Part shown: piece after piece, positions 1-57,542 of the stretch
Numbering within the stretch: the stretch's first letter is position 1
Layout of the letters: each line of letters opens with the position of its first letter
Source: Lentimicrobiaceae bacterium
GTDB taxonomy: Bacteria > Bacteroidota > Bacteroidia > Bacteroidales > UBA4417
Assembly: GCA_028697555.1 (NCBI GenBank)
Contig: JAQVEX010000008.1
Span: forward strand, 1 to 57,542
Direction of reading: 5' to 3'
DNA length: 57,542 bases
Program-made: the position numbers and the translations under genes
Notes under the pieces: model-generated
Database searches by the model: none
What the model was told of the DNA's origin: nothing
Seen by the model: only the letters and a program-made list of their open reading frames with translations

Positions 1-2250
1 ATTAGCACAAATAGCAGCATTAGCTCCTGCAAAAGCAGTAGGTGATTGATGAACCGTTACCTGCATGCTTTCAGGTGTTTCGAGAGTGCAGCCATTAGCA
101 TCGGTGTAGTTGACAAGTACATTATGAGTACCTGCATTAGTCCATTGAACTGTGGCTTGATAAGTACCATTAGCGCTTATGATATTACCTCCGCTTGATA
201 AACTCCATGTGTACCCTTGCATGCCTGCTTCAGTTATGTAAACATATTGCTCATTTACGCAACAGGGTGTGGTGCCTGTAATACTGATTGTTGGTAAAGG
301 ATTTACAGTTACAATTTTTTCGGTTATCCTTGCACCGCAATTATGTGAAGTGGAGACTAGAGTTAGAGTTTGTTGACCCACACTAGTCCATTTAACGGAT
401 ACAGTGCTTGTGTTGTTAGCTCCTATTATTGTACCACCAATAACCGACCAGGAGTAGCTGGTTAGATTTGCAGGGGTTGCATCATAATTGATTACCGAGT
501 TTAAGCAAGCAGTATTGTCACCGTTTATTATTGGGACTGGATCATCTACTACTGTTATGGTTAACGAGGGTGATAAGCCACCAACTCCGCAATTCTCATT
601 ATAGCCTCGTACCTGAAGTGTACCACCGGAACCGAGAGTTGGAAAAGTGAGCGTTATGGAATTGGTTAGTGTTGTATCAATACTGCCATCGGGTTTGTGC
701 CAAATGTATTTCTCTGCGGAAGTGATTGGCGGTATCGTGTAGGTCTCTATGCCACCTACGCAGACTGTACCTTCACCTGTTGGGGCTACTGCAGGTGTTA
801 CTGGTATTGACATTACCTGAACGACTAAATTATAACTGCCTTCAGTAAGATAGTACCACCAGGTATTAATCATCCTATTATCTCCAAAAGGTCTACTCCA
901 GGAATGACAGCCTGTAACATACGTAGACGTAGGATAAACACATCCTACATCAATATTAGCAGTACCGCCGTAAATACTAGTATCGTCCCAATACACCGGC
1001 AGAATTGTAGAGCCTGTCGGTAGTGGTCGCACAATGTCAACCTTTATTCCCCAAGGGTTAGCTTCCATATCCCAAAAAGGCAAGTTGGTTAATCCATGCA
1101 TATAGGATACACTTGTATTAATGTTATCACCAGCAGATACAGGTTGATTATATCCATTAAGACCATTCCATTTTATGGTATCAACAAGTGAGCAGTCAGG
1201 AGAACCTGTAACTTCTCCTGTCAAAACAACATCTTCACCTCCGGCTCCAGCGGGAGGAACATCTATATTTAATGTTATTGTCCCGGGTTGTGTTACTCTT
1301 ATCAAATAATCTATACTACCATCACAATTACTATTTGTAGATACATTACATATGGTTCCGGGCGTTCCTGTAGGATAAACGTTTATATCGGGATTATTTA
1401 AAAATAATTTATACTGGGGCAAATCGCCGCCTGCGGGCCAGTTTGGAGTGGATTTTCTATCTTGAATCCAATTGCCTGTATTGGAAACACCCCATTGGTT
1501 ACAATATGCCGAAAAAACTCCACCCGCAAGACCATTAAGATCCACAGAGGTAACAATACCGTCGTCGGAATAAACATAAAACTTAGTCATACATATGGGT
1601 TGATTTGCATAGGTAGTATTATTTGTAACTTGCCATGCCTTACTCCATAGACGTCCTAATTTCATTCCACTATTAACACTATTTACAGTAATATCAAATC
1701 TGCTAACTGTACTGTATGGCACATGTGAACCAGCCAAATCAGAAGCAAACTCAATATAATAATCTCCATTTTTTTGAGGAGTTATTACTAAAGGTGAGTA
1801 TCCTGCAGGGTTACCTCCACCTATATTAGGTCCGGCATAAGCCTGAGAATGAGTGTTAATGAAACCTGCTTCTCCATCGACGGGCATGAGTTTAAATCCA
1901 CCCGAAATGTCTATTCCATCAGGGTCTTTAAAACGATAATACATTGCTGTTGTTCCTAAGTTATGGGCAACCTCTCCAAAACCAAAATATATAACTTCTT
2001 TTGTATGGTCGGCTATGTGCACATTAAGTCTATATGGTTCGGGGCAGCCATTTTGAGCAAAAAGAGTTCGATGTTCGCCGATATCAGTATATAAACACAA
2101 TTTGCAACATTGCGAAGCAGGACCATGGGATGGCTCAAGTTCTTTAGTACCTTCGGCATACGCAATAAACGGTAAAAAAAAGATTGAAATACTCAGTACC
2201 ATCATTTTAAAATGATTGTATATACATTGTATCAATCCTTTTTTTCTCAT
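1..2250 (-). CDS. Secreted PKD/Ig-like repeat surface protein, 3' end beyond the window
   Basis: An uninterrupted minus-strand frame of 750 codons starts at the ATG at 2250 and runs off the left edge, so the C-terminus is missing. The N-terminus reads MRKKGLIQCIYNHFKMMVLS followed by a hydrophobic stretch ending ..FIAYAEG, a plausible signal peptide; an internal Met-Met at residues 16-17 is an alternative start. Downstream are repeated beta-rich units with the PKD-like pattern (for example YTWSLSSGGNI and YSWSVIGGTI, each followed by a VQW/VKW strand and NPLPTISITG-type linkers). This is typical of large Bacteroidota adhesins and gliding or type IX secreted proteins. A C-terminal sorting domain would lie outside the window. 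The family is inferred; the specific function is unknown. Confidence 0.8.
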   Translation of the reverse strand, partial: MRKKGLIQCIYNHFKMMVLSISIFFLPFIAYAEGTKELEPSHGPASQCCKLCLYTDIGEHRTLFAQNGCPEPYRLNVHIADHTKEVIYFGFGEVAHNLGTTAMYYRFKDPDGIDISGGFKLMPVDGEAGFINTHSQAYAGPNIGGGNPAGYSPLVITPQKNGDYYIEFASDLAGSHVPYSTVSRFDITVNSVNSGMKLGRLWSKAWQVTNNTTYANQPICMTKFYVYSDDGIVTSVDLNGLAGGVFSAYCNQWGVSNTGNWIQDRKSTPNWPAGGDLPQYKLFLNNPDINVYPTGTPGTICNVSTNSNCDGSIDYLIRVTQPGTITLNIDVPPAGAGGEDVVLTGEVTGSPDCSLVDTIKWNGLNGYNQPVSAGDNINTSVSYMHGLTNLPFWDMEANPWGIKVDIVRPLPTGSTILPVYWDDTSIYGGTANIDVGCVYPTSTYVTGCHSWSRPFGDNRMINTWWYYLTEGSYNLVVQVMSIPVTPAVAPTGEGTVCVGGIETYTIPPITSAEKYIWHKPDGSIDTTLTNSITLTFPTLGSGGTLQVRGYNENCGVGGLSPSLTITVVDDPVPIINGDNTACLNSVINYDATPANLTSYSWSVIGGTIIGANNTSTVSVKWTSVGQQTLTLVSTSHNCGARITEKIVTVNPLPTISITGTTPCCVNEQYVYITEAGMQGYTWSLSSGGNIISANGTYQATVQWTNAGTHNVLVNYTDANGCTLETPESMQVTVHQSPTAFAGANAAICAN

Positions 2251-2269
2251 AAAATTTTTATTGAGGCTA

Positions 2270-2277
2270 TAAAGGTA
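2270..2277 (-). promoter_or_regulatory. Probable -7 box (TACCTTTA) for the minus-strand surface protein
   Basis: Read on the minus strand the sequence is TACCTTTA, a 7-of-8 match to the Bacteroidota -7 consensus TAnnTTTG. It lies about 20 nt upstream of the ATG at 2250. A TTTG occurs further upstream on the same strand (2296-2293), but the spacing of 15 nt is shorter than usual. Confidence 0.45.
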
Positions 2278-2404
2278 CAATATTTTTATTTTCAAAGTGT
2301 TTATTTATCAATAAATAAAATTGCATGCTTACGCAGAAGGCAGAATGGTGCTAAAAACGCCTACTTTTAACAACAAAAAATCTTAATATTACAAAGTAGT
2401 TTAG

Positions 2405-2412
2405 TACCTTTG
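2405..2412 (+). promoter_or_regulatory. -7 promoter box (TACCTTTG) for leuS
   Basis: TACCTTTG is an exact match to TAnnTTTG and sits 23 nt upstream of the leuS ATG at 2436. No clear -33 TTTG is visible at the expected spacing. Confidence 0.6.
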
Positions 2413-2435
2413 CACACGAAAAACAATAAATAAAT

Positions 2436-5225
2436 ATGGATTATTCGTTCAAAGATATAGAAGAAAAATGGCAAAAACGCTGGCAAGATGAACAGGTTTA
2501 CGAAACTAAGATAGATGAAGATAAACCTAAGTTTTACGTTTTAGACATGTTTCCTTATCCATCTGGTGCGGGCTTGCATGTCGGTCACCCATTGGGTTAC
2601 ATTGCTTCCGACATTTTTTCAAGATATAAAAAGCTGAAGGGTTTTAATGTCCTTCATCCCATGGGATACGACGCTTTTGGACTACCTGCCGAGCAATACG
2701 CTATACAAACAGGTACGCATCCGGCAGTAACCACTGAAAAAAACATTGTTAGATACAGACACCAATTAGACCGTATTGGCTTTTCGTACGATTGGAGCAG
2801 AGAAGTTAAGACCTGCGACCCTAAGTATTATCACTGGACGCAATGGGCTTTTGTAAAAATGTTCAACTCGTGGTACAACAATGAAACACAAAAAGCCGAA
2901 GATATTTCAACATTGATAAAAGAATTTGAACGAAACGGAAACGTAAATATAAACGCCAGCACGACTTTTAAAGGAACTTTTACAGCCAACGATTGGAACA
3001 GCTTTGCCGAAAAAGAGCAACAAGATATTTTGATGAATTACAGAATTGCGTTCAGAGCAGAAAGTTCGGTAAATTGGTGTCCCGAATTGGGAACTGTTCT
3101 GGCAAACGATGAGGTTTCGGAAGGTTTGAGCATTAGAGGCGGTTATCCTGTCGAGAAAAAACTCATGATGCAGTGGATGCTTAGAATTACAGCGTATGCA
3201 GACAGGCTTTTGGACGGACTTGACGATTTGGACTGGAACGAATCTATTAAAGAAATACAACGCAACTGGATTGGCAAGAGCAAAGGTGCAAGCATTTGGT
3301 TTGATATAGAAAATTCGGACAAGAAAATCGAAGTGTTTACTACCAGACCCGATACCATATACGGTGCTACCTTTATGGTTCTAGCACCCGAACACGAACT
3401 CGTTGCCGAAATAACAAACAAGGATCAAGAAAAAGCCGTAGCCGACTACGTTGCGTGGACTAATTCAAGAACGGAAGTCGAAAGGATGTCGGAAGTTAAA
3501 AAGGTTAGCGGTGAGTTTACAGGTGCATACGCTATTAATCCTTTAAATGGCAACAAAATCCCCATTTGGATAGCCGATTATGTTCTTATGGGGTACGGAA
3601 CCGGTGCTATTATGGCTGTTCCGGCACACGATAGTCGCGACTTTTTATTTGCCAGACATTTTAATCTTCCCATAATTCAGGTTGTAAAAAACACCAAAGA
3701 CGAAGTAACCGTTCCTACCGATGAATGGACTGAACCCTACGATTCTAAAGACGGTTATTCCTGCAATTCGGATATAATTAACGGTTTGAGTGTTGAAGAA
3801 GCAATAAAAAAGATTATCGAAGAAGTTGAGAATAAACAGATAGGAAAAGCTGTAACAAACTACCGTCTGCGTGATGTTATTTTCAGTCGTCAGCGATATT
3901 GGGGTGAGCCGATACCGATATATTACAAAGACGGCATAGCATACAGCTTGAAGGAAGAAGAATTACCACTTTGTTTGCCTAACGTTGATTCGTATCTTCC
4001 AACATCAACAGGTGAGCCGCCATTAGCAGGACTTTCAGACTGGAAAACCAATGAAGGCTACCAACTAGAAGTTACCACAATGCCTGGTTTTGCCGGTTCA
4101 AGCGCCTACTATCTGAGATATATGGATCCTAAAAACGACAAAGAGCTTGTAAGCCAAAAAGCAATTAATTATTGGCAAAACGTCGATTTGTACGTTGGAG
4201 GAGCCGAACACTCAACCGGGCACCTTTTGTATGCTCGATTTTGGAACATGTTTTTGTTCGACCTTGGAATTACTATTTCAACCGAACCTTTCAAAAAAAT
4301 GATTAACCAAGGCATGATTCAAGGTCGTTCGAGTATTGCGTACAGAATTAAAGGCGAAAATACTTTTGTTTCACATAATTTAATTGGAGATTACGACGTG
4401 CAACCTATTCACGTTGATATTGGACTTGTTCATAACGACATCTTGAACATTGAGAAGTTTAAGCAATGGCGTCCCGAGCTTGCTGATGCAGAGTTTATTT
4501 TGGAAGATGGTAAATACATTTGCGGTTGGGAAATTGAAAAAATGTCGAAATCGTTGTACAACGTTGTAAACCCCGACGAACTTATAGACCAATACGGAGC
4601 CGATACATTAAGAATTTACGAAATGTTTTTAGGTCCTATTGAACAAGCTAAGCCATGGGATACTAACGGCATTGAAGGTGTTAGCAGATTTATCAGAAAG
4701 TTTTGGAGACTGTTTCATGATAATAACAACGATTTTGTTGTATCAGACGAAACTCCCACAAAAGATGAATTGAAAATTCTACATAAAACCATAAAAAAAG
4801 TTGAAGAAGATATAGAACGTTTCTCTTTCAACACAGGCGTCAGTGCCCTAATGATATGCGTTAACGAACTTACCGACCTTAAATGCAACAAACGCAGCAT
4901 TTTGAACGACTTGATTATATTAGCTTCGCCTTACGCACCGCACGTTGCCGAAGAATTATGGCATCTTATGGGTAACCAAACATTTGTCGTTGAACAAAAA
5001 TTTCCTGTATACAATCCTGAATATATAGTGGACGACACATTTAAATACCCTGTTTCGTTTAACGGTAAAACTCGTTTCTTTATCGAACTGCCTGCATCGC
5101 TTAGTAATGCTGAGATTGAAGCAGCCGTCAGACAAGCTCCTGAAACAACAAAATGGGTTGCCGATAAGTCAATTAAGAAAATAATTATCGTGCCTAAAAA
5201 GATAGTGAACTTTGTTATCGGCTAA
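2436..5225 (+). CDS. leuS: Leucyl-tRNA synthetase
   Basis: Class I aminoacyl-tRNA synthetase that charges tRNA-Leu in the cytoplasm; 929 aa, a normal length for Bacteroidota LeuRS. The HIGH signature appears as HVGH at residues 48-51 inside [16 protein letters not shown]. The KMSKS loop is at residues 702-706 (EKMSKSLYN). Between them lie the CP1 editing region ([19 protein letters not shown]) and a C-terminal anticodon-binding domain. It has its own promoter box at 2405-2412. An rlmB-like gene follows after 11 nt, so the two are probably co-transcribed. Confidence 0.97.
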
Positions 5226-5236
5226 AATTCTGATTT

Positions 5237-6019
5237 ATGAATTATAAAAATCAAAATAACAAACAATACAAAGAACGTAAGAAGCCAAAGAACTTAATTT
5301 ACGGTGTTCATCCAATACTTGAAGCGATTAACAGCGACAAGCAAATTGAAAAAATATTTATTTCACGCGATACAACCACACCTCAGATTAAAGAAATATG
5401 GCAACTTGCAAGAGCTAAGCAAATATATATTCAAAAAGTTCCGACAGCAAAACTACAATCACTTACCAACGGCAACCATCAAGGTGTTGCTGCATTTTTG
5501 TCTCTTATCGAGTATCAAGATATTGAAGAAATTTTGATGAAATCATTCGAAGAAGGTAAAAATCCTTTTGTATTAGTTTTGGATAGAATAACCGATGTTA
5601 GAAATTTCGGAGCGATAGCTCGTACAGCCGAATGCGGCGGAGTTGATTGCATTATCGTGCCATCGCAAGGCAGTGCAATGATTAATTCCGACTCGATAAA
5701 AACCTCAGCCGGAGCCCTGAACAGAATACCTATACACAGAAGTCATAATTTAAAAACCACACTCAATTATCTAAAAGGCTCTGGCTTATCAATATATGCT
5801 CTTACCGAACATGCAGAAGATTCGTATTACGATGTCAACTTTAACAAGCCTATCGCTATTGTTTTGGGATCCGAAGAAGACGGCATTTCTCCCGAATACT
5901 TGAAAATCTGCGATAGCGAAATTAAAATACCTATGGTTGGCAATATTTCGTCGTTAAATGTTTCGGTAGCCGCAGGAATTATTATCTTTGCTTCTGTAAA
6001 ACAAAGACAAAATATTTAA
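5237..6019 (+). CDS. rlmB: 23S rRNA (guanosine-2'-O-)-methyltransferase, RlmB/TrmH family
   Basis: SpoU/TrmH-family 2'-O-ribose methyltransferase of 260 aa. The N-terminal substrate-binding domain begins YGVHPILEAINS. The catalytic SPOUT domain shows all three family motifs: motif 1 LDRITDVRNFGAIARTAE (Asn and Arg present), motif 2 IVLGSEEDGIS, and motif 3 IPMVGNISSLNVSVAAGI, which form the trefoil-knot SAM pocket. The expected target is G2251 of 23S rRNA by homology, but TrmH paralogues are hard to separate by eye. It follows leuS by 11 nt. Confidence 0.9.
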   Translation: MNYKNQNNKQYKERKKPKNLIYGVHPILEAINSDKQIEKIFISRDTTTPQIKEIWQLARAKQIYIQKVPTAKLQSLTNGNHQGVAAFLSLIEYQDIEEILMKSFEEGKNPFVLVLDRITDVRNFGAIARTAECGGVDCIIVPSQGSAMINSDSIKTSAGALNRIPIHRSHNLKTTLNYLKGSGLSIYALTEHAEDSYYDVNFNKPIAIVLGSEEDGISPEYLKICDSEIKIPMVGNISSLNVSVAAGIIIFASVKQRQNI

Positions 6020-6042
6020 TCTAAATAAATTTGCCTTAAAAT

Positions 6043-6699
6043 ATGAACACTCGAATTAAGAAAAACACAACTTTTGCCATTGTATCTCTTTTGGTTCTTA
6101 CTCTTTTGATTTCTTGTAAAAAAACCGAATATCAGTACCACCACGATGGTAGCCTTGAAGCCGAAATAGTTTACAGAGGGAAAAAACTGCACGGCACTAC
6201 TAAATGGTATTATCCGATGGGAAACATCAAGCAAATTATTGAATACAAGAACAATAAGATTAACGGCGAGGTGAAAAAGTTTTACCCTACGGGAGAAAAA
6301 ATGAGTTTGGAAAATTTTGTTGACGATAAATTAGACGGCGAAGCTATATATTGGCAGAAAAACGGAGGCATTTACGAAACACTTAATTACGACAAAGGTT
6401 TAAAAAATGGCGAATACATCAGCTACCACCCCAATAAATCAGTAAAAACAGAAGGCGGTTTCTACAACGACCTTTTCGACGGAGAATGGACATATTACGA
6501 CGAAAACGGTATTACCGTGGGTAAAGGCGTTTTCGATAAGGGTAATGGCGAACTAACATCTTTTGATTTAAGAGGAAAAATTACCAGAAAAGTCAGTTAT
6601 AAAAACAACATGAAAAACGGCGAGGAAATTTGGTACGATGAAAGTGGCAACGTCTCTAGAACCCTAATTTACGAAGACGATAAATTAGTTACGGAATAA
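6043..6699 (+). CDS. Lipoprotein with YwqK/MORN-variant repeats
   Basis: A 218-aa protein with a lipoprotein signal: charged start MNTRIKKNT, hydrophobic core LLVLTLLIS, and the lipobox Cys at residue 25, followed by KKTEY. The mature part consists of about seven repeats of 22-24 residues in the pattern G-x-W/K-x-Y/F-Y-x-x-G-x-x-x (for example DGEWTYYDENGITVGKG). This matches the MORN_2 / YwqK family, often labelled antitoxin without evidence of that role. Probably anchored in the outer membrane. It lies 23 nt after rlmB and 13 nt before the next lipoprotein gene. Function unknown. Confidence 0.8.
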   Translation: MNTRIKKNTTFAIVSLLVLTLLISCKKTEYQYHHDGSLEAEIVYRGKKLHGTTKWYYPMGNIKQIIEYKNNKINGEVKKFYPTGEKMSLENFVDDKLDGEAIYWQKNGGIYETLNYDKGLKNGEYISYHPNKSVKTEGGFYNDLFDGEWTYYDENGITVGKGVFDKGNGELTSFDLRGKITRKVSYKNNMKNGEEIWYDESGNVSRTLIYEDDKLVTE

Positions 6700-6712
6700 A
6701 AACAAACTTGCT

Positions 6713-8158
6713 ATGAATTTTGTTAAACAAATTCTGAAACCACTTTGCGTTATTGCAACTCTTGTTGTGGCACTAGCCTACTCGTGCAATAACAGAGAGT
6801 GGAACGATGACCCAAACTTTGAACTAAAATTCAGTAGCGATACCATCTTTTTTGATACGATTTTTACTTCCATCGGGACTTGCACCTACAACATAAAAAT
6901 ATACAACACCAGCAATAAGCCTGTAAATATCAAACAAATTATTTTGAAAAACGGCGAATCATCTCCTTTCAGGATTAATGTTGACGGTGTTAGTGGCACA
7001 ACTTTCAACGATGTTGAAATATACGCCAACGACAGTTTGTTTTTATTTGCAAAAGCTACGATAGACCCCAACAACACAAGCACACCTTTTATTTGCGAAG
7101 ACGATATTTTGTTTTTTGTAAATAACTCCAAACAAAATGTTAAACTGTTGGCTTGGGGACAGAATGCTCATTTTTATAATGATAGCACCATAAAAGGCAA
7201 CATCACTCTCACAAACGACAAGCCACACGTGATTTACAAAACTCTGATTATTGATACCCTGTCGGAAATTAATATTGAAGAAGGCACACAGCTTTGTTTT
7301 CACAACGATGCTGCATTGATTGTAAAAAGCGGAGCAAAAATTTTGTCTCACGGAACCCTTGAAAATCCCGTAGTTTTTAGAGGCGATAAATATGCGGCAA
7401 ATAAGCCTGATATAGATATAGTTCCCGGGCAATGGATAGGGATATTTTTTGAAAACAGTCACTCAAATGTTTTTACTTATACCGAGATCAGGAATGCAAA
7501 AGTCGGTTTATATATCGATAGTTGCGATAATAGCCAAACTGCAATAACGCTACACAACTGCCTTATAAGCAATAATGTTAGTTACGGATTACGTTCGGTT
7601 AATGCAAATATAATAGCTGCAAATACTGAATTTAGTAATAGCGGTGGTTATTTACTTTCTGTTGAAGGAGCAAGTACGTTAGATTTCAGGCACTGCACGT
7701 TTGCAAATTATTTTAGGTTTGGAAGTAGAAAAAGTTCTTCTATCCTTCTAGCTAACACATATTACGACACTAATTTCAATATAATTGCCGCACCAATTAA
7801 TAATGCTTTGTTTGGGAATTGTATAGTTTACGGTTCTAGAACGGAAGAAATAAACATTAGAAAAGATGACAACAACAATTTTAATGTAATATTTAAAAAT
7901 TGTTTGATACGTACCGAAAACAACGAAACTTACCAAACACTGTACAATAATTGTGTTTTTAACGAAGAGCCAAAATTTATCGATGTAAATGAATCTAACT
8001 TCCTATTAGATTCGCTATCGGCTGCGATAAATATAGGAAATGCCGAAATTATACTAACTTCACCATTGAATATTGAATACGACCGATTAGGAATTAGAAG
8101 AGAATTGCAAATTGATGCAGGTTGTTACTCGTATAATAAGACAGTACGTGGGTTGTAG
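6713..8158 (+). CDS. Lipoprotein with right-handed beta-helix-like C-terminal region
   Basis: A 481-aa protein with a type II signal sequence (hydrophobic LCVIATLVVALAYS, then Cys25, then NN). Residues 30-150 form an Ig-like module with the recurring Bacteroidota pattern FSSDTIFFDTIFTSIGTCT followed by NTSNKPVNIKQI. Residues ~160-460 contain successive short beta strands and Asn-rich turns (HNCLISNNVSYGLRSV, NTEFSNSGG, DFRHCTFANY) typical of a right-handed parallel beta-helix. No catalytic residues for polysaccharide cleavage are recognised. The gene converges on the GH29 gene at 8466, and a 7-nt-periodic sequence starts just beyond its stop codon. Confidence 0.8.
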   Translation: MNFVKQILKPLCVIATLVVALAYSCNNREWNDDPNFELKFSSDTIFFDTIFTSIGTCTYNIKIYNTSNKPVNIKQIILKNGESSPFRINVDGVSGTTFNDVEIYANDSLFLFAKATIDPNNTSTPFICEDDILFFVNNSKQNVKLLAWGQNAHFYNDSTIKGNITLTNDKPHVIYKTLIIDTLSEINIEEGTQLCFHNDAALIVKSGAKILSHGTLENPVVFRGDKYAANKPDIDIVPGQWIGIFFENSHSNVFTYTEIRNAKVGLYIDSCDNSQTAITLHNCLISNNVSYGLRSVNANIIAANTEFSNSGGYLLSVEGASTLDFRHCTFANYFRFGSRKSSSILLANTYYDTNFNIIAAPINNALFGNCIVYGSRTEEINIRKDDNNNFNVIFKNCLIRTENNETYQTLYNNCVFNEEPKFIDVNESNFLLDSLSAAINIGNAEIILTSPLNIEYDRLGIRRELQIDAGCYSYNKTVRGL

Positions 8159-8165
8159 CTTACTC

Positions 8166-8214
8166 TTAGCTATTGGCTGTTAGCTGATTCGTGTTGCGGG
8201 GTTCGAGTTCGACA
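8166..8214 (+). repeat. Degenerate 7-nt-periodic array downstream of the beta-helix lipoprotein
   Basis: Seven consecutive heptads can be read in register: TTAGCTA, TTGGCTG, TTAGCTG, ATTCGTG, TTGCGGG, GTTCGAG, TTCGACA. The array starts 7 nt after the stop codon at 8156-8158. The first three units are close copies; the later ones keep the period but drift. See the finding on heptad arrays. Confidence 0.5.
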
Positions 8215-8303
8215 TTTTTGGTCATTTCAATGTTTTCGATTGCTGAAAGTCCCCGCTCGATTTGCAAAATCGAGCGAGCGTGGGTTCGACATTTTTGGTC
8301 ATT
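8207..8303 (+). repeat. Two identical 20-nt direct repeats in the convergent intergenic region
   Basis: The 20-mer GTTCGACATTTTTGGTCATT occurs at 8207-8226 and again, with no mismatch, at 8284-8303. The 57 nt between the two copies include a near-perfect hairpin. They lie between two converging genes and are not coding. Confidence 0.85.
8255..8275. terminator. Perfect 9-bp hairpin, possible bidirectional terminator
   Basis: GCTCGATTT (8255-8263) pairs exactly with AAATCGAGC (8267-8275) around a 3-nt loop. It sits midway between the stop codons of converging genes at 8158 and 8466. It has no U-tract directly after the stem on either strand, so a terminator role is inferred from position and stem strength only. 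Confidence 0.5.
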
Positions 8304-8307
8304 GAGT

Positions 8308-8420
8308 ACCGATATTGAGCGAAGCGAGATATCGGTGTATCGAAATGCCGAAAATGGAGGGAACATTGTCTCCAACACTTCGGCACTTCGATACGCCTTC
8401 GGCACTCAGTGACCGAAGTG
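8308..8420. repeat. Further palindromic elements of the convergent intergenic region
   Basis: ACCGATAT (8308-8315) pairs with ATATCGGT (8329-8336). CACTTCGG (8376-8383) pairs with CCGAAGTG (8413-8420), enclosing CACTTCGATACGCC and GGCACTCAGTGA segments. Sequences of the type CTTCGATACGC...CTCAGTGACCG are, from memory, a common dispersed intergenic repeat in Bacteroidota genomes. Small ORFs on both strands here are by-products of the repeats. Confidence 0.6.
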
Positions 8421-8430
8421 TTTTAACTCG

Positions 8431-8465
8431 CACCATTCACCATTCACCAACCACTCATCACCACT
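8431..8465 (-). repeat. 7-nt-periodic array abutting the GH29 stop codon
   Basis: Five heptads in register, written on the plus strand: CACCATT, CACCATT, CACCAAC, CACTCAT, CACCACT. On the minus strand this reads GTGGTG/ATGAGTG/GTTGGTG types directly after the TGA of the fucosidase gene (8468-8466). It is the same sequence family, in the same orientation relative to its gene, as the large array at 37922. Confidence 0.7.
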
Positions 8466-9974
8466 TCAAGGTTTTATCAGACATCTATAACAAAACACTT
8501 CTACGTTATTAATATTGGGAACGGCGAGAGTTTCCGTAAAAGTAATTTTAATTTTTCTTGATTTAGTATTTTCTCCCTTTACCAATCGCTGATAGCCGAC
8601 AGTTTTGCCTTTGCCGAACTCTATCCAATTGTTTCCGTCGTGAAATTCAACTTTAAAACCGGCTATATGTTGACCTAACTCAATATACTCTTGAATTTTA
8701 ACAATGTTAAATTCTTTTATTTCGCCAAAATCGATAATTAAAAATCTGTTGCTGTCGTTATCTGTACATCTCCAATATGTGTTATAATCGCCGTCTATAG
8801 CATTAAAAGCCAAAAAATCTGCATTCTCACACGAAGAAGACTCAATTGTAGCGTTTTCGGATATTAAATTGTCCTTGTGTAATTTCTTGATTTCTTTCCC
8901 AAAATTTATCAAAGTAGCCGAATCTATCGGGTGAATTTTGCCTTCACGATTTGGAGGAACATTCAGCAACAACGGAATACCCATGCCGACTGTTCGCATA
9001 TAAATGCTATCTATCAAATAACTGACATCTTTAACGCTTTTATCTTCTTGCGAATGGTAGAACCAACCCGGTCTGATTGAGACATCAGCTTCCGAAACAC
9101 AAAATAAATTTCCGGTTTCGCTACGACCTTGCTCTCCGTTGTCGATTTTGTCTAAATCAATCAAGCACCAAGCCGGATCGTTTATGTATCCGTCTTCATT
9201 ACCAACCCATATTGCATCAAGAACATAGTCGGTTCTTTCACCATTTTGATTGAAGTGCCATTTGTTGTCCATCCAAATGCAGGCGTTGAGTTGCAATTCT
9301 CTTACAGTCTTGTAAAAACGGTTCAAATCGTAGGTTTGCTTGTTTAAACTTCCCGAAGCTCCGTCAAGCCAGACTTCCACAATTTCCCTTTTGCCTGTTT
9401 CGGGATTCATTCTTCCATAATCGCCACTCAAAAGCTCAATCAGCTGATTTACATAAAAATCGTTATAATCGCCTGGTGTAGTATCGCCGTAGCTGACTTC
9501 GTGAGCATCCCAAGGTGATAAATATATACCCATGTCCATTCCGTACTTATCACACGATTCAGAAAATTCTCTTGCCAAATCACCTTTGCCGTTCATGTAC
9601 GGACTGTTAGAAATATTGTAATCGGTCTGCTTTGTTTGCCACAAACAAAACCCGTCGTGGTGCTTCAAAACAATGATTACTCTACCAAAACCTGCCTTTT
9701 TGAACAGTCGCACCCATTGGTCAGTATCAATTTTATCAGCAGTCGGATTAAACGAAGTTGCCGGCTCTTTACTTTTGTCGCCCCACTCTATTCCATCATC
9801 TCCCGTATATGTGTTTATTCCGTAATGGATAAATCCGGCTAAAGGCGAATGCAAATACTTCATCTGAATGGCATTAGGTCTGGGACTATGCACATCAGAA
9901 ATTTGTACTTGCGACAGCATGCACTTGCTAAGTAAAATTAAAAAAAGAAATAAAATTAGATATTTTGTTTTCAA
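8466..9974 (-). CDS. Secreted alpha-L-fucosidase (GH29) with C-terminal F5/8-type domain
   Basis: A 502-aa hydrolase expected to release alpha-L-fucose from glycans. Residues 1-21 form a signal peptide (hydrophobic LILFLFLILLSKCML). Cys18 in LLSKC leaves open a lipoprotein form. The GH29 barrel spans about residues 25-350, with LKHHDGFCLW at 103-112 and the presumed nucleophile Asp204 in EVWLDGASGS. Residues ~365-495 look like a discoidin/F5-8 type C carbohydrate-binding domain (AIDGDYNTYWRC, FLIIDFGEIKEFNIVKI). It lies 30 nt downstream of sucD on the same strand, though functionally unrelated. The acid/base residue was not identified. Confidence 0.92.
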   Translation of the reverse strand: MKTKYLILFLFLILLSKCMLSQVQISDVHSPRPNAIQMKYLHSPLAGFIHYGINTYTGDDGIEWGDKSKEPATSFNPTADKIDTDQWVRLFKKAGFGRVIIVLKHHDGFCLWQTKQTDYNISNSPYMNGKGDLAREFSESCDKYGMDMGIYLSPWDAHEVSYGDTTPGDYNDFYVNQLIELLSGDYGRMNPETGKREIVEVWLDGASGSLNKQTYDLNRFYKTVRELQLNACIWMDNKWHFNQNGERTDYVLDAIWVGNEDGYINDPAWCLIDLDKIDNGEQGRSETGNLFCVSEADVSIRPGWFYHSQEDKSVKDVSYLIDSIYMRTVGMGIPLLLNVPPNREGKIHPIDSATLINFGKEIKKLHKDNLISENATIESSSCENADFLAFNAIDGDYNTYWRCTDNDSNRFLIIDFGEIKEFNIVKIQEYIELGQHIAGFKVEFHDGNNWIEFGKGKTVGYQRLVKGENTKSRKIKITFTETLAVPNINNVEVFCYRCLIKP

Positions 9975-10004
9975 GATATACTAATTGGAAAAGCTAAATG
10001 ATGA

Positions 10005-10877
10005 TTATTTGTCAAGCAAACTTTTCATGGTTTTACCAATAACAGCCGGCGAATCAACCACAACTACACCACTTTCTCTAAGGATTTTCTTTTTCGCTTC
10101 AGCAGTGTCGTCTTTACCACCTACAATAGCACCTGCGTGTCCCATTGTTCTTCCTGGAGGAGCAGTAGCTCCTGCAATAAATCCTACTACCGGCTTAGTG
10201 CCATATTCTTTAATATATTTTGCTGCTTCGGCTTCCATAGTACCTCCTATTTCGCCAATCATAACAATACCCTTAGTTTCGGGGTCTTTCATAAAAAGTT
10301 CTATAGCTTCTTTGGTTGTTAGTCCAATTATTGGGTCTCCGCCTATACCAACAGCAGTACTTTGTCCAAGTCCAGCTCTTGTAAGCTGATCAACAGCTTC
10401 GTATGTAAGAGTTCCCGACCTTGAAACAATACCTACAACGCCTTTTTTATGAATAAAACCAGGCATTATTCCTACTTTAGCTTCTTCGGGAGTTATAACA
10501 CCAGGGCAGTTTGGACCAATTAAGGTACAATCTTTATTTTTGATAAAGTCCTTAACTTTAATCATATCGTTCACCGGAATACCTTCGGTAATGCATACTA
10601 TTACTTTTATTCCAGCTAATGCCGATTCTAAAATAGCGTCGGCTGCAAATGCAGGCGGAACAAAAATAACTGAAACGTCGGCTCCGTGTTTTTCAACCGT
10701 CTCTGACACTGTATTATACACGGGTACTCCAAAAATCTCAGTTCCACCTTTACCCGGAGAAACTCCTGCAACGACCTGAGTGCCGTATTCTAACATCTGT
10801 TGTGCGTGGAAAGAACCTTCGCTACCTGTAATGCCTTGTACTATTACTTTTGAATTTTTATTTACTAATATACTCAT
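10005..10877 (-). CDS. sucD: Succinyl-CoA ligase (ADP-forming) subunit alpha
   Basis: Alpha subunit of the TCA-cycle enzyme that interconverts succinyl-CoA and succinate with substrate-level phosphorylation; 290 aa, the normal length. The N-terminal CoA-binding Rossmann domain contains [18 protein letters not shown]. The phosphohistidine is His247 in [23 protein letters not shown] at ~121-130 is also family-typical. The sucC beta-subunit gene is not adjacent. A -7 box lies just upstream (10899-10892 on the minus strand). Confidence 0.97.
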
Positions 10878-10891
10878 ATGCGATTTTTTTT

Positions 10892-10899
10892 CAAAGATA
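10892..10899 (-). promoter_or_regulatory. -7 promoter box (TATCTTTG) for sucD
   Basis: Minus-strand TATCTTTG exactly matches TAnnTTTG and ends 14 nt upstream of the sucD ATG. It separates sucD from aroB, whose stop codon is at 10945. Confidence 0.6.
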
Positions 10900-10944
10900 A
10901 AACTTCTGTCTTATTTGCGAACTATTTATGTTTTTTTTGAAAAT

Positions 10945-11994
10945 TTAAGCGTACACACTCATATAGAATTTCAAACTATCAGCAATAATTTCTTTTGAAA
11001 CACTGCAAACTTCAAACTCTCCTCCTAAATCTTTAAGCAATGAAAAATTGATTTTACCTATGCTTGTATTCTTCTTATCACTGTGCATAAGTCTTACAAC
11101 ATCATCTATGTTTTCTTCCTTAAAATTATAATACTCAAAGTTGTTTTTAGTAATACCACACACTTCTTTTACAACACTTTTGGGAAAATTGCACAATACT
11201 TCCGACAAATACAACTCGGCAACTACACCTATCGCTACAGCCTCGCCGTGGGTGAGTTCGGGAGCCAAACTTTCTTTGAAATTAAATGCCTCTATAGCAT
11301 GAGCGACCGTATGTCCGAAATTAAGCATTTTTCTCTGCCCTTTTTCGTACATATCGTTTTCAACTATTGCCTGCTTTATCGTAGCCGACTTTGCAATTTC
11401 ATCATAATTTAAAATCTGCTCGGGAAATTGCTTAACAACAAAATTTTGGTAATAACTTTTGTCGCTAAGTAGTGCATGTTTAATCATCTCGGCGTAGCCG
11501 GCTCTTAAATGCTTAATTGGAAGAGTTTGCAAAAAATCGGGATAAATAAACAAACCTTCGGGCTGATAAAAAGTGCCTATCTGATTTTTGAATCCCGAAA
11601 AGTTTATTCCGGTCTTCCCTCCAATAGCCGCATCAACCATTGCCAATAATGTTGTAGGCACATTGATGTACGATATACCTCTGTGATAAGTTGAAGCTAC
11701 AAAACCTCCAATGTCGGAAACAGTACCTCCGCCAATATTAACAAGCAAACTGTTTCTGTTGGCTTCTAAAAATAACATCTGTTTCCACAAATCAATAACT
11801 TGCTCAATGTTTTTTGAATTTTCAGAAGCTTCTATTTCAAAAACTTTAAAATTGTATTGGCTTATAATATTTTCCAATATGGGAAAACATAATTTTTTTG
11901 TATTAGTATCGCACAATACAATTATTAAATTAGGATTAATTTGCTTTAATTCGCCTTCAAAATCTTTTAATGATGCGGATTTAAAAATATTCAT
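10945..11994 (-). CDS. aroB: 3-dehydroquinate synthase
   Basis: Second step of the shikimate pathway: converts DAHP to 3-dehydroquinate using NAD and a divalent metal. Family motifs: NIGGGTVSDIGGFVASTYHRG (NAD/substrate site), NVPTTLLAMVDAAIGGKTGIN, RAGYAEMIKHALL, and metal-ligand segments NFGHTVAHAIE and LTHGEAVAIG. I chose the ATG at 11994 (349 aa, MNIFKSASLKDFEG) because a TACTTTTG promoter box ends at 12012, which would put transcription initiation almost on the in-frame upstream ATG at 12006 (353 aa). A leaderless start at 12006 remains possible. Confidence 0.95.
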   Translation of the reverse strand: MNIFKSASLKDFEGELKQINPNLIIVLCDTNTKKLCFPILENIISQYNFKVFEIEASENSKNIEQVIDLWKQMLFLEANRNSLLVNIGGGTVSDIGGFVASTYHRGISYINVPTTLLAMVDAAIGGKTGINFSGFKNQIGTFYQPEGLFIYPDFLQTLPIKHLRAGYAEMIKHALLSDKSYYQNFVVKQFPEQILNYDEIAKSATIKQAIVENDMYEKGQRKMLNFGHTVAHAIEAFNFKESLAPELTHGEAVAIGVVAELYLSEVLCNFPKSVVKEVCGITKNNFEYYNFKEENIDDVVRLMHSDKKNTSIGKINFSLLKDLGGEFEVCSVSKEIIADSLKFYMSVYA

Positions 11995-12011
11995 ACAAGA
12001 AAACATTTATA

Positions 12012-12019
12012 CAAAAGTA
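12012..12019 (-). promoter_or_regulatory. -7 promoter box (TACTTTTG) for aroB
   Basis: Minus-strand TACTTTTG matches TAnnTTTG exactly. It lies 5 nt before the ATG at 12006 and 17 nt before the ATG at 11994, which argues for the shorter protein or a leaderless mRNA. Confidence 0.5.
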
Positions 12020-12147
12020 AGGAATTTACCGAATTCATATTTATATTTTCAAGTTATTTTGCAATACGCACAACACATCGCAACATATGTTGCTTTAAAA
12101 CAAAATTAATTTAAGATATATTTTTTTAATTTTGTTTAAAAATTTAA

Positions 12148-12155
12148 TACTTTTG
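12148..12155 (+). promoter_or_regulatory. -7 promoter box (TACTTTTG) for proline dehydrogenase
   Basis: Exact TAnnTTTG match 26 nt upstream of the ATG at 12182, in a strongly AT-rich divergent intergenic region shared with aroB. Confidence 0.55.
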
Positions 12156-12181
12156 TAGTTTCATTTTTAAATGTTTATACG

Positions 12182-13351
12182 ATGATTAATTTTAATGATA
12201 CCCAAACAGCTTTTGAATACAAAAGCACAAGCAGTTTAAAACAATCGAAATTATTGTTTAAAACTATAGCTAGCAATACAATGGTAAAAATGGGAAAAGC
12301 TATGGCAAATACAGCCATAAAAATCAAATTCCCTATAGGTTGGGCAATAAAACCAACCTTGTACAAGCACTTTGTAGGAGGCGAAACTCTGAACGACTGT
12401 GAAAAAACAGTAGAATTACTCAACAAGTATAACGTAAAAACCATATTGGATTATTCGGTTGAAGGCTCAACCGACCGTTTGCATATGGAAGCTACGCTTC
12501 AAGAAACATTAGCATCGGTAATTCATGCTGCTAAACATCCAAACATTCCGTTTGCAGTTTTTAAACCTACGGCTTTTGCTTCAAAAGAACTACTTACACG
12601 TATTGCCGATAATAGCAACTTGTACGAAAAAGAAAAAGATGATAAAGAGTTTTTTGAAAATTCGGTAGAAACCCTGTGCAAAACAGCTTACGAAAATGAT
12701 ATTCCTATCATGATTGATGCTGAAGACTCGTGGTATCAAGAATACTTAGATGACCTCATCGAAAAGCTTATGATTAAATACAACACCGAAAAGGGAATTG
12801 TTTTTAATACCTATCAGATGTACAGAACCGACAGATTGGAATATCTTAAAGGTCAGCTTGAAAGAGCAAAAGCTCAAAACTTTATTATTGGAGCTAAATT
12901 TGTTCGCGGAGCATATATGGAAAAAGAAAGAGAACGTGCTGCACTAAAAGGTTACCCATCACCAATTCAGCCCGACAAAATCTCGACCGATAAACACTTT
13001 GACGCCGGAATTGAATTTGCAGTCGATAATATCGAAAAATTTGCAATATTCTGCGGTACGCACAACGAAAAAAGCAATTTGAGATTAGCCGAACATATGG
13101 TTGAAAAAAATATCAGCCCAAATGACAATAGAATTTGGTTCTCGCAACTATATGGAATGAGCGACCACATCAGCTTTAACTTGGCTAAAGCAGGATACAA
13201 TGTTGCCAAATATACTCCTTACGGCAAAGTTAATAGCATACTTCCATACCTTATCCGTAGAGCCGAAGAAAACACTTCGGTTGCCGGACAAACAAGTAGA
13301 GAATTATCGTTAATTAACGCCGAACTCAAAAGAAGAGGCAACAAGGCATAG
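12182..13351 (+). CDS. Proline dehydrogenase (PRODH, FAD-dependent)
   Basis: A 389-aa single-domain proline dehydrogenase that oxidises proline to 1-pyrroline-5-carboxylate with FAD, probably at the inner face of the membrane. Barrel motifs visible: ILDYSVEG near 96-103, PIMIDAEDSWYQ, GAKFVRGAYMEKERERA, FCGTHNEKSNL, YGMSDHISF, and the C-terminal RRAEENTSVAGQTSREL, whose paired Arg residues bind the substrate carboxylate. The P5C dehydrogenase half of PutA is absent, as is usual for stand-alone PRODH in Bacteroidota. Confidence 0.93.
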   Translation: MINFNDTQTAFEYKSTSSLKQSKLLFKTIASNTMVKMGKAMANTAIKIKFPIGWAIKPTLYKHFVGGETLNDCEKTVELLNKYNVKTILDYSVEGSTDRLHMEATLQETLASVIHAAKHPNIPFAVFKPTAFASKELLTRIADNSNLYEKEKDDKEFFENSVETLCKTAYENDIPIMIDAEDSWYQEYLDDLIEKLMIKYNTEKGIVFNTYQMYRTDRLEYLKGQLERAKAQNFIIGAKFVRGAYMEKERERAALKGYPSPIQPDKISTDKHFDAGIEFAVDNIEKFAIFCGTHNEKSNLRLAEHMVEKNISPNDNRIWFSQLYGMSDHISFNLAKAGYNVAKYTPYGKVNSILPYLIRRAEENTSVAGQTSRELSLINAELKRRGNKA

Positions 13352-13474
13352 TACTAATAACTGATTGTTTTCTTGATTTCAACTTCTAAAATTAAATTTT
13401 ATATCTGATGAAATATAATTTTATTGGATAAATATCGTTATTGCTTAATTATTAACACTATTAATTTAAACAAA

Positions 13475-16345
13475 ATGCTATACAACAAAAGAGGACTACT
13501 ACTAACAATTACACTCATCATCACGACAATATTCGGCACATGTTTATTTGCTCAGGAAAGGACTCCCGACGATGACCTAAAAGACGAAAAAGCTGCTACT
13601 CAAATTATGTTGCGTATTTTGGGCAACGATAGCGAAAAAATTAATTTTCAGATTATACCCAAAAAAGACAATGAAGACGTTTATAGGGTTACAGCCAAAA
13701 ACGGTAGTGTTACCGTCAGAGGTTCATCAGTAATTGCCATGGCACACGGTGCATACCGTTATTTGCAAGATGCTTGTAATTTTCAATACAGCCGATACGG
13801 AAAAAGCAGCAACCTACCCAAACCTCTTCCTGAATACGAAATTCCTCAAACAACTATGAAATATAAAGTGTTTTCGTACCTAGACTTTAACACCTTTGGT
13901 AACGAAGTTGCTTACTGGAATTGGCACGATTGGGAAAGAGAATTGGACTTCATGGCTATAAACGGAATAAATGTTGCGCCGGCAATGCTTGGTCAGGAAA
14001 TTGTATGGCAAAAAGTTTATAGGAAGTTGGGAATTTCAGGCAAACAATTAGATAATTTCTTTTCAAGCCCTGCTTATCAGCCTTGGCAACAAAGAGGTAA
14101 TTTTGCCGGACTAAACAAACCCTTGCCTCAATCGTATATAGTAAACTCTTCTGAAATTCAACAAAAAATACTTATCAGAATGGAACAGTTTGGAATGACG
14201 CCTATAATTCCCGTCTTTAACGGTGTTGTTCCTAAAGAGTACATTACCAAAAATAGCAGTGTTGTTTCGCACAAAGTTAGCAACTGGAACAATTTAAGCA
14301 ATCAGTACGAAGCTCACATCTTAACACCCGGAACTACAAACTTTTTAACCTTAGGAATACAGTTTTTAGAAGAATATATCAATACCTATAAAAAGTTCTA
14401 TACCAAAAATGCATACTATAGTTGTAAATTCCCTGACCTCAGCGAACAACAACTGACACAAAGTGGTATAAGCCAAAAGATGACTCTTTTGGGACGCAGT
14501 ATTATGGACGTTATAAAAGCCATAGATGAAAAAGGTGTTTGGATTGTTAATATGTCGCCGAACGGCAACAACGCTTTTGAAAATTCGTACAATGCAAAAA
14601 AACTTATAGAAAGTGCTGCAAAAGAAGATGTTATAATTTACTACAATGTAGATCCAAAAGAAACTGAAAACTTAAAACTTCCGAATGAGCTAAGTAAATG
14701 GCATTGGGTACTAAACTTAAAAACTAATTATTCCGATAATCTTGCTATCCCATTCTTCATAGGAAATAACAATATTACTGAAATAACTAATTCTATACCC
14801 AACAATATTGGTGTAGGCTACGCTCCAGAAAATATTTACTCCGACGATATTAACCTTTTCTTAATTTCCAATACCGGCGCAGATAGTACTAGTAGTTTTA
14901 AAAACCTGATTGATAAATTTGCCAAAACCAGATACAATACCACCGAAAACAACTTAACTTTCGCATGGATGAGTTATTTATACCATATGGATAACAATAA
15001 CTTCTATCCGATTTTTATCAATAATCCCCAAAAAAACTATAGTATTAGCTCTCCAAAGATTTCTGATTTTAAACATATTGCTTTAGAAATTTTAGATATA
15101 GCTAAAAAAACTAAAGACAAACTAAGCCCAACATTACAAGCCGACCTGGTACAATTTACGGCAACCTATGCTACCGATGTTATCAACTTGCTTTTAAAAC
15201 AGGCTTTAGTGAGCATCTCCGAAAACGATAACCGTAAAGCTAACGAGTACTCAAGCAAAGCTTTTGAACTTATGGAAATGTTAGACGGATTAATTGCGCT
15301 TAACATTAACAACAACCTAAACTATATTACCAACAAAGCCATAAAAATTGGGTATAATAAAGAAGATACGTTGTACTATACCAAAGATATTAAGCGAATG
15401 GTTCTGTACGAAAGCCCATACACCGATTGCCAACCGGGAAAATACAAAACTAAACTTTGGAGCGGAGTAATAAAAAACTTTTACATGCCTACGTGGAAAA
15501 GGTTTATACAAAATTGCAGCAATAAAAGGCAAATGGACTACAATTCCTATTGTTTGCAATGGGTAGATTCGGACAAAAAGTTATCACTTCCAATGACAGC
15601 AGGTTTTGCAGTTAATTTTGCCGAAAAAGTTATAGAAAAAGCGGCTCTGTACGAAACTGAAACGCTACCATCAATTGTTCATAATTTCGTGTTTAAATCA
15701 ACTAATGATTTTGAATTAAGAATGACGCCTATAGATAATTCGGGAACAATATACTATACTACTGACGGAACCATGCCAAATGCAATGTCTTTAAAATATT
15801 CGAGTCCAATCAATACCGAAAATTCTAAAATAATAAAAGCAATTGTTGAAGATAACAATAAGTTCAGTTCAGTTACTACAATCAACATTCCACCTTCGCT
15901 GTATAAATCTTACACCATTTCTCCTGTTGACAGACATTCAACCGAAATTGTGGATAGAAACACCTTGAACAACGGCGCTTTCGCCGACAATAATAAAAAC
16001 GATTATAATTGGGCTACACTCAAATATCAAACTTCTTCAGTTACTTTCAATTTAAACGAAACTACCGAAATAAATAACATCAGAGTGGGCTTGTACTCAT
16101 CGGCTTCCGACAATATTCTATTGCCGAATATAATTATGGTTGAAACTTCCGAAGATGGAACGTCGTACAAAAACGTTTCAAACAAAACAATACCCAAAGA
16201 CGATAATTTGTCGGGAAAATTTAATGTAGACATCGATTTCACAAGCACTAAAACCAAGTTTGTACGTATTACATTCCATTGCCACAGCAATATTTCATCA
16301 AAAGTTGAAAACAGTTTATATATAGACGAAATAACCATAAAATAG
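13475..16345 (+). CDS. GH89-related (alpha-N-acetylglucosaminidase-like) secreted protein, active site divergent
   Basis: 956 aa from the ATG at 13475; an in-frame TTG at 13424 would add 17 residues before an obvious signal peptide (LLLTITLIITTIFGTCLFAQ) and is unlikely. Residues ~40-130 match the GH89 N-terminal domain. Residues ~148-180 match the most conserved NAGLU stretch (YWNWHDWERELDFMAINGIN, then GQEIVW). However, the segment aligning with the family's DTFNE acid/base motif reads YYSCKFPDLSE (~314-324), W-x-x-Q-G-W becomes WIVNMSP, and only a GYAPEN motif with Glu452 resembles the second catalytic site. The C-terminus has a chitobiase-like YYTTDGTMPN unit and a discoidin-like domain. 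It may be an inactive, binding or altered-specificity homologue. Confidence 0.75.
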   Translation: MLYNKRGLLLTITLIITTIFGTCLFAQERTPDDDLKDEKAATQIMLRILGNDSEKINFQIIPKKDNEDVYRVTAKNGSVTVRGSSVIAMAHGAYRYLQDACNFQYSRYGKSSNLPKPLPEYEIPQTTMKYKVFSYLDFNTFGNEVAYWNWHDWERELDFMAINGINVAPAMLGQEIVWQKVYRKLGISGKQLDNFFSSPAYQPWQQRGNFAGLNKPLPQSYIVNSSEIQQKILIRMEQFGMTPIIPVFNGVVPKEYITKNSSVVSHKVSNWNNLSNQYEAHILTPGTTNFLTLGIQFLEEYINTYKKFYTKNAYYSCKFPDLSEQQLTQSGISQKMTLLGRSIMDVIKAIDEKGVWIVNMSPNGNNAFENSYNAKKLIESAAKEDVIIYYNVDPKETENLKLPNELSKWHWVLNLKTNYSDNLAIPFFIGNNNITEITNSIPNNIGVGYAPENIYSDDINLFLISNTGADSTSSFKNLIDKFAKTRYNTTENNLTFAWMSYLYHMDNNNFYPIFINNPQKNYSISSPKISDFKHIALEILDIAKKTKDKLSPTLQADLVQFTATYATDVINLLLKQALVSISENDNRKANEYSSKAFELMEMLDGLIALNINNNLNYITNKAIKIGYNKEDTLYYTKDIKRMVLYESPYTDCQPGKYKTKLWSGVIKNFYMPTWKRFIQNCSNKRQMDYNSYCLQWVDSDKKLSLPMTAGFAVNFAEKVIEKAALYETETLPSIVHNFVFKSTNDFELRMTPIDNSGTIYYTTDGTMPNAMSLKYSSPINTENSKIIKAIVEDNNKFSSVTTINIPPSLYKSYTISPVDRHSTEIVDRNTLNNGAFADNNKNDYNWATLKYQTSSVTFNLNETTEINNIRVGLYSSASDNILLPNIIMVETSEDGTSYKNVSNKTIPKDDNLSGKFNVDIDFTSTKTKFVRITFHCHSNISSKVENSLYIDEITIK

Positions 16346-16437
16346 CCTGTAACTCTGCTTAATTCAGTAGATGCAGGAATCCTTACCGACTTCAAACACA
16401 TTTTTCCTTCCGAAAAATATTTTCAAAAATTAGGAAA

Positions 16438-16470
16438 TTTGTAATGATAGTCGGTTTTTTATTACCTTTG
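16438..16470 (+). promoter_or_regulatory. Bacteroidota-type promoter (-33 TTTG, -7 TACCTTTG) of the pigment gene train
   Basis: TTTG at 16438-16441 and TACCTTTG at 16463-16470 are separated by 21 nt, matching the usual -33/-7 arrangement of the phylum. The start codon of the first gene is at 16556, leaving an untranslated leader of about 80 nt that contains the element at 16495-16519. Confidence 0.7.
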
Positions 16471-16494
16471 TAGTCCTAAATCGTTGCTTCTTCG

Positions 16495-16519
16495 ATGTGA
16501 GTAACGTGGCGGAGCTGTG
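16495..16519 (+). promoter_or_regulatory. Leader element copy 1 (ops-like, core ACGTGGCGGAGCTGTG)
   Basis: A 25-nt block (16495-16519) in the presumed 5' leader, 25 nt after the -7 box. It is identical at 24 of 25 positions to 41814-41838, which lies in the equivalent position ahead of the polysaccharide gene train; the only difference is A/G at 16503/41822. A GTTGC precedes both copies by 5-7 nt. The core GGCGGAGCTGTG aligns with the enterobacterial ops element GGCGGTAGCGTG with two single-base gaps. Antitermination control is inferred. Confidence 0.65.
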
Positions 16520-16555
16520 CGAAGCTCTCAAAATTAACAACACAAATATTTTAAA

Positions 16556-17455
16556 ATGCAAAAAAGATTCGCTTTAATAGGAGCTGCTGGATACATTGCT
16601 CCAAGACATATGAAAGCTATTAAAGATACGGGAAACATCCTTGTGTCTGCGTTAGACGTCTTTGATAGCGTTGGTATTATTGACTCTTACTTTCCTGATG
16701 CTTCATTTTTTACCGAGCCCGAACGTTTCGATAGGCACCTTGATAAGCTCAGACGCATAAAAGGTCAGGAAGTTGAATACGTGAGCATATGCTCGCCCAA
16801 CTACCTGCACGATGCTCATATCAGAATGGCTTTACGTAACGAAGCTAATGCAATTTGCGAAAAGCCTTTGGTTCTTAATCCGTGGAATATTGATGCTTTA
16901 GAAGAAATTGAGAAAGAAACAGGAAAAAATATTTACACAATTTTACAACTACGCCTACATCCTGCGGTTATTGGCTTGAAACAAAAAATCGACAATAGCC
17001 CAAAAGACAAAATACACGATGTTGACCTTACTTACATAACCAGCAGGGGAAAATGGTATTTTTATTCGTGGAAAGGAGATGTGAAAAAATCAGGCGGATT
17101 ATCTGCCAACATTGGAATACACTTCTTTGATATGCTGACTTGGATTTTTGGCGATGTTGAAGATATTAGCTTAAACCAAAAAGAAGATTCAATTGTTAGC
17201 GGCAACATTAAATTTAAAAAAGCCAATGTCAGATGGCTACTTAGCGTTGACGAAAACCAACTTCCTGCTGATTGTAAGAAAGAAGGTAAACGAACTTTCA
17301 GAAATATTGTTGTCGACGGCGAACCTGTTGAGTTTAGTCAAGGTTTCACCGACCTACACACCGTTAGTTACCAAAACATCTTAGATGGAAAAGGATTTGG
17401 ACTAAATGACGCAAGAAAAAGTATTGAAATTGTCAGTACAATAAAAAACATGTGA
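16556..17455 (+). CDS. Gfo/Idh/MocA-family oxidoreductase, WlbA-like UDP-aminouronate 3-dehydrogenase
   Basis: A 299-aa NAD-dependent sugar dehydrogenase. The N-terminus RFALIGAAGYIAPRHMKAIK with YFPDASFFTEPERFDRH closely resembles WlbA/WbpB, which oxidise C3 of UDP-GlcNAcA on the way to UDP-2,3-diacetamido uronic acids. The family EKP motif is in CEKPLVLNPWN near residue 102, and GIHFFDMLTWIFGD carries the expected His. It is the first gene behind the ops-like leader, 19 nt before the ammonia-lyase. Its natural partner, a UDP-sugar 6-dehydrogenase, is the first gene behind the other leader copy at 41960. A role in pigment synthesis is not obvious. Confidence 0.85.
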   Translation: MQKRFALIGAAGYIAPRHMKAIKDTGNILVSALDVFDSVGIIDSYFPDASFFTEPERFDRHLDKLRRIKGQEVEYVSICSPNYLHDAHIRMALRNEANAICEKPLVLNPWNIDALEEIEKETGKNIYTILQLRLHPAVIGLKQKIDNSPKDKIHDVDLTYITSRGKWYFYSWKGDVKKSGGLSANIGIHFFDMLTWIFGDVEDISLNQKEDSIVSGNIKFKKANVRWLLSVDENQLPADCKKEGKRTFRNIVVDGEPVEFSQGFTDLHTVSYQNILDGKGFGLNDARKSIEIVSTIKNM

Positions 17456-17474
17456 TAATTATAAATACTCCGAT

Positions 17475-19013
17475 ATGTTATTCAATATAAACAATTTTAT
17501 AAAACACTTGTATTACGACGAAGATATTGTTATTCCCGACAATATTATTTCAGAAGTAAGCGACAACTTTAATTTTTTAGATGAATTTGCCAAAGGCAAA
17601 ATAATTTACGGTATTAATACGGGTTTTGGTCCTATGTCGCAACATAAGATTGAGCCAAAAAACTTAAATCAGTTGCAGTACAACCTTATCAGAAGCCATT
17701 GTACAGGCTCTGGTGTTCCAATTCCGCAACGATACGTAAAATCTGCAATGATATGCAGATTACTATCGCTGTGCAAGGCTAAATCGGGTATACACCCCGA
17801 CGCTATACTGCTACTACGCGATATGATTAACAACAACATTATTCCTGTTGTTTATTCGCATGGAAGTGTTGGCGCAAGCGGCGACTTAGTACAGTTGGCA
17901 CACATTGCTCTTGCCATGATTGGCGAAGGCGAAGTTTTTTACGAAAACAAAGTGATGAAAGCCAAAGACGCCTTCAAAAAATGCAAACTTAAGCCCTTAA
18001 AGGTACATATACGTGAAGGGCTGTCGCTAATAAACGGCACTTCGGTAATGACCGGTATTGCTGTTGTTAACATAATTCACGCCAGAAATCTTATCAACTT
18101 GGCTTTATGCCTTTCGGCAATGGTTAACGAGTTGGTTGAAAGTTTCGACGACACCTTTTCGCAAGAACTTAACTGCAGCAAACTACACTACGGTCAGAAG
18201 CATGCTGCTCATATGGTTAGCAATATATTACGCGACAGCAAACTGCTTAAGAAAAGGGACAAATCTCTTTACAAAAAGAATAATCAGAAGAATGAGATAA
18301 TTTCCGAAAGAGTGCAAGAGTACTACTCTTTAAGATGCTTCCCACAAGTTTTAGGACCAATCATCGATACTATCGAATATGCCGAAAATGTTATAATAAA
18401 CGAAGCCAATTCATCTAACGATAATCCTGTGGTCGACACATTCACAAAAACAGTTTATCACGGTTGCAACTTCCACGGCGATTATATTTCCTTAGAAATG
18501 GATAAAGTGAAAATATGCATGACCAAACTATCTATGCTGATTGAAAGACAATTGAACTTTTTACTTAATCCTAAACTAAATGAAAGATTTCCTGCATTTC
18601 TGAACTTGGGCAAATTGGGCTTAAACCTTGGAATGCAAGCCATGCAGTTCACTGCTACATCAACCACAGCCGAAAACCAAACTTTGAGCTTCCCCAATTA
18701 CGTTCACAGTATTCCTAACAACTTAGATAATCAGGATATAGTGAGTATGGGAACAAACTCGGCTCTGATAGCCCAAAAAGTAATAAACAACACTTACGAA
18801 ATAATGTCTATTTACGTAATTGCGGTGTTGCAAGCGTACCGAATAGTGAACAAATTCGATAAAATGGCATCGGCTACGTTAGATTTTTATAAAGAATTTG
18901 ACCAAATAGCACCTGTTTTTATTGAAGACACAACAAAATACGATGTAATAAGAGATGTAACCGGTTATTTGAAAAATCAGTCCTTACAAAAATATTTATC
19001 AACAATAGTATAA
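17475..19013 (+). CDS. Tyrosine ammonia-lyase (aromatic amino acid lyase, MIO family)
   Basis: A 512-aa MIO-dependent lyase expected to convert tyrosine to trans-4-coumarate, the starter of flexirubin-type pigments. The self-cyclising triad is Ala134-Ser135-Gly136 in GSVGASGDLVQ. NTGFGPMSQHKI, LQYNLIRSHCTGSG, INGTSVMTGI, QEYYSLRCFPQVLGP and FTATSTTAENQ match, from memory, the Flavobacterium johnsoniae TAL nearly word for word. The selectivity pair is Ser-His (IRSHC), as in that enzyme, so histidine ammonia-lyase is the main alternative; cluster context strongly favours TAL. The stop codon overlaps the next start by 1 nt. Confidence 0.9.
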   Translation: MLFNINNFIKHLYYDEDIVIPDNIISEVSDNFNFLDEFAKGKIIYGINTGFGPMSQHKIEPKNLNQLQYNLIRSHCTGSGVPIPQRYVKSAMICRLLSLCKAKSGIHPDAILLLRDMINNNIIPVVYSHGSVGASGDLVQLAHIALAMIGEGEVFYENKVMKAKDAFKKCKLKPLKVHIREGLSLINGTSVMTGIAVVNIIHARNLINLALCLSAMVNELVESFDDTFSQELNCSKLHYGQKHAAHMVSNILRDSKLLKKRDKSLYKKNNQKNEIISERVQEYYSLRCFPQVLGPIIDTIEYAENVIINEANSSNDNPVVDTFTKTVYHGCNFHGDYISLEMDKVKICMTKLSMLIERQLNFLLNPKLNERFPAFLNLGKLGLNLGMQAMQFTATSTTAENQTLSFPNYVHSIPNNLDNQDIVSMGTNSALIAQKVINNTYEIMSIYVIAVLQAYRIVNKFDKMASATLDFYKEFDQIAPVFIEDTTKYDVIRDVTGYLKNQSLQKYLSTIV

Positions 19014-19741
19014 TGAAACACGCATTAGTTACAGGAGGTTCGAGAGGCATAGGCAGAGCTATATGTATAGAACTGTCGAACTTGGGCTACAACGTTATTA
19101 TCAACTACAAAGGCAACAAGGCTGCCGCCGAAGAAACCCTTAATATGATAAAAAATAACGGCAAAAGCGCCGAATTGCTTCAGTTCGACATTTCAAATGT
19201 TGATGAAGTTGATAGCCAATTAGAAAAGTGGTTTAACAATAACGAAGGCAGTTATATTTCGGTGTTGGTTAATAACGCCGGTATAAGAAACGACAGTTTG
19301 ATGCTTTGGATGCAAAACGAACAATGGAAAAATGTTATTGATACTAACTTAAACGGATTTTTCTACGTAACCCGTCGCTTAATAAAAGATATGCTGGTGC
19401 GTAAGTCAGGACGCATAATAAATATTGTTTCGCTTTCGGGAATTAAAGGATTGCCCGGTCAAACCAACTACTCGGCTGCAAAGGCAGCAGTTATTGGAGC
19501 TACAAAGGCATTGGCTCAAGAAGTTGGCAGAAAAGGCGTTACCGTTAATGCTATCGCTCCGGGATACATTAAATCGGAAATGACTGAAGATTTAGACGAG
19601 AAAGAACTGTCGAAACTTGTCCCTGTAAACCGTTTTGGACTGCCCGAAGAAGTAGCTTACCTCGTAGGCGTTCTGACCAACGAAAGAGCGGCATATATTA
19701 CAGGCGAGGTAATATCAGTAAACGGAGGTATTCACACGTAA
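19013..19741 (+). CDS. 3-oxoacyl-ACP reductase (FabG-like SDR) of the pigment cluster
   Basis: A 242-aa short-chain dehydrogenase/reductase that would reduce 3-ketoacyl-ACP during polyene extension. It has the NADP-binding GGSRGIGRAI motif at the N-terminus, NNAG at ~88-91, and the catalytic Tyr153-x3-Lys157 in NYSAAK, with the C-terminal YITGEVISVNGG. It overlaps the lyase gene by 1 nt and precedes the first ketosynthase by 16 nt. It is the only ketoreductase seen in the cluster. Confidence 0.9.
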   Translation: MKHALVTGGSRGIGRAICIELSNLGYNVIINYKGNKAAAEETLNMIKNNGKSAELLQFDISNVDEVDSQLEKWFNNNEGSYISVLVNNAGIRNDSLMLWMQNEQWKNVIDTNLNGFFYVTRRLIKDMLVRKSGRIINIVSLSGIKGLPGQTNYSAAKAAVIGATKALAQEVGRKGVTVNAIAPGYIKSEMTEDLDEKELSKLVPVNRFGLPEEVAYLVGVLTNERAAYITGEVISVNGGIHT

Positions 19742-19757
19742 ACAACAAAAATAAATT

Positions 19758-20975
19758 ATGAGGAGAGTTGTAGTAACAGGTATTGGAATTTATTCAAGTA
19801 TTGGAAAAAACATCGACGAAGTAACTCAGTCGTTGCGTGCCGGCAAATCGGGTATAGGCATTGACCCGCTTAGAACCGAATACGGTTACCAATCGCCTTT
19901 AACCGGCATATTGGAAGCTCCAAACTTGAAAGGTAAATTAGAAAGACGATTAAGGTCGGGCATGGCTGAAGAAACAGAATACGCTTACGTTGCCACGCAA
20001 GAAGCCTTAGATATGGCTAACATAGACCTTGATTTTTTGGAAAACAACGTTGTAGGTATTTTCTACGGAAACGATTCGTCGGCAAAAGCCGTTATAGAAG
20101 CCCACAATATTGCCGTTGAGAAAAAAGACACCATGCTTATGGGCTCTGGGGCAATATTCAAATCGATGAACTCGACGGTTACAATGAATTTGTCGGTAAT
20201 ATACAAAATAAAGGGCATAAACATGACTATAAGTGCTGCCTGCGCCAGCGGTTCGCATTCGGTAGGATTGGGTTTACTATTCATACAAAACGGTCTGCAA
20301 GACATTGTAATATGCGGCGGAGCTCAAGAAACCAACTTGTATTCAATGGGTAGTTTTGATGCTTTAGATGCTTTTTCAAAAAGAATAGATGAACCTACAA
20401 AAGCTTCACGCCCATTCGACCGCGACAGAGACGGACTTGTGCCAAGCGGCGGAGCTGCAACACTTATTTTGGAAGAATACGAACACGCTAAGAAAAGAGG
20501 TGCAAATATTCTTGCCGAAATCGTCAGCTACGGATTTTCATCAAATGGCGAACACATCTCGCAACCCAACAATGTAGGCTCGCTTATAGCTATGAAAATG
20601 GCTTTAGATAATGCTAAATTATCCCCAGCCGACATAGACTACATCAACGCACACGCAACATCTACTCCTTTGGGTGATAGAAACGAAGCTATGGCAATAA
20701 GCTCTCTGTTTGGCGAATATAAAACACCCGTGAGTTCGACAAAATCGATGACAGGACACGAGTGCTGGATGGCAGGTGCAAGCGAGATAGTATATTCAAT
20801 ACTAATGATGAAAAACAATTTCATTGCTCCGAATATTAATTTCGAAAACCCCGACGAAGAGTCAGAGAAAATTAACATAATTGGGTCAACAACCGAAGCT
20901 AAGTTAGACACTGTTCTTTCTAACTCTTTCGGCTTTGGTGGCACCAACAGCGCCATAGTTATAAAAAACTTATAA
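19758..20975 (+). CDS. Beta-ketoacyl-ACP synthase 1 of the pigment cluster (FabF-like, intact)
   Basis: A 405-aa thiolase-fold decarboxylating ketosynthase. The Cys-His-His triad is complete: Cys162 in SAACASGSHSVG, His299 in NAHATSTPLGD and His334 in KSMTGHECWMAGA. The C-terminal gate motif SFGFGGTNSAIV is intact. Three intact ketosynthases exist in the cluster; this one is followed by an acyl carrier protein gene. Which extension or priming step it performs cannot be told from sequence. Confidence 0.93.
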   Translation: MRRVVVTGIGIYSSIGKNIDEVTQSLRAGKSGIGIDPLRTEYGYQSPLTGILEAPNLKGKLERRLRSGMAEETEYAYVATQEALDMANIDLDFLENNVVGIFYGNDSSAKAVIEAHNIAVEKKDTMLMGSGAIFKSMNSTVTMNLSVIYKIKGINMTISAACASGSHSVGLGLLFIQNGLQDIVICGGAQETNLYSMGSFDALDAFSKRIDEPTKASRPFDRDRDGLVPSGGAATLILEEYEHAKKRGANILAEIVSYGFSSNGEHISQPNNVGSLIAMKMALDNAKLSPADIDYINAHATSTPLGDRNEAMAISSLFGEYKTPVSSTKSMTGHECWMAGASEIVYSILMMKNNFIAPNINFENPDEESEKINIIGSTTEAKLDTVLSNSFGFGGTNSAIVIKNL

Positions 20976-21011
20976 ATCCGATTATTATTTAAATAAATAA
21001 TTCAAAATTTA

Positions 21012-21019
21012 TATCTTTG
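21012..21019 (+). promoter_or_regulatory. Possible internal -7 box (TATCTTTG) ahead of the acyl carrier protein
   Basis: TATCTTTG matches TAnnTTTG exactly, 23 nt upstream of the ATG at 21043, within the 67-nt gap that is the widest one in the first part of the pigment train. No -33 TTTG is seen at the usual distance. It could give extra expression of the ACP. Confidence 0.4.
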
Positions 21020-21042
21020 CAAATGTTAACATATTTAATATT

Positions 21043-21294
21043 ATGACAAGAACAGAAATTGAAAATAAAGTCAATACTTTTTTAGTTGATGAAATTGAAG
21101 TCGAACCCCATCTTATAAAGCCCGAAGCTTTATTAAAAGAAGATTTAGGTATCGACAGCCTTGACTTTGTTGACATTGTAGTTATAGTTGAGCAAATTTT
21201 CGGATATAGAATAAAAGCGGAAGAAATGGCAGAGGTTCTTACTCTTAACCAGTTTTACGATTTTATAGAAAACGTCCTTAATTCAAAAGCATGA
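21043..21294 (+). CDS. Acyl carrier protein 1
   Basis: An 83-aa ACP. The phosphopantetheine attachment site is Ser39 in DLGIDSLDFVDI. It carries growing polyene intermediates between the cluster's ketosynthases, reductase and dehydratases. It has a possible promoter of its own and overlaps the acyltransferase start by 4 nt. No phosphopantetheinyl transferase gene is seen in the window. Confidence 0.92.
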   Translation: MTRTEIENKVNTFLVDEIEVEPHLIKPEALLKEDLGIDSLDFVDIVVIVEQIFGYRIKAEEMAEVLTLNQFYDFIENVLNSKA

Positions 21295-22196
21295 TATCAA
21301 ACGATACATGGCAGGGAAAAACTCAAATCAGCAAAATAAGTTACAATCTTTCCCTTTTTTTTATTAGAAATTTTGGTGTAATTCCCGGCTACGCAATAGG
21401 ACTTGTGTTGGTTCCATTTTTTCTAATAATTCATCATAGAGAAACAAAAAACACATTCAGATATTTTAGAAGAAATCAGCAATTTGGCGTACTGAAATCC
21501 ACATTTTCAGTAGTTAAAAATCATATACTTTTTGCTTTTGTAATTGCCGATAAGTTTGCCGTATTATCGGGCTACAAAAAAGGATTTAGCCTCAAAACGG
21601 TCGACCAACACATTTTTGATGATGTAGCCAACAATAAAAATAGCAGTGGATTGCTTGTACAATCGCATGTGGGAAATTCGGAAATTGTTGCTTTCTTTCT
21701 TAAATCCGAGAATAAAATTATTCACTCTCTTGTTTACGGATTTGAGGCAAAGCACATACAAAAACACAGAACGGAATTACTTGCAAAACAGAATACAAAG
21801 CTAATACCGGTTGTAGACCCCTATTCGCATTTTATATCAATTTATCAGGCTGTTGATAACCGCGACCTTATGGGCGTTTCGGGTGATAGAACCTACGAAG
21901 GCTCAACCAATATAGAATGCGAGTTTTTGAACAATAAAGCCTTGTTCCCATTAAACCCCTTTCAAATTGCCACCAAATTAAATCTCCCTGTAATTGTGCT
22001 TTTTACTATCAGAAAAGGATATAAAAAATATACTACATATATCTATAGAATTGAAGTCGATGGCGACAATCTACCTTTGAAAGAAAAATCGGTTCTGCTT
22101 CTGAAAGAATATGTAAAAACCCTCGAGACAGTTGTAAAAAAGTATCCCTTGCAGTGGTTTAATTATTACGATTTTTGGAATTACAGAAAACATTAA
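21291..22196 (+). CDS. LpxL/HtrB-type lysophospholipid acyltransferase
   Basis: A 301-aa membrane-associated acyltransferase with a hydrophobic N-terminal helix (GVIPGYAIGLVLVPFFLII) and the family pattern VQSHVGNSEIVAFF, where the His takes the place of the H-x4-D/E motif (HVGNSE). GVSGDRTYEGS resembles the second acceptor motif. Aryl polyene clusters commonly carry such lipid A-type acyltransferases, thought to attach the polyene to a membrane lipid. It starts inside the end of the ACP gene (4-nt overlap). Confidence 0.8.
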   Translation: MISNDTWQGKTQISKISYNLSLFFIRNFGVIPGYAIGLVLVPFFLIIHHRETKNTFRYFRRNQQFGVLKSTFSVVKNHILFAFVIADKFAVLSGYKKGFSLKTVDQHIFDDVANNKNSSGLLVQSHVGNSEIVAFFLKSENKIIHSLVYGFEAKHIQKHRTELLAKQNTKLIPVVDPYSHFISIYQAVDNRDLMGVSGDRTYEGSTNIECEFLNNKALFPLNPFQIATKLNLPVIVLFTIRKGYKKYTTYIYRIEVDGDNLPLKEKSVLLLKEYVKTLETVVKKYPLQWFNYYDFWNYRKH

Positions 22197-22205
22197 TTTC
22201 ACATT

Positions 22206-23270
22206 ATGGCAATAAAACGAAGTAATAACTATAAATCGGCTCATCAGGCTCAGTTTGATGCCCAAAAAATAGCATTCGCTCCAATAATGTTTCAAGCTGC
22301 AAGATGTTTGGTAAAATTTGGCATATTGGAAGTGTTAAATAATAACGAAAATGGCATTTCATACAAAGACGTTGCAGACAAGTGTAATATATCCGAATAT
22401 GCAGCCAAAGTATTGCTAGAAGCAGGATTACACATTGAAGTAGTTGAAGAAAAAAACGATTTGTTTTTCTTAACCAAAACCGGATGGTTTTTACTAACAG
22501 ACGACCTAACAATAGCCAATATGAACTTTGTTCACGATGTAAATTACAATGGCTTTTACTATTTAGATGAAGCTCTGCTAAACGGAAAACCCAAAGGTTT
22601 AAAAGTTTTTGGTAAATGGGATACTATTTATCAAGCACTTTCGGAACTTCCCGAACAGGTCAGAAAAAGCTGGTTCGAGTTCGACCACTACTACTCCGAC
22701 TTCTCATTTCCATTGGCTTTGCCTATAATTTTCTCCGATAATCCTAAAAAGATTTTAGACATTGGCGGAAATACCGGAAAATTTGCAATAGAATGTGCAA
22801 CATTCAACCCCGATGTTAAGGTAACCATTTTAGACCTTCCGGGACAGCTGAAAGATGCGGAAAAAAATATAAAAAAGGCAGGATTTGAAAACAGAATAGA
22901 TTTACAAGCTGCCAACATCCTGAATTTTGACAAAAAATATCCAAAAGGCTACGATGTTGTGTGGATGAGCCAATTTTTAGATTGTTTCTCGCAAGAGCAA
23001 ATTGTAAAAATTTTATTGAACGTGAAAGAAACACTAAACCCCAACGGCAAAATATTCATAATGGAAACATTTTGGGATAACCAAAAAACGGTAGCCGGTT
23101 CGTATTGCCTAACAGCAACAAGTTTATACTTTACCTGCATGGCAAACGGCAACAGCCAGATGTACAAATTTGACGACATGGCAAAACTAATTGAAAAAGC
23201 CGGACTTAAAATCAACCGCACCCATGATAACATAGGCATAAGCCACACAATTGTTGAATGTACGATATGA
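22206..23270 (+). CDS. SAM-dependent O-methyltransferase (dimerisation domain + class I fold)
   Basis: 354 aa. Residues ~15-95 form a winged-helix dimerisation domain (ARCLVKFGILEVLNNNENGIS, AAKVLLEAGLH). The Rossmann domain has motif I LDIGGNTGKFAIECA, the acidic motif II TILDLPGQ, and DVVWMSQFLDCFSQEQIVKIL. The layout resembles plant/bacterial small-molecule O-methyltransferases. Likely role: methylating the aryl head group or the polyene carboxylate; substrate unknown. It overlaps the next gene by 13 nt, suggesting translational coupling. Confidence 0.85.
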   Translation: MAIKRSNNYKSAHQAQFDAQKIAFAPIMFQAARCLVKFGILEVLNNNENGISYKDVADKCNISEYAAKVLLEAGLHIEVVEEKNDLFFLTKTGWFLLTDDLTIANMNFVHDVNYNGFYYLDEALLNGKPKGLKVFGKWDTIYQALSELPEQVRKSWFEFDHYYSDFSFPLALPIIFSDNPKKILDIGGNTGKFAIECATFNPDVKVTILDLPGQLKDAEKNIKKAGFENRIDLQAANILNFDKKYPKGYDVVWMSQFLDCFSQEQIVKILLNVKETLNPNGKIFIMETFWDNQKTVAGSYCLTATSLYFTCMANGNSQMYKFDDMAKLIEKAGLKINRTHDNIGISHTIVECTI

Positions 23271-23686
23271 ATGATATAATTAATATAAATGTTGAAACAC
23301 TTTTGCCGCAAAAGCGACCTTTTATCTTTATTGATAAGTTGGTTGAATGCAGTCAGGAATTTGCAAAAACTGTTTTCAACATTAAACCCGACAATGTTTT
23401 GGTAATCGACAATGTGCTTAGCGAAGCCGGATTGATGGAAAATATTGCCCAAACTTGCGCTGCTCGTATAGGGTACTTAAATATGAAGGGCGGTAAAGGA
23501 GTAAACGTAGGCGTTATTGGCAGTGTTAAAGATTTTGAAATAAAAATGCTTCCTGCTGCAAATCAAACAATAGAAACTTGTATCAAGGTTTTAAATGTTT
23601 TTGCCAGCATAACCATGATTGAAGCTATTGTTAAACTTAACGATGAAATTATCGCCACAGGCGAAATGAAAGTATCCGAACAATGA
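23258..23686 (+). CDS. Hotdog-fold dehydratase subunit with Glu but no His (ApeI/ApeP-type)
   Basis: A 142-aa FabZ-like hotdog protein. QKRPFIFIDKLVEC is the characteristic N-terminal hotdog strand. The helix that carries the FabZ catalytic Glu is well kept (LSEAGLMENIAQTCAARIG, Glu in MENIAQ). Fourteen residues upstream, where FabZ has the His of HFPG, there is Val (DNVLVIDN). A partner with the opposite pattern is encoded at 29931. Predicted to form a heterodimeric 3-hydroxyacyl-ACP dehydratase with it, as shown for aryl polyene ApeI:ApeP. Confidence 0.82.
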   Translation: MYDMNDIININVETLLPQKRPFIFIDKLVECSQEFAKTVFNIKPDNVLVIDNVLSEAGLMENIAQTCAARIGYLNMKGGKGVNVGVIGSVKDFEIKMLPAANQTIETCIKVLNVFASITMIEAIVKLNDEIIATGEMKVSEQ

Positions 23687-24102
23687 AAATACTATCGGCA
23701 ACAAAAGAAATAGAAATCCGCTTTAGCGAAGTTGACTCTATGGGAATAGTGTGGCACGGAGCTTATGCAAAGTATTTTGAAGATGCTCGCGAAGCTTTTG
23801 GAAAAAAATACGGAATCGGATACTTAGACATTAAAAAAAATGGATACTACGCTCCTTTGGTAAATTTAGATTTTAGCTTCAAAAAACCTTTGACCTACGG
23901 CGACAAAGCTATAGTTGAAGCTATTTACGAACCTTGTGCAGCAGCGAAAATAAAGTACAAATACAATATTTTTGATTTGTCGCAAAAGATAGTAATCGCA
24001 ACGGGAAGTAGCGTGCAAGTTTTCTTAAACGCCGACTACCAACTTGAGTGGAATACACCGGAATTTTTTCTGAAATGGAAACAAAAATATAATTTGTTGT
24101 AA
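23683..24102 (+). CDS. 4HBT-family acyl thioesterase
   Basis: A 139-aa single-hotdog thioesterase of the 4-hydroxybenzoyl-CoA/YbgC group. The signature FSEVDSMGIVWHGAYAKYFEDAREAF contains the catalytic Asp18 and the GIVWHGAYAKY loop. It likely releases or edits polyene-ACP thioesters. Overlaps of 4 nt upstream and 1 nt downstream place it firmly in the operon. Confidence 0.88.
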   Translation: MKILSATKEIEIRFSEVDSMGIVWHGAYAKYFEDAREAFGKKYGIGYLDIKKNGYYAPLVNLDFSFKKPLTYGDKAIVEAIYEPCAAAKIKYKYNIFDLSQKIVIATGSSVQVFLNADYQLEWNTPEFFLKWKQKYNLL

Positions 24103-25262
24103 TGAGTTTTGTATATCAAATAGGTAACAATATTATATCGCCATTGGGTTTTTCAACCTACGAAAACTATAATGCCATCAAAGAAGGCAAAACTTCGCTT
24201 ACCAAGTACGACAAATCGGCTCTGAACTTAACCGAAGATTTTTGTGCATCAATAATTGATAAAAATGAGTTGGAAGTTCAACTTAAAGCTGCTAATATCC
24301 AAAATATAGACAATACTTTCGACAAACTGATAATACTTTCTGCTCACAAAGCTGTACAGCAGGCAAACATAAATCCGTCTTCAAAAGATGTTTTGTTTAT
24401 CCTATCAACAACCAAAGGAAATATCACAGCAATTGATAATACAAACAAGAATTGCACAGATACAAGTCAAGCGTATTTATGGAGAAGTGCAAACATATTG
24501 TGCAAACATTTCGAAAACAGCAATCAACCAATAGTAATCTCAAACGCTTGCATATCGGGAGTATCGGCAATTGTAATTGCTAAGCGACTTCTGATTGCAA
24601 AGAAATTCAAATACGTTATAATAGTTGGAGCCGACTTATCAAGTCGATTTATTGTTTCAGGATTTCAGTCGTTTAAAGCCCTATCAGATGAGCCTTGTAA
24701 ACCTTTCGACAAAGACCGCAAAGGTCTTAATTCGGGTGAAGCTGCTACAACAATAATTCTAAGCATCACAGATAATAAAGATGAATTGAAAGATAAAATT
24801 ATCATCGAAGGTGGCGCAATAACCAACGATGCAAACCATATTTCGGGTCCTTCCAGAACAGGCGAAGGTCTTGTGAAAGCTATAAACAAAATAAAGGAGT
24901 CGGTATCCAACTTCAACCCCGATTTCATAAATGCACACGGAACTGCGACTCCGTACAACGACGAAATGGAAGCCATTGCATTTGGCAGAACTGATTTAAA
25001 CAGAGTTTACACTAATAGTTTAAAAGGTTACTTCGGACATACAATGGGAGCCGCAGGTGTTATTGAAACTGTTTTATGTGGCGAAGCCCTGATTGACAAT
25101 ACGCTTATCAAATGCTTGGGATTTGAAAATTTAGGCACAAGTGTAGACATTAACGTTATTGACAAAACCGTAAATCATAAATCGGGACTTAAGCAGTGTT
25201 TGAAAACTGCCTCAGGATTTGGCGGATGCAACGCTGCCGTGCTAATTTCTAAAATGATTTAA
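24102..25262 (+). CDS. Beta-ketoacyl-ACP synthase 2 of the pigment cluster (intact)
   Basis: A 386-aa ketosynthase, more divergent than the other two but with a complete triad: Cys150 in SNACISGVSAI, His279 in NAHGTATPYNDE and His313 in GYFGHTMGAAG. The C-terminus has SGFGGCNAAVLI in place of SFGFGGTN. The N-terminus (YQIGNNIISPLGFSTYENYN) is typical of cluster-specific aryl polyene ketosynthases. It is followed after 1 nt by the mini ketosynthase-like gene. Confidence 0.9.
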   Translation: MSFVYQIGNNIISPLGFSTYENYNAIKEGKTSLTKYDKSALNLTEDFCASIIDKNELEVQLKAANIQNIDNTFDKLIILSAHKAVQQANINPSSKDVLFILSTTKGNITAIDNTNKNCTDTSQAYLWRSANILCKHFENSNQPIVISNACISGVSAIVIAKRLLIAKKFKYVIIVGADLSSRFIVSGFQSFKALSDEPCKPFDKDRKGLNSGEAATTIILSITDNKDELKDKIIIEGGAITNDANHISGPSRTGEGLVKAINKIKESVSNFNPDFINAHGTATPYNDEMEAIAFGRTDLNRVYTNSLKGYFGHTMGAAGVIETVLCGEALIDNTLIKCLGFENLGTSVDINVIDKTVNHKSGLKQCLKTASGFGGCNAAVLISKMI

Positions 25263-25263
25263 C

Positions 25264-25854
25264 ATGCAAGATAATACGATTAAATACTGCAAAATTTCAT
25301 TGGAAGAAGTCAATTATTCCGATAAGGATTTTTATCGCAATAATGATAAGGCAGATATGATTACATTTGCAAAAAAAATTTATAAATCGTTGGAAATAGA
25401 TTATCCGAAATTTTATAAAATGGACTTGCTTGCGAAATTAGGGTTTTTATCTACCGAAATACTTTTTCAAAAAGCTGAACTATCAGTTGAGGAAAAAGAA
25501 AATCTTGCATTGTTTATGCTAAGTTCGTACTCGTCGTTAAGCACCGATTGTAATTACCAAGCCACATTAGGCGATGATTTTTTTCCAAGTCCGGCAGTAT
25601 TTGTATACACCTTGCCAAATATAGTTTTGGGCGAAATCTGCATACGACACAAAATCTACGGCGAAAACACTTGTATAATTTCAGAAAATAAAAACAACGA
25701 AAATTTTATAAATATCATTGACTCAACATATAGCACGTCGGATACAAACCATGCTATAGTCCTATTTGTTGACGAATTCAACGATATTAATTATGCAGAA
25801 GCATATCTGATAAACAGGAGCAACTACAAAAATCTGAAACAAATAATAAATTAA
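25264..25854 (+). CDS. Small ketosynthase-like protein without catalytic residues
   Basis: A 196-aa protein starting at the ATG at 25264, 1 nt after a ketosynthase gene. The stretch MLSSYSSLSTDCNY, then FFPSPAVFVYTLPNIVLGEI and IRHKIYGENTCI, resembles the core of thiolase-fold ketosynthases, where the N-terminal half ends near the active Cys. No Cys in an ACSSG context and no His motifs are present, and the C-terminal half of the fold is missing. I recall similar short proteins in Bacteroidota pigment clusters. It may act as a structural subunit. The function is unproven. Confidence 0.65.
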   Translation: MQDNTIKYCKISLEEVNYSDKDFYRNNDKADMITFAKKIYKSLEIDYPKFYKMDLLAKLGFLSTEILFQKAELSVEEKENLALFMLSSYSSLSTDCNYQATLGDDFFPSPAVFVYTLPNIVLGEICIRHKIYGENTCIISENKNNENFINIIDSTYSTSDTNHAIVLFVDEFNDINYAEAYLINRSNYKNLKQIIN

Positions 25855-25889
25855 ATTAGAGCATATAAATTTTTTAAATTTAAGTACAT

Positions 25890-26147
25890 ATGAAATCATT
25901 AATTGATACGCTAAAGGAAGAGATAATAGAAGTTTTAAATTTAGAAGAGATATCTCCCGAAGATATTGACGAAAAAGCCCCTTTGTTTGGCGCCGGCTTA
26001 GGCTTAGACTCTATTGATGCTCTCGAACTAATAGTACTAATGGAAAGAAACTACGGTATAAAACTAAAAGATGCCAATGAAGGTAGAGAGATTTTTTCTT
26101 CGGTAGAAACAATGGCGCAGTACATTGAAAAACATCGTACAAAATAA
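25890..26147 (+). CDS. Acyl carrier protein 2
   Basis: An 85-aa ACP with phosphopantetheine Ser41 in GLGLDSIDALELIVLMERNYGI. It differs clearly from ACP 1 (83 aa), so the two probably serve different steps, for example starter loading and extension. It lies directly upstream of ketosynthase 3. Confidence 0.92.
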   Translation: MKSLIDTLKEEIIEVLNLEEISPEDIDEKAPLFGAGLGLDSIDALELIVLMERNYGIKLKDANEGREIFSSVETMAQYIEKHRTK

Positions 26148-26148
26148 A

Positions 26149-27348
26149 ATGAAAAACGAGCAAATAGTTGTTACCGGTATGGGTGTTGTTTCGGCTATTG
26201 GAAACAGTGTTGCCGAAATTTTGCATTCTATTAAAAATTCAACTTGTCCAATCGGCGAAATCAAACATTTGGATACTATAAATAAATATCCTGTCGCCGA
26301 AGTTGCCTTGTCGGATGCCGAAATGAAGCAAATGCTCAACCTGCCCGAAGATGCCGAACACACTCGAACTACGCTCATGGGGATTTTAGCTGTACAACAA
26401 GCTATAGAATCCTTAAGCGACGAAGAAAAAACGACAAAGCGTGTAGCATTTATAAACGGTACAACTGTTGGCGGTATGGAAAAAAGCGAAAAGCATTTCT
26501 TAGACTTTTTTGAAACCGACGAGTACGACAAGTATATCAAAGTCCACGACTGCGGTTCCAGCTCGGAAGCTATTGCCGACTACTTCGGATGTTTCAGTCA
26601 CGTATCAACTATATCAACAGCTTGCTCGTCGGGAGCGAACTCCGTAATAATGGGTTGCCGACTTATAGAAAACGACCTTGTTGATATTGCCATTGTCGGC
26701 GGAAGTGAATGTTTGACGAAGTTTCACATAAACGGTTTTAGCACGCTTTTAATTTTAGATAATGAAATTTGTAGCCCGTTTGATAAAAACAGAGCCGGCT
26801 TAAATCTTGGCGAAGGTGCAGCATATATAGTTTTACAAAAAGCATCTGACGTAAAACCTCAAGATAAAGGCAAAATTTTGTGCAAAGTAAGCGGCTATTC
26901 CAACACCTGCGATGCTTACCACCAGACTGCTTCTTCGCCCGAAGGCGAAGGTGCATACTTGGCTATGCAAAATGCCTTGATAAACTCAAATCTGAAACCT
27001 CAAGACATTGACTACATTAGCGCACACGGCACCGGAACACCAAACAACGACTTGTCGGAAGGCATTTCCATACAAAGAATTTTTGGCGATAATATTCCGC
27101 CTGTCAGCTCCACAAAATCGCTTACAGGACACACTACCAGCGCCTCGGGTGCAATTGAAGCAATTATCAGCATTTTAGCTCTCAACGAAGGTTTTATTCC
27201 GCCCAACTACAACTTCAAGGAAAAAATGCCGGAACTTAATTTTGCTCCGCAAAAAGAAATTGAAAGCCGCAAACTAAAAAACGTACTCTCTAACTCCTTC
27301 GGGTTTGGCGGCAACAATACCAGTATAATATTTTCGCTGTACAACTAA
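26149..27348 (+). CDS. Beta-ketoacyl-ACP synthase 3 of the pigment cluster (intact)
   Basis: 399 aa from the ATG at 26149, 1 nt after the ACP stop; an in-frame TTG at 26125 inside the ACP gene is less likely. Full triad: Cys159 in STACSSGANSVI, His293 in SAHGTGTPNND and His328 in KSLTGHTTSASG, plus NSFGFGGNNTSI. It is followed after 5 nt by a non-catalytic homologue, the arrangement expected for a type II polyketide ketosynthase/chain-length-factor pair (ApeO:ApeC in aryl polyene systems). Confidence 0.93.
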   Translation: MKNEQIVVTGMGVVSAIGNSVAEILHSIKNSTCPIGEIKHLDTINKYPVAEVALSDAEMKQMLNLPEDAEHTRTTLMGILAVQQAIESLSDEEKTTKRVAFINGTTVGGMEKSEKHFLDFFETDEYDKYIKVHDCGSSSEAIADYFGCFSHVSTISTACSSGANSVIMGCRLIENDLVDIAIVGGSECLTKFHINGFSTLLILDNEICSPFDKNRAGLNLGEGAAYIVLQKASDVKPQDKGKILCKVSGYSNTCDAYHQTASSPEGEGAYLAMQNALINSNLKPQDIDYISAHGTGTPNNDLSEGISIQRIFGDNIPPVSSTKSLTGHTTSASGAIEAIISILALNEGFIPPNYNFKEKMPELNFAPQKEIESRKLKNVLSNSFGFGGNNTSIIFSLYN

Positions 27349-27353
27349 TTTTT

Positions 27354-28427
27354 ATGAAACGAACTCCAATATACATTAATGGCATAGGTTTAATATCTAT
27401 TCAGAAACCGTTGTCGGATGATGTAATATATAATCCCGAAGATTTTAGCAGCAACTACGTTAAGTGTCAAGAACCTGATTACAAGCAGTACATAAATGCC
27501 GGTACTGCACGCAGGATGAGTCCCATTATAAAACGAAGCATTGTAACTTCAAAAACTGCTTTAAAAAATGCAAACATTGATATTCCTGACGCTATAATTT
27601 CGGGTACAGGTTTGGGATGCGCTACGGATACCGAAAAGTTTTTGACCTCAATGGTAGAGAACAATGAAGAGTTCCTTTCTCCAACGGCTTTCATTCACTC
27701 AACTCACAACACACTAAGCAGTCAGGTTGCAATTGATATTAATTGCAAGAACTACAACAATACTTTTATGCAAAAAGGTGTATCGTTCGAGCATGCCCTA
27801 TTAGATGCCGTTTGTATGATAAGAAACAACGAAATAAACAATGCTTTGGTTATGGGCAATGACGAGTTTAACGAAAAGTTTCATAAATTGTACGATAATC
27901 TTAAATTTTGGAAAACAAATGTCGAAAGCACATTAAACATAGCCAAACAGAATGATAGCTACGGTTCATTTGCAGGCGAAGGCAGTTCGGCTTTGGTAGT
28001 TACCAACCGGTTTAACGAAAAATCATATGCTAAAATAACCGACCTTAAGGTAACGTATAATTGCAAAGGTATTGACATAGATTTTGTTGAGAATTTTTTG
28101 GCTGAAAACAACCTTAACTTCAGCAACATCGATTTAATACTTACAGGTATTGACGGAGATAAAGAAAACGACTTGATTTACAGCAATTTATTTAATAACA
28201 GTGAAATCTCCAACAAAATTGGGTTGTATAGGAATTTGAGCGGTTATTATTACACGTCGAGCGGATTTGGGTTTGGTGCAGCTACCATCTGTCTGAAAAA
28301 CGGACTCATTCCAAAACATCTTACACTTAACGGTAAAGAAATAAAAAATCCGGAAAATATACTTTTCTATAATCATTCAGATAATAAGCAACACGCACTT
28401 TCAATTATTTCAAAATGTACAGACTAA
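27354..28427 (+). CDS. Ketosynthase chain-length-factor-like protein
   Basis: A 357-aa ketosynthase homologue that has lost all three catalytic residues. The active-site region reads MQKGVSFEHALLDA where the partner has TACSSGANSV. The first His motif is LTGIDGDKENDL instead of SAHGTGTPND. The second reads RNLSGYYYTSSG with Tyr for His. The fold markers TALKNANIDIPD and SSGFGFGAATICL remain. Presumed heterodimer partner of ketosynthase 3, setting the polyene length. It overlaps the transporter gene by 13 nt. Confidence 0.83.
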   Translation: MKRTPIYINGIGLISIQKPLSDDVIYNPEDFSSNYVKCQEPDYKQYINAGTARRMSPIIKRSIVTSKTALKNANIDIPDAIISGTGLGCATDTEKFLTSMVENNEEFLSPTAFIHSTHNTLSSQVAIDINCKNYNNTFMQKGVSFEHALLDAVCMIRNNEINNALVMGNDEFNEKFHKLYDNLKFWKTNVESTLNIAKQNDSYGSFAGEGSSALVVTNRFNEKSYAKITDLKVTYNCKGIDIDFVENFLAENNLNFSNIDLILTGIDGDKENDLIYSNLFNNSEISNKIGLYRNLSGYYYTSSGFGFGAATICLKNGLIPKHLTLNGKEIKNPENILFYNHSDNKQHALSIISKCTD

Positions 28428-28771
28428 TAGGTTTATCATTAATACAATCGACTTTTTTGGTCGCAGCTCAAGTGTTTTTGAAATTTGCGATGCAAAGAAT
28501 GGGAAAATTCTCGTTTACGATAGAATTTTTCAAGCAATTACTTGTAAATTGGCAACTTCTGTTCTCAGGAATTTCAATAGTAATAGCAACATTGCTTTGG
28601 ATGTACATATTAAAACACTTCGATTTTAGCATGGCTTATCCGCTAATCAGCATGAGTTACGTTATAGGTGCAATAGCTGCTGTCGTCATTTTTCATGAAA
28701 CAATACCCATTAATCGTTGGATTGGACTCGGCTTGATAATTTTAGGCGTAATATTTGTAGTACAGAAGTAA
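28415..28771 (+). CDS. Small EamA/DMT-family membrane protein
   Basis: 118 aa with four hydrophobic helices (LSLIQSTFLVAAQVFLKFAM; LLFSGISIVIATLLWMYIL; FSMAYPLISMSYVIGAIAAVVIF; WIGLGLIILGVIFVVQ). The size and the Pro/Gly/Ser-rich third helix match small half-sized members of the drug/metabolite transporter superfamily (EamA/SMR), which work as dimers. It may flip the lipid-linked pigment or a sugar-lipid intermediate. The transported substrate cannot be read from sequence. Confidence 0.8.
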   Translation: MYRLIGLSLIQSTFLVAAQVFLKFAMQRMGKFSFTIEFFKQLLVNWQLLFSGISIVIATLLWMYILKHFDFSMAYPLISMSYVIGAIAAVVIFHETIPINRWIGLGLIILGVIFVVQK

Positions 28772-28782
28772 AATTCTAAATC

Positions 28783-29442
28783 ATGAGAGTTAAAACTAAT
28801 TTTTACGTCCTTACTTTGCTCGTTTTGTTCAGTATTTTTAATTCAAATCTGAACGCTCAAAACTACACAAAGCTTAATGATGCCGATGCCATTGCTTGTA
28901 AAAATCAAATAAAAAAATCCGCTGAAAGCGTAAATACCATACAATGCAATTTTGTTCAGGAAAAAGAAATGTCGTTTTTAGATTCAAAACTGATTTCTAA
29001 AGGAAAAATGTATTTGAAAAAAGATAGAAAACTGCTTTGGCAATACACCACTCCTTACGAGTTTTCTTTTGTTATCAACGAAAATAATATTGCAATGGTA
29101 AACAAGGATCAAAAAAATTCTTTTGATTCAAATTCCAATTCGTTTTTTAAAAATTTAAGTTCTATTGTTGTTGGCAGCTTCAATGGCGAACTGTTGGACA
29201 ATAAAAAAGATTTTGACATCACTTATTTTAAACATAACAATAATTACAAAGTTGAAATCGTCCCTAAAAACAAAGTTTTAGGCGATATGATTAGCAAAAT
29301 CTCGCTGCATTTTAACAGTAAAGATTGGAGCGTTGATTCTATACTTTTGCACGACAAACAAGGAGATGTTACAAATATCGCTTTTTCTGAAAAGATATTT
29401 AACAAAAATATTGATAACCGCGTTTTTGATATCAACAAATAA
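28783..29442 (+). CDS. LolA-like outer membrane lipoprotein carrier
   Basis: A 219-aa periplasmic LolA-fold protein with a signal peptide (LTLLVLFSIFNSNLNAQ). The beta-barrel half shows family features such as FVQEKEMSFLDSKLISKGKMYLKKDRKLLWQYTTPY. LolA paralogues are regular members of aryl polyene clusters, where they are thought to shuttle the amphipathic pigment lipid across the periplasm. The last 77 nt overlap the start of the next gene in another frame. Confidence 0.85.
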   Translation: MRVKTNFYVLTLLVLFSIFNSNLNAQNYTKLNDADAIACKNQIKKSAESVNTIQCNFVQEKEMSFLDSKLISKGKMYLKKDRKLLWQYTTPYEFSFVINENNIAMVNKDQKNSFDSNSNSFFKNLSSIVVGSFNGELLDNKKDFDITYFKHNNNYKVEIVPKNKVLGDMISKISLHFNSKDWSVDSILLHDKQGDVTNIAFSEKIFNKNIDNRVFDINK

Positions 29443-29941
29443 CGTAGTTTCACAATCAGTTTACACACAAAAACCCTTCGAGCCGTACTACATTCTACAA
29501 TTAGAAGATGTAGGCACGTACTTATTTTCGTTTTCTATAGAATATGGCAACAACGGTTTGTCGGGAATTATGTTGGCTAAATTCGACGGAAACAAAATAA
29601 TGGCTTCGATAGTAAACGAGTTTGGAATTAAAATTATTGATTTTTCGGTATCCGACGGCAATGTTGAAATAGACTACGCTGCCGACAAACTTAATAATCG
29701 CTTTGTGAAAAAAATAATTGAAAGCGACCTGGGATTTTTGTTTTCAAAATTTCCGCCAAACACAAACAAGAAGTATAATTACGAATTACAGTTTAATCCC
29801 AACGGCTCGTATAAAATAAGCAAACTATTAAAACACAAGACGGTACAGTGCTTTGAATGCAACAAAGACCGAAATTACACCGTAATAAATCTCAGAAACA
29901 ATATATCTTACAAACTTACTTTTTTACAATTTGATGAGTAA
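29366..29941 (+). CDS. Unknown secreted protein, start nested in the lolA-like gene
   Basis: 191 aa from the ATG at 29366; a TTG at 29333 is an alternative. The N-terminus MLQISLFLKRYLTKILITAF continues LISTNNVVSQ, a credible signal peptide, which supports a start inside the upstream gene (77-nt overlap). The body is beta-rich (YYILQLEDVGTYLFSFSIEY, VIVNEFGIKIIDFSV-like strands) and has one Cys-x2-Cys (VQCFECNK). No known family recognised. Position next to lolA suggests a periplasmic or outer-membrane role, as for the accessory lipoprotein of aryl polyene clusters. Confidence 0.65.
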   Translation: MLQISLFLKRYLTKILITAFLISTNNVVSQSVYTQKPFEPYYILQLEDVGTYLFSFSIEYGNNGLSGIMLAKFDGNKIMASIVNEFGIKIIDFSVSDGNVEIDYAADKLNNRFVKKIIESDLGFLFSKFPPNTNKKYNYELQFNPNGSYKISKLLKHKTVQCFECNKDRNYTVINLRNNISYKLTFLQFDE

Positions 29942-30305
29942 TACCGAACTTAAAAACTATTTTTACAAAATAACCGACAGCAAAAAGTCAGATGACGGAT
30001 TCGCTTATACGATTAAACTTAACAGCAATCATTGGGTTTTTGAAGTCCATTTCGCAGGTAATCCCATAACTCCAGGTGCACTTTTGTTGCAAATTACCAA
30101 AGAATTGATAAGTACCGAACTTGGGAAACAAATTAGCATAAACAAAACGCAAAATATAAGGTTTTTAAATGCTATAAATCCTATTGAAAACCCGATTGTG
30201 GAGTTTGTGTTTACAAAAGACGAAGCAAATAAGTTGAATATCGTTATCAAACACGATGACACAATGTTTGCAAGAATTAAACTAACTTACTCAGTGCATG
30301 ACTAA
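29931..30305 (+). CDS. Hotdog-fold dehydratase subunit with His but Gln for Glu
   Basis: A 124-aa FabZ-like hotdog protein. The His-containing loop is conserved (VHFAGNPITPGALLLQ, compare FabZ HFPGxPxxPGVLxxE). The catalytic Glu 14 residues after that His is Gln (LLLQITKEL). This is the mirror image of the protein at 23258, which keeps Glu and lacks His. Expected to pair with it as a heterodimeric dehydratase. Overlaps of 11 nt upstream and 8 nt downstream. Confidence 0.82.
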   Translation: MMSNTELKNYFYKITDSKKSDDGFAYTIKLNSNHWVFEVHFAGNPITPGALLLQITKELISTELGKQISINKTQNIRFLNAINPIENPIVEFVFTKDEANKLNIVIKHDDTMFARIKLTYSVHD

Positions 30306-31077
30306 CAATAATAGCAAAGTTGAAGATATTAAAGAGCTTGGTGTTTTGGTTGTAATACCAACCTACAACAATGAAAAAACTTTGTCGAAAATTATTGAAG
30401 ATGTTTTAATGTACACGCCGGATGTTTTGGTTGTAAACGACGGCTCGACCGACAGCACTGCCGAAATACTTGACAAATTCGGCGACAAAATAAATACCAT
30501 AAGCTACAACAAAAACAGGGGCAAAGGTTACGCTCTGAAACAGAGTTTTAAATACGCCGAACAAAACAATTACAACTACGTAATAAGTATTGATTCTGAC
30601 GGTCAACACTTTGCAGAAGATATACCTGTTTTTGTAAACAAAATTGCTGAAAAACCCAACTCAATGATAGTTGGCAGTAGGAGTTTTGTGCAAGAACACA
30701 TGAAAGCAGGTAGTAGCTTTGCCAACAAATTTTCAAACTTCTGGTTTACAGTACAGACAAGCAAAAAACTCCCTGACACACAGTCGGGGTATAGGTTATA
30801 CCCTATTAAGCATATCAGAAAAACGAATATACTTACAAACAGATACGAAACGGAACTTGAAATATTAGTCCGATTAGCTTGGAAAAACGTAAGTATTATT
30901 CCCGTCAATATCAACGTATATTATCCACCGAAATCCGAGAAAATATCGCATTTCCGACCCTTCACCGATTTTTTCAGAATAAGTGTGCTAAACACTTTTT
31001 TGTGCATCGTTGCGATAATATACGGTTATCCCTCCATTTTGTTTCATTGTTTAAAAAATCGTTTTACAAATGAGTAA
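30298..31077 (+). CDS. Family 2 glycosyltransferase (dolichol-phosphate-mannose-synthase-like)
   Basis: A 259-aa GT-A enzyme. VVIPTYNNEKTLSKIIEDVL, VVNDGSTDSTAEIL and ISIDSDGQHFAEDI give the nucleotide and DxD sites. SGYRLYPIKHI and a C-terminal hydrophobic tail (ISVLNTFLCIVAIIYGYPS) follow. Probably transfers a sugar to a lipid or to the pigment head group on the cytoplasmic side. It overlaps the MMPL fusion gene by 8 nt. Confidence 0.9.
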   Translation: MTNNNSKVEDIKELGVLVVIPTYNNEKTLSKIIEDVLMYTPDVLVVNDGSTDSTAEILDKFGDKINTISYNKNRGKGYALKQSFKYAEQNNYNYVISIDSDGQHFAEDIPVFVNKIAEKPNSMIVGSRSFVQEHMKAGSSFANKFSNFWFTVQTSKKLPDTQSGYRLYPIKHIRKTNILTNRYETELEILVRLAWKNVSIIPVNINVYYPPKSEKISHFRPFTDFFRISVLNTFLCIVAIIYGYPSILFHCLKNRFTNE

Positions 31078-34000
31078 AATAGTTCAAGCTATATACGATT
31101 TTTTTAACAAAAACCGCCTTTTGGCAATGGCAATCCTCGTATTATCGATTGTTGCGGGTGTGTTTTTTGCCTTGAGATTAAATTTTAGCGAAGATATATC
31201 GGAGTTTTTGCCAAGTAGCGACAAGCAGACAGATTTTCTCATAAAGCAGCAAGGACTTGAAAATAAGTCAATTGTGATGCTAAGTCCGAAAGACACGAAT
31301 TCCGTTGATATAGACCTGCTTTGCGAAGCTGCGGAAGTTTTTGTTCAGTATCTCGATTCTGTTGATGCTACGCTAAACGCCAAAGATGATATAATGTATA
31401 AAATTGATACCGACAAAATGATGGAAGTATCCGATTTTATCGTTGAGCATCTACCCTACTACCTCACAACAGAAGATTATGCAACAATTGATTCGGCTAT
31501 AAAGCCAGAAAATATTGAAAAAACTTTAGAAAGCAACAAGCAATTGCTTGGTAGTTTTGCCGGTATAGTTTTAAAAAATCAAATTCTGAACGATCCTTTA
31601 CATTTTTCAGTCCCGATTTTAAAGCGACTTAACAGTTTTAGCGTTGGCGAAAACTACAAATTGCATAATCAGTACATATTTACAGCCGACTACAAAAACC
31701 TCTTCATTTTTATAACTTCGCAGACCAGCAGTAGCGAAACTGCAAACAATAAGAAACTTGTAAAAAACATTGAAAACTCCTTAGATTACACCGAAAAACA
31801 TTTCAAAAACAGGTTGTCAACAAGCTATTTCGGAGCTTCGGCGGTAGCTGTTAGTAACGCTCAGCAAATTAAAAAAGATAGCGCAATTTCAATAACAATA
31901 GCCGTTGTAATAATCTCTATATTGCTTTTGAGTTTTTACAGAAGAATCAAGATAATTGCTTTAATATTTGTTCCTGTTTTTTACGGCGGATTGTTGTCAC
32001 TCGCCACATTATCAATAATAAAAGATTCTATTTCGGCAATATCAATAGGTGCAGGCTCGATAATATTGGGAATTGCAATAAACTACGCACTGCACTACAT
32101 GACTCAGCACAGAAACGGTGCCTCGCCACGACAAATTCTGGGCAACATAAGCTCGCCACTTATTATTGGCAGTTTTACGACAGTCGGTGCATTTTTGAGT
32201 CTTCTATTTATCTCCGCCGAACCCATGAAAGATTTCGGCATATTTGCTGCCGCCGCCCTTATTGGAGCTCTTATTTTTGTAGTCATTTTTCTACCTCATA
32301 TCCTAACTAAAACAATAGAAAAAAAATCTGACGAAAACTACCGATTGATAAACAAAATAGCCGAATACCGATTTGATAAGAAAAAGGCTTTACTGATAAT
32401 ATTGCTTATTGTTACTCCTGTTCTGTTTCATTTTTCAAAACAAATAAAATTTGAAACCGACATGAACAAAATAAATTACATGTCGGAAAAGCAAAAGCAA
32501 GCTTTTAAAACAATTAGCAAAAACTCTTCTTTGGGCAAAAACACAATTTTCTGCGTATCGCAAGCATCTACAGTTGATTCGGCTATTATGCAATACGAAA
32601 AAATTCTGCCTAATTTAAAGCAAATGCTTGCCGATGAAGAAATAACTGAAATAAACGGAATTGGCAATTTTATTCCTTCGCAACAAGCTCAAAAAGAAAA
32701 ACTTAAACAATGGGAAGATTTTTGGAAAGATAGAAAAGACGATTTGAATAAAAATTTAATGACAATAGGCAAAAAATTAGGTTACAAACAATCTGCCTTC
32801 GATGGAATTAACAATCTCATCAGCAAGAGCTACTCAATATTGCCTTTCGATGAATTTTCGGTAATCAACAACAACTTAGCAAGCAACTACATTCATAAAT
32901 CATCAGAACAGTACTCGGTTGTAACAGTATTGCACACACCGCCGGACAAAAGCAATGAAGTAATTAGCCAAATTAACAAAAGCGAAAATGTATTTGCTGT
33001 GGACAATAGCAGCGTTGTAAAAAGCATGGTAGGCAACCTTAGCAAAGACTTTGACACGGTTTTGTATATCTGCGGTTTTATTGTGTTTGCGTTCCTGACA
33101 ATATCGTTCGGGCGTTTTGAATTGAGCTTAATTGCCTTTATTCCAATGCTGATAAGCTGGGTATGGATATTAGGAATTATGGCTTTGTTTAATATCAATT
33201 TTAATATTGTAAACATAATACTAGCCACGTTTATCTTCGGTTTGGGCGATGATTACACAATTTTTATGCTTGACGGAATGATAACGGGTTACGCAAGAAA
33301 AGACAAGTTGCTGAACACGTACAAAACATCTGTAATACTATCGGCAGTAACTATGTTTGTTGGTATCGGCTCGCTGATTATTGCAAAACATCCTGCTATG
33401 TTTTCGCTTGCACAGGTTACCATGGTAGGTATGTTTTCGGTTGTGATGATGACCTTCATTCTAACACCTTTCTTCTACGACCTGATTACAAAAAAGAAAA
33501 GCGGAAATCGCCTGACTCCCATTACTTTCAAAAATCTGTTTACCACTTCGTACAGCTTTGTGTTCTTTGTTTTTGCAAGTCTTTTCATCACTCTATACGG
33601 ATACGTGTTGTTAGGATTATTTGGCAAAACCGATAAAAACAAACTCAGATTTCACGTTTTACTCCAAAAAACCTGCAAATTAGTCGCTAAGATTATACCT
33701 TGGGTATCGTACAAAGTTACAAATCACTCGGCGGAAGATTTTGAAAAACCAGCAATAATAATAAGCAATCATCAGTCGCACTTAGATTTGATGTACATTA
33801 TGATGCTGTCTCCAAAAATTATTATTCTGACTAACAAATGGGTTTGGAATTCGCCGTTTTACGGCAAACTCATAAAATTTGCCGATTACCTGCCTATTTA
33901 CGATGGTATTGAAAATCACGTTGAAGATATTGAAAAACTTGTTGCCAAGGGCTACAGCATTATGGTTTTTCCCGAAGGGACACGCTCCGAAGACGGCACT

Positions 34001-34768
34001 ATCAGTCGTTTTAAAAAAGGGGCTTTTTATTTGGCAAATAAACTCAACTTGGATATTGTTCCTATTGTCATGCACGGCGTTGGTAATGCACTTCAAAAGT
34101 CTGAATTAATTCTGAACAAAAGCTCTGTAAGTATCAATATTTACGATAGAATTAATAGTCAGTCGGAATTGTGGGACGATAATTACTCCGAAATGAGTAA
34201 AGCCGTCAGAAGATGGTACAGAAAAGAGTACGAAAGCATTTCAAACGAAGCCGAAACTCCAAGCTATTTCAAGCATAAAATCATTTCCAATTACATATAC
34301 AAAGGTTCATATCTTGATTACAAAACCAAGCGTACGCTGAATAAATACAGTTGTTTTACCGATATTATTAATCTTATTCCCAACGAAGGTAAAGTTTTGG
34401 AACTTAACTGCGGTTACGGCACGTTTAGCTTACTCAACAGCTTGGTAAAAAAGCAAATAACTCACGTTGGCGTGGATAATGATGTGAACAAAATTAATTT
34501 GGCTAAAAACTGCATTTCAGTACCCGAGAATTTGGAATACCAATGTAAAAATTACGATGAAATTAATTTTTCCGATTACGACTTTGTTGTCAGCATCAAT
34601 CCTGATACAGAGTTGGCAGAATATATAATCGAAAATTGCGATATTCCTTTTGTTATTCAAACCGACTATGGAACGGATATTCAAGCCAATAACAAAGACA
34701 TCTGGCAAATGACAGTCGATGATAAAATAACTTTTACAACCAATATTAAATCGGAAGAATGGCAATGA
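31070..34768 (+). CDS. MMPL/RND exporter fused to PlsC-type acyltransferase and methyltransferase-like domain
   Basis: A 1232-aa three-part protein. Residues 1 to ~850 are an MMPL/HpnN-type RND exporter: an N-terminal helix, a large periplasmic loop, a helix bundle with GAGSIILGIAINYALHYM, a second loop, and FIFGLGDDYTIFMLDGMI. Residues ~880-1080 are an acylglycerol-phosphate acyltransferase domain with NHQSHLDLM (~899-907) and FPEGTRSEDG (967-976). Residues ~1090-1232 resemble a class I methyltransferase (KVLELNCGYGTFSLL at ~1108, THVGVDNDVNKINLA). MMPL plus acyltransferase is known in aryl polyene clusters; the third domain is less familiar. Confidence 0.88.
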   Translation: MSKIVQAIYDFFNKNRLLAMAILVLSIVAGVFFALRLNFSEDISEFLPSSDKQTDFLIKQQGLENKSIVMLSPKDTNSVDIDLLCEAAEVFVQYLDSVDATLNAKDDIMYKIDTDKMMEVSDFIVEHLPYYLTTEDYATIDSAIKPENIEKTLESNKQLLGSFAGIVLKNQILNDPLHFSVPILKRLNSFSVGENYKLHNQYIFTADYKNLFIFITSQTSSSETANNKKLVKNIENSLDYTEKHFKNRLSTSYFGASAVAVSNAQQIKKDSAISITIAVVIISILLLSFYRRIKIIALIFVPVFYGGLLSLATLSIIKDSISAISIGAGSIILGIAINYALHYMTQHRNGASPRQILGNISSPLIIGSFTTVGAFLSLLFISAEPMKDFGIFAAAALIGALIFVVIFLPHILTKTIEKKSDENYRLINKIAEYRFDKKKALLIILLIVTPVLFHFSKQIKFETDMNKINYMSEKQKQAFKTISKNSSLGKNTIFCVSQASTVDSAIMQYEKILPNLKQMLADEEITEINGIGNFIPSQQAQKEKLKQWEDFWKDRKDDLNKNLMTIGKKLGYKQSAFDGINNLISKSYSILPFDEFSVINNNLASNYIHKSSEQYSVVTVLHTPPDKSNEVISQINKSENVFAVDNSSVVKSMVGNLSKDFDTVLYICGFIVFAFLTISFGRFELSLIAFIPMLISWVWILGIMALFNINFNIVNIILATFIFGLGDDYTIFMLDGMITGYARKDKLLNTYKTSVILSAVTMFVGIGSLIIAKHPAMFSLAQVTMVGMFSVVMMTFILTPFFYDLITKKKSGNRLTPITFKNLFTTSYSFVFFVFASLFITLYGYVLLGLFGKTDKNKLRFHVLLQKTCKLVAKIIPWVSYKVTNHSAEDFEKPAIIISNHQSHLDLMYIMMLSPKIIILTNKWVWNSPFYGKLIKFADYLPIYDGIENHVEDIEKLVAKGYSIMVFPEGTRSEDGTISRFKKGAFYLANKLNLDIVPIVMHGVGNALQKSELILNKSSVSINIYDRINSQSELWDDNYSEMSKAVRRWYRKEYESISNEAETPSYFKHKIISNYIYKGSYLDYKTKRTLNKYSCFTDIINLIPNEGKVLELNCGYGTFSLLNSLVKKQITHVGVDNDVNKINLAKNCISVPENLEYQCKNYDEINFSDYDFVVSINPDTELAEYIIENCDIPFVIQTDYGTDIQANNKDIWQMTVDDKITFTTNIKSEEWQ

Positions 34769-36282
34769 AAAAACACGATGTAATAATTATTGGGAGTGGC
34801 TTGGGCGGACTTATGTGTGCTTTTTTGTTGAGCAAATTCGGCTACAATGTTTTGGTTTTGGAAAAAAACAATCAAATCGGCGGTTGCTTGCAAACATTCA
34901 AACGCAAGGGTATTACTTTCGACACAGGAATGCACTACATAGGAAGTCTGAAAGAAGGACAAATTATGAATACATTTTTCAAGTACTTCAATCTGACCGA
35001 CAATGTTAAGTTACAAGAGCTTAATCCATCGGCTTACGATACAATTAGCATCAACGGCACAGACTTCGATTTTCCTGTAGGTTACGATAATTTGAAAGAA
35101 AATTTGCTAAACTCTTTCGGTTCCGAAAAAAAAGCCATCGACACATACATAAAGGATATAAAGCAAATTGCAAATTCTTCGCCTTTTGTAAACCTGAAAA
35201 AGCTCGATGGATACGAGTTTACCAACAATCCTTACAACAACATCAGCGTTTCTGAATATATCAGCAAAATAACTTCAAACCCCAATTTGCAAAATGTTTT
35301 GGCAGGCAATCTGTTTTTGTACGGCGGAGAAAAAAATATTACACCATTGTATATTCACGCTCAAATCAGAAATTTTTACACGCAAGGAGCGTACAGAATT
35401 GTTGGCGGAAGTGACAGCATTGCCAAAAGTTTAGAATCGTCAATTTTGAAAAATGGCGGTAAAATTCTTGCCAATTGCGAAGTTACGGAAATTAAATGCG
35501 ATAGCTCCAAAGCCGAATACGTTGTTACAAAAGGCAACGAAAAATTCTACGCCGATCATTTTATATCTGATATTCATCCTCAAACTTTGTTAAAACTAAT
35601 TGATACTCCATTGCTACGCAAAGCGTACAGAAACAGAATTAACAAAATAAACAACACGGTTTCTAATTTTGGCATATACATTAAGTTTAAAGACGATGCC
35701 AAACTTGCGTACAAAAACACGAACTTGTACAGATTTGCATGCGACAGCGTTTGGGACTATATTCCTGATGATAATTTCACCACACCAAAAAGCTATCTGC
35801 TTATGCATCAAGCTGAAAGCATAAATCAAAAATATGCCAAAAGTGCGGTAATCCTAACTCCTATGAAATTTGAATCGGTGGAAAAATGGGAAAACTCATT
35901 TACAGGAAAAAGAGATAAATCTTACTACGATTTTAAACAAGAATGCGCCGAAAAAGTTTTTTCTCTCGTCAGTCAATTTGACAACGAAATTATAAACGCA
36001 ATAGACTACTACGAAACCTCATCGCCGCTTACATACCGCGATTATACTTATACCGCAATGGGTTCAACTTACGGAATTATGCACAACGCCGACAACATAG
36101 CCGAAAGCTATATTCCACACAAAACAAAAATACCCAATCTGCTACTTACCGGACAAAACATCAATACTCACGGTATGTTGGGCGTTACCATAGGTTCAAT
36201 CATAACATGTAGTTCGCTTATAGACTACAACACGCTAATAAAAGACATTACAAATTCTACAAATCATACAAATGAAATTTAA
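34765..36282 (+). CDS. FAD-dependent oxidoreductase, phytoene desaturase/retinol saturase-like
   Basis: 505 aa from the ATG at 34765 (ATGA overlap with the upstream stop; an ATG at 34759 is also in frame). The dinucleotide-binding motif IIIGSGLGGLMCAFLLSKFG is followed by LEKNNQIGGCLQTF and FDTGMHYIGSL, typical of carotenoid desaturase and all-trans-retinol saturase relatives. The C-terminal FAD motif is GQNINTHGMLGVTIGS. It could reduce or desaturate the polyene chain. It overlaps the radical SAM gene by 11 nt. Confidence 0.87.
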   Translation: MKKHDVIIIGSGLGGLMCAFLLSKFGYNVLVLEKNNQIGGCLQTFKRKGITFDTGMHYIGSLKEGQIMNTFFKYFNLTDNVKLQELNPSAYDTISINGTDFDFPVGYDNLKENLLNSFGSEKKAIDTYIKDIKQIANSSPFVNLKKLDGYEFTNNPYNNISVSEYISKITSNPNLQNVLAGNLFLYGGEKNITPLYIHAQIRNFYTQGAYRIVGGSDSIAKSLESSILKNGGKILANCEVTEIKCDSSKAEYVVTKGNEKFYADHFISDIHPQTLLKLIDTPLLRKAYRNRINKINNTVSNFGIYIKFKDDAKLAYKNTNLYRFACDSVWDYIPDDNFTTPKSYLLMHQAESINQKYAKSAVILTPMKFESVEKWENSFTGKRDKSYYDFKQECAEKVFSLVSQFDNEIINAIDYYETSSPLTYRDYTYTAMGSTYGIMHNADNIAESYIPHKTKIPNLLLTGQNINTHGMLGVTIGSIITCSSLIDYNTLIKDITNSTNHTNEI

Positions 36283-37546
36283 ACTCATATACCCTAAGTG
36301 GAAAAAACTAACGGGGCAAACTACTTTCAATCTGCCGCCTCACGGTCCTGTAGTTATGGCAGCATCGCTCCCCGACTATGTTTCGGTATCATTTACCGAC
36401 GAAAATATTGAAGAAATCGACTTTGACGAAGAATGCGATTTTGTCGGCATCTCGATGATGCTTAGCACACAAGCTAACAGGGGCTGGCAAATAGCAAAGG
36501 AATTTAGAGCAAGAGGAAAAAAAGTGATTTTCGGAGGAATTGCAACAATGCTTCATGCCGAAGAAACAATGCAGTACGCCGATTCGGTTTTCCTTGGCGA
36601 AAGCGAAACTCGCATGGAAGAAGTTTTTAACGATTTCAGAAACAACAAGCTCAAAAAACTGTACAATTATATCAATCAGTTTCCTCCTATAGAATGTGTG
36701 GGACCTGCCCGCAGAGACTTGCTTAAAAAGGAATATTACAATCATAAAGGCGTGCAAATGGTCGATTTGTTCCACGCCTCCAGAGGTTGCCGATTTAATT
36801 GCTATCCCTGCGCTGTCGGCTACTTAGGCGGAAGACAATTTAGAGCCAGACCAATAGATAAAGCTATTGAAGAATTGGAAACTATTGAAAACAATCGCTT
36901 GTTCATAGTCGATAACTCGCTTGCTCAAAATACCGAGTGGGAAAAAGAGCTATTCAGAAATATGATACCGCTCAAAAAGAAATGGATTAGCCACACCATA
37001 GAAGACAAGCCAGAAGTGTTAGACCTTGCAGCACAAGCCGGTGCTTGGTACGTGTATCAGGCTGTATTCGACACATCCGATTATATAAAAGAGCGTATCA
37101 AACGCTACCACGACTACGGAATAGGCGTCGAAGGCACTATCTTGCTCGGGCTAGACAACCAAACCGAAGATGATATAAAACGTTTAATCGACTTCTTACT
37201 TGAAATAGACTTGGATTTAGCCGAATTTACAGTTCTATCGCCATTCCCACACACCAAAGCATACAACGACCTTAAGAGAGAAAATCGCATCTTCGACACC
37301 AATTGGGATAATTACAATGCCGAAAAGGTGGTTTATTATCCTAAGCACATGTCGCCCGAAAGACTCAGCGAGCTGTATCATTACGCTTGGGAAAGATTTT
37401 ATGAAGATGAAAGCCAGGAACAAAAAATGTTTAAACTGTTTACCAAAGTAATGATGAGAGAAATGGAAGACGGCACTTACAAGCCCAGAAATAGGAAACT
37501 AGTCAACAAAAGTTTTGGTAAAAAAGTAAAACGCAACATAAATTAA
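36272..37546 (+). CDS. Radical SAM protein with B12-binding-like N-terminal domain
   Basis: 424 aa. The radical SAM [4Fe-4S] motif is Cys173-x3-Cys177-x2-Cys180 (RGCRFNCYPC). The N-terminal ~130 residues have the Rossmann-like pattern of B12-binding domains (DFVGISMMLSTQANRG, VIFGGIATMLHAEE, ADSVFLGESE) but lack the cobalamin DxHxxG motif. The C-terminal part includes ILLGLDNQTEDDIKRLIDFL and SPFPHTKAYNDL. Such proteins occur in pigment and hopanoid-type clusters. Possible C-methylation or ring chemistry; substrate unknown. Confidence 0.85.
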   Translation: MKFKLIYPKWKKLTGQTTFNLPPHGPVVMAASLPDYVSVSFTDENIEEIDFDEECDFVGISMMLSTQANRGWQIAKEFRARGKKVIFGGIATMLHAEETMQYADSVFLGESETRMEEVFNDFRNNKLKKLYNYINQFPPIECVGPARRDLLKKEYYNHKGVQMVDLFHASRGCRFNCYPCAVGYLGGRQFRARPIDKAIEELETIENNRLFIVDNSLAQNTEWEKELFRNMIPLKKKWISHTIEDKPEVLDLAAQAGAWYVYQAVFDTSDYIKERIKRYHDYGIGVEGTILLGLDNQTEDDIKRLIDFLLEIDLDLAEFTVLSPFPHTKAYNDLKRENRIFDTNWDNYNAEKVVYYPKHMSPERLSELYHYAWERFYEDESQEQKMFKLFTKVMMREMEDGTYKPRNRKLVNKSFGKKVKRNIN

Positions 37547-37550
37547 AAAA

Positions 37551-37922
37551 ATGAAAGTATCGCATCAATATATAGACGAAATTTTTGAATTTGAAGGTCA
37601 ATGGGGAATACCTTCTCGTTGCGGAATTACTATTACCGAAAAAGACGACAAGTACTACGTTGTAGTTACCGAGTTGTACGACGAGAACAAAGGCACTCCT
37701 ATAGCGAATGTCAGTGCTTCGTTGGCTCAACAAATCTGCAACAAATACGAAATACCTTTGGAAAATCTTGTTTATTTTGAAAGGAATCCCGAGACCAATT
37801 CAAAATTGTCGTTTTACGGAGAAGAAGTCTTTAAAGTAGATTTTGATATCTTTGAAAATAAACTTGCAAATCCTAGGTATTCAAAAATTGATCCCGAAGA
37901 ACTAAATAAAATTATTGATTAG
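37551..37922 (+). CDS. Conserved-looking hypothetical protein at the end of the first pigment block
   Basis: A 123-aa acidic protein with no signal peptide or membrane segment, 4 nt after the radical SAM gene. Readable features: HQYIDEIFEFEGQWGIPSRCG, then two beta strands (KYYVVVTELYDENKGTPIAN), a helix (SASLAQQICNKYEIP) and FERNPETNSKLSF. No family recognised. Close spacing says it belongs to the operon. Its TAG stop (37920-37922) is where the heptad array begins. Confidence 0.7.
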   Translation: MKVSHQYIDEIFEFEGQWGIPSRCGITITEKDDKYYVVVTELYDENKGTPIANVSASLAQQICNKYEIPLENLVYFERNPETNSKLSFYGEEVFKVDFDIFENKLANPRYSKIDPEELNKIID

Positions 37923-38047
37923 TGGTTGGTGGTTAGTGGTTGGTGATGAGTGATGAGTGATGAGTGATGAGTGATGAGTGATGAGTGATGGGTGATGGGT
38001 GGCTGGTGGCTGGTGATTGGTGGTGAGTGATGAGTGATGAGTGGTAG
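37922..38047 (+). repeat. Eighteen-unit 7-nt tandem array (GTGATGA type)
   Basis: From 37922 to 38047 the sequence divides into 18 heptads in unbroken register: GTGGTTG, GTGGTTA, GTGGTTG, six GTGATGA, two GTGATGG, two GTGGCTG, GTGATTG, GTGGTGA, two GTGATGA and GTGGTAG. All units start GTG. The first G is the last base of the upstream TAG stop codon. Confidence 0.9.
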
Positions 38048-38095
38048 AAAGTCCAAAGTTATGAGTCAAGAGTTGTTCCCAAATTTTCGGGACAA

Positions 38096-38200
38096 AACTC
38101 GAAACTCAGAACTCAGAACTCAGAACTCGAAACTAACCCGTACCACGCACCACGCACCACGCAACCCGCAACCCGCACCACGCAACCCGAAACCCGCACC
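38096..38200 (+). repeat. Fifteen-unit 7-nt array (AACTCAG and ACGCACC types)
   Basis: Fifteen heptads in register: AACTCGA, three AACTCAG, AACTCGA, AACTAAC, CCGTACC, two ACGCACC, ACGCAAC, CCGCAAC, CCGCACC, ACGCAAC, CCGAAAC, CCGCACC. It is A/C-rich where the preceding array is G/T-rich, so the two could pair partly in RNA. The 48 nt between them are only loosely periodic. The rest of the gap to 38269 is AT-rich. Confidence 0.85.
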
Positions 38201-38241
38201 CTTTATCGAACATTAATAATTATCTATTTCAAATCTTATAT

Positions 38242-38249
38242 TATCTTTA
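38242..38249 (+). promoter_or_regulatory. Possible -7 box (TATCTTTA) restarting transcription after the heptad arrays
   Basis: TATCTTTA differs from TAnnTTTG only in the last base and ends 20 nt before the ATG at 38270. It would allow the second pigment block (hydrolase, AMP-ligase, acyltransferase) to be transcribed separately. Confidence 0.4.
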
Positions 38250-38269
38250 TCCTTTTATAACTTTTGAAT

Positions 38270-39115
38270 ATGAATCTGTCAATTATATTAATAAGCATTT
38301 TATCGTTAGTTTTAAACGTTAAGCCTCCAGGTGAAACTGTAAAGTTGTGGAACGACAACGACGACATAAAAGGAAAAACAAAGCTTTATGTTAGTTATCC
38401 TACAGCCGATAAACATAACGGTTCGGCTATAATAATTTGTCCCGGAGGCAGCTATCATCACTTAGGCTTGAAACACGAAGGTCATCAAGTTGCCGAATGG
38501 TTCAACGAACTTGGCTTTACAACATTTGTGTTGCGTTATCGCGTTGGCTTTTATGGTTGGAGTCATCCGGCAATGATACAAGATGCACAAAAAGCAATTC
38601 TGTGGGTAAGAAACAATGCCGAATATTATAAAATATCTCCCGAAAAAGTCGGAATTATAGGATTTTCGGCAGGTGGTCATTTAGCAGCATCAACAGCTAT
38701 TTTAAGCGACTCAAATTTTATAAACCATGCAAGCCAAAAAGACAATATACTCAAACCCGATTTTGCCGTGCTGATGTATCCGGTTATTTCTCTTACCGAC
38801 AGCATTGGACACAAAAGGTCTGCCAGAAACTTGTTAGGAAAAAACTACACTCATAAAACTAAAGAAATGCTTTCGCTTGAATTTAACAATTCCCAAAGCA
38901 CCTCACCTATTCTTATTATTCATGCTATAGACGACGAAGTTGTAAACTATAAAAATAGTGTGTATTTTTACAAAAATATTGAAAACAAAAACTCTGCAAA
39001 TAAACTAATTTTGTACCAAGACGGTGGACACGGCTTCGGCGCAAAAAATCGTCCAATTGTGGAAAAATGGAAACAAGACTGCCTTAATTGGCTTATTGAT
39101 AATAATTTATATTAA
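38270..39115 (+). CDS. Alpha/beta hydrolase (esterase/xylan-esterase-like)
   Basis: 281 aa from the ATG at 38270; an in-frame TTG at 38264 is unlikely. A short hydrophobic N-terminus (LSIILISILSLVLNV) suggests export. The nucleophile Ser is in IIGFSAGGHLAAS; Asp in HAIDDEVVNY and His in QDGGHGFG complete a triad. The oxyanion region is ICPGGSYHHLGLKHEGHQVA. It resembles the BD-FAE/acetyl-xylan esterase group. Whether it belongs to pigment processing or is a neighbour caught between blocks is unclear. Confidence 0.85.
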   Translation: MNLSIILISILSLVLNVKPPGETVKLWNDNDDIKGKTKLYVSYPTADKHNGSAIIICPGGSYHHLGLKHEGHQVAEWFNELGFTTFVLRYRVGFYGWSHPAMIQDAQKAILWVRNNAEYYKISPEKVGIIGFSAGGHLAASTAILSDSNFINHASQKDNILKPDFAVLMYPVISLTDSIGHKRSARNLLGKNYTHKTKEMLSLEFNNSQSTSPILIIHAIDDEVVNYKNSVYFYKNIENKNSANKLILYQDGGHGFGAKNRPIVEKWKQDCLNWLIDNNLY

Positions 39116-39136
39116 ACAGCACCAAAAATTATATAC

Positions 39137-40456
39137 ATGAAATTTGTCCCTTCTATAGAATTTGAACCTCCTGAAATTATTAAAAAATTTCAGGACGAAA
39201 AGCTTAAAGAAAACCTGCTGTATTTGAAAAACAATTCAAAATACTATCAAAACGTTTTTAACAAAAACAATATAAAAATCGAGAAAATAAATAGTGTTTC
39301 CGATTTAAGCAATATTCCGTTCACTACCAAAACCGATTTGCACAACTACAACACTGATTTTTTGTGCGTTGAAAGAGAAAAAATTGTCGATTATATTACC
39401 ACATCAGGAACTTTGGGCAATCCAGTAACATTTGCAATGACCGACAAAGACTTAGAGCGACTTGCATATAACGAAGCAATTTCTTTCACCTGTGCCGGTG
39501 GAAAATCAACCGACATATATCAACTAATGACCACCATAGACAAGCGCTTTATGGCGGGACTTGCATACTTTTTGGGTATCAGAAAAATGGGTGCGGGAAT
39601 TATTAGGGTTGGCAATGGCGTTGCCGAACTTCAGTGGGACAGCATCAAGCGATTTAATCCAAATACGATTATTGTAGTCCCCAGCTTTATTTTGAGAGTT
39701 ATTAAATACGCCGAAGACAACGGAATTGACTATAAAAATTCCAGCATAAAAAAAGCCGTATGTATAGGCGAAAACTTGCGCGATACCAATTTAGAACTTA
39801 ATCTTTTGGGTAGCAAAATAAAAGAAAAATGGGATATTCAACTGTTCTCGACATACGCCTCTACCGAAATGGCAACAACATTTTGCGAATGTGAATACGG
39901 CTGCGGCGGACACGAACATCCAGAACTTATCATCACCGAACTTGTTGACGATGACGGAAACGTAGTTGAAGATGGACAAATAGGCGAATTGTGCGTTACT
40001 ACACTTGGAGTTGAAGGAATGCCCTTGCTTAGGTTTAAAACCGGCGATATGGCTAAGTTTTACACCGAAAAATGCAAATGCGGCAGAACGACCAAACGTA
40101 TTAGCCCAATTATAGGCAGAAAGAACCAAATGATTAAATTTAAAGGTACTACCCTATTCCCTTCGGCTATCTTCGAAGTATTAGACAACACTGACTTGGT
40201 TAACAATTACTACGTAGAAGTGAGCACCAACGACATAGGAACCGACGATATAGAAATTTTTGTCAGCACAAACTGCGAAACAGAAAATAATTATAAATTT
40301 GTAGCCCAACTAAAAGATAAATTTAAAGCACGATTACGCGTTACTCCCAGAATATCAATTACAAGTAGCGACGTGATAAACAAAGTTCAAGGTAAAGAAA
40401 TAAACAGAAAACCTAAAAAATTTATAGATAAAAGAAGCAATAACCATGACAATTAA
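39137..40456 (+). CDS. AMP-forming ligase (phenylacetate-CoA ligase-like), presumed 4-coumarate activation
   Basis: A 439-aa adenylate-forming enzyme of the PaaK type. The P-loop is TTSGTLGNPVTFAM. FSTYASTEMATTFCECEYGCGGHEHPE and GELCVTTLGVEGMPLLRFKTGD carry the A5 and A7-like core motifs with several Cys residues, as in PaaK relatives that have a metal site. The hinge is ISPIIGRKNQMIKFKG. Together with the ammonia-lyase at 17475 it would load 4-coumarate onto an ACP or CoA. It overlaps the next gene by 11 nt. Confidence 0.85.
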   Translation: MKFVPSIEFEPPEIIKKFQDEKLKENLLYLKNNSKYYQNVFNKNNIKIEKINSVSDLSNIPFTTKTDLHNYNTDFLCVEREKIVDYITTSGTLGNPVTFAMTDKDLERLAYNEAISFTCAGGKSTDIYQLMTTIDKRFMAGLAYFLGIRKMGAGIIRVGNGVAELQWDSIKRFNPNTIIVVPSFILRVIKYAEDNGIDYKNSSIKKAVCIGENLRDTNLELNLLGSKIKEKWDIQLFSTYASTEMATTFCECEYGCGGHEHPELIITELVDDDGNVVEDGQIGELCVTTLGVEGMPLLRFKTGDMAKFYTEKCKCGRTTKRISPIIGRKNQMIKFKGTTLFPSAIFEVLDNTDLVNNYYVEVSTNDIGTDDIEIFVSTNCETENNYKFVAQLKDKFKARLRVTPRISITSSDVINKVQGKEINRKPKKFIDKRSNNHDN

Positions 40457-41573
40457 CACATTTGACGATATAAGACCGTACTACGACAGCGAAGTTAACG
40501 AGGCAATGTTGCGTATAGCCGATGATCCTCTGTTTGAGAATATAGCCCGCTTTTTGTACCCCGACGGAGATATTGAAGAGGTGAAAAATAATTTGCGTAA
40601 GATAAACACCACCCACGACTTTCAAGTACAATTTATGGATTATGCAATTAAAAAAATTGCAGAACTTACAGCAAACAAATTTACTACCGAAGGATTTGAA
40701 AAACTAGATAAAAACAAATCATATCTCTTTGTTTCAAACCACCGCGATATTCTGCTAGACTCAGCTCTACTGCAAATAGCACTGCACGAAAACGGTTTAA
40801 AAACTTCGGAAATAACTTTCGGCAGCAACCTAATGCATCCACAACTTGCAGTAGATATTGGCAAATCTAACAAAATGTTTAAAGTAAAACGAAGCGGAAC
40901 CCCTCGCGAATTTTACTTCAACTCTTTGGAACTATCGAAATATATACGCTACACTATCCTGGATAAAAAAGAATCGGTTTGGATTGCTCAACGAAACGGC
41001 AGAACCAAAAACGGCAACGACAAAACCGACCAAGGACTAATAAAAATGTTTGCCTCATCGGCTAATAATACCGAAGAATTGTTGCAATTAAACATCACTC
41101 CTGTAACTATTTCTTACCAATGGGAAACCTGCGACATTGAAAAAGTTTACGAAAACTTTGTCAACCTGACAGGAAAATACGAGAAAAAACCAGGCGAAGA
41201 CCTCAACAGCATCATCAAAGGTATTACTCAGTACAAAGGTAATATACACATCAACATTGGCGATACAATAACTCGCGACAATTATGAAATGGAAGACGTA
41301 TTAGCCAAAGACATTAATCGTATTGTTGAAATTATCGACAATGATGTTCACAAAAACTACAAACTTTGGGACAATAATTACATCGCCCACGACCTACTTA
41401 ACAACAAAAACACATACATTGATGTGAAATACAACAGCGGCGACAGACAAAATTTTGTCGAAAAAATGAACGAGAAAATATCAGCAATAGAAACAGATGA
41501 TAAAGATACTTTAGTAAATTTGTATCTTGATATTTATTCAAATCCTGTTGTTAATCAAATTAATAGATTATGA
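40446..41573 (+). CDS. PlsC-family glycerol-phosphate acyltransferase homologue
   Basis: A 375-aa acyltransferase with the H-x4-D motif in SNHRDILLDSALL (~residues 97-109) and a second conserved segment around WIAQRNGRTKNGNDKTDQG, in the place of the FPEGTRS motif. No clear signal peptide. It is the third acyltransferase domain in the pigment cluster (with 21291 and the fusion at 31070). It is the last gene before the leader of the polysaccharide cluster. Confidence 0.82.
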   Translation: MTINTFDDIRPYYDSEVNEAMLRIADDPLFENIARFLYPDGDIEEVKNNLRKINTTHDFQVQFMDYAIKKIAELTANKFTTEGFEKLDKNKSYLFVSNHRDILLDSALLQIALHENGLKTSEITFGSNLMHPQLAVDIGKSNKMFKVKRSGTPREFYFNSLELSKYIRYTILDKKESVWIAQRNGRTKNGNDKTDQGLIKMFASSANNTEELLQLNITPVTISYQWETCDIEKVYENFVNLTGKYEKKPGEDLNSIIKGITQYKGNIHINIGDTITRDNYEMEDVLAKDINRIVEIIDNDVHKNYKLWDNNYIAHDLLNNKNTYIDVKYNSGDRQNFVEKMNEKISAIETDDKDTLVNLYLDIYSNPVVNQINRL

Positions 41574-41784
41574 AATGAATAGTCTTTACTCCCCATAAAG
41601 GTGAAAAAATGAAATTTTCAACAAAGTGTACCAACTTTTTTTCAGAACTATGCACTTTTATTATACTCGCCAAACCTGATACTAAATCAAAAACTGTGGT
41701 TATTAGTCTTAACTGTTTTAAACTGCAATTTATATATATAAACAAATTAATAATCATTTAACCTTACTTATTATATTAATTTAT

Positions 41785-41792
41785 TATTTTTG
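41785..41792 (+). promoter_or_regulatory. -7 promoter box (TATTTTTG) of the polysaccharide train
   Basis: Matches TAnnTTTG exactly; a TTTA near 41757-41760 is the only candidate for a -33 element. The start codon is at 41960, so the untranslated leader is about 160 nt, unusually long for this window. Confidence 0.6.
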
Positions 41793-41813
41793 CGAGATTA
41801 AAGGTTGCAACGT

Positions 41814-41838
41814 ATGTGAGTGACGTGGCGGAGCTGTG
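41814..41838 (+). promoter_or_regulatory. Leader element copy 2 (ops-like, core ACGTGGCGGAGCTGTG)
   Basis: Identical at 24 of 25 positions to 16495-16519 and located 22 nt after a -7 box (25 nt for copy 1 when counted from the shared TGTGAG). GTTGC precedes it at 41804-41808, as it does copy 1. The sequence outside the block is different, so this is a focused conserved element and not a recent duplication of the region. Confidence 0.65.
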
Positions 41839-41959
41839 AGTAGGGAGCAGTACATACATTCTTTAATGAGTGAAAATAATTCATAATAATTTGAAGAAGC
41901 TTTTTGCACAATAGGATATAGTATTCCAAACAGTTTGATTAAGCCATAAAAAAAGTACA

Positions 41960-43258
41960 ATGAAACAAGAGTTATCAAATAAAACAGAAAAAAAAGAAAT
42001 TAAAATATGCGTTGTCGGACTTGGCTACGTAGGACTACCGTTAGCAAGATTGTTTTCAACCAAGTTCCCAACCATTGGATACGATATCAATCAAGAAAGA
42101 GTAAACCGTCTTATGCAAGGCAAAGACGACACACTTGAGGTAGACGACTTCTTACTACAAGAAGCAATAGATAAAAATAACTTCTTTTGTACAACCGATA
42201 TAGAAAAAATAAAAGATTGTAATTTTTATGTAGTTACGGTGCCTACCCCTGTAGATAAACATAATAACCCTGACCTTACTCCACTTCGTAAAGCCTCCGA
42301 AACAATAGGAAAGGTAATAAGCAAGGGTGATATAGTTGTTTATGAATCCACAGTATATCCGGGAGTAACAGAAGAGGAATGCCTCCCAGTAGTGGAAAAA
42401 GTTTCAGGATTGACTTTCAATAAAGATTTTTTTGCAGGTTATTCACCGGAGAGAATAAATCCTGGCGACAAGGAACGTACAGTAGAAAAAATAAAAAAAG
42501 TAACATCTGGTTCTACTCCAGAGATTGCAAAATTGATAGACGAAGTATATAATACTGTTTTGATAAATGGAACCCATCTTGCACCAAGCCTAAAGGTTGC
42601 GGAAGCATCAAAAATTATTGAAAATGCACAGAGAGATGTAAACATTGCTTTCATGAATGAATTGGCAAAGATATTTAATGCAATGGGAATAGATACCAAT
42701 GATGCAATAGAAGCTGCAGCCTCTAAATGGAACTTTATTAAACTAAAACCTGGCTTGGTAGGAGGTCATTGTATAAGTGTTGACCCTTATTATTTGATAC
42801 AGAAAGCACAAGTTTATGGAGTTTTACCGCGCTTAATGACTGATGCAAGGCGCCTTAATGACAATATGGGAGAATATGTTGCCAATAGAGTTATAAAACT
42901 AATGAATTATAAAGGAGTTATGGTAAAAGACGCCAAAATCCTAATCTTGGGAATAACCTTTAAGGAAAACTGCCCAGACATTCGCAACACAAAAGTAGTA
43001 GATATAGTTCATACCCTAGAACCTTACACCAAAAACATAACAATCTACGACCCATGGGCAAATAAAGAAAATGTAAAACATGAATATAATTTAGAAATAA
43101 CCAATACCCTACCAAAAGAAAAGTTTGACACAATTATTCTTGCTGTGGCACATAAGGAATTTTTGGATATAGGTATAAATTCAATGTTAAAAGATACATC
43201 TGTACTATATGATGTGAAATCAGTATTGGATAAAGATATTATTGACGGAAGATTGTAA
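41960..43258 (+). CDS. UDP-sugar 6-dehydrogenase (UDP-HexNAc dehydrogenase, WbpA/WbpO/TviB type)
   Basis: A 432-aa NAD-dependent nucleotide-sugar dehydrogenase. KICVVGLGYVGLPLARLFS binds NAD; VPTPVDKHNNPDLTPL and YESTVYPGVTEE are family-typical; the catalytic Cys271 is in GLVGGHCISVDPYYLI. The KDDTLEV segment is typical of enzymes acting on UDP-N-acetylhexosamines. It would supply UDP-HexNAcA, the substrate of the WlbA-like enzyme encoded at 16556. It is the first gene behind leader element copy 2. Confidence 0.92.
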   Translation: MKQELSNKTEKKEIKICVVGLGYVGLPLARLFSTKFPTIGYDINQERVNRLMQGKDDTLEVDDFLLQEAIDKNNFFCTTDIEKIKDCNFYVVTVPTPVDKHNNPDLTPLRKASETIGKVISKGDIVVYESTVYPGVTEEECLPVVEKVSGLTFNKDFFAGYSPERINPGDKERTVEKIKKVTSGSTPEIAKLIDEVYNTVLINGTHLAPSLKVAEASKIIENAQRDVNIAFMNELAKIFNAMGIDTNDAIEAAASKWNFIKLKPGLVGGHCISVDPYYLIQKAQVYGVLPRLMTDARRLNDNMGEYVANRVIKLMNYKGVMVKDAKILILGITFKENCPDIRNTKVVDIVHTLEPYTKNITIYDPWANKENVKHEYNLEITNTLPKEKFDTIILAVAHKEFLDIGINSMLKDTSVLYDVKSVLDKDIIDGRL

Positions 43259-43464
43259 AACTATATGATACAACATACATTAAGTTACGGGTCAATGGAA
43301 GAAGAGGGCTATTTTACTGGTAGGAAATAAATGTATTGTAAAAAGCAAATTCATTTACTGCTCTCACTAAATAAGTGGGTTATTGAATGTCAATTATTTC
43401 AAATAACAATTGTTTTTATGTAGACAATAACGAATAAATATTAATAACGTAAATTTTATATAGT

Positions 43465-44340
43465 ATGAAAGGAATTGTTCTTGCAGGAGGCTCGGGTACT
43501 CGATTGTATCCCATAACAAAAGGTATATCAAAACAGTTAATACCCATTTATGATAAGCCAATGGTGTATTACCCTATTTCGACTCTTATGCTAGCCGGAA
43601 TTCGTGAGATATTAATAATCTCTACACCGCAGGATTTACCTGGGTTTAAGAGACTTTTAGGTGATGGGACTGATTATGGTGTGAGGTTTGAGTACGCTGA
43701 GCAACCAAGCCCAGATGGATTGGCACAGGCATTAATTATTGGTGAACAGTTTGTAGGAGATGATGCTGTGTGTCTTGTATTAGGAGATAATATTTTTTAT
43801 GGACAAGGTTTTAGTCCAATGTTAGGGGAGGCGGTAGAAAATGCAGAGCAACAAAAGCAAGCTACTGTTTTTGGATATTACGTGGATGACCCTGAACGAT
43901 ACGGTGTTGTGGAATTTGATACTACTGGCAAAGCCTTAAGCATTGAAGAGAAACCCGAAAACCCAAAATCCAATTATGCTGTGGTAGGTTTATATTTCTA
44001 TCCAAAAGGAGTTGCCGAAATAGCTAAAAATGTAAAACCTTCACGAAGAGGAGAATTGGAGATAACCTCTGTTAATCAAGAATATTTGAAAAATCAAACT
44101 CTCAGTGTGCAACTTTTGGGTAGGGGTTTCGCATGGCTAGATACAGGTACTCATGAATCTCTTTCAGAAGCATCCAATTTTATAGAGGTTATAGAAAAAA
44201 GACAAGGATTAAAAATTGCTTGCTTAGAAGAAATAGCCTATAAGAATGGGTGGATTTCCTCAGAAGACATGGCTCGTATCGCCGAACCAATGAAGAAAAA
44301 TCAATATGGACAATATCTATTAAAACTTTTATCTAATTAA
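43465..44340 (+). CDS. rfbA: Glucose-1-phosphate thymidylyltransferase
   Basis: A 291-aa nucleotidyltransferase that makes dTDP-glucose. The N-terminus [20 protein letters not shown] is the nucleotide-binding signature, followed by [20 protein letters not shown] and [12 protein letters not shown]. Length and C-terminus are normal. The 206-nt gap before it holds no recognisable gene. A four-helix-bundle gene separates it from rfbB. Confidence 0.96.
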
Positions 44341-44378
44341 ATATTAGTTTAAAGTTTAAGGTTCAAAGGCTGAATTAA

Positions 44379-44752
44379 ATGGAAGAGTATAAATTTTCTT
44401 TTAAAAAGTTAGATGTTTGGCAGAATTCAAGATTGTTGGTAAAAGAAATTTATACCATTTTTCCAAACTCCCATTAGAAGAAAAGTATGTAATTTCAGAC
44501 CTATTAAGAAGAGCAGTGATTTCTGTCCCTTCTAATATAGCAGAAGGTAGTGCTAGGCTATCCACAAAGGAGCAGATTAGATTTTATGAAATTGCCTTTG
44601 GCTCTTTAATGGAGGTTTATTGTCAACTTCAGTTATGCATAGATGTAGAATATCTAATTTCAGAAGATATAAAAAATTCAAAAAAACTAATTTTTACTAT
44701 ATCTAAACAATTGTCCAAAATGAGAACTTTTTTACAAACTAAAACAAAATAA
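44379..44752 (+). pseudogene. Four-helix bundle protein (S23/IVP family), frameshifted near 44458-44462
   Basis: A frame from the ATG at 44379 reads MEEYKFSFKKLDVWQNSRLL then VKEIYTIF and stops soon after. The next frame (open from 44417) continues with SKLPLEEKYVISDLLRRAVI then SVPSNIAEGSARLSTKEQ. Together they give a typical ~124-aa four-helix bundle protein of the 23S rRNA intervening-sequence/S23 family. The break falls in a run of five T (44458-44462); one more T would restore the frame. Such genes often sit among nucleotide-sugar genes in Bacteroidota; their role is unknown. Either a real disruption or a homopolymer sequencing error. Confidence 0.75.
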
Positions 44753-44841
44753 GTCAATTTATAACTAAACAAATAAATTTAATTTATTAAACCTTAAACG
44801 TGCTTTGGCACAAAATTAAACATTAAACATCTTTTTGAAGT

Positions 44842-45900
44842 ATGAAAAAAAATATATTAATTACCGGAGGTGCAGGTTTTATAGGCTCACACGTTGTTCG
44901 CTTATTTGTAGAAAAATATACTAAATATCGCATTATTAACTTAGATAAGTTGACATACGCAGGTAACTTGTCAAATCTTAAAGATGTAGAAGATAAAGAA
45001 AACTACATTTTTGTAAAGGCTGATATTTGCGACTTTGACAAAGTGTTAAAAGTGTTTAATGAGTACGATGTTACTGACGTCATTCATTTGGCAGCAGAAA
45101 GCCATGTTGATAGAAGTATAAAAGACCCGTTTACATTTGCAAAAACAAATGTGTTAGGCACATTGAGCTTGTTACAAGCTGCGAAAGAACTTTGGAAAGA
45201 AGACTATTCAAAGCACCTCTTCTATCACGTTTCTACTGATGAAGTGTATGGTGAATTGGAATTTGACGATACACTTTTCACTGAAGAAACCCCTTACGAT
45301 CCGCATTCGCCCTACTCAGCAAGTAAAGCCGCTTCTGACCATTTTGTTAGAGCATTCACTGACACATACGGTTTACAAACAGTCATTTCAAACTGTTCAA
45401 ACAACTATGGACCATATCAATTTCCAGAAAAACTGATACCGTTGTTTATAAACAATATTCGTCATAGTAAACCATTACCTGTTTACGGAAAAGGTGAAAA
45501 TGTTCGTGATTGGTTATATGTAGAAGATCATGCACGTGCTATTGATCTAATTTTCCATAAAGGAAGAATACGTGAAACGTACAATATTGGCGGCTTCAAT
45601 GAATGGAAAAATATCGACTTAATTAAAGTAATGATAAAAGTAGCAGATAGGTTATTGGGTAATTCTGAAGGAACCTCTGAAAAACTTATTACTTACGTAA
45701 CAGACAGAGCAGGACACGACCTCCGTTATGCCATTGATGCAACAAAAATTAAAAATGAATTGGGCTGGGAACCTTCTTTGCAGTTTGAAGAAGGAATTGA
45801 GCTAACGATAAAATGGTATTTGAACAATCAGGAGTGGATGGATAATGTAACTTCCGGAGATTACATGAAGTACTATGAAAGTATGTATAAGGATAGATAA
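44842..45900 (+). CDS. rfbB: dTDP-glucose 4,6-dehydratase
   Basis: A 352-aa extended SDR converting dTDP-glucose to dTDP-4-keto-6-deoxyglucose. NILITGGAGFIGSHVVRLF binds NAD; LAAESHVDRSI, YHVSTDEVYGEL and the catalytic YSASKAASDHFVRAF (Tyr-x3-Lys) are present; NNYGPYQFPEKLIP follows. It feeds the ketoisomerase and aminotransferase encoded downstream. Confidence 0.96.
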   Translation: MKKNILITGGAGFIGSHVVRLFVEKYTKYRIINLDKLTYAGNLSNLKDVEDKENYIFVKADICDFDKVLKVFNEYDVTDVIHLAAESHVDRSIKDPFTFAKTNVLGTLSLLQAAKELWKEDYSKHLFYHVSTDEVYGELEFDDTLFTEETPYDPHSPYSASKAASDHFVRAFTDTYGLQTVISNCSNNYGPYQFPEKLIPLFINNIRHSKPLPVYGKGENVRDWLYVEDHARAIDLIFHKGRIRETYNIGGFNEWKNIDLIKVMIKVADRLLGNSEGTSEKLITYVTDRAGHDLRYAIDATKIKNELGWEPSLQFEEGIELTIKWYLNNQEWMDNVTSGDYMKYYESMYKDR

Positions 45901-45926
45901 TTGCACAAACAATATATCTTGTGATT

Positions 45927-46823
45927 ATGACTGTCAATGATGTTCGCTTAATAGACTTGCCTAAATTCCTCGATGCTCGAGGAAATCTTTCATTTGTAGA
46001 AAACATAAAACATATTCCATTTGAAATCAAACGCACCTACTGGTTATACGATGTACCAGGTGGTGAAGCGCGAGGTGGTCATGCTTACAAGGAAAATGAT
46101 GAGTTTATTATTGCCCTATCAGGTAGCTTTGATGTGGTTATTGATGATGGAGAAAATAAAAAAACTTTTTCTCTTAACCGATCTTATTATGGATTGTATG
46201 TACCTAAAGGTCTCTGGAGAGTCATAGACAACTTTTCATCCAATGCTTTTGCATTAGAATTTGGTTCTATACCTTATTCTGTTTCTGACTATATCTATGA
46301 CTACAGTGAATATGCTGATTATAAAAGACTTGCAAAAGAGAAGAGCGAAGTTGTTCATTCGCACCATAAAGATGCTCCCATCCAATATAACATTATTGAT
46401 AAACCCCAATCATTCAATGTTTTCGATTGCACTATAATAGAATTAGATAGGCATCATTCCGACCGTAAGGGTAACCTCACTGTAGTGGAGAATGGTAAAA
46501 CTTTGCCTTTTGATGTTAAAAGGGTTTATTATCTTTACGATATTCCGGGAGGAGAAAGCAGGGGTGCCCATGCCCATAAAGAACTTAGCCAATTAATTAT
46601 TGCTGCTTCCGGCTCTTTTAGTGTAACATTGGATGACGGTAATTGCAAACGCAGTTTCTTCCTTAATCGTCCTTATCAGGGGTTGTACGTAAAACCAGGT
46701 ATGTGGCGAAACTTAGAAGACTTTAGTTCCGGCGCAGTTTGTATGGTGCTGGCATCTGATGTTTATAAGCAAGAAGATTATATTAGGGAATATAATAAGT
46801 TTGTAGAATTTAGAAATCAATAG
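45927..46823 (+). CDS. Tandem dTDP-4-keto-6-deoxyglucose 3,4-ketoisomerase (FdtA/QdtA, two domains)
   Basis: 298 aa from the ATG at 45927 (a GTG at 45921 is also in frame). Two cupin domains of the WxcM/FdtA family in tandem: residues ~1-135 and ~155-298. The second has the full RGAHAHKELSQ motif (His215, His217). In the first, the same place reads RGGHAYKENDE, with Tyr54 for the second His. Family members are normally ~130-150 aa single domains acting as dimers. Product would be dTDP-3-keto-6-deoxyhexose for Fuc3N or Qui3N synthesis. Confidence 0.88.
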   Translation: MTVNDVRLIDLPKFLDARGNLSFVENIKHIPFEIKRTYWLYDVPGGEARGGHAYKENDEFIIALSGSFDVVIDDGENKKTFSLNRSYYGLYVPKGLWRVIDNFSSNAFALEFGSIPYSVSDYIYDYSEYADYKRLAKEKSEVVHSHHKDAPIQYNIIDKPQSFNVFDCTIIELDRHHSDRKGNLTVVENGKTLPFDVKRVYYLYDIPGGESRGAHAHKELSQLIIAASGSFSVTLDDGNCKRSFFLNRPYQGLYVKPGMWRNLEDFSSGAVCMVLASDVYKQEDYIREYNKFVEFRNQ

Positions 46824-46830
46824 TTTTTGT

Positions 46831-47295
46831 ATGAAGCAATCAATTTTAGGTTTATATTATGAAGATTTTATAGTAGGGGAAGAAATTAAGCACTCGCTTT
46901 CAAAAACGATTTTTGAAAGTGATAATAATTTATTTAGTTTATTAACAATGAATCACCATCCTGTGCACACAAACCTCCATTATGCAGAAATAAATCAGCA
47001 TGGTAAAATTATGGTTGTGGGCACACTTGTCTTTTCTGTTATAGTTGGAATGACAGTTCCTGATATCAGCGGAAAAGCTATTGCTAATCTAGGGTATGAA
47101 GATGTGAAGCACGTTGCGCCTGTGTTTATTAACGATACACTTTATGCAAAAACCAAAATTTTAAGCAAAAGAGAATCTAAAAGCAAACCTGATAGAGGGA
47201 TTGTGTATGTAGAAACTGTTGGTTACAATCAAAATGGCGTGGAAGTTATAAGTTTTAGAAGGAAAGTATTAATTAAAAAACAAAACCAAGTATGA
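46831..47295 (+). CDS. MaoC-like acyl dehydratase/hydratase
   Basis: A 154-aa hotdog protein of the MaoC/R-hydratase type. The active-site segment reads LLTMNHHPVHTN, where the common LTGDxNPxHxD has Asn for Asp, a form I associate with mesaconyl-CoA-type hydratases. GLYYEDFIVGEE and VVGTLVFSVIVGMTV are family features. It overlaps the CitE-like gene by 4 nt, so the two products probably act in sequence on one CoA ester. Confidence 0.85.
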   Translation: MKQSILGLYYEDFIVGEEIKHSLSKTIFESDNNLFSLLTMNHHPVHTNLHYAEINQHGKIMVVGTLVFSVIVGMTVPDISGKAIANLGYEDVKHVAPVFINDTLYAKTKILSKRESKSKPDRGIVYVETVGYNQNGVEVISFRRKVLIKKQNQV

Positions 47296-48188
47296 GAACA
47301 GATTTATTAATGAGGAGTCTAATGTTTGTTCCAGCTCATAATGAGACCTTAATTGAGAGTGCATTAAGAAGAGATGCAGATGTATTACTATTAGATATTG
47401 AAGACTCTGTGCAACCTACAGAGAATAAACAAATAGCAAGGGATAATATTGTTAAATACCTTAAAGCTGGGAAGTTTGATAATAGAGTTCTTTTTCCGAG
47501 AGTTAATGATAGAGAAAGCGGTCAATTGCTTAAAGATGTTTATCAGTTAGCTTGCGTGGGAATAAATGGTTTTATGTATCCAAAAGCAAAAAAAGGAGAG
47601 GATATTTATTTTTTTGGTAAACTATTAGAAACAATAGAATATGAAAAGAAATTACCTCTGCATACTTTTAAAATAATTGCCCTCATTGAAACTCCTGGAG
47701 CTGTAATGAATATTCAAGATATTTGTACTGCATGTCCGGAAAGGTTAGTTGGAGTAGCTTTTGGTTGCGAAGATTTTATGACTGAGTTAGGTGGACAACA
47801 CGATAGTGAAGGGCAAAGCATCTTTACTGCCAGAGCTATGATTGCAATGGGAGCAAAAGCAAATAATATTGTGCCAATAGATACAGTGCATATAAAAGTA
47901 CATGATTTAGTAGATTTAGAAAAAAATCTAATACTATCGAGAAAATTAGGTTTTGAAGGAATGCTAGTCCTTAACCCAAAAGAATTACCATTAGTTCATC
48001 AATACTATTCCCCATCTCAAGAGCAGGTTCAGTGGGCAAAAGAGATGTTGGAATTATCGGAAGAAGCCGTAAAACAAGGAAAAGGGGTTGCAATGAAAGA
48101 CAACAAATTTATTGGCCCCCCAATGGTAAAAATGGCTAAGGATATATTAAATAAAGTTGATCTTATAAAAACCATAAAAAATGAGTAA
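47292..48188 (+). CDS. HpcH/HpaI-family CoA-ester lyase (CitE-like)
   Basis: A 298-aa barrel enzyme of the citrate lyase beta / malyl-CoA lyase group. RSLMFVPAHNETLIESALRR (CoA/phosphate end), LLLDIEDSVQP (metal-binding Asp/Glu), IALIETPGAVMNI (Glu) and VGVAFGCEDFMTELGG (Asp) are all in place. Likely makes or cleaves a beta-hydroxyacyl-CoA such as malyl-, methylmalyl- or citramalyl-CoA. Its presence in a sugar cluster, with a MaoC protein and a sugar acyltransferase, points to an unusual acyl substituent. Confidence 0.87.
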   Translation: MRTDLLMRSLMFVPAHNETLIESALRRDADVLLLDIEDSVQPTENKQIARDNIVKYLKAGKFDNRVLFPRVNDRESGQLLKDVYQLACVGINGFMYPKAKKGEDIYFFGKLLETIEYEKKLPLHTFKIIALIETPGAVMNIQDICTACPERLVGVAFGCEDFMTELGGQHDSEGQSIFTARAMIAMGAKANNIVPIDTVHIKVHDLVDLEKNLILSRKLGFEGMLVLNPKELPLVHQYYSPSQEQVQWAKEMLELSEEAVKQGKGVAMKDNKFIGPPMVKMAKDILNKVDLIKTIKNE

Positions 48189-48843
48189 GAAAATTATAAT
48201 TATTGGAGGTGAAGGGAATGGGGGCGTTATTGCTTCTTGTATTGAGGATAATAGAATTAGATATAATGATTTTGAGTGGGAGATTGTTGGGTTTGTTAAT
48301 GATTTTGAAAGTGAAGTTTCAGGATACCCTGTAATAGGTAAGCTAGATTCTATACAGAACTTGATAGAAACCACAGATTATTATTTTAGTTGGGGTATTC
48401 ATCTAGTGGGAAGAAATGTTCTGACAGAAAAATTATTTAGAAATGCAAATATTCCAACAGAAAGATTGGGAACAATCGTCCATAAATCTGCTTTTGTTGC
48501 AAAAAATGCAATACTGGAGCCAGGAGCTTTCGTAATGTCAAATAGTTATATAGGTCCTGGAGCATATATCGGTATAGCTTCTTTAATAATGGCGAATTGT
48601 TCGATAGGACATAATATAAAGATGGGAGCATTGTGTCATTGCTCAGTAGGAAGTATAATGACTGGATATTCTGAGTTAGGCTTATGTTCCGACTTAGCGG
48701 TAGGATCAACATTATTGGCATCAAAAACTATTGGAGACTTTGCAATGTTAGGTGCTGCTAGTTTAGCAACTCATGATATTCCTGATTATGAAATTCATGT
48801 TGGAAGTCCTGCTAAATTTTTTAAAAGAATAAGAAAAGATTAG
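48181..48843 (+). CDS. NeuD/PglD-type sugar O/N-acyltransferase (left-handed beta-helix)
   Basis: 220 aa. The N-terminal Rossmann-like part ([16 protein letters not shown]) is followed by hexapeptide repeats from ~residue 100 ([40 protein letters not shown]). It resembles PglD/NeuD acetyltransferases, which acylate UDP- or dTDP-amino sugars. Placed between the CoA-ester enzymes and the aminotransferase, it is the best candidate to attach the acyl group to the 3-amino sugar. It overlaps the lyase gene by 8 nt. Confidence 0.86.
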
Positions 48844-48847
48844 TATT

Positions 48848-49972
48848 ATGGTTAAGTTTTTAGATTTACAGAAAATAACAAATCAATATTCAGAAGAAAT
48901 ACATAAAGCTGTAAGTAGAGTTGTGGATTCGGGTTGGTATTTGCAGGGTAAGGAGAATAGGAAATTTGAAGAAGAGTATTTAAATTTTATTGGTACAAAA
49001 TATTGTATCGGAGTTGCTAACGGTCTAGATGCTTTAATTTGGATTCTTAGAGCATATATTGAACTAGGAATTATGAAAGAAGAAGACGAGGTTATTGTTC
49101 CTGCAAATACCTATATTGCTTCAATTCTCGCAATTACAGAAAATAATCTTGTTCCTGTTTTGGTGGAACCAGACATAAATACTTTTCAAATTAATGAAAA
49201 TAAGATTGAGGAAGCAATCACTCCAAGAACCAAAGCAATAATGATTGTCCATCTTTATGGCCGTTGTGCTTATACAGATAAGATTGGAAAAATTTGCAAA
49301 AAACATAATTTAAAACTTATTGAAGATAATGCCCAAGCTCAAGGCTGTTATTTTTTAGGAAATAAAAATGTAAATATACGTACCGGCTCACTTGGTGATG
49401 CTGCTGGTCATTCCTTTTATCCCGGGAAAAATCTTGGAGCTTTTGGTGATGCGGGAGCTGTAACAACCAATAATAAAGAATTAGCAAACACAATAAGAGC
49501 TCTTGCAAATTATGGTTCTTCAAAGAAATATGTTTTCAAATATAAAGGAAGAAATTCTCGTTTAGACGAAATTCAAGCTGCTGTATTATCAGTAAAACTA
49601 AAATATTTAGATAAAGATAATGCTCATAGAAAAGAAATTGCAAAATACTATATAGAAAACATACATAATCCAAAAATCGTACTGCCAAAGGTAGTAGATT
49701 ATAATTCTCATGTGTTTCATATCTTTCCTATACTTTGCAAGCAAAGAAACGAATTACAAAATTATCTAACAGAAAATGGCGTCCAAACTTTAATACATTA
49801 TCCAATTCCACCTCATTTACAAGAATGCTATCAAGCGTCAAACCTCAAAGTTCAAAATACAAAACTAAGTATTACCGAACAAATACATAACGAAGAATTA
49901 AGTTTGCCCATATCCCCTGTTATTAGCATGGAAGAAGCTAAAATTGTTATTGAATTGATAAATAAGTATTAA
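48848..49972 (+). CDS. DegT/DnrJ/EryC1 sugar aminotransferase (FdtB/QdtB-like)
   Basis: A 374-aa PLP enzyme. The PLP Lys is Lys194 in [29 protein letters not shown] binds the pyridine ring, and [14 protein letters not shown] is family-typical. It would convert the dTDP-3-keto sugar from the ketoisomerase to dTDP-3-amino-3,6-dideoxyhexose. The C-terminus is normal. Only 3 nt separate it from the flippase gene. Confidence 0.92.
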
Positions 49973-49975
49973 TCT

Positions 49976-51487
49976 GTGTCAGAAGTAAAACAAAATTCGA
50001 ATAACACTGAAGAAATATCTGCTTATAGAAGTATTTTTAAAGCTACATCTCTTTTTGGTGGAGTTCAACTTTGGAAAATATTAATTGAGATTGTAAAACA
50101 AAAATTTATTGCAATACTTCTTGGCCCGACAGGTATGGGAATTAGAGGATTATATATATCAACTACTCAGCTTATCCAAGGACTAACCGCAATGGGTTTA
50201 TCTTCAAGTGCTGTAAAAAACATAGCAGAAGCAAATGGTAGTGGGGATTTTCAAAAGATAAGTAGAGTTGTAATAGTTTTAAGAAGATTGGTATGGTTTA
50301 CTGGGTTATTGGGCATGATCGTTGTGATTGCATTTTCGCCAATACTCAGTAAGTCAACCTTTGGCAACTACGATTATACAATTCCTTTTATTTTCTTATC
50401 TGTAACTTTATTATTTCAACAACTTTCAGCAGGACAATCTGTTATTTTACAAGGAATGAGAAAACTTAAACATCTTGCAAAGTCAGGAGTTTTGGGTTCA
50501 TTTTTTGGATTAATCATATCTATTCCTATTTATTATTTTTTCGGAATTAAAGGAATTGTTCCAACTCTTATTCTTAATTCAATTACCACATTGCTATTAA
50601 CCTGGTATTTCTCAAAAAAAATTAAAATTGAGAAACAAAAGATTACACCTAAACAAACATTTCAAGAAGGAAAAGAAATGTTAAAAATGGGGTTGGCTAT
50701 GTCTTTAACAAATATTCTTGTATTAGGCATTGGATATATAATTAGAATATATATAGTACGAATAGGTGGCACAGAAGAAGTTGGATTATTTACTGCAGGA
50801 TTTGCGATAGTTAATGGATATGTTGGATTAATATTCACTGCAATGGGGACAGATTATTATCCTAGATTAGCGGGAGTGAATAAAGATAATCAAAAATGCA
50901 AGGAGATAATTAATCAACAGGCAGAAGTAGCAATTTTAATTTTAGCTCCAATAATTATGATATTTCTATTAACAGCACCCTATGCAGTTTCTTTATTATA
51001 TTCAAATAAATTCGTCCCTATTACTGGTTATATGCAATGGGCAATGTTAGGAATGATATTTAAAGCCACATCTTGGTCAATTTCATTCATTTTTGTAGCA
51101 AAACAAGATATGAAAATATTTTTATTAAATGAGATATCAATAAAAATATTTAATGTTCCTCTATATTTGTTGATGTATAAATATTTTGGATTAGATGGTT
51201 TAGGAATTGGATTTATGATTAATTATTTTGTGTATTTTATATTAATGTATTTCGTTTCAAATAGAAAGTATAAGTTTAGGTTTGTACCTTCTTTTAATCG
51301 ACTGTTTTTCATATGTACTTTTTTAGTCTTATTATGTTTTATTTTAATATACCTTTGGAAATCAAATTATGTATATATACCAACAATAATATTAACTTTA
51401 ATTTGTTGTATGTACTCATTAAAAGAAGTGGACCGGAGGATGAAATTAAAAAGCATAATCTGTAAATTTAGAAATTCAAGTACGTAA
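49976..51487 (+). CDS. Polysaccharide flippase (Wzx, MATE/PST family)
   Basis: 503 aa with about 12-14 hydrophobic segments in the pattern of O-antigen translocases; LFGGVQLWKILIEIVKQKFI and LLGPTGMGIRGLYISTTQLI near the N-terminus are typical. It starts at GTG 49976, 3 nt after the aminotransferase stop; the next in-frame ATG would cut into the first helix region. It would move the lipid-linked repeat unit across the inner membrane. Confidence 0.9.
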   Translation: MSEVKQNSNNTEEISAYRSIFKATSLFGGVQLWKILIEIVKQKFIAILLGPTGMGIRGLYISTTQLIQGLTAMGLSSSAVKNIAEANGSGDFQKISRVVIVLRRLVWFTGLLGMIVVIAFSPILSKSTFGNYDYTIPFIFLSVTLLFQQLSAGQSVILQGMRKLKHLAKSGVLGSFFGLIISIPIYYFFGIKGIVPTLILNSITTLLLTWYFSKKIKIEKQKITPKQTFQEGKEMLKMGLAMSLTNILVLGIGYIIRIYIVRIGGTEEVGLFTAGFAIVNGYVGLIFTAMGTDYYPRLAGVNKDNQKCKEIINQQAEVAILILAPIIMIFLLTAPYAVSLLYSNKFVPITGYMQWAMLGMIFKATSWSISFIFVAKQDMKIFLLNEISIKIFNVPLYLLMYKYFGLDGLGIGFMINYFVYFILMYFVSNRKYKFRFVPSFNRLFFICTFLVLLCFILIYLWKSNYVYIPTIILTLICCMYSLKEVDRRMKLKSIICKFRNSST

Positions 51488-51496
51488 TTAGACGTT

Positions 51497-53002
51497 ATGA
51501 GAATAACTGAATTATATATAAATAAACTATACGATAAATTAAAAAACAAAGCAAAAAATTCTTTTAAAAGAAATGATTTTGATAATTCTTTGATTTATCT
51601 GCAAGGAGCTTCATTTACTGCATATAATTTTCATTTAGGTTTTAAAGATGATGATATTGAAAGTATGTTAAAAAACATATCAAAAATTTTGAAAAAGAAT
51701 ACAATAACTGAAGCGTTTGATAATAATAAATGTGTTTTTTTTGATAGTTTTTCCCTAGATCATCAAGCTTTAACTCAACAGTATATAAAAGCAATAATTC
51801 AATCTGGTTGGAATTTGCTTTATATCACAGAGGCAAATATCAATAGTGAAAGAGCTAAGGATATAAAAAATGAAATTATGCAATATGATAAATCTTCTAT
51901 TATTCAAATTCCATCCTATATTAAAGGAATAGATAGATCTCAATTTATATATGATTCTATAATTAAATTCGAACCGTCTAAACTTTTTATGCATATACTT
52001 CCAAATGCTGTGTATGCAGCTACTGCATTTTATGCATTACCAAAGGGAATAGACAGATTTCAAATTAATCTAACAGATCATACTTTTTGGATAGGGAAAG
52101 GTTGTTTAGATTATTCAATAGAGTTCAGACCTTTAGGCGCTTTGCTGTCCTTAAGACGTAGACTAATTCCGAAAAACAATATATTTATCATTCCATATTA
52201 TCCTATTATTTCTTCTACAAAGTTTCAGGGTTTGCCTTATCAATGTGAAGATAAAATAGTGGTTCTATCTGGTGGAGCATATTATAAAATATTAGATGAA
52301 AAAAATACTTTTTTCAAACTAATGAAAATAATTTTAGAGATCTCGGAAAATGTAATTATTATTTTTGCAGGCCGAGGTGATCCTACATTATTTCAAAAGT
52401 TTATTAAAGAGAATAATTATGAAGATAGATTAATCTTAATTGGATATAGAAAAGATATTAATGAGGTATTTAAAAAATCTGACATATATTTAAATACGTA
52501 TCCTTTTATTGGGGGTCTGATGTGCCAGTACGCCGCTCTAAATTCAAAACCTATATTAAGTTATTATTCTGAAAAAACAAGTAAAGCAGAAGAAACTGTA
52601 TGCCAAAAAAAACATATAAATATTTCATTGTCTGATTTCGAGAGTTTTAGGCTTGAGGCAGAAAAATTTATTTTTGATAAACAATATAGAGAAAGCAGGG
52701 GAAAAGATTTAAAAAGTTGTATTGTAGATGAGTCAGATTTTAATGAAATATTTATTAGAACAATAACTAAAAAAAAGAATCTATTTGATTTCTCATTGGA
52801 TGATAAATATAAGGATAATGATACTAGTGCGAAAATAAAATACGAAAATCAAACTAACGAATATAAAAAATCTATCGTAAAAATTATTGGTTTTAAATCT
52901 ATCTTTTTATTTCCAAATCTCTTTTTAGATGTAATGATAAATATTTTACAAAAACGTTCTGTGTTTGTTTATTTGAAAAAACATATAAAGAAAAAAATAT
53001 GA
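51497..53002 (+). CDS. GT-B-like glycosyltransferase
   Basis: 501 aa. The C-terminal half (~residues 250-420) has the GT-B pattern: KIVVLSGGAYYKIL, ENVIIIFAGRGDPTLFQKFI, RLILIGYRKDINEVFKKSDI and YLNTYPFIGGLMCQYAALNS, where a donor-binding Gly-rich loop follows. The N-terminal half (FDSFSLDHQALTQQYIKAII) is not assigned. DNA here is markedly AT-rich, as usual for serotype-specific genes. It overlaps the polymerase gene by 4 nt (ATGA). Confidence 0.72.
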   Translation: MRITELYINKLYDKLKNKAKNSFKRNDFDNSLIYLQGASFTAYNFHLGFKDDDIESMLKNISKILKKNTITEAFDNNKCVFFDSFSLDHQALTQQYIKAIIQSGWNLLYITEANINSERAKDIKNEIMQYDKSSIIQIPSYIKGIDRSQFIYDSIIKFEPSKLFMHILPNAVYAATAFYALPKGIDRFQINLTDHTFWIGKGCLDYSIEFRPLGALLSLRRRLIPKNNIFIIPYYPIISSTKFQGLPYQCEDKIVVLSGGAYYKILDEKNTFFKLMKIILEISENVIIIFAGRGDPTLFQKFIKENNYEDRLILIGYRKDINEVFKKSDIYLNTYPFIGGLMCQYAALNSKPILSYYSEKTSKAEETVCQKKHINISLSDFESFRLEAEKFIFDKQYRESRGKDLKSCIVDESDFNEIFIRTITKKKNLFDFSLDDKYKDNDTSAKIKYENQTNEYKKSIVKIIGFKSIFLFPNLFLDVMINILQKRSVFVYLKKHIKKKI

Positions 53003-54198
53003 AATCAAAAATATCGGATATTTGGAATATATATAAAATTGTTTTGCTTTTATGTTTACTACAATCATTTAGAGCTTGGTTTTTTTGGGGAATTAGTGAT
53101 CTCTTTGCTAGTTTACTTTTATTATTATTTGGTTTATTTTTATCTTCACTACACAAAACTTGGTTTGTAATTGATTTTAAATTAATAATTCATTTTTTAT
53201 TGCTATTAATCGCAAGTTTTTTAACGTCTAGATTTGACAATATTAATAGCATTTTACTTTCAATAATAAGAATACTTCCAATATTATTCATTATAACTTT
53301 AAAGAATAGTTTGAAAATTGATTTATATATATTTGTTAGAAAATGTTTTTCTATTCTGTTGTTAATATCTTTAATCGGTTGGATTATATTTTTATTAGGA
53401 GTAAATATTCCTAGTTCAATAGTATATTATGGATATATTGACAATTTGTATCATTATTCATATACTAATTATTATTTATTTTTAAATAATAATGCCACAG
53501 ACTATGTTGATTATTATAGATTTTGTTCTGTATTTCTTGAACCAGGATATTTAGGATGCTTATTATCAGTTTTTCTTTTTCTGGATCGATATAGATTTAA
53601 TAAAATAAACTTCATATTTTACCTGTCTTTATTTTTTACGTTTTCAGTAGCAGGATGGCTAATCACAATTATTGGTTATATTTTATACTCATTAAAAAAT
53701 TCTAAGCGTAAATTTTTGTGGTTGATAATGATTATAACAATATACTTTTCTACAATAAATATAGCGCAGAATTATAATAGTGGTGACAATTGGGTTAATA
53801 ATGCTGTTATTAGTAGATTACAATATGATGATGAAAAGGGATTGTCAGGTTATAATAGATCGTCAGAAACCACAGACCAATGGTTTTGGGATTATTATAT
53901 TTATGAGAAAGATTTTTTATGGGGTAGTTCTTCAAAAATTGATAATATTGGTGTTGATTGGAAAACTTATATAATCCTATATGGATTTATTGGTTTTATT
54001 TTTTATATTTTATATTTAATTTTCCCATTATTTGACAAAAGCTCTAATAAATATGAATTATTGATATATTTCATTATTTATTCTTTAATATTTGCTCAAA
54101 CAATACATGGAATATATTGGTTATTATATTTATTTCTATATATTGTTGGGATTGCTGTAATAAATAATTATCCTAAATCAAATTTGGCATATAGATAA
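52999..54198 (+). CDS. O-antigen/capsule polymerase-like membrane protein (Wzy candidate)
   Basis: 399 aa with about 10-11 transmembrane segments and one larger loop in the last third (NIAQNYNSGDNWVNNAVISR through DFLWGSSSKIDN). The FCSVFLEPGYLGCLLS segment, with Glu-Pro-Gly, recurs in Bacteroidota Wzy-like proteins (F-x-E-P-x-x-x-G). No other polymerase candidate is seen in the cluster. Assignment is from topology, motif and context. Confidence 0.75.
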   Translation: MKSKISDIWNIYKIVLLLCLLQSFRAWFFWGISDLFASLLLLLFGLFLSSLHKTWFVIDFKLIIHFLLLLIASFLTSRFDNINSILLSIIRILPILFIITLKNSLKIDLYIFVRKCFSILLLISLIGWIIFLLGVNIPSSIVYYGYIDNLYHYSYTNYYLFLNNNATDYVDYYRFCSVFLEPGYLGCLLSVFLFLDRYRFNKINFIFYLSLFFTFSVAGWLITIIGYILYSLKNSKRKFLWLIMIITIYFSTINIAQNYNSGDNWVNNAVISRLQYDDEKGLSGYNRSSETTDQWFWDYYIYEKDFLWGSSSKIDNIGVDWKTYIILYGFIGFIFYILYLIFPLFDKSSNKYELLIYFIIYSLIFAQTIHGIYWLLYLFLYIVGIAVINNYPKSNLAYR

Positions 54199-54269
54199 TT
54201 GGACAAATATTTGTTAAAGTAATTTATCGTATACATATAACCTGAGTATTAATAAATAAAATTACTTAT

Positions 54270-55436
54270 ATGAGTGAATTGAAAAAAGCAAGAGTTATAG
54301 CGTATTATTTACCACAATTTCACCCTATACCTGAAAATGATGAATGGTGGGGAAAGGGTTTCACAGAATGGACTAATGTAGCAAAAGCAAAACCATTATT
54401 TAAAGGGCATTATCAACCCAGAATTCCAAAGGATTTAGGTTTCTATGATCTACGATTACCTGAAGTAAGAGAGGCTCAAGCTGAATTGGCAAAAGAAGCT
54501 GGGATAGAAGGTTTTTGTTATTGGCATTATTGGTTTGGTAATCAAAAAGAACTTTTAGAAAGACCATTTAATGAGGTTGTCAAAAGTGGGAAACCTGATT
54601 TCCCTTTTTGCTTGGGTTGGGCAAATCACACATGGTCAAGTAAAACCTGGAAATCTTTAAATACAAAAAAAGATACTATATTAATTAAACAAACCTATCC
54701 AGGAAAAGATGATCATATTGAACATTTTTATAAATACCTTAATGCTTTTAACGATAAAAGGTATATTAAAGTAGATGGAAGATTATTATTTGTTATTTTT
54801 AGACCACTTGATATTCCTAATGTAAAATTATTTATTAACTTATGGAATGATTTGGCTATAAATAATGGTTTACCGGGATTTTTCTTTGTTGGAGTTACTT
54901 ATAATACTTCAAATTCGAGATTGTTTTCAAAAGGGAAATTAGATTTTTCATTAGCTAAAACTACAGAAAGTAATGAGCTGTTTAATATGGTTTTAAATGA
55001 AGGTTTTGATGCCGTAAATTCTCGAGGTATCATCAGAGCGGAAATTCTTGCTAAAGGAAAGTTTAGAAGGTTGTTAGGCCAGTTTATTCAAAAAAAAATA
55101 TATTCAGCATACGTAAATAAATATAATTATTCTGACATTATGAAGAACTATTACACTTATGAAGATACATTTAAAAATGTATTTCCTACTATTTTACCTC
55201 AATGGGATAGAAGTCCTAGATCAGGTAATGCTAGTGGGATATATCATAATAGTACTCCAGAACTTTTTAAGAATGCGGTTGAAAATGCTTTAGAAGTTAT
55301 AAAGGGAAAGGACTATGAGTATAAAATATTGTTTTTACAATCATGGAACGAATGGGCGGAAGGTAATTATATGGAACCAGATCTAAAGTATGGAAAAGGA
55401 TATTTAAATGCGTTGAAAGAAGCAATTTTATACTAA
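54270..55436 (+). CDS. WbsX-like protein (GH99-like domain)
   Basis: 388 aa. RVIAYYLPQFHPIPENDEWW, GFTEWTNVAKAKPLF, GFCYWHYWFGN, FCLGWANHTWS and FLQSWNEWAEGNYMEPD are the hallmarks of the WbsX family found in O-antigen and capsule clusters and related to GH99 endo-mannosidases. Complete length. It is predicted to act in polysaccharide assembly; whether it is a hydrolase or transferase is not settled for the family. Confidence 0.92.
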   Translation: MSELKKARVIAYYLPQFHPIPENDEWWGKGFTEWTNVAKAKPLFKGHYQPRIPKDLGFYDLRLPEVREAQAELAKEAGIEGFCYWHYWFGNQKELLERPFNEVVKSGKPDFPFCLGWANHTWSSKTWKSLNTKKDTILIKQTYPGKDDHIEHFYKYLNAFNDKRYIKVDGRLLFVIFRPLDIPNVKLFINLWNDLAINNGLPGFFFVGVTYNTSNSRLFSKGKLDFSLAKTTESNELFNMVLNEGFDAVNSRGIIRAEILAKGKFRRLLGQFIQKKIYSAYVNKYNYSDIMKNYYTYEDTFKNVFPTILPQWDRSPRSGNASGIYHNSTPELFKNAVENALEVIKGKDYEYKILFLQSWNEWAEGNYMEPDLKYGKGYLNALKEAILY

Positions 55437-55441
55437 TAATC

Positions 55442-56377
55442 ATGGGAATAATAAAGAAAATTAAATATGGCATTTCAAGAGCTATTGCAGAATTAAAAGG
55501 GGAAAATGATTATTGGCATCCGAGATTGAAGCCTTTAGATAAAACTGAATGCTCTAATGATATATATTTTTTAGATATGTCTCCTAAAGCTGATTATTAT
55601 GGAGAAATGGAAGGAGCTGTTCCAATATTTTATTTAAATGGGAAATATCCGGTTTTTTTTTATATCACTATTTTAAATTATGGATTAGGCTTGTTAAATA
55701 AGAAGAAAAAAGGAATAAATGTAGATGAGGAAATTATTAATACATTAAAATTTATATTGGATAAACAAAATGACGATGGCGAATGGGTGTACACATTTCC
55801 TGATGGTGCTGTACATAAATTAAATAATAAAAGTTCAGGCATGACCCAAGGATTGGCAATTTCATTTATTATAAGATGTTATTATTTAGGTTTTTTAGAT
55901 TATGAACTGTGTATTGATAGAATTAAAAAAGCAAAAAATGCTATGTTAAGCAAAAAACACATATCGATATATAATAATTGTGAAATTATCGAAGAGTTTT
56001 ATACTCCAGGAGATACTCCATTAAATGGTGCAATTTTTGCATTATTTGGGTTGTATGATTATTGTAAATTTATTTCTGACATGTCAGAATTCAATAAATT
56101 TAATAATGATTATAAAAAGCATGTTCATAATTACGAATTTTATAAATGGTCATATTATGATGTAAAGAAAAACATTTGTAGTTGTTTTTATCACCAGTTA
56201 CATATTGATTTATTAAATGCTTTATTTATTCTTACTGGGGATATGGTTTATAAAAGAATTTCGAAGAAATGGGAGAAAGGCTTGAAATATAAATATGTTT
56301 TTATAATACTTAAATCGTTTCAAAAAATTACAAATATTAAATCCATGACAATGTCCTATGATAAATTACAAAAATAA
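55442..56377 (+). CDS. D-glucuronyl C5-epimerase C-terminal-domain-like protein
   Basis: 311 aa, 5 nt after the WbsX gene. The alpha-helical barrel pattern LDKQNDDGEWVYTF, SGMTQGLAISFIIRCYYLG, PLNGAIFALFGLYDY and FYHQLHIDLLNALFILTGD resembles the (alpha/alpha) barrel of heparan sulfate and heparosan C5-epimerases. No signal peptide, so it would act in the cytoplasm or at the inner membrane. It may epimerise uronic acids in the glycan or play another role. Family assignment is from memory of these motifs. Confidence 0.7.
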   Translation: MGIIKKIKYGISRAIAELKGENDYWHPRLKPLDKTECSNDIYFLDMSPKADYYGEMEGAVPIFYLNGKYPVFFYITILNYGLGLLNKKKKGINVDEEIINTLKFILDKQNDDGEWVYTFPDGAVHKLNNKSSGMTQGLAISFIIRCYYLGFLDYELCIDRIKKAKNAMLSKKHISIYNNCEIIEEFYTPGDTPLNGAIFALFGLYDYCKFISDMSEFNKFNNDYKKHVHNYEFYKWSYYDVKKNICSCFYHQLHIDLLNALFILTGDMVYKRISKKWEKGLKYKYVFIILKSFQKITNIKSMTMSYDKLQK

Positions 56378-56389
56378 ACACATCAAAAT

Positions 56390-57013
56390 ATGAAAAAAAA
56401 TAATATACTTGTTTTTGGAGCTTTTGGTTATAAGGAGAATAGATTAAGTGGGCAAACTATTAAAACACGTAATGTTTATGAGATGTTGAAATGTTGTTGC
56501 ATGGATTCTAATGTTTATTATTTTGATACACAAGATTTATCTTATTCGATAATTAACATGTTTGATATGATTAAGAAGTTGTTTGTATGTGATACTATTA
56601 TTTATTTACCTGCTCAAAAAAATCTTAAATATTTATTCCCTTTTTTATTTTTAATAACTAGAATAAGAAAAGTTCCTATAATTTATTTAGTAATAGGTAG
56701 TTGGCTTTCAGATTATATTAAAAATAAAAAAATACATATCGTTTTTTTGAGTAAAATCAAAAAGATATATACAGAAACTAACACCTTGAAAAAGAGATTA
56801 GAAGATGAGTATAAGTTTAAAAATGTTGAAGTGCTTCATAATTTCAGAATTAATAATTATGTTCCTAATATTTCCGATAATAATCCAAATGAGTTATATT
56901 TAGTTTTCATGTCTAGGATAAATAAACTTAAGGGTTATACGACCATATTTGATTTAGCTAAATATATAGACAAAAATAACTTAAATATATCTTCGTTAAT
57001 TAGCATTACATAA
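56390..57013 (+). pseudogene. Group 1 (GT4-like) glycosyltransferase, C-terminal half missing
   Basis: A 207-aa reading frame. The N-terminal domain is normal (NNILVFGAFGYKENRLSGQT, PIIYLVIGSWLSDYI), and the start of the second GT-B domain is reached (LYLVFMSRINKLKGYTTIFD). GT4 enzymes are usually ~350 aa, with a donor-binding E-x7-E motif that is absent here. After about NLNIS the frame ends in SSLISIT. From about there the DNA fits a different minus-strand gene. Truncation by an insertion, a rearrangement or an assembly join. Confidence 0.7.
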
Positions 57014-57438
57014 CCGTCTATTGCAAGACAGTATAAAATAATATTTAATGCGTTTGTATTTTCAAATTCTATAAAACCTGCGTCGTTTTTTGTGCCTTGA
57101 TACGCCAAACTTGAAGCATAATTTGTTATATCGTAACTTAATCCCAACAAATCAAGAATTTTAACAACTAAATCTTTGTGAGTAATCACTTCATCTAAAT
57201 TTACGTCTATATCGATTTTTAACTTATTAAGCAAACTTTCCGTCGAGTATTTAGTATTAAACGTCGTATCGGTCAAAATCTCGCGTTGACTTGAGAGGAT
57301 GTTACGTTTAATAATTTGATTTCCAGAAATCGATAAATCTATATCAGAAGTATCAAAAGTTCCGACAGTAAGAAAGTTCCCAGTATCGTTAAAATTTATA
57401 CAATCTATTTCAAACGTTAAATTTATACCTGTATCCAT
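56935..57438 (-). CDS. Unknown protein at the right edge, probably chimeric at its 3' end
   Basis: 167 aa from the ATG at 57438 (MDTGINLTFEIDCINFND); a GTG at 57447 is also in frame. The ATG overlaps the stop of an upstream partial frame (TAATG). The last ~18 residues (after MLINEDI) lie antisense to the glycosyltransferase and are probably not native. Its base composition is less AT-rich than the adjacent glycosyltransferase. No family recognised. Tight overlap of two short genes is typical of phage or other mobile modules, but I see no phage hallmark. Confidence 0.5.
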   Translation of the reverse strand: MDTGINLTFEIDCINFNDTGNFLTVGTFDTSDIDLSISGNQIIKRNILSSQREILTDTTFNTKYSTESLLNKLKIDIDVNLDEVITHKDLVVKILDLLGLSYDITNYASSLAYQGTKNDAGFIEFENTNALNIILYCLAIDGYVMLINEDIFKLFLSIYLAKSNMVV

Positions 57439-57542
57439 TAGCCCCACCCCACATTTTTTAAATCTTCATCTGCTAATCTTTCGCCCAATAACCCTAAATT
57501 CAAATCGTCAAATCTAATATTGTAAAAATTAAAATTTTCAAT
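57438..57542 (-). CDS. Partial unknown protein running off the right edge
   Basis: 34 codons are open on the minus strand from the window end (IENFNFYNIRFDDLNLGLLG, then ERLADEDLKNVGWG) to a TAA whose last bases overlap the next ATG. The 5' end lies outside the window. No family recognised; coupling with the following gene is the only support. Confidence 0.4.
   Translation of the reverse strand: MENFNFYNIRFDDLNLGLLGERLADEDLKNVGWG

Follow-up and report, generated by a model that had tools for sequence, protein, structure and literature searches.

A bipartite, ops-like leader element that tracks UpxY in Bacteroidota and precedes a pigment operon and a polysaccharide operon

Two long operons and their shared leader element

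The window (the whole 57,542-nucleotide stretch of contig JAQVEX010000008.1, assembly GCA_028697555.1, from a Lentimicrobiaceae bacterium) carries two long gene trains (Table 1). The first is aryl-polyene/flexirubin-like and encodes a GFO/IDH/MocA oxidoreductase, an aromatic amino acid lyase, an SDR, several ketoacyl synthases, an ACP-like ORF (83 aa, named by eye, inside one gap of the train) and acyltransferases, followed by an O-methyltransferase, LolA, a glycosyltransferase, an MMPL exporter, an amine oxidase and a B12/radical SAM protein. The second encodes a UDP-sugar dehydrogenase, an RfbA-like nucleotidyl transferase, an RfbB-like dTDP-glucose dehydratase-like protein and an FdtA-like protein, and then a DegT aminotransferase, a Wzx-type flippase and glycosyltransferases (WbsX). 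Lengths and gene content fit an earlier note on this DNA, which described long pigment and polysaccharide trains, except that the pigment train opens with the GFO/IDH/MocA oxidoreductase, a type known from sugar operons.

A 25-nt block at 16495-16519 recurs at 41814-41838 with a single A/G mismatch at block position 9 (E 1.1e-4 in the organism's own genome), and each copy lies in the 5' leader of one operon. The near-identity of the copies had been pointed out before, as had the GTTGC upstream of both, the TAnnTTTG boxes (25 and 22 nt upstream of the 24-mer) and the differing flanks; all of this is borne out by direct inspection of the two leaders, in which the likeness stops at the edges of the element. 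No Rfam family matches the window above its gathering score.

The earlier note also proposed searching the whole genome for the block. Across 2,325,906 bases (88 contigs, completeness 97.9), no third copy was found at up to three mismatches, and the same search with the block written backwards gave no match. Even a relaxed consensus with three mismatches recovered nothing beyond the two known copies. A dispersed repeat in this genome was therefore rejected.

Table 1. Features of the two operons and their leaders, in window coordinates
Feature	Position	Strand	Remarks
TACCTTTG, Bacteroidota -7-like box, first leader	16463..16470	+	
CGTTGC, 5' arm of predicted nascent RNA hairpin, first leader	16482..16487	+	pairs with GTAACG of the element
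TGTGAGTAA, upstream arm, copy 1	16496..16504	+	phylum consensus TGKGACTBA, -23 to -15
GGCGGAGCTGTG, ops-like core, copy 1	16508..16519	+	-11 to +1, register inferred from ops
GCGGAGC, possible minihairpin, copy 1	16509-16515	+	ops geometry from PMC5995543, PMC11001881
Operon 1, aryl-polyene/flexirubin-like	16556..41573	+	ORF train, gaps <=341 nt
TATTTTTG, -7-like box, second leader	41785..41792	+	
GGTTGCA, possible 5' arm, second leader	41803..41809	+	pairing is not the predicted optimum
TGTGAGTGA, upstream arm, copy 2	41815..41823	+	
GGCGGAGCTGTG, ops-like core, copy 2	41827..41838	+	
GCGGAGC, possible minihairpin, copy 2	41828-41834	+	
Operon 2, polysaccharide	41960..57013	+	ends near contig end; gaps <=501 nt among ORFs listed

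Occurrence across Bacteroidota and association with UpxY

Other genomes resolve a bipartite element, TGKGACTBA - NNN - GGCGRAGCTGTR. A loose pattern without mismatches is present in 42 of 392 genomes of the phylum (backwards control 0), and the consensus with two mismatches in 86 of 392 as counted from the table (backwards control 6), such that some two-mismatch matches will arise by chance. UpxY is present in 84 of these 86 genomes, versus 198 of 392 overall (the totals 198 and 87 are the search program's own counts). Within all 16 families found to be of mixed UpxY status, the element occurs in 65 of 158 genomes with UpxY and in 1 of 121 without it (stratified p 5e-16), or in 64 of 157 of the former when genome G263, whose matches are repeats, is left out. 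An earlier subset of 12 families, to which the 16-family test adds f124, f125, f130 and f136, had given 60/75 versus 1/84 (p 6e-16). These co-occurrence statistics are stratified by family rather than tree-based, and the family tests use a best E <= 1e-28 as a stand-in for the 100-bit UpxY cut-off.

A further 197 genomes show the same pattern, with the element in 44 of 56 that have UpxY and in 2 of 141 that do not, both exceptions carrying changes within the core; two of the 197 (G036 and G044) also belong to the 198 relatives in which the consensus was first seen. The backwards control for the further set matched 4 of 237 genomes. Thus, the element tracks UpxY, its presence being nested within UpxY presence in two genome sets. 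The nesting runs in one direction: 114 of the 198 UpxY-bearing genomes of the first set are without the element, with matches in just 3 of 57 in f136 and 1 of 21 in f124, which requires different or diverged sites for other UpxY proteins. At five Bacteroidaceae upxY loci and at one Spirosoma locus, the weight matrix did not find the full consensus, and inspection by eye placed GCGNAGC in two of the five Bacteroidaceae leaders as well as once in coding sequence.

Site position was examined at 40 loci, hand-picked from the relatives' matches and the loose-pattern matches. All 40 sites are intergenic, and the first downstream ORF is on the strand of the site at 39. Polysaccharide families are common downstream (Pfam, 111 ORFs, up to three same-strand downstream ORFs per locus; 25 of 103 families listed). 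The element is frequently found near upxY. Among the tabulated pairs of a site and a upxY gene less than 1.5 kb apart, 50 of 51 lie on one strand, 30 of the 51 having been chosen for a shared contig. The first-set linkage comprises 31 pairs (30 within 1.5 kb, and one, in G317, at about 7 kb), and because these were chosen for a shared contig, the list speaks to strand and spacing rather than to frequency. For the further set, which takes in all 58 sites among the matches listed, 20 of 21 sites near upxY are on its strand. When loci were retrieved by the UpxY protein alone, the element followed directly after upxY in two of six. Of 30 upxY loci scored with a weight matrix, seven held a strong match (>=25 bits) and two a weaker variant. 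The spacing to a -7 box, which the earlier note had put forward as a possible general feature, fares less well: a strict box precedes just 11 of 101 sites (mean 3.5, maximum 9 in 200 shuffles; G263 loci excluded here and from the RNA-pairing test below), and therefore is enriched yet not defining, and was rejected as a part of the motif.

A specialised NusG paralogue, whose absence would have counted against the proposal of the earlier note, is indeed encoded in this genome. It is the only UpxY-family protein (NF033644 score 158 bits, cut-off 100), stands alongside one housekeeping NusG, and scores 83 bits with the RfaH model, below the cut-off of 144.5, while remaining alignable to RfaH (E 1.7e-7). 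Its gene lies on another contig (C54), away from both operons, next to genes that by eye resemble a thioesterase and a DEAD-box helicase, and hence is not the first gene of a controlled operon in this genome. UpxZ was detected in none of 119 genomes, including this one, but the control genomes were equally silent, so that this result does not indicate absence.

Architecture of the element and a candidate UpxY loading step

The letters that would permit an ops-type stem are present at all 116 collected sites among the matches listed, although the patterns behind the searches already demanded or favoured these letters. These sites are distinct genome-string pairs, and since mainly two-mismatch matches are omitted, the base table is biased toward the pattern. 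T occupies -1 at 112 of the 116, and +1 is G in 66 and A in 46; the A is not the pause-favoured G. In the E. coli ops hairpin, G2 pairs with C9, C3 with G8 and G4 with A7 (PMC11001881), and the core GCGRAGC could form that stem with a loop one base shorter, within a pause-like frame. For ops, recruitment was partly restored by a C3G+G8C double change (PMC5995543). Exceptional stability is reported for GNA minihairpins that contain two G-C pairs (PMC4686876). Nearest-neighbour DNA folding leaves the core unstructured and gives a weak structure for ops. The DNA strand for the candidate minihairpin is GGCGGAGC.

In the first leader, folding predicts a hairpin in the nascent RNA; in the second, the corresponding pairing is not the optimum. 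Across 80 sites (88 before near-duplicate flanks were merged), upstream RNA pairs with its own arm above chance (cognate-arm permutation p 0.0005); compared with shuffled upstream sequence, individual sites reach p<0.05 in 15 of 80 cases. The account of the earlier note needs extending: upstream RNA, and probably upstream duplex DNA, also belong to the signal, and many UpxY-bearing genomes are without the element.

Given that the element occurs almost only in UpxY-bearing genomes, it is very probably where UpxY boards RNA polymerase. It is, in our view, highly likely that the single UpxY of this genome uses the block as a bipartite loading site, much as RfaH uses ops. RNA polymerase would pause with the core inside the bubble, where the exposed non-template strand could fold into a GCG-N-AGC minihairpin. 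Behind the polymerase, the 9-nt arm TGTGAGTRA might be read as upstream duplex DNA, supply the 3' side of a hairpin in the nascent RNA, or do both. UpxY would then dock on the paused complex and travel with the polymerase, which could cross the long operons without premature termination. With UpxY at both leaders, one trans-acting protein would co-regulate pigment and surface glycan. The idea of an antitermination site common to the two operons is thus strengthened by the UpxY co-occurrence in both genome sets. What the sequences show directly is the element, its recurrence and orientation, its co-occurrence and linkage with upxY, and its statistical leaning towards pairing with upstream RNA; the pause, the bubble hairpin, the binding of UpxY and antitermination are inferred.

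The main competing explanation is an RNA motif: a hairpin in the nascent leader would be bound by UpxY or some other protein, and the conserved DNA would simply be the 3' arm and flank of that hairpin. The above-chance pairing is what such a motif would predict, and LoaP, which binds an RNA hairpin (PMC12691694), offers a precedent. We nevertheless regard this explanation as unlikely, given that 65 of the 80 sites show no significant stem (p>=0.05) and that the most constant part of the element, GCGRAGC with T at -1, shows no covariation and begins only after the predicted RNA stem has ended. It is considerably less probable still that the element is an ordinary activator operator or a translation-level leader motif, linked to upxY only through shared polysaccharide neighbourhoods. 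Its place in the window between a promoter-like box and the first gene would suit that role, as would the polysaccharide genes that adjoin many sites, but the upxY of this genome sits among unrelated genes on another contig and two elements are present nonetheless. Moreover, genomes without UpxY almost never match, both within the same families and in the further set, and the sequence lacks symmetry, has an orientation and resembles ops. Chance landing of a dispersed repeat or mobile palindrome in leaders is very improbable: the 51 matches of G263, those inspected sitting in longer palindromic dispersed repeats as do some of G495, are the kind of case it would explain, but this genome holds just two copies with differing flanks, most matching genomes hold few, the examined sites are intergenic and nearly all co-directional, and 2.9 million viral contigs contain only two exact matches, on which count a phage or viral origin was also rejected.

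Returning to UpxY loading, we lean towards a broader proposal, with less assurance than for the site itself. The element may represent an ancestral, phylum-wide UpxY loading code (a bipartite DNA signal with an extra-stable GCG-N-AGC minihairpin and an RNA stem) that arose independently of, or before, RfaH and ops, and that directs trans-acting regulons beyond capsules, here a pigment cluster behind a glycan leader. A consensus that tracks UpxY would make UpxY regulons readable from sequence, with the pigment cluster as a predicted target, and the loading step becomes testable through base changes. It would also suggest that a non-template-strand hairpin is a general recruitment handle and not an oddity of RfaH.

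Comparison with known recruitment systems

As of 2020, the mode of recruitment was said to be known in detail for just one specialised NusG paralogue, E. coli RfaH (PMC7593976). The earlier note had aligned the element with ops by means of gaps, and the likeness goes beyond this. Compared directly, the core (consensus GGCGRAGCTGTR) does not match the ops sequence GGCGGTAGCGTG, and the window copies are identical to it at 8 of 12 positions without gaps; the two cores are equally long at 12 nt, and share a GG upstream end, a G-T-G pause end and letters that would allow two G-C pairs and a G-A pair in a non-template hairpin (PMC11001881). Both elements also lie in 5' leaders of long surface-polymer operons, with the NusG paralogue gene apart from its targets. 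The differences are that the element would have a loop of one base (GCG-R-AGC) instead of two and is without a T6 to flip out, that it carries a further conserved arm (-23 to -15) together with a tendency to form an RNA stem, and that its candidate cognate protein belongs to the UpxY family and not to RfaH.

The LoaP system of Bacillota (dfn and mln leaders) similarly combines a specialised NusG paralogue, long biosynthetic operons and an RNA hairpin with a pause, but LoaP binds the hairpin, and the accessible text of PMC12691694 reports no shared non-template DNA sequence. That paper also cites an upstream-duplex contact for UpxY.

The UpxY proteins of Bacteroides are of the same family as the candidate protein described here. 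At a paused polymerase, Bacteroides UpxY reportedly recognises the non-template strand together with the upstream DNA duplex, with nascent RNA hairpins assisting. The earlier view that UpxY recruitment sites are not well defined needs amending, since work on recruitment in Bacteroides already exists (Saba 2024). In the Bacteroides capsule system, every upxY gene lies within the one operon that its product serves, and UpxZ proteins act as inhibitors (Chatzidaki-Livanis 2009; Saba 2024), whereas here one remote UpxY, with one shared element, is proposed to serve two operons. A site shared across the phylum, and a pigment operon within the regulon, appear to be new.

Two leader copies, their operons and a NusG paralogue

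Direct comparison of the 25-nt block with its second copy revealed a single-base difference. This agrees with the earlier note, which described a block that recurs with one mismatch, each time after a TAnnTTTG box and before a very long operon. The end of the block lies 36 nt (copy 1) and 121 nt (copy 2) from the first gene of its train. When the genome's own assembly was scanned with up to three mismatches, these two copies and no third were recovered (reversed-pattern control, 0), and a relaxed consensus scan returned the same two. Likewise, sequence comparison of the first leader with the whole assembly matched nothing beyond the second copy. Within that mismatch limit, the dispersed repeat considered in the note is not seen, and the block is confined to the two leaders.

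Later genes of train 1 include an aromatic amino acid lyase, ketoacyl synthases, an ACP-like ORF, acyltransferases, LolA and an MMPL protein, and we take this train to be an aryl-polyene/flexirubin-like cluster. The gene content fits the pigment and polysaccharide functions proposed for the two trains, except that the oxidoreductase heading train 1 is of a type known from sugar operons.

Coordinates of features in the window and in loci of other genomes
Feature	Sequence	Positions	Strand	Remark
Copy 1	window	16495-16519		TAnnTTTG box 25 nt before the 24-mer
Copy 2	window	41814-41838		TAnnTTTG box 22 nt before the 24-mer
Train 1	window	16556-41573	+	GFO/IDH/MocA oxidoreductase first
Train 2	window	41960-57013	+	operon of sugar-nucleotide and glycosyltransferase genes
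Head gene, operon 1	window	16556-17455		GFO/IDH/MocA oxidoreductase, WlbA-like by eye
Head gene, operon 2	window	41960-43258		UDP-sugar dehydrogenase
Same two gene types, adjoining	L146 (genome G113)	168-2408		behind one element
Variant site	L093	2125-2148		3' of upxY
Variant site	L095	2124-2147		3' of upxY
Exact element match	L172 (viral contig)	2828-2851		amid large ORFs

The genome carries two NusG-domain genes. One is NusG proper (180 bits), with neighbours that by eye are EF-Tu-like and ribosomal-protein-L11-like. The other belongs to the UpxY family, and is thus the specialised paralogue that the note had called for. Its neighbours on contig C54 resemble, by eye, a thioesterase and a DEAD-box helicase, which places it outside any obvious polysaccharide operon, as is also the case for the gene encoding RfaH.

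A bipartite consensus that accompanies UpxY

With up to three mismatches, the block matches in 18 of 198 genomes (its own and relatives; control, 1), whose strings pointed to a common consensus. A pattern fixing part of this consensus matched 42 of 392 genomes of the phylum (control, 0). Among the matches listed for it, positions left free were filled non-randomly, with A or G at -7 in every case, and the arm was mostly TGTGACT or TGGGACT. The pattern TGKGACTBANNNGGCGRAGCTGTR with two mismatches reached 86 of the 392 (control, 6, counted by hand from the table). In 116 collected sites, numbered on the presumption of the ops register, T-23, G-22, A-19, A-15, G-10, C-9, G-8, A-6, G-5 and C-4 are invariant, -7 is A or G, and T-1 and G-11 occur in 112 and 111 sites, although these fixed positions are partly built in by the pattern used to find the sites. 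The strict TAnnTTTG box is not general. The variant sites L093 and L095 keep the arm TGTGACTGA and have the core GGGCGGAGCGTR, close to ops minus T6.

UpxY scored above the cut-off in 198 of the 392 genomes and, judged by best E, in 84 of the 86 with the element (Fisher p 3e-27). Within the 16 families of mixed status that were found, the element occurs in 65 of 158 UpxY-positive versus 1 of 121 UpxY-negative genomes (stratified p 5e-16). The second set, 237 genomes from the class (control, 4), contributed 197 absent from the first, where 46 match the element, 44 of them UpxY-positive (Fisher p 3e-30); both UpxY-negative matches are altered within the core, and 12 UpxY-positive genomes have no match. 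The converse fails, as 114 UpxY-positive genomes of the first set are without a match; such genomes make up 54 of 57 in family f136 and 20 of 21 in f124.

The element also often lies near upxY. In the second set, 21 of the 58 listed sites are within 1.5 kb of it, 20 on its strand and the 21st opposite; 15 sites precede the matched UpxY start by 7 to 96 nt and five are 59 to 717 nt past the UpxY end. Of six contigs retrieved through their UpxY protein alone, two have the element just 3' of upxY. In CAIXHD010000547.1 (uncultured Bacteroidetes), upxY and the element are followed by a reading frame that by eye encodes a DegT-type aminotransferase. The element is also just 3' of upxY in JAKQXK010000551.1 (L037), labelled Spirochaetota, which might reflect horizontal transfer, wider distribution or mis-binning. 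By eye, two upxY genes of Bacteroidaceae (L175 and L179, Phocaeicola massiliensis) have GCGNAGC in their leaders, the full consensus being otherwise absent there.

At 38 of 40 hand-picked loci, the element falls between long ORFs, and at the other two the first possible start of an ORF is at its edge; the next ORF is co-directional at 39. The 111 downstream ORFs include GDP-mannose dehydratase (8), UDP-sugar dehydrogenase (7), polysaccharide export (7) and NusG models (5), and the 50 upstream ORFs include NusG (6), with every other listed family at two or fewer.

Seven matches in genome G148 (L021, L025, L027-L031) share a longer upstream stretch containing GTTAGTACAATTA, and are possibly a family of duplicated leaders. 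The viral-contig match may be due to chance. Genome G263 has 51 matches; its inspected copies (L137-L140), and some in G495 (L141, L142), sit in longer, dispersed palindromic repeats whose look-alike (AGTCCTGT...GGGACT type) possibly derives from the element or arose convergently.

Possible placement of pigment genes behind a glycan leader

Operon 1 begins with a gene 65% identical to the one that comes first behind an element in G113. The gene after it in G113 encodes a UDP-sugar dehydrogenase, which shares 57% identity with the head gene of operon 2. Each of these two gene types leads its own element-led operon in the window, and the pigment cluster separates the two genes. Queried against the other collected loci, four genes of the pigment operon gave no match at 45% identity and 150 residues, whereas the sugar genes did. 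One simple explanation would be that the pigment genes ended up behind a glycan leader.

Proposed recognition and comparison with known systems

The non-template bases of ops fold into a hairpin in which G2 pairs with C9, C3 with G8 and G4 with A7 (PMC11001881). RfaH recognises G5 and T6 of the hairpin loop, and the pause is caused by the flanks (PMC5995543). The element core GGCGRAGCTGTR equals ops in length and shares the position of its GG. T-1 falls where the ops pause occurs, and the letters allow the same three pairs, here enclosing only one loop base. GNA loops in DNA are described as extraordinarily stable when two G-C pairs close them, with GCGAAGC melting at 78 C (PMC4686876). A folding program did not reproduce the core hairpin, which therefore rests on this published chemistry; on that basis, the non-template strand of the core could form a GNA-type minihairpin.

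The arm (-23 to -15) would fall within the upstream DNA duplex and, on the transcript, in the stretch just emerging from the polymerase. Across 80 sites, upstream RNA is predicted to pair better with its own arm than with those of other sites: the mean was -0.65 kcal/mol, and none of 2000 permutations gave so low a value (p 0.0005, with relatedness among sites still in this test). With shuffled upstream sequence as the reference, p is below 0.05 at 15 of the 80 sites and below 0.5 at 62. Copy 1 has a predicted stem of this kind, which for copy 2 is not the optimum. The beta-hairpin of the RfaH NGN domain is described as touching upstream DNA (PMC11001881, in part), and the corresponding UpxY segment has W-S-D-R-like letters in nearly every row of the 26 sequences shown, which would be compatible with duplex contact.

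UpxY prevents termination in B. fragilis capsule leaders (Chatzidaki-Livanis 2009, cited in PMC7819879), and as of 2020 no paralogue other than E. coli RfaH had a recruitment mode known in detail (PMC7593976). A text search of open-licence literature for three strings from the element turned up a single, unrelated paper. Neither the consensus nor a pigment target was reported in the listed titles and abstract openings, or in the cited passages, of that literature on UpxY, ops, RfaH and NusG paralogues, or on flexirubin or aryl polyene with antitermination or RfaH. Saba et al. 2024 (Nat Commun 15:10862) reportedly found that UpxY identifies a paused polymerase by its exposed non-template DNA together with upstream duplex DNA, with RNA hairpins aiding. 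A passage citing that work confirms upstream-duplex recognition (PMC12691694). The two DNA parts said to be recognised by the Bacteroides protein match the two parts of the element, which increases our confidence in the mechanism while reducing its novelty.

Follow-up and report, generated by a model that had tools for sequence, protein, structure and literature searches.

FabA-type dehydratases take the His and the Asp of each active site from different subunits, also when they are homodimers (PMC2698920). In aryl polyene systems, a complex of two hotdog subunits is deposited as PDB 6QSR under the title "The Dehydratase Heterocomplex ApeI:P, from Xenorhabdus doucetiae", and the ApeI/ApeP proteins of Acinetobacter baumannii are described as heterodimeric dehydratases with a single active site (PMC8041823). 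In an in vitro assay, ApeH/ApeP acted as the dehydratase and a polyene peak was seen at 460 nm (PMC8041823). The corresponding dehydratases of Chitinophaga pinensis are named FlxF and FlxS (PMC3992019). We compared these systems with a gene cluster in the contig JAQVEX010000008.1 of a Lentimicrobiaceae bacterium (GCA_028697555.1; all 57,542 nucleotides, hereafter the window), in which an initial annotation had seen two hotdog proteins carrying complementary halves of one FabZ-like active site. With a probability of about 0.8, we regard these proteins as ApeP-like and ApeI-like partners in a heterodimeric 3-hydroxyacyl-ACP dehydratase of the ApeI:ApeP type, with one complete site per dimer.

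Gene content of the cluster

Judged by its genes, the window cluster is a flexirubin-type aryl polyene cluster (Table 1). The gene set of aryl polyene clusters (KS, CLF, KR, ACP, thioesterase, LolA, exporter) was found in it: FlxA, FlxB and FlxY score above their NCBIfam cut-offs and LolA, KS and 4HBT genes are present; FlxJ and LolB2 score under theirs. The flexirubin type is indicated by the FlxA tyrosine ammonia-lyase equivalog (763.9 against 700 bits). At the position equivalent to that of the second ketosynthase homologue, a chain length factor is annotated in two other loci, L207 (Aureispira anguillae pAUEa) and L208 (Persicobacter psychrovividus pPP6); these are plasmid flexirubin-like clusters in which both dehydratase subunits are annotated as hypothetical. 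Ketosynthases, ACPs, the thioesterase and LolA surround the ApeP-like and ApeI-like genes, which lie on the same strand. The thioesterase was considered as a partner of ApeP and dropped, as it is a YbgC/4HBT enzyme and no dehydratase. Further along the window (46831-48188), inspection by eye showed a MaoC-like hotdog protein and, after it, a CitE/HpcH-like lyase, unusual neighbours in a sugar/polysaccharide gene region. The source genome is 2.3 Mb in size, against 3.6-6.2 Mb in genus relatives, and an ApeI match was found in only about one third of the relatives' genomes.

Table 1. Features of the window cluster and residues of the two putative dehydratase subunits
Feature	Coordinates	Strand	Basis
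FlxA tyrosine ammonia-lyase	17475..19013	+	NCBIfam NF053541, 763.9 vs cut-off 700
FlxB ketoreductase	19013..19741	+	NCBIfam NF053542, 391.2 vs cut-off 340
FlxJ-family methyltransferase	22206..23270	+	NCBIfam NF053543, 523.6, just under cut-off 560
ApeP-like (FlxF-type) hotdog subunit, 142 aa	23258..23686	+	ORF, AF2 model, 6qsr_B match
Glu61, FabZ catalytic Glu equivalent, in LMENIAQ	23438..23440	+	alignment
Gln65, second residue of ExxxQ motif, in LMENIAQ	23450..23452	+	alignment
YbgC/4HBT-type thioesterase, third hotdog protein of the cluster	23683..24102	+	Pfam 4HBT and 4HBT_2 above cut-off
Ketosynthase	26125..27348	+	Pfam ketoacyl-synt
Chain-length-factor-like ketosynthase homologue	27354..28427	+	Pfam Ketoacyl-synt_2 above cut-off
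ApeI-like (FlxS-type) hotdog subunit, ~124 aa	29931..30305	+	ORF; Pfam FabA above cut-off
His40, catalytic His equivalent, in VHFAGNPITPG	30048..30050	+	alignment
Gln54 at His+14, in place of FabZ Glu / FabA Asp	30090..30092	+	alignment
Glu58 at His+18, one helical turn after Gln54	30102..30104	+	alignment
FlxY aryl-CoA ligase	39137..40456	+	NCBIfam NF053551, 688.8 vs cut-off 520

Complementary residues in two conserved subunits

Both open reading frames named in the initial annotation exist where it had placed them, and the residues that it had read from them were largely recovered by alignment with the genome's own FabZ. The ApeP-like protein keeps the FabZ Glu, as had been claimed, and also Gln65, in a protein whose loop is about five residues shorter and from which the His is absent. 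The further claim of a Val at the His position is harder to sustain: one alignment agrees with it, but it depends on counting back 14 residues across the shortened loop, so "no conserved His there" is the safe wording. The Glu61 equivalent is Glu in all 94 Bacteroidota ApeP-like sequences and in 4/4 proteobacterial ApeP, as well as in 63/63 ApeP-like clusters formed at 70% identity, and ExxxQ occurs in 99/99 ApeP-like sequences. No conserved His was found, as any of 25 offsets before the Glu has His in at most 9 of the 94 sequences. The AF2 model of the ApeP-like protein (pLDDT 93) has the fold of ApeP, with 6qsr_B as both the first-ranked Foldseek entry and the top VIA match (Z 20.9, rmsd 1.5, 135 residues aligned; next entry 19.5). 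The Pfam ApeP-like model (PF22817, cut-off 27 bits) gave no match to the window protein, nor did it match three Flavobacteria-type ApeP-like sequences. One further ApeP sequence was used solely as a search probe.

Some Flavobacteriaceae-type clusters (L052, L055, L060, L061, L070 and others) carry two tandem ApeP-like genes side by side, where the window has one. In these pairs ExxxQ is kept and the conserved His is absent from both copies, and it is possible that one ApeI chooses between two acid subunits.

The ApeI-like protein, which probably starts at the ATG at 29934, immediately after the TTG, has the reciprocal pattern that had been described for it, with His40 kept and Gln54 at His+14, the position of the FabZ Glu. 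His is found in 131/131 Bacteroidota ApeI-like sequences, 80 of which were fetched by a pattern that includes it (the HFPG motif) and are not counted as evidence of its invariance; it is equally present in the 51/51 fetched without the His motif and in 81/81 clusters at 70% identity. At His+14, 126 of the 131 are non-acidic (Q114 E5 G4 R3 K3 L1 S1), and the 51 fetched without the motif have a similar composition (Q46 R2 L1 S1 E1). The fixation of these residues (Glu, His and a non-acidic His+14) across the ApeI and ApeP alignments, which the initial annotation had proposed as a check, is not due to chance. Structural assignment of the ApeI-like model (pLDDT 93) is less specific: 6qsr_A heads its VIA list (Z 14.8, rmsd 2.1, 110 residues aligned), but FabZ and 3ESI come within 1 of that Z and so tie with it, and Foldseek ranks FabZ first. 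For both models, single chains were predicted from alignments whose rows came from the window and the genome loci. The Pfam ApeI-like model (PF22818, cut-off 28.5 bits) has no match in the window protein at E<=0.1, and other Bacteroidota ApeI reach 17.9-20.3 bits with it. ApeI-like or ApeP-like domains also lie within much longer open frames (L101:8177-9736, L119:9776-11098, L100:1564-2868), which are possible fusions to neighbouring cluster genes; the ApeI-bearing long frames of L101 and L119 aside, no natural ApeI-ApeP fusion was found among the loci.

It is literally true, as had been stated, that neither protein alone has the FabZ catalytic pair: the alignment finds His and Glu together in neither, and both fall far below the FabZ equivalogs TIGR01750 and NF000582 (21-23 and 15-17 bits against cut-offs of 155 and 113). 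The absence of the pair from both proteins might mean that at least one of the two genes has decayed and that the FabZ of fatty acid synthesis, fused to LpxC and the sole other match to PF07977 (FabA/FabZ) in the source genome, carries out the dehydration instead. This is highly improbable, however, because the reading frames are open, the hotdog models are confident and the Glu and the His are invariant over the 63 and 81 clusters, respectively, that form at 70% identity, all of which indicates selection rather than decay.

A proposed single site built by two subunits

The heterodimer reading draws on four kinds of observation: the residues themselves, their phylum-wide fixation, the fold, and the co-linear linkage of the genes, which is conserved. 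In the proposed scheme, an ApeI:ApeP-type dehydratase would account for every double bond in the flexirubin aryl polyene. A FabA/FabZ homodimer contains two sites, each with the His of one subunit and the Glu/Asp of the other. Since the His and the acid of a FabA-type site thus come from separate chains, an ApeI:ApeP dimer would retain one complete site. That site would consist of His40 from the ApeI-like subunit and Glu61, with Gln65, from the ApeP-like subunit, whereas the mirror site, in which the Gln54/Glu58 helix of ApeI faces the His-less loop of ApeP, is expected to be dead. We infer a dimer of the two window proteins in which His40 and Glu61 share a pocket, and expect neither subunit to be active by itself. 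The initial annotation had cited ApeI/ApeP as a heterodimeric dehydratase of aryl polyene systems, which is borne out by the 6QSR crystal heterocomplex and by the Acinetobacter work (PMC8041823). Its idea of complementary halves has held in part. A heterodimer is the best explanation, since 6QSR chains head the VIA matches of both models, though in a tie with FabZ for ApeI, and such a complex is described (PMC8041823), but the cross-subunit site is inherited rather than new and only the asymmetry is derived, because FabA-type homodimers already build their sites across subunits (PMC2698920).

The ApeI and ApeP genes lie on one strand in 74/74 Bacteroidota loci that hold both. It also favours the pair that, apart from the LpxC-FabZ fusion, the source genome has no further match to the FabA/FabZ domain. 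They are more often kilobases apart than adjoining, and two ApeP-like genes in Flavobacteriaceae could mean distinct functions; on these grounds, ApeI-like and ApeP-like proteins might instead be independent homodimers for different chain lengths or substrates, each with a catalytic residue not used by FabZ. Such separate roles are very unlikely given the precise complementarity of the residues, the 6QSR heterocomplex, the co-expressed Acinetobacter complex and the 16 loci in which no more than 1 kb separates the genes. Because of these 16 loci, the gap of 6 kb in the window, noted as a reservation in the initial annotation, also matters little.

The acid at His+18

What the initial annotation overlooked, as the alignment indicates, is Glu58 and with it a near-invariant Glu at His+18 in ApeI. 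Among the 131 Bacteroidota ApeI-like sequences this position is Glu in 126 and Asp in three (acid in 129/131), and it stays acidic also in sequences with K, R, G, L or S at His+14. The equivalent residue of FabZ and ApeP is Gln, so that the motif (E/D)xxxQ has been turned into QxxxE. The Glu might act as a catalytic acid that has been displaced, touch ApeP, or have a structural role. Because nearly every Bacteroidota ApeI has this acid, ApeI is perhaps not acid-less, which counts against the heterodimer reading and weakens the earlier prediction that the pair is obligate. Other observations against a heterodimer are the Glu at His+14 in five ApeI sequences, the failure of PF22818 and PF22817 to match the window proteins, and the tie between 6QSR and FabZ entries for the ApeI model.

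The reversal of the helix motif from (D/E)xxxQ to QxxxE could mean that Glu and Gln have changed places in Bacteroidota ApeI, so that the catalytic acid has left His+14 for His+18 and acts one turn further along. ApeI would then have a site of its own with a different geometry, completed by a second ApeI, or there would be an extra, differently tuned site in the ApeI:ApeP dimer, with ApeP as an auxiliary or substrate-binding subunit. The retention of the acid at His+18 whatever stands at His+14 is consistent with this, as is the polyketide synthase DH motif DxxxQ/H, from which these positions can be seen to go together as a pair (PMC9600693). We nevertheless consider a shifted acid unlikely, whether alone or as a second site. 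Acid is found at neither position in two Bacteroidota ApeI (L074, Q/Q; L150, Q/M) or in that of Persicobacter (L208, F at His+14 and N at His+18), and each of these loci carries an ApeP-like gene with the Glu. Acinetobacter ApeI is likewise without the acid, since its His+14 residue is Gly and its +18 residue His, and the ApeP has IEIMAQ (these sequences are from an A. baumannii strain other than the one assayed). An A. baumannii-type enzyme with an acid-less ApeI and a Glu-bearing ApeP is probably active, because the assay with this complex as dehydratase gave polyene (PMC8041823) and the ApeI of this other strain lacks the acid while its ApeP has the Glu. A shift would also not explain why ApeP, which lacks the His, never varies in ExxxQ, and the ApeI helix of a heterodimer lies opposite the ApeP loop that has no His. 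The main argument that ApeP is the source of the working acid is this invariance of ExxxQ in a protein with no His; together with the ApeI proteins that have no acid at all, it favours the heterodimer over a site of ApeI's own.

Comparison with known systems

The proposal of a heterodimer with a single site is essentially right but largely known, and the new element is the QxxxE reversal in Bacteroidota ApeI. In the open papers searched, we found neither the motif reversal described nor the disappearance of the ApeI acid from flexirubin clusters throughout the phylum; the 2019 source paper of 6QSR, which was outside that search, may say more. The change would be one from a symmetric two-site homodimer to an asymmetric one-site heterodimer, in which an unused ApeI acid would be free to drift in one phylum and was lost separately in Acinetobacter. 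Function and partner can be proposed for two proteins that lie outside the Pfam ApeI and ApeP models and are called hypothetical in the Aureispira and Persicobacter records, and the reversal poses a clear and cheap question for mutagenesis.

The closest described system, ApeI:ApeP of X. doucetiae (6QSR), likewise pairs two hotdog proteins encoded in a single aryl polyene cluster, and its residue pattern of Glu without His in ApeP and His in ApeI is also that of the window pair; it differs in that its ApeI has His and an Asp at +14, whereas in the window protein Gln occupies +14 and Glu +18. Asp at +14 is also found in the proteobacterial ApeI sequences examined from Escherichia, Klebsiella, Enterobacter, Cedecea, Moellerella, Pseudoalteromonas, Cupriavidus, Caballeronia and Burkholderia, and Gly in those from Acinetobacter junii and A. 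baumannii. The A. baumannii ApeH(I)/ApeP pair resembles the window pair in having an ApeI His with no acid at +14 and an ApeP Glu, but its ApeI is fused to the ligase ApeH and the acid at +18 is absent. FlxF and FlxS of C. pinensis are two putative dehydratases in the same type of cluster, and in the portion of that source consulted they are annotated only, with no discussion of a split site or heterodimer (PMC3992019). FabZ and FabA share the fold and the His and acid positions, but are homodimeric, with two sites and both residues in each subunit. Mycobacterial HadAB is, like the proposed pair, a heterodimeric hotdog dehydratase with one active site, but there HadB gives both His and Asp, while HadA binds the substrate (PMC4491049).
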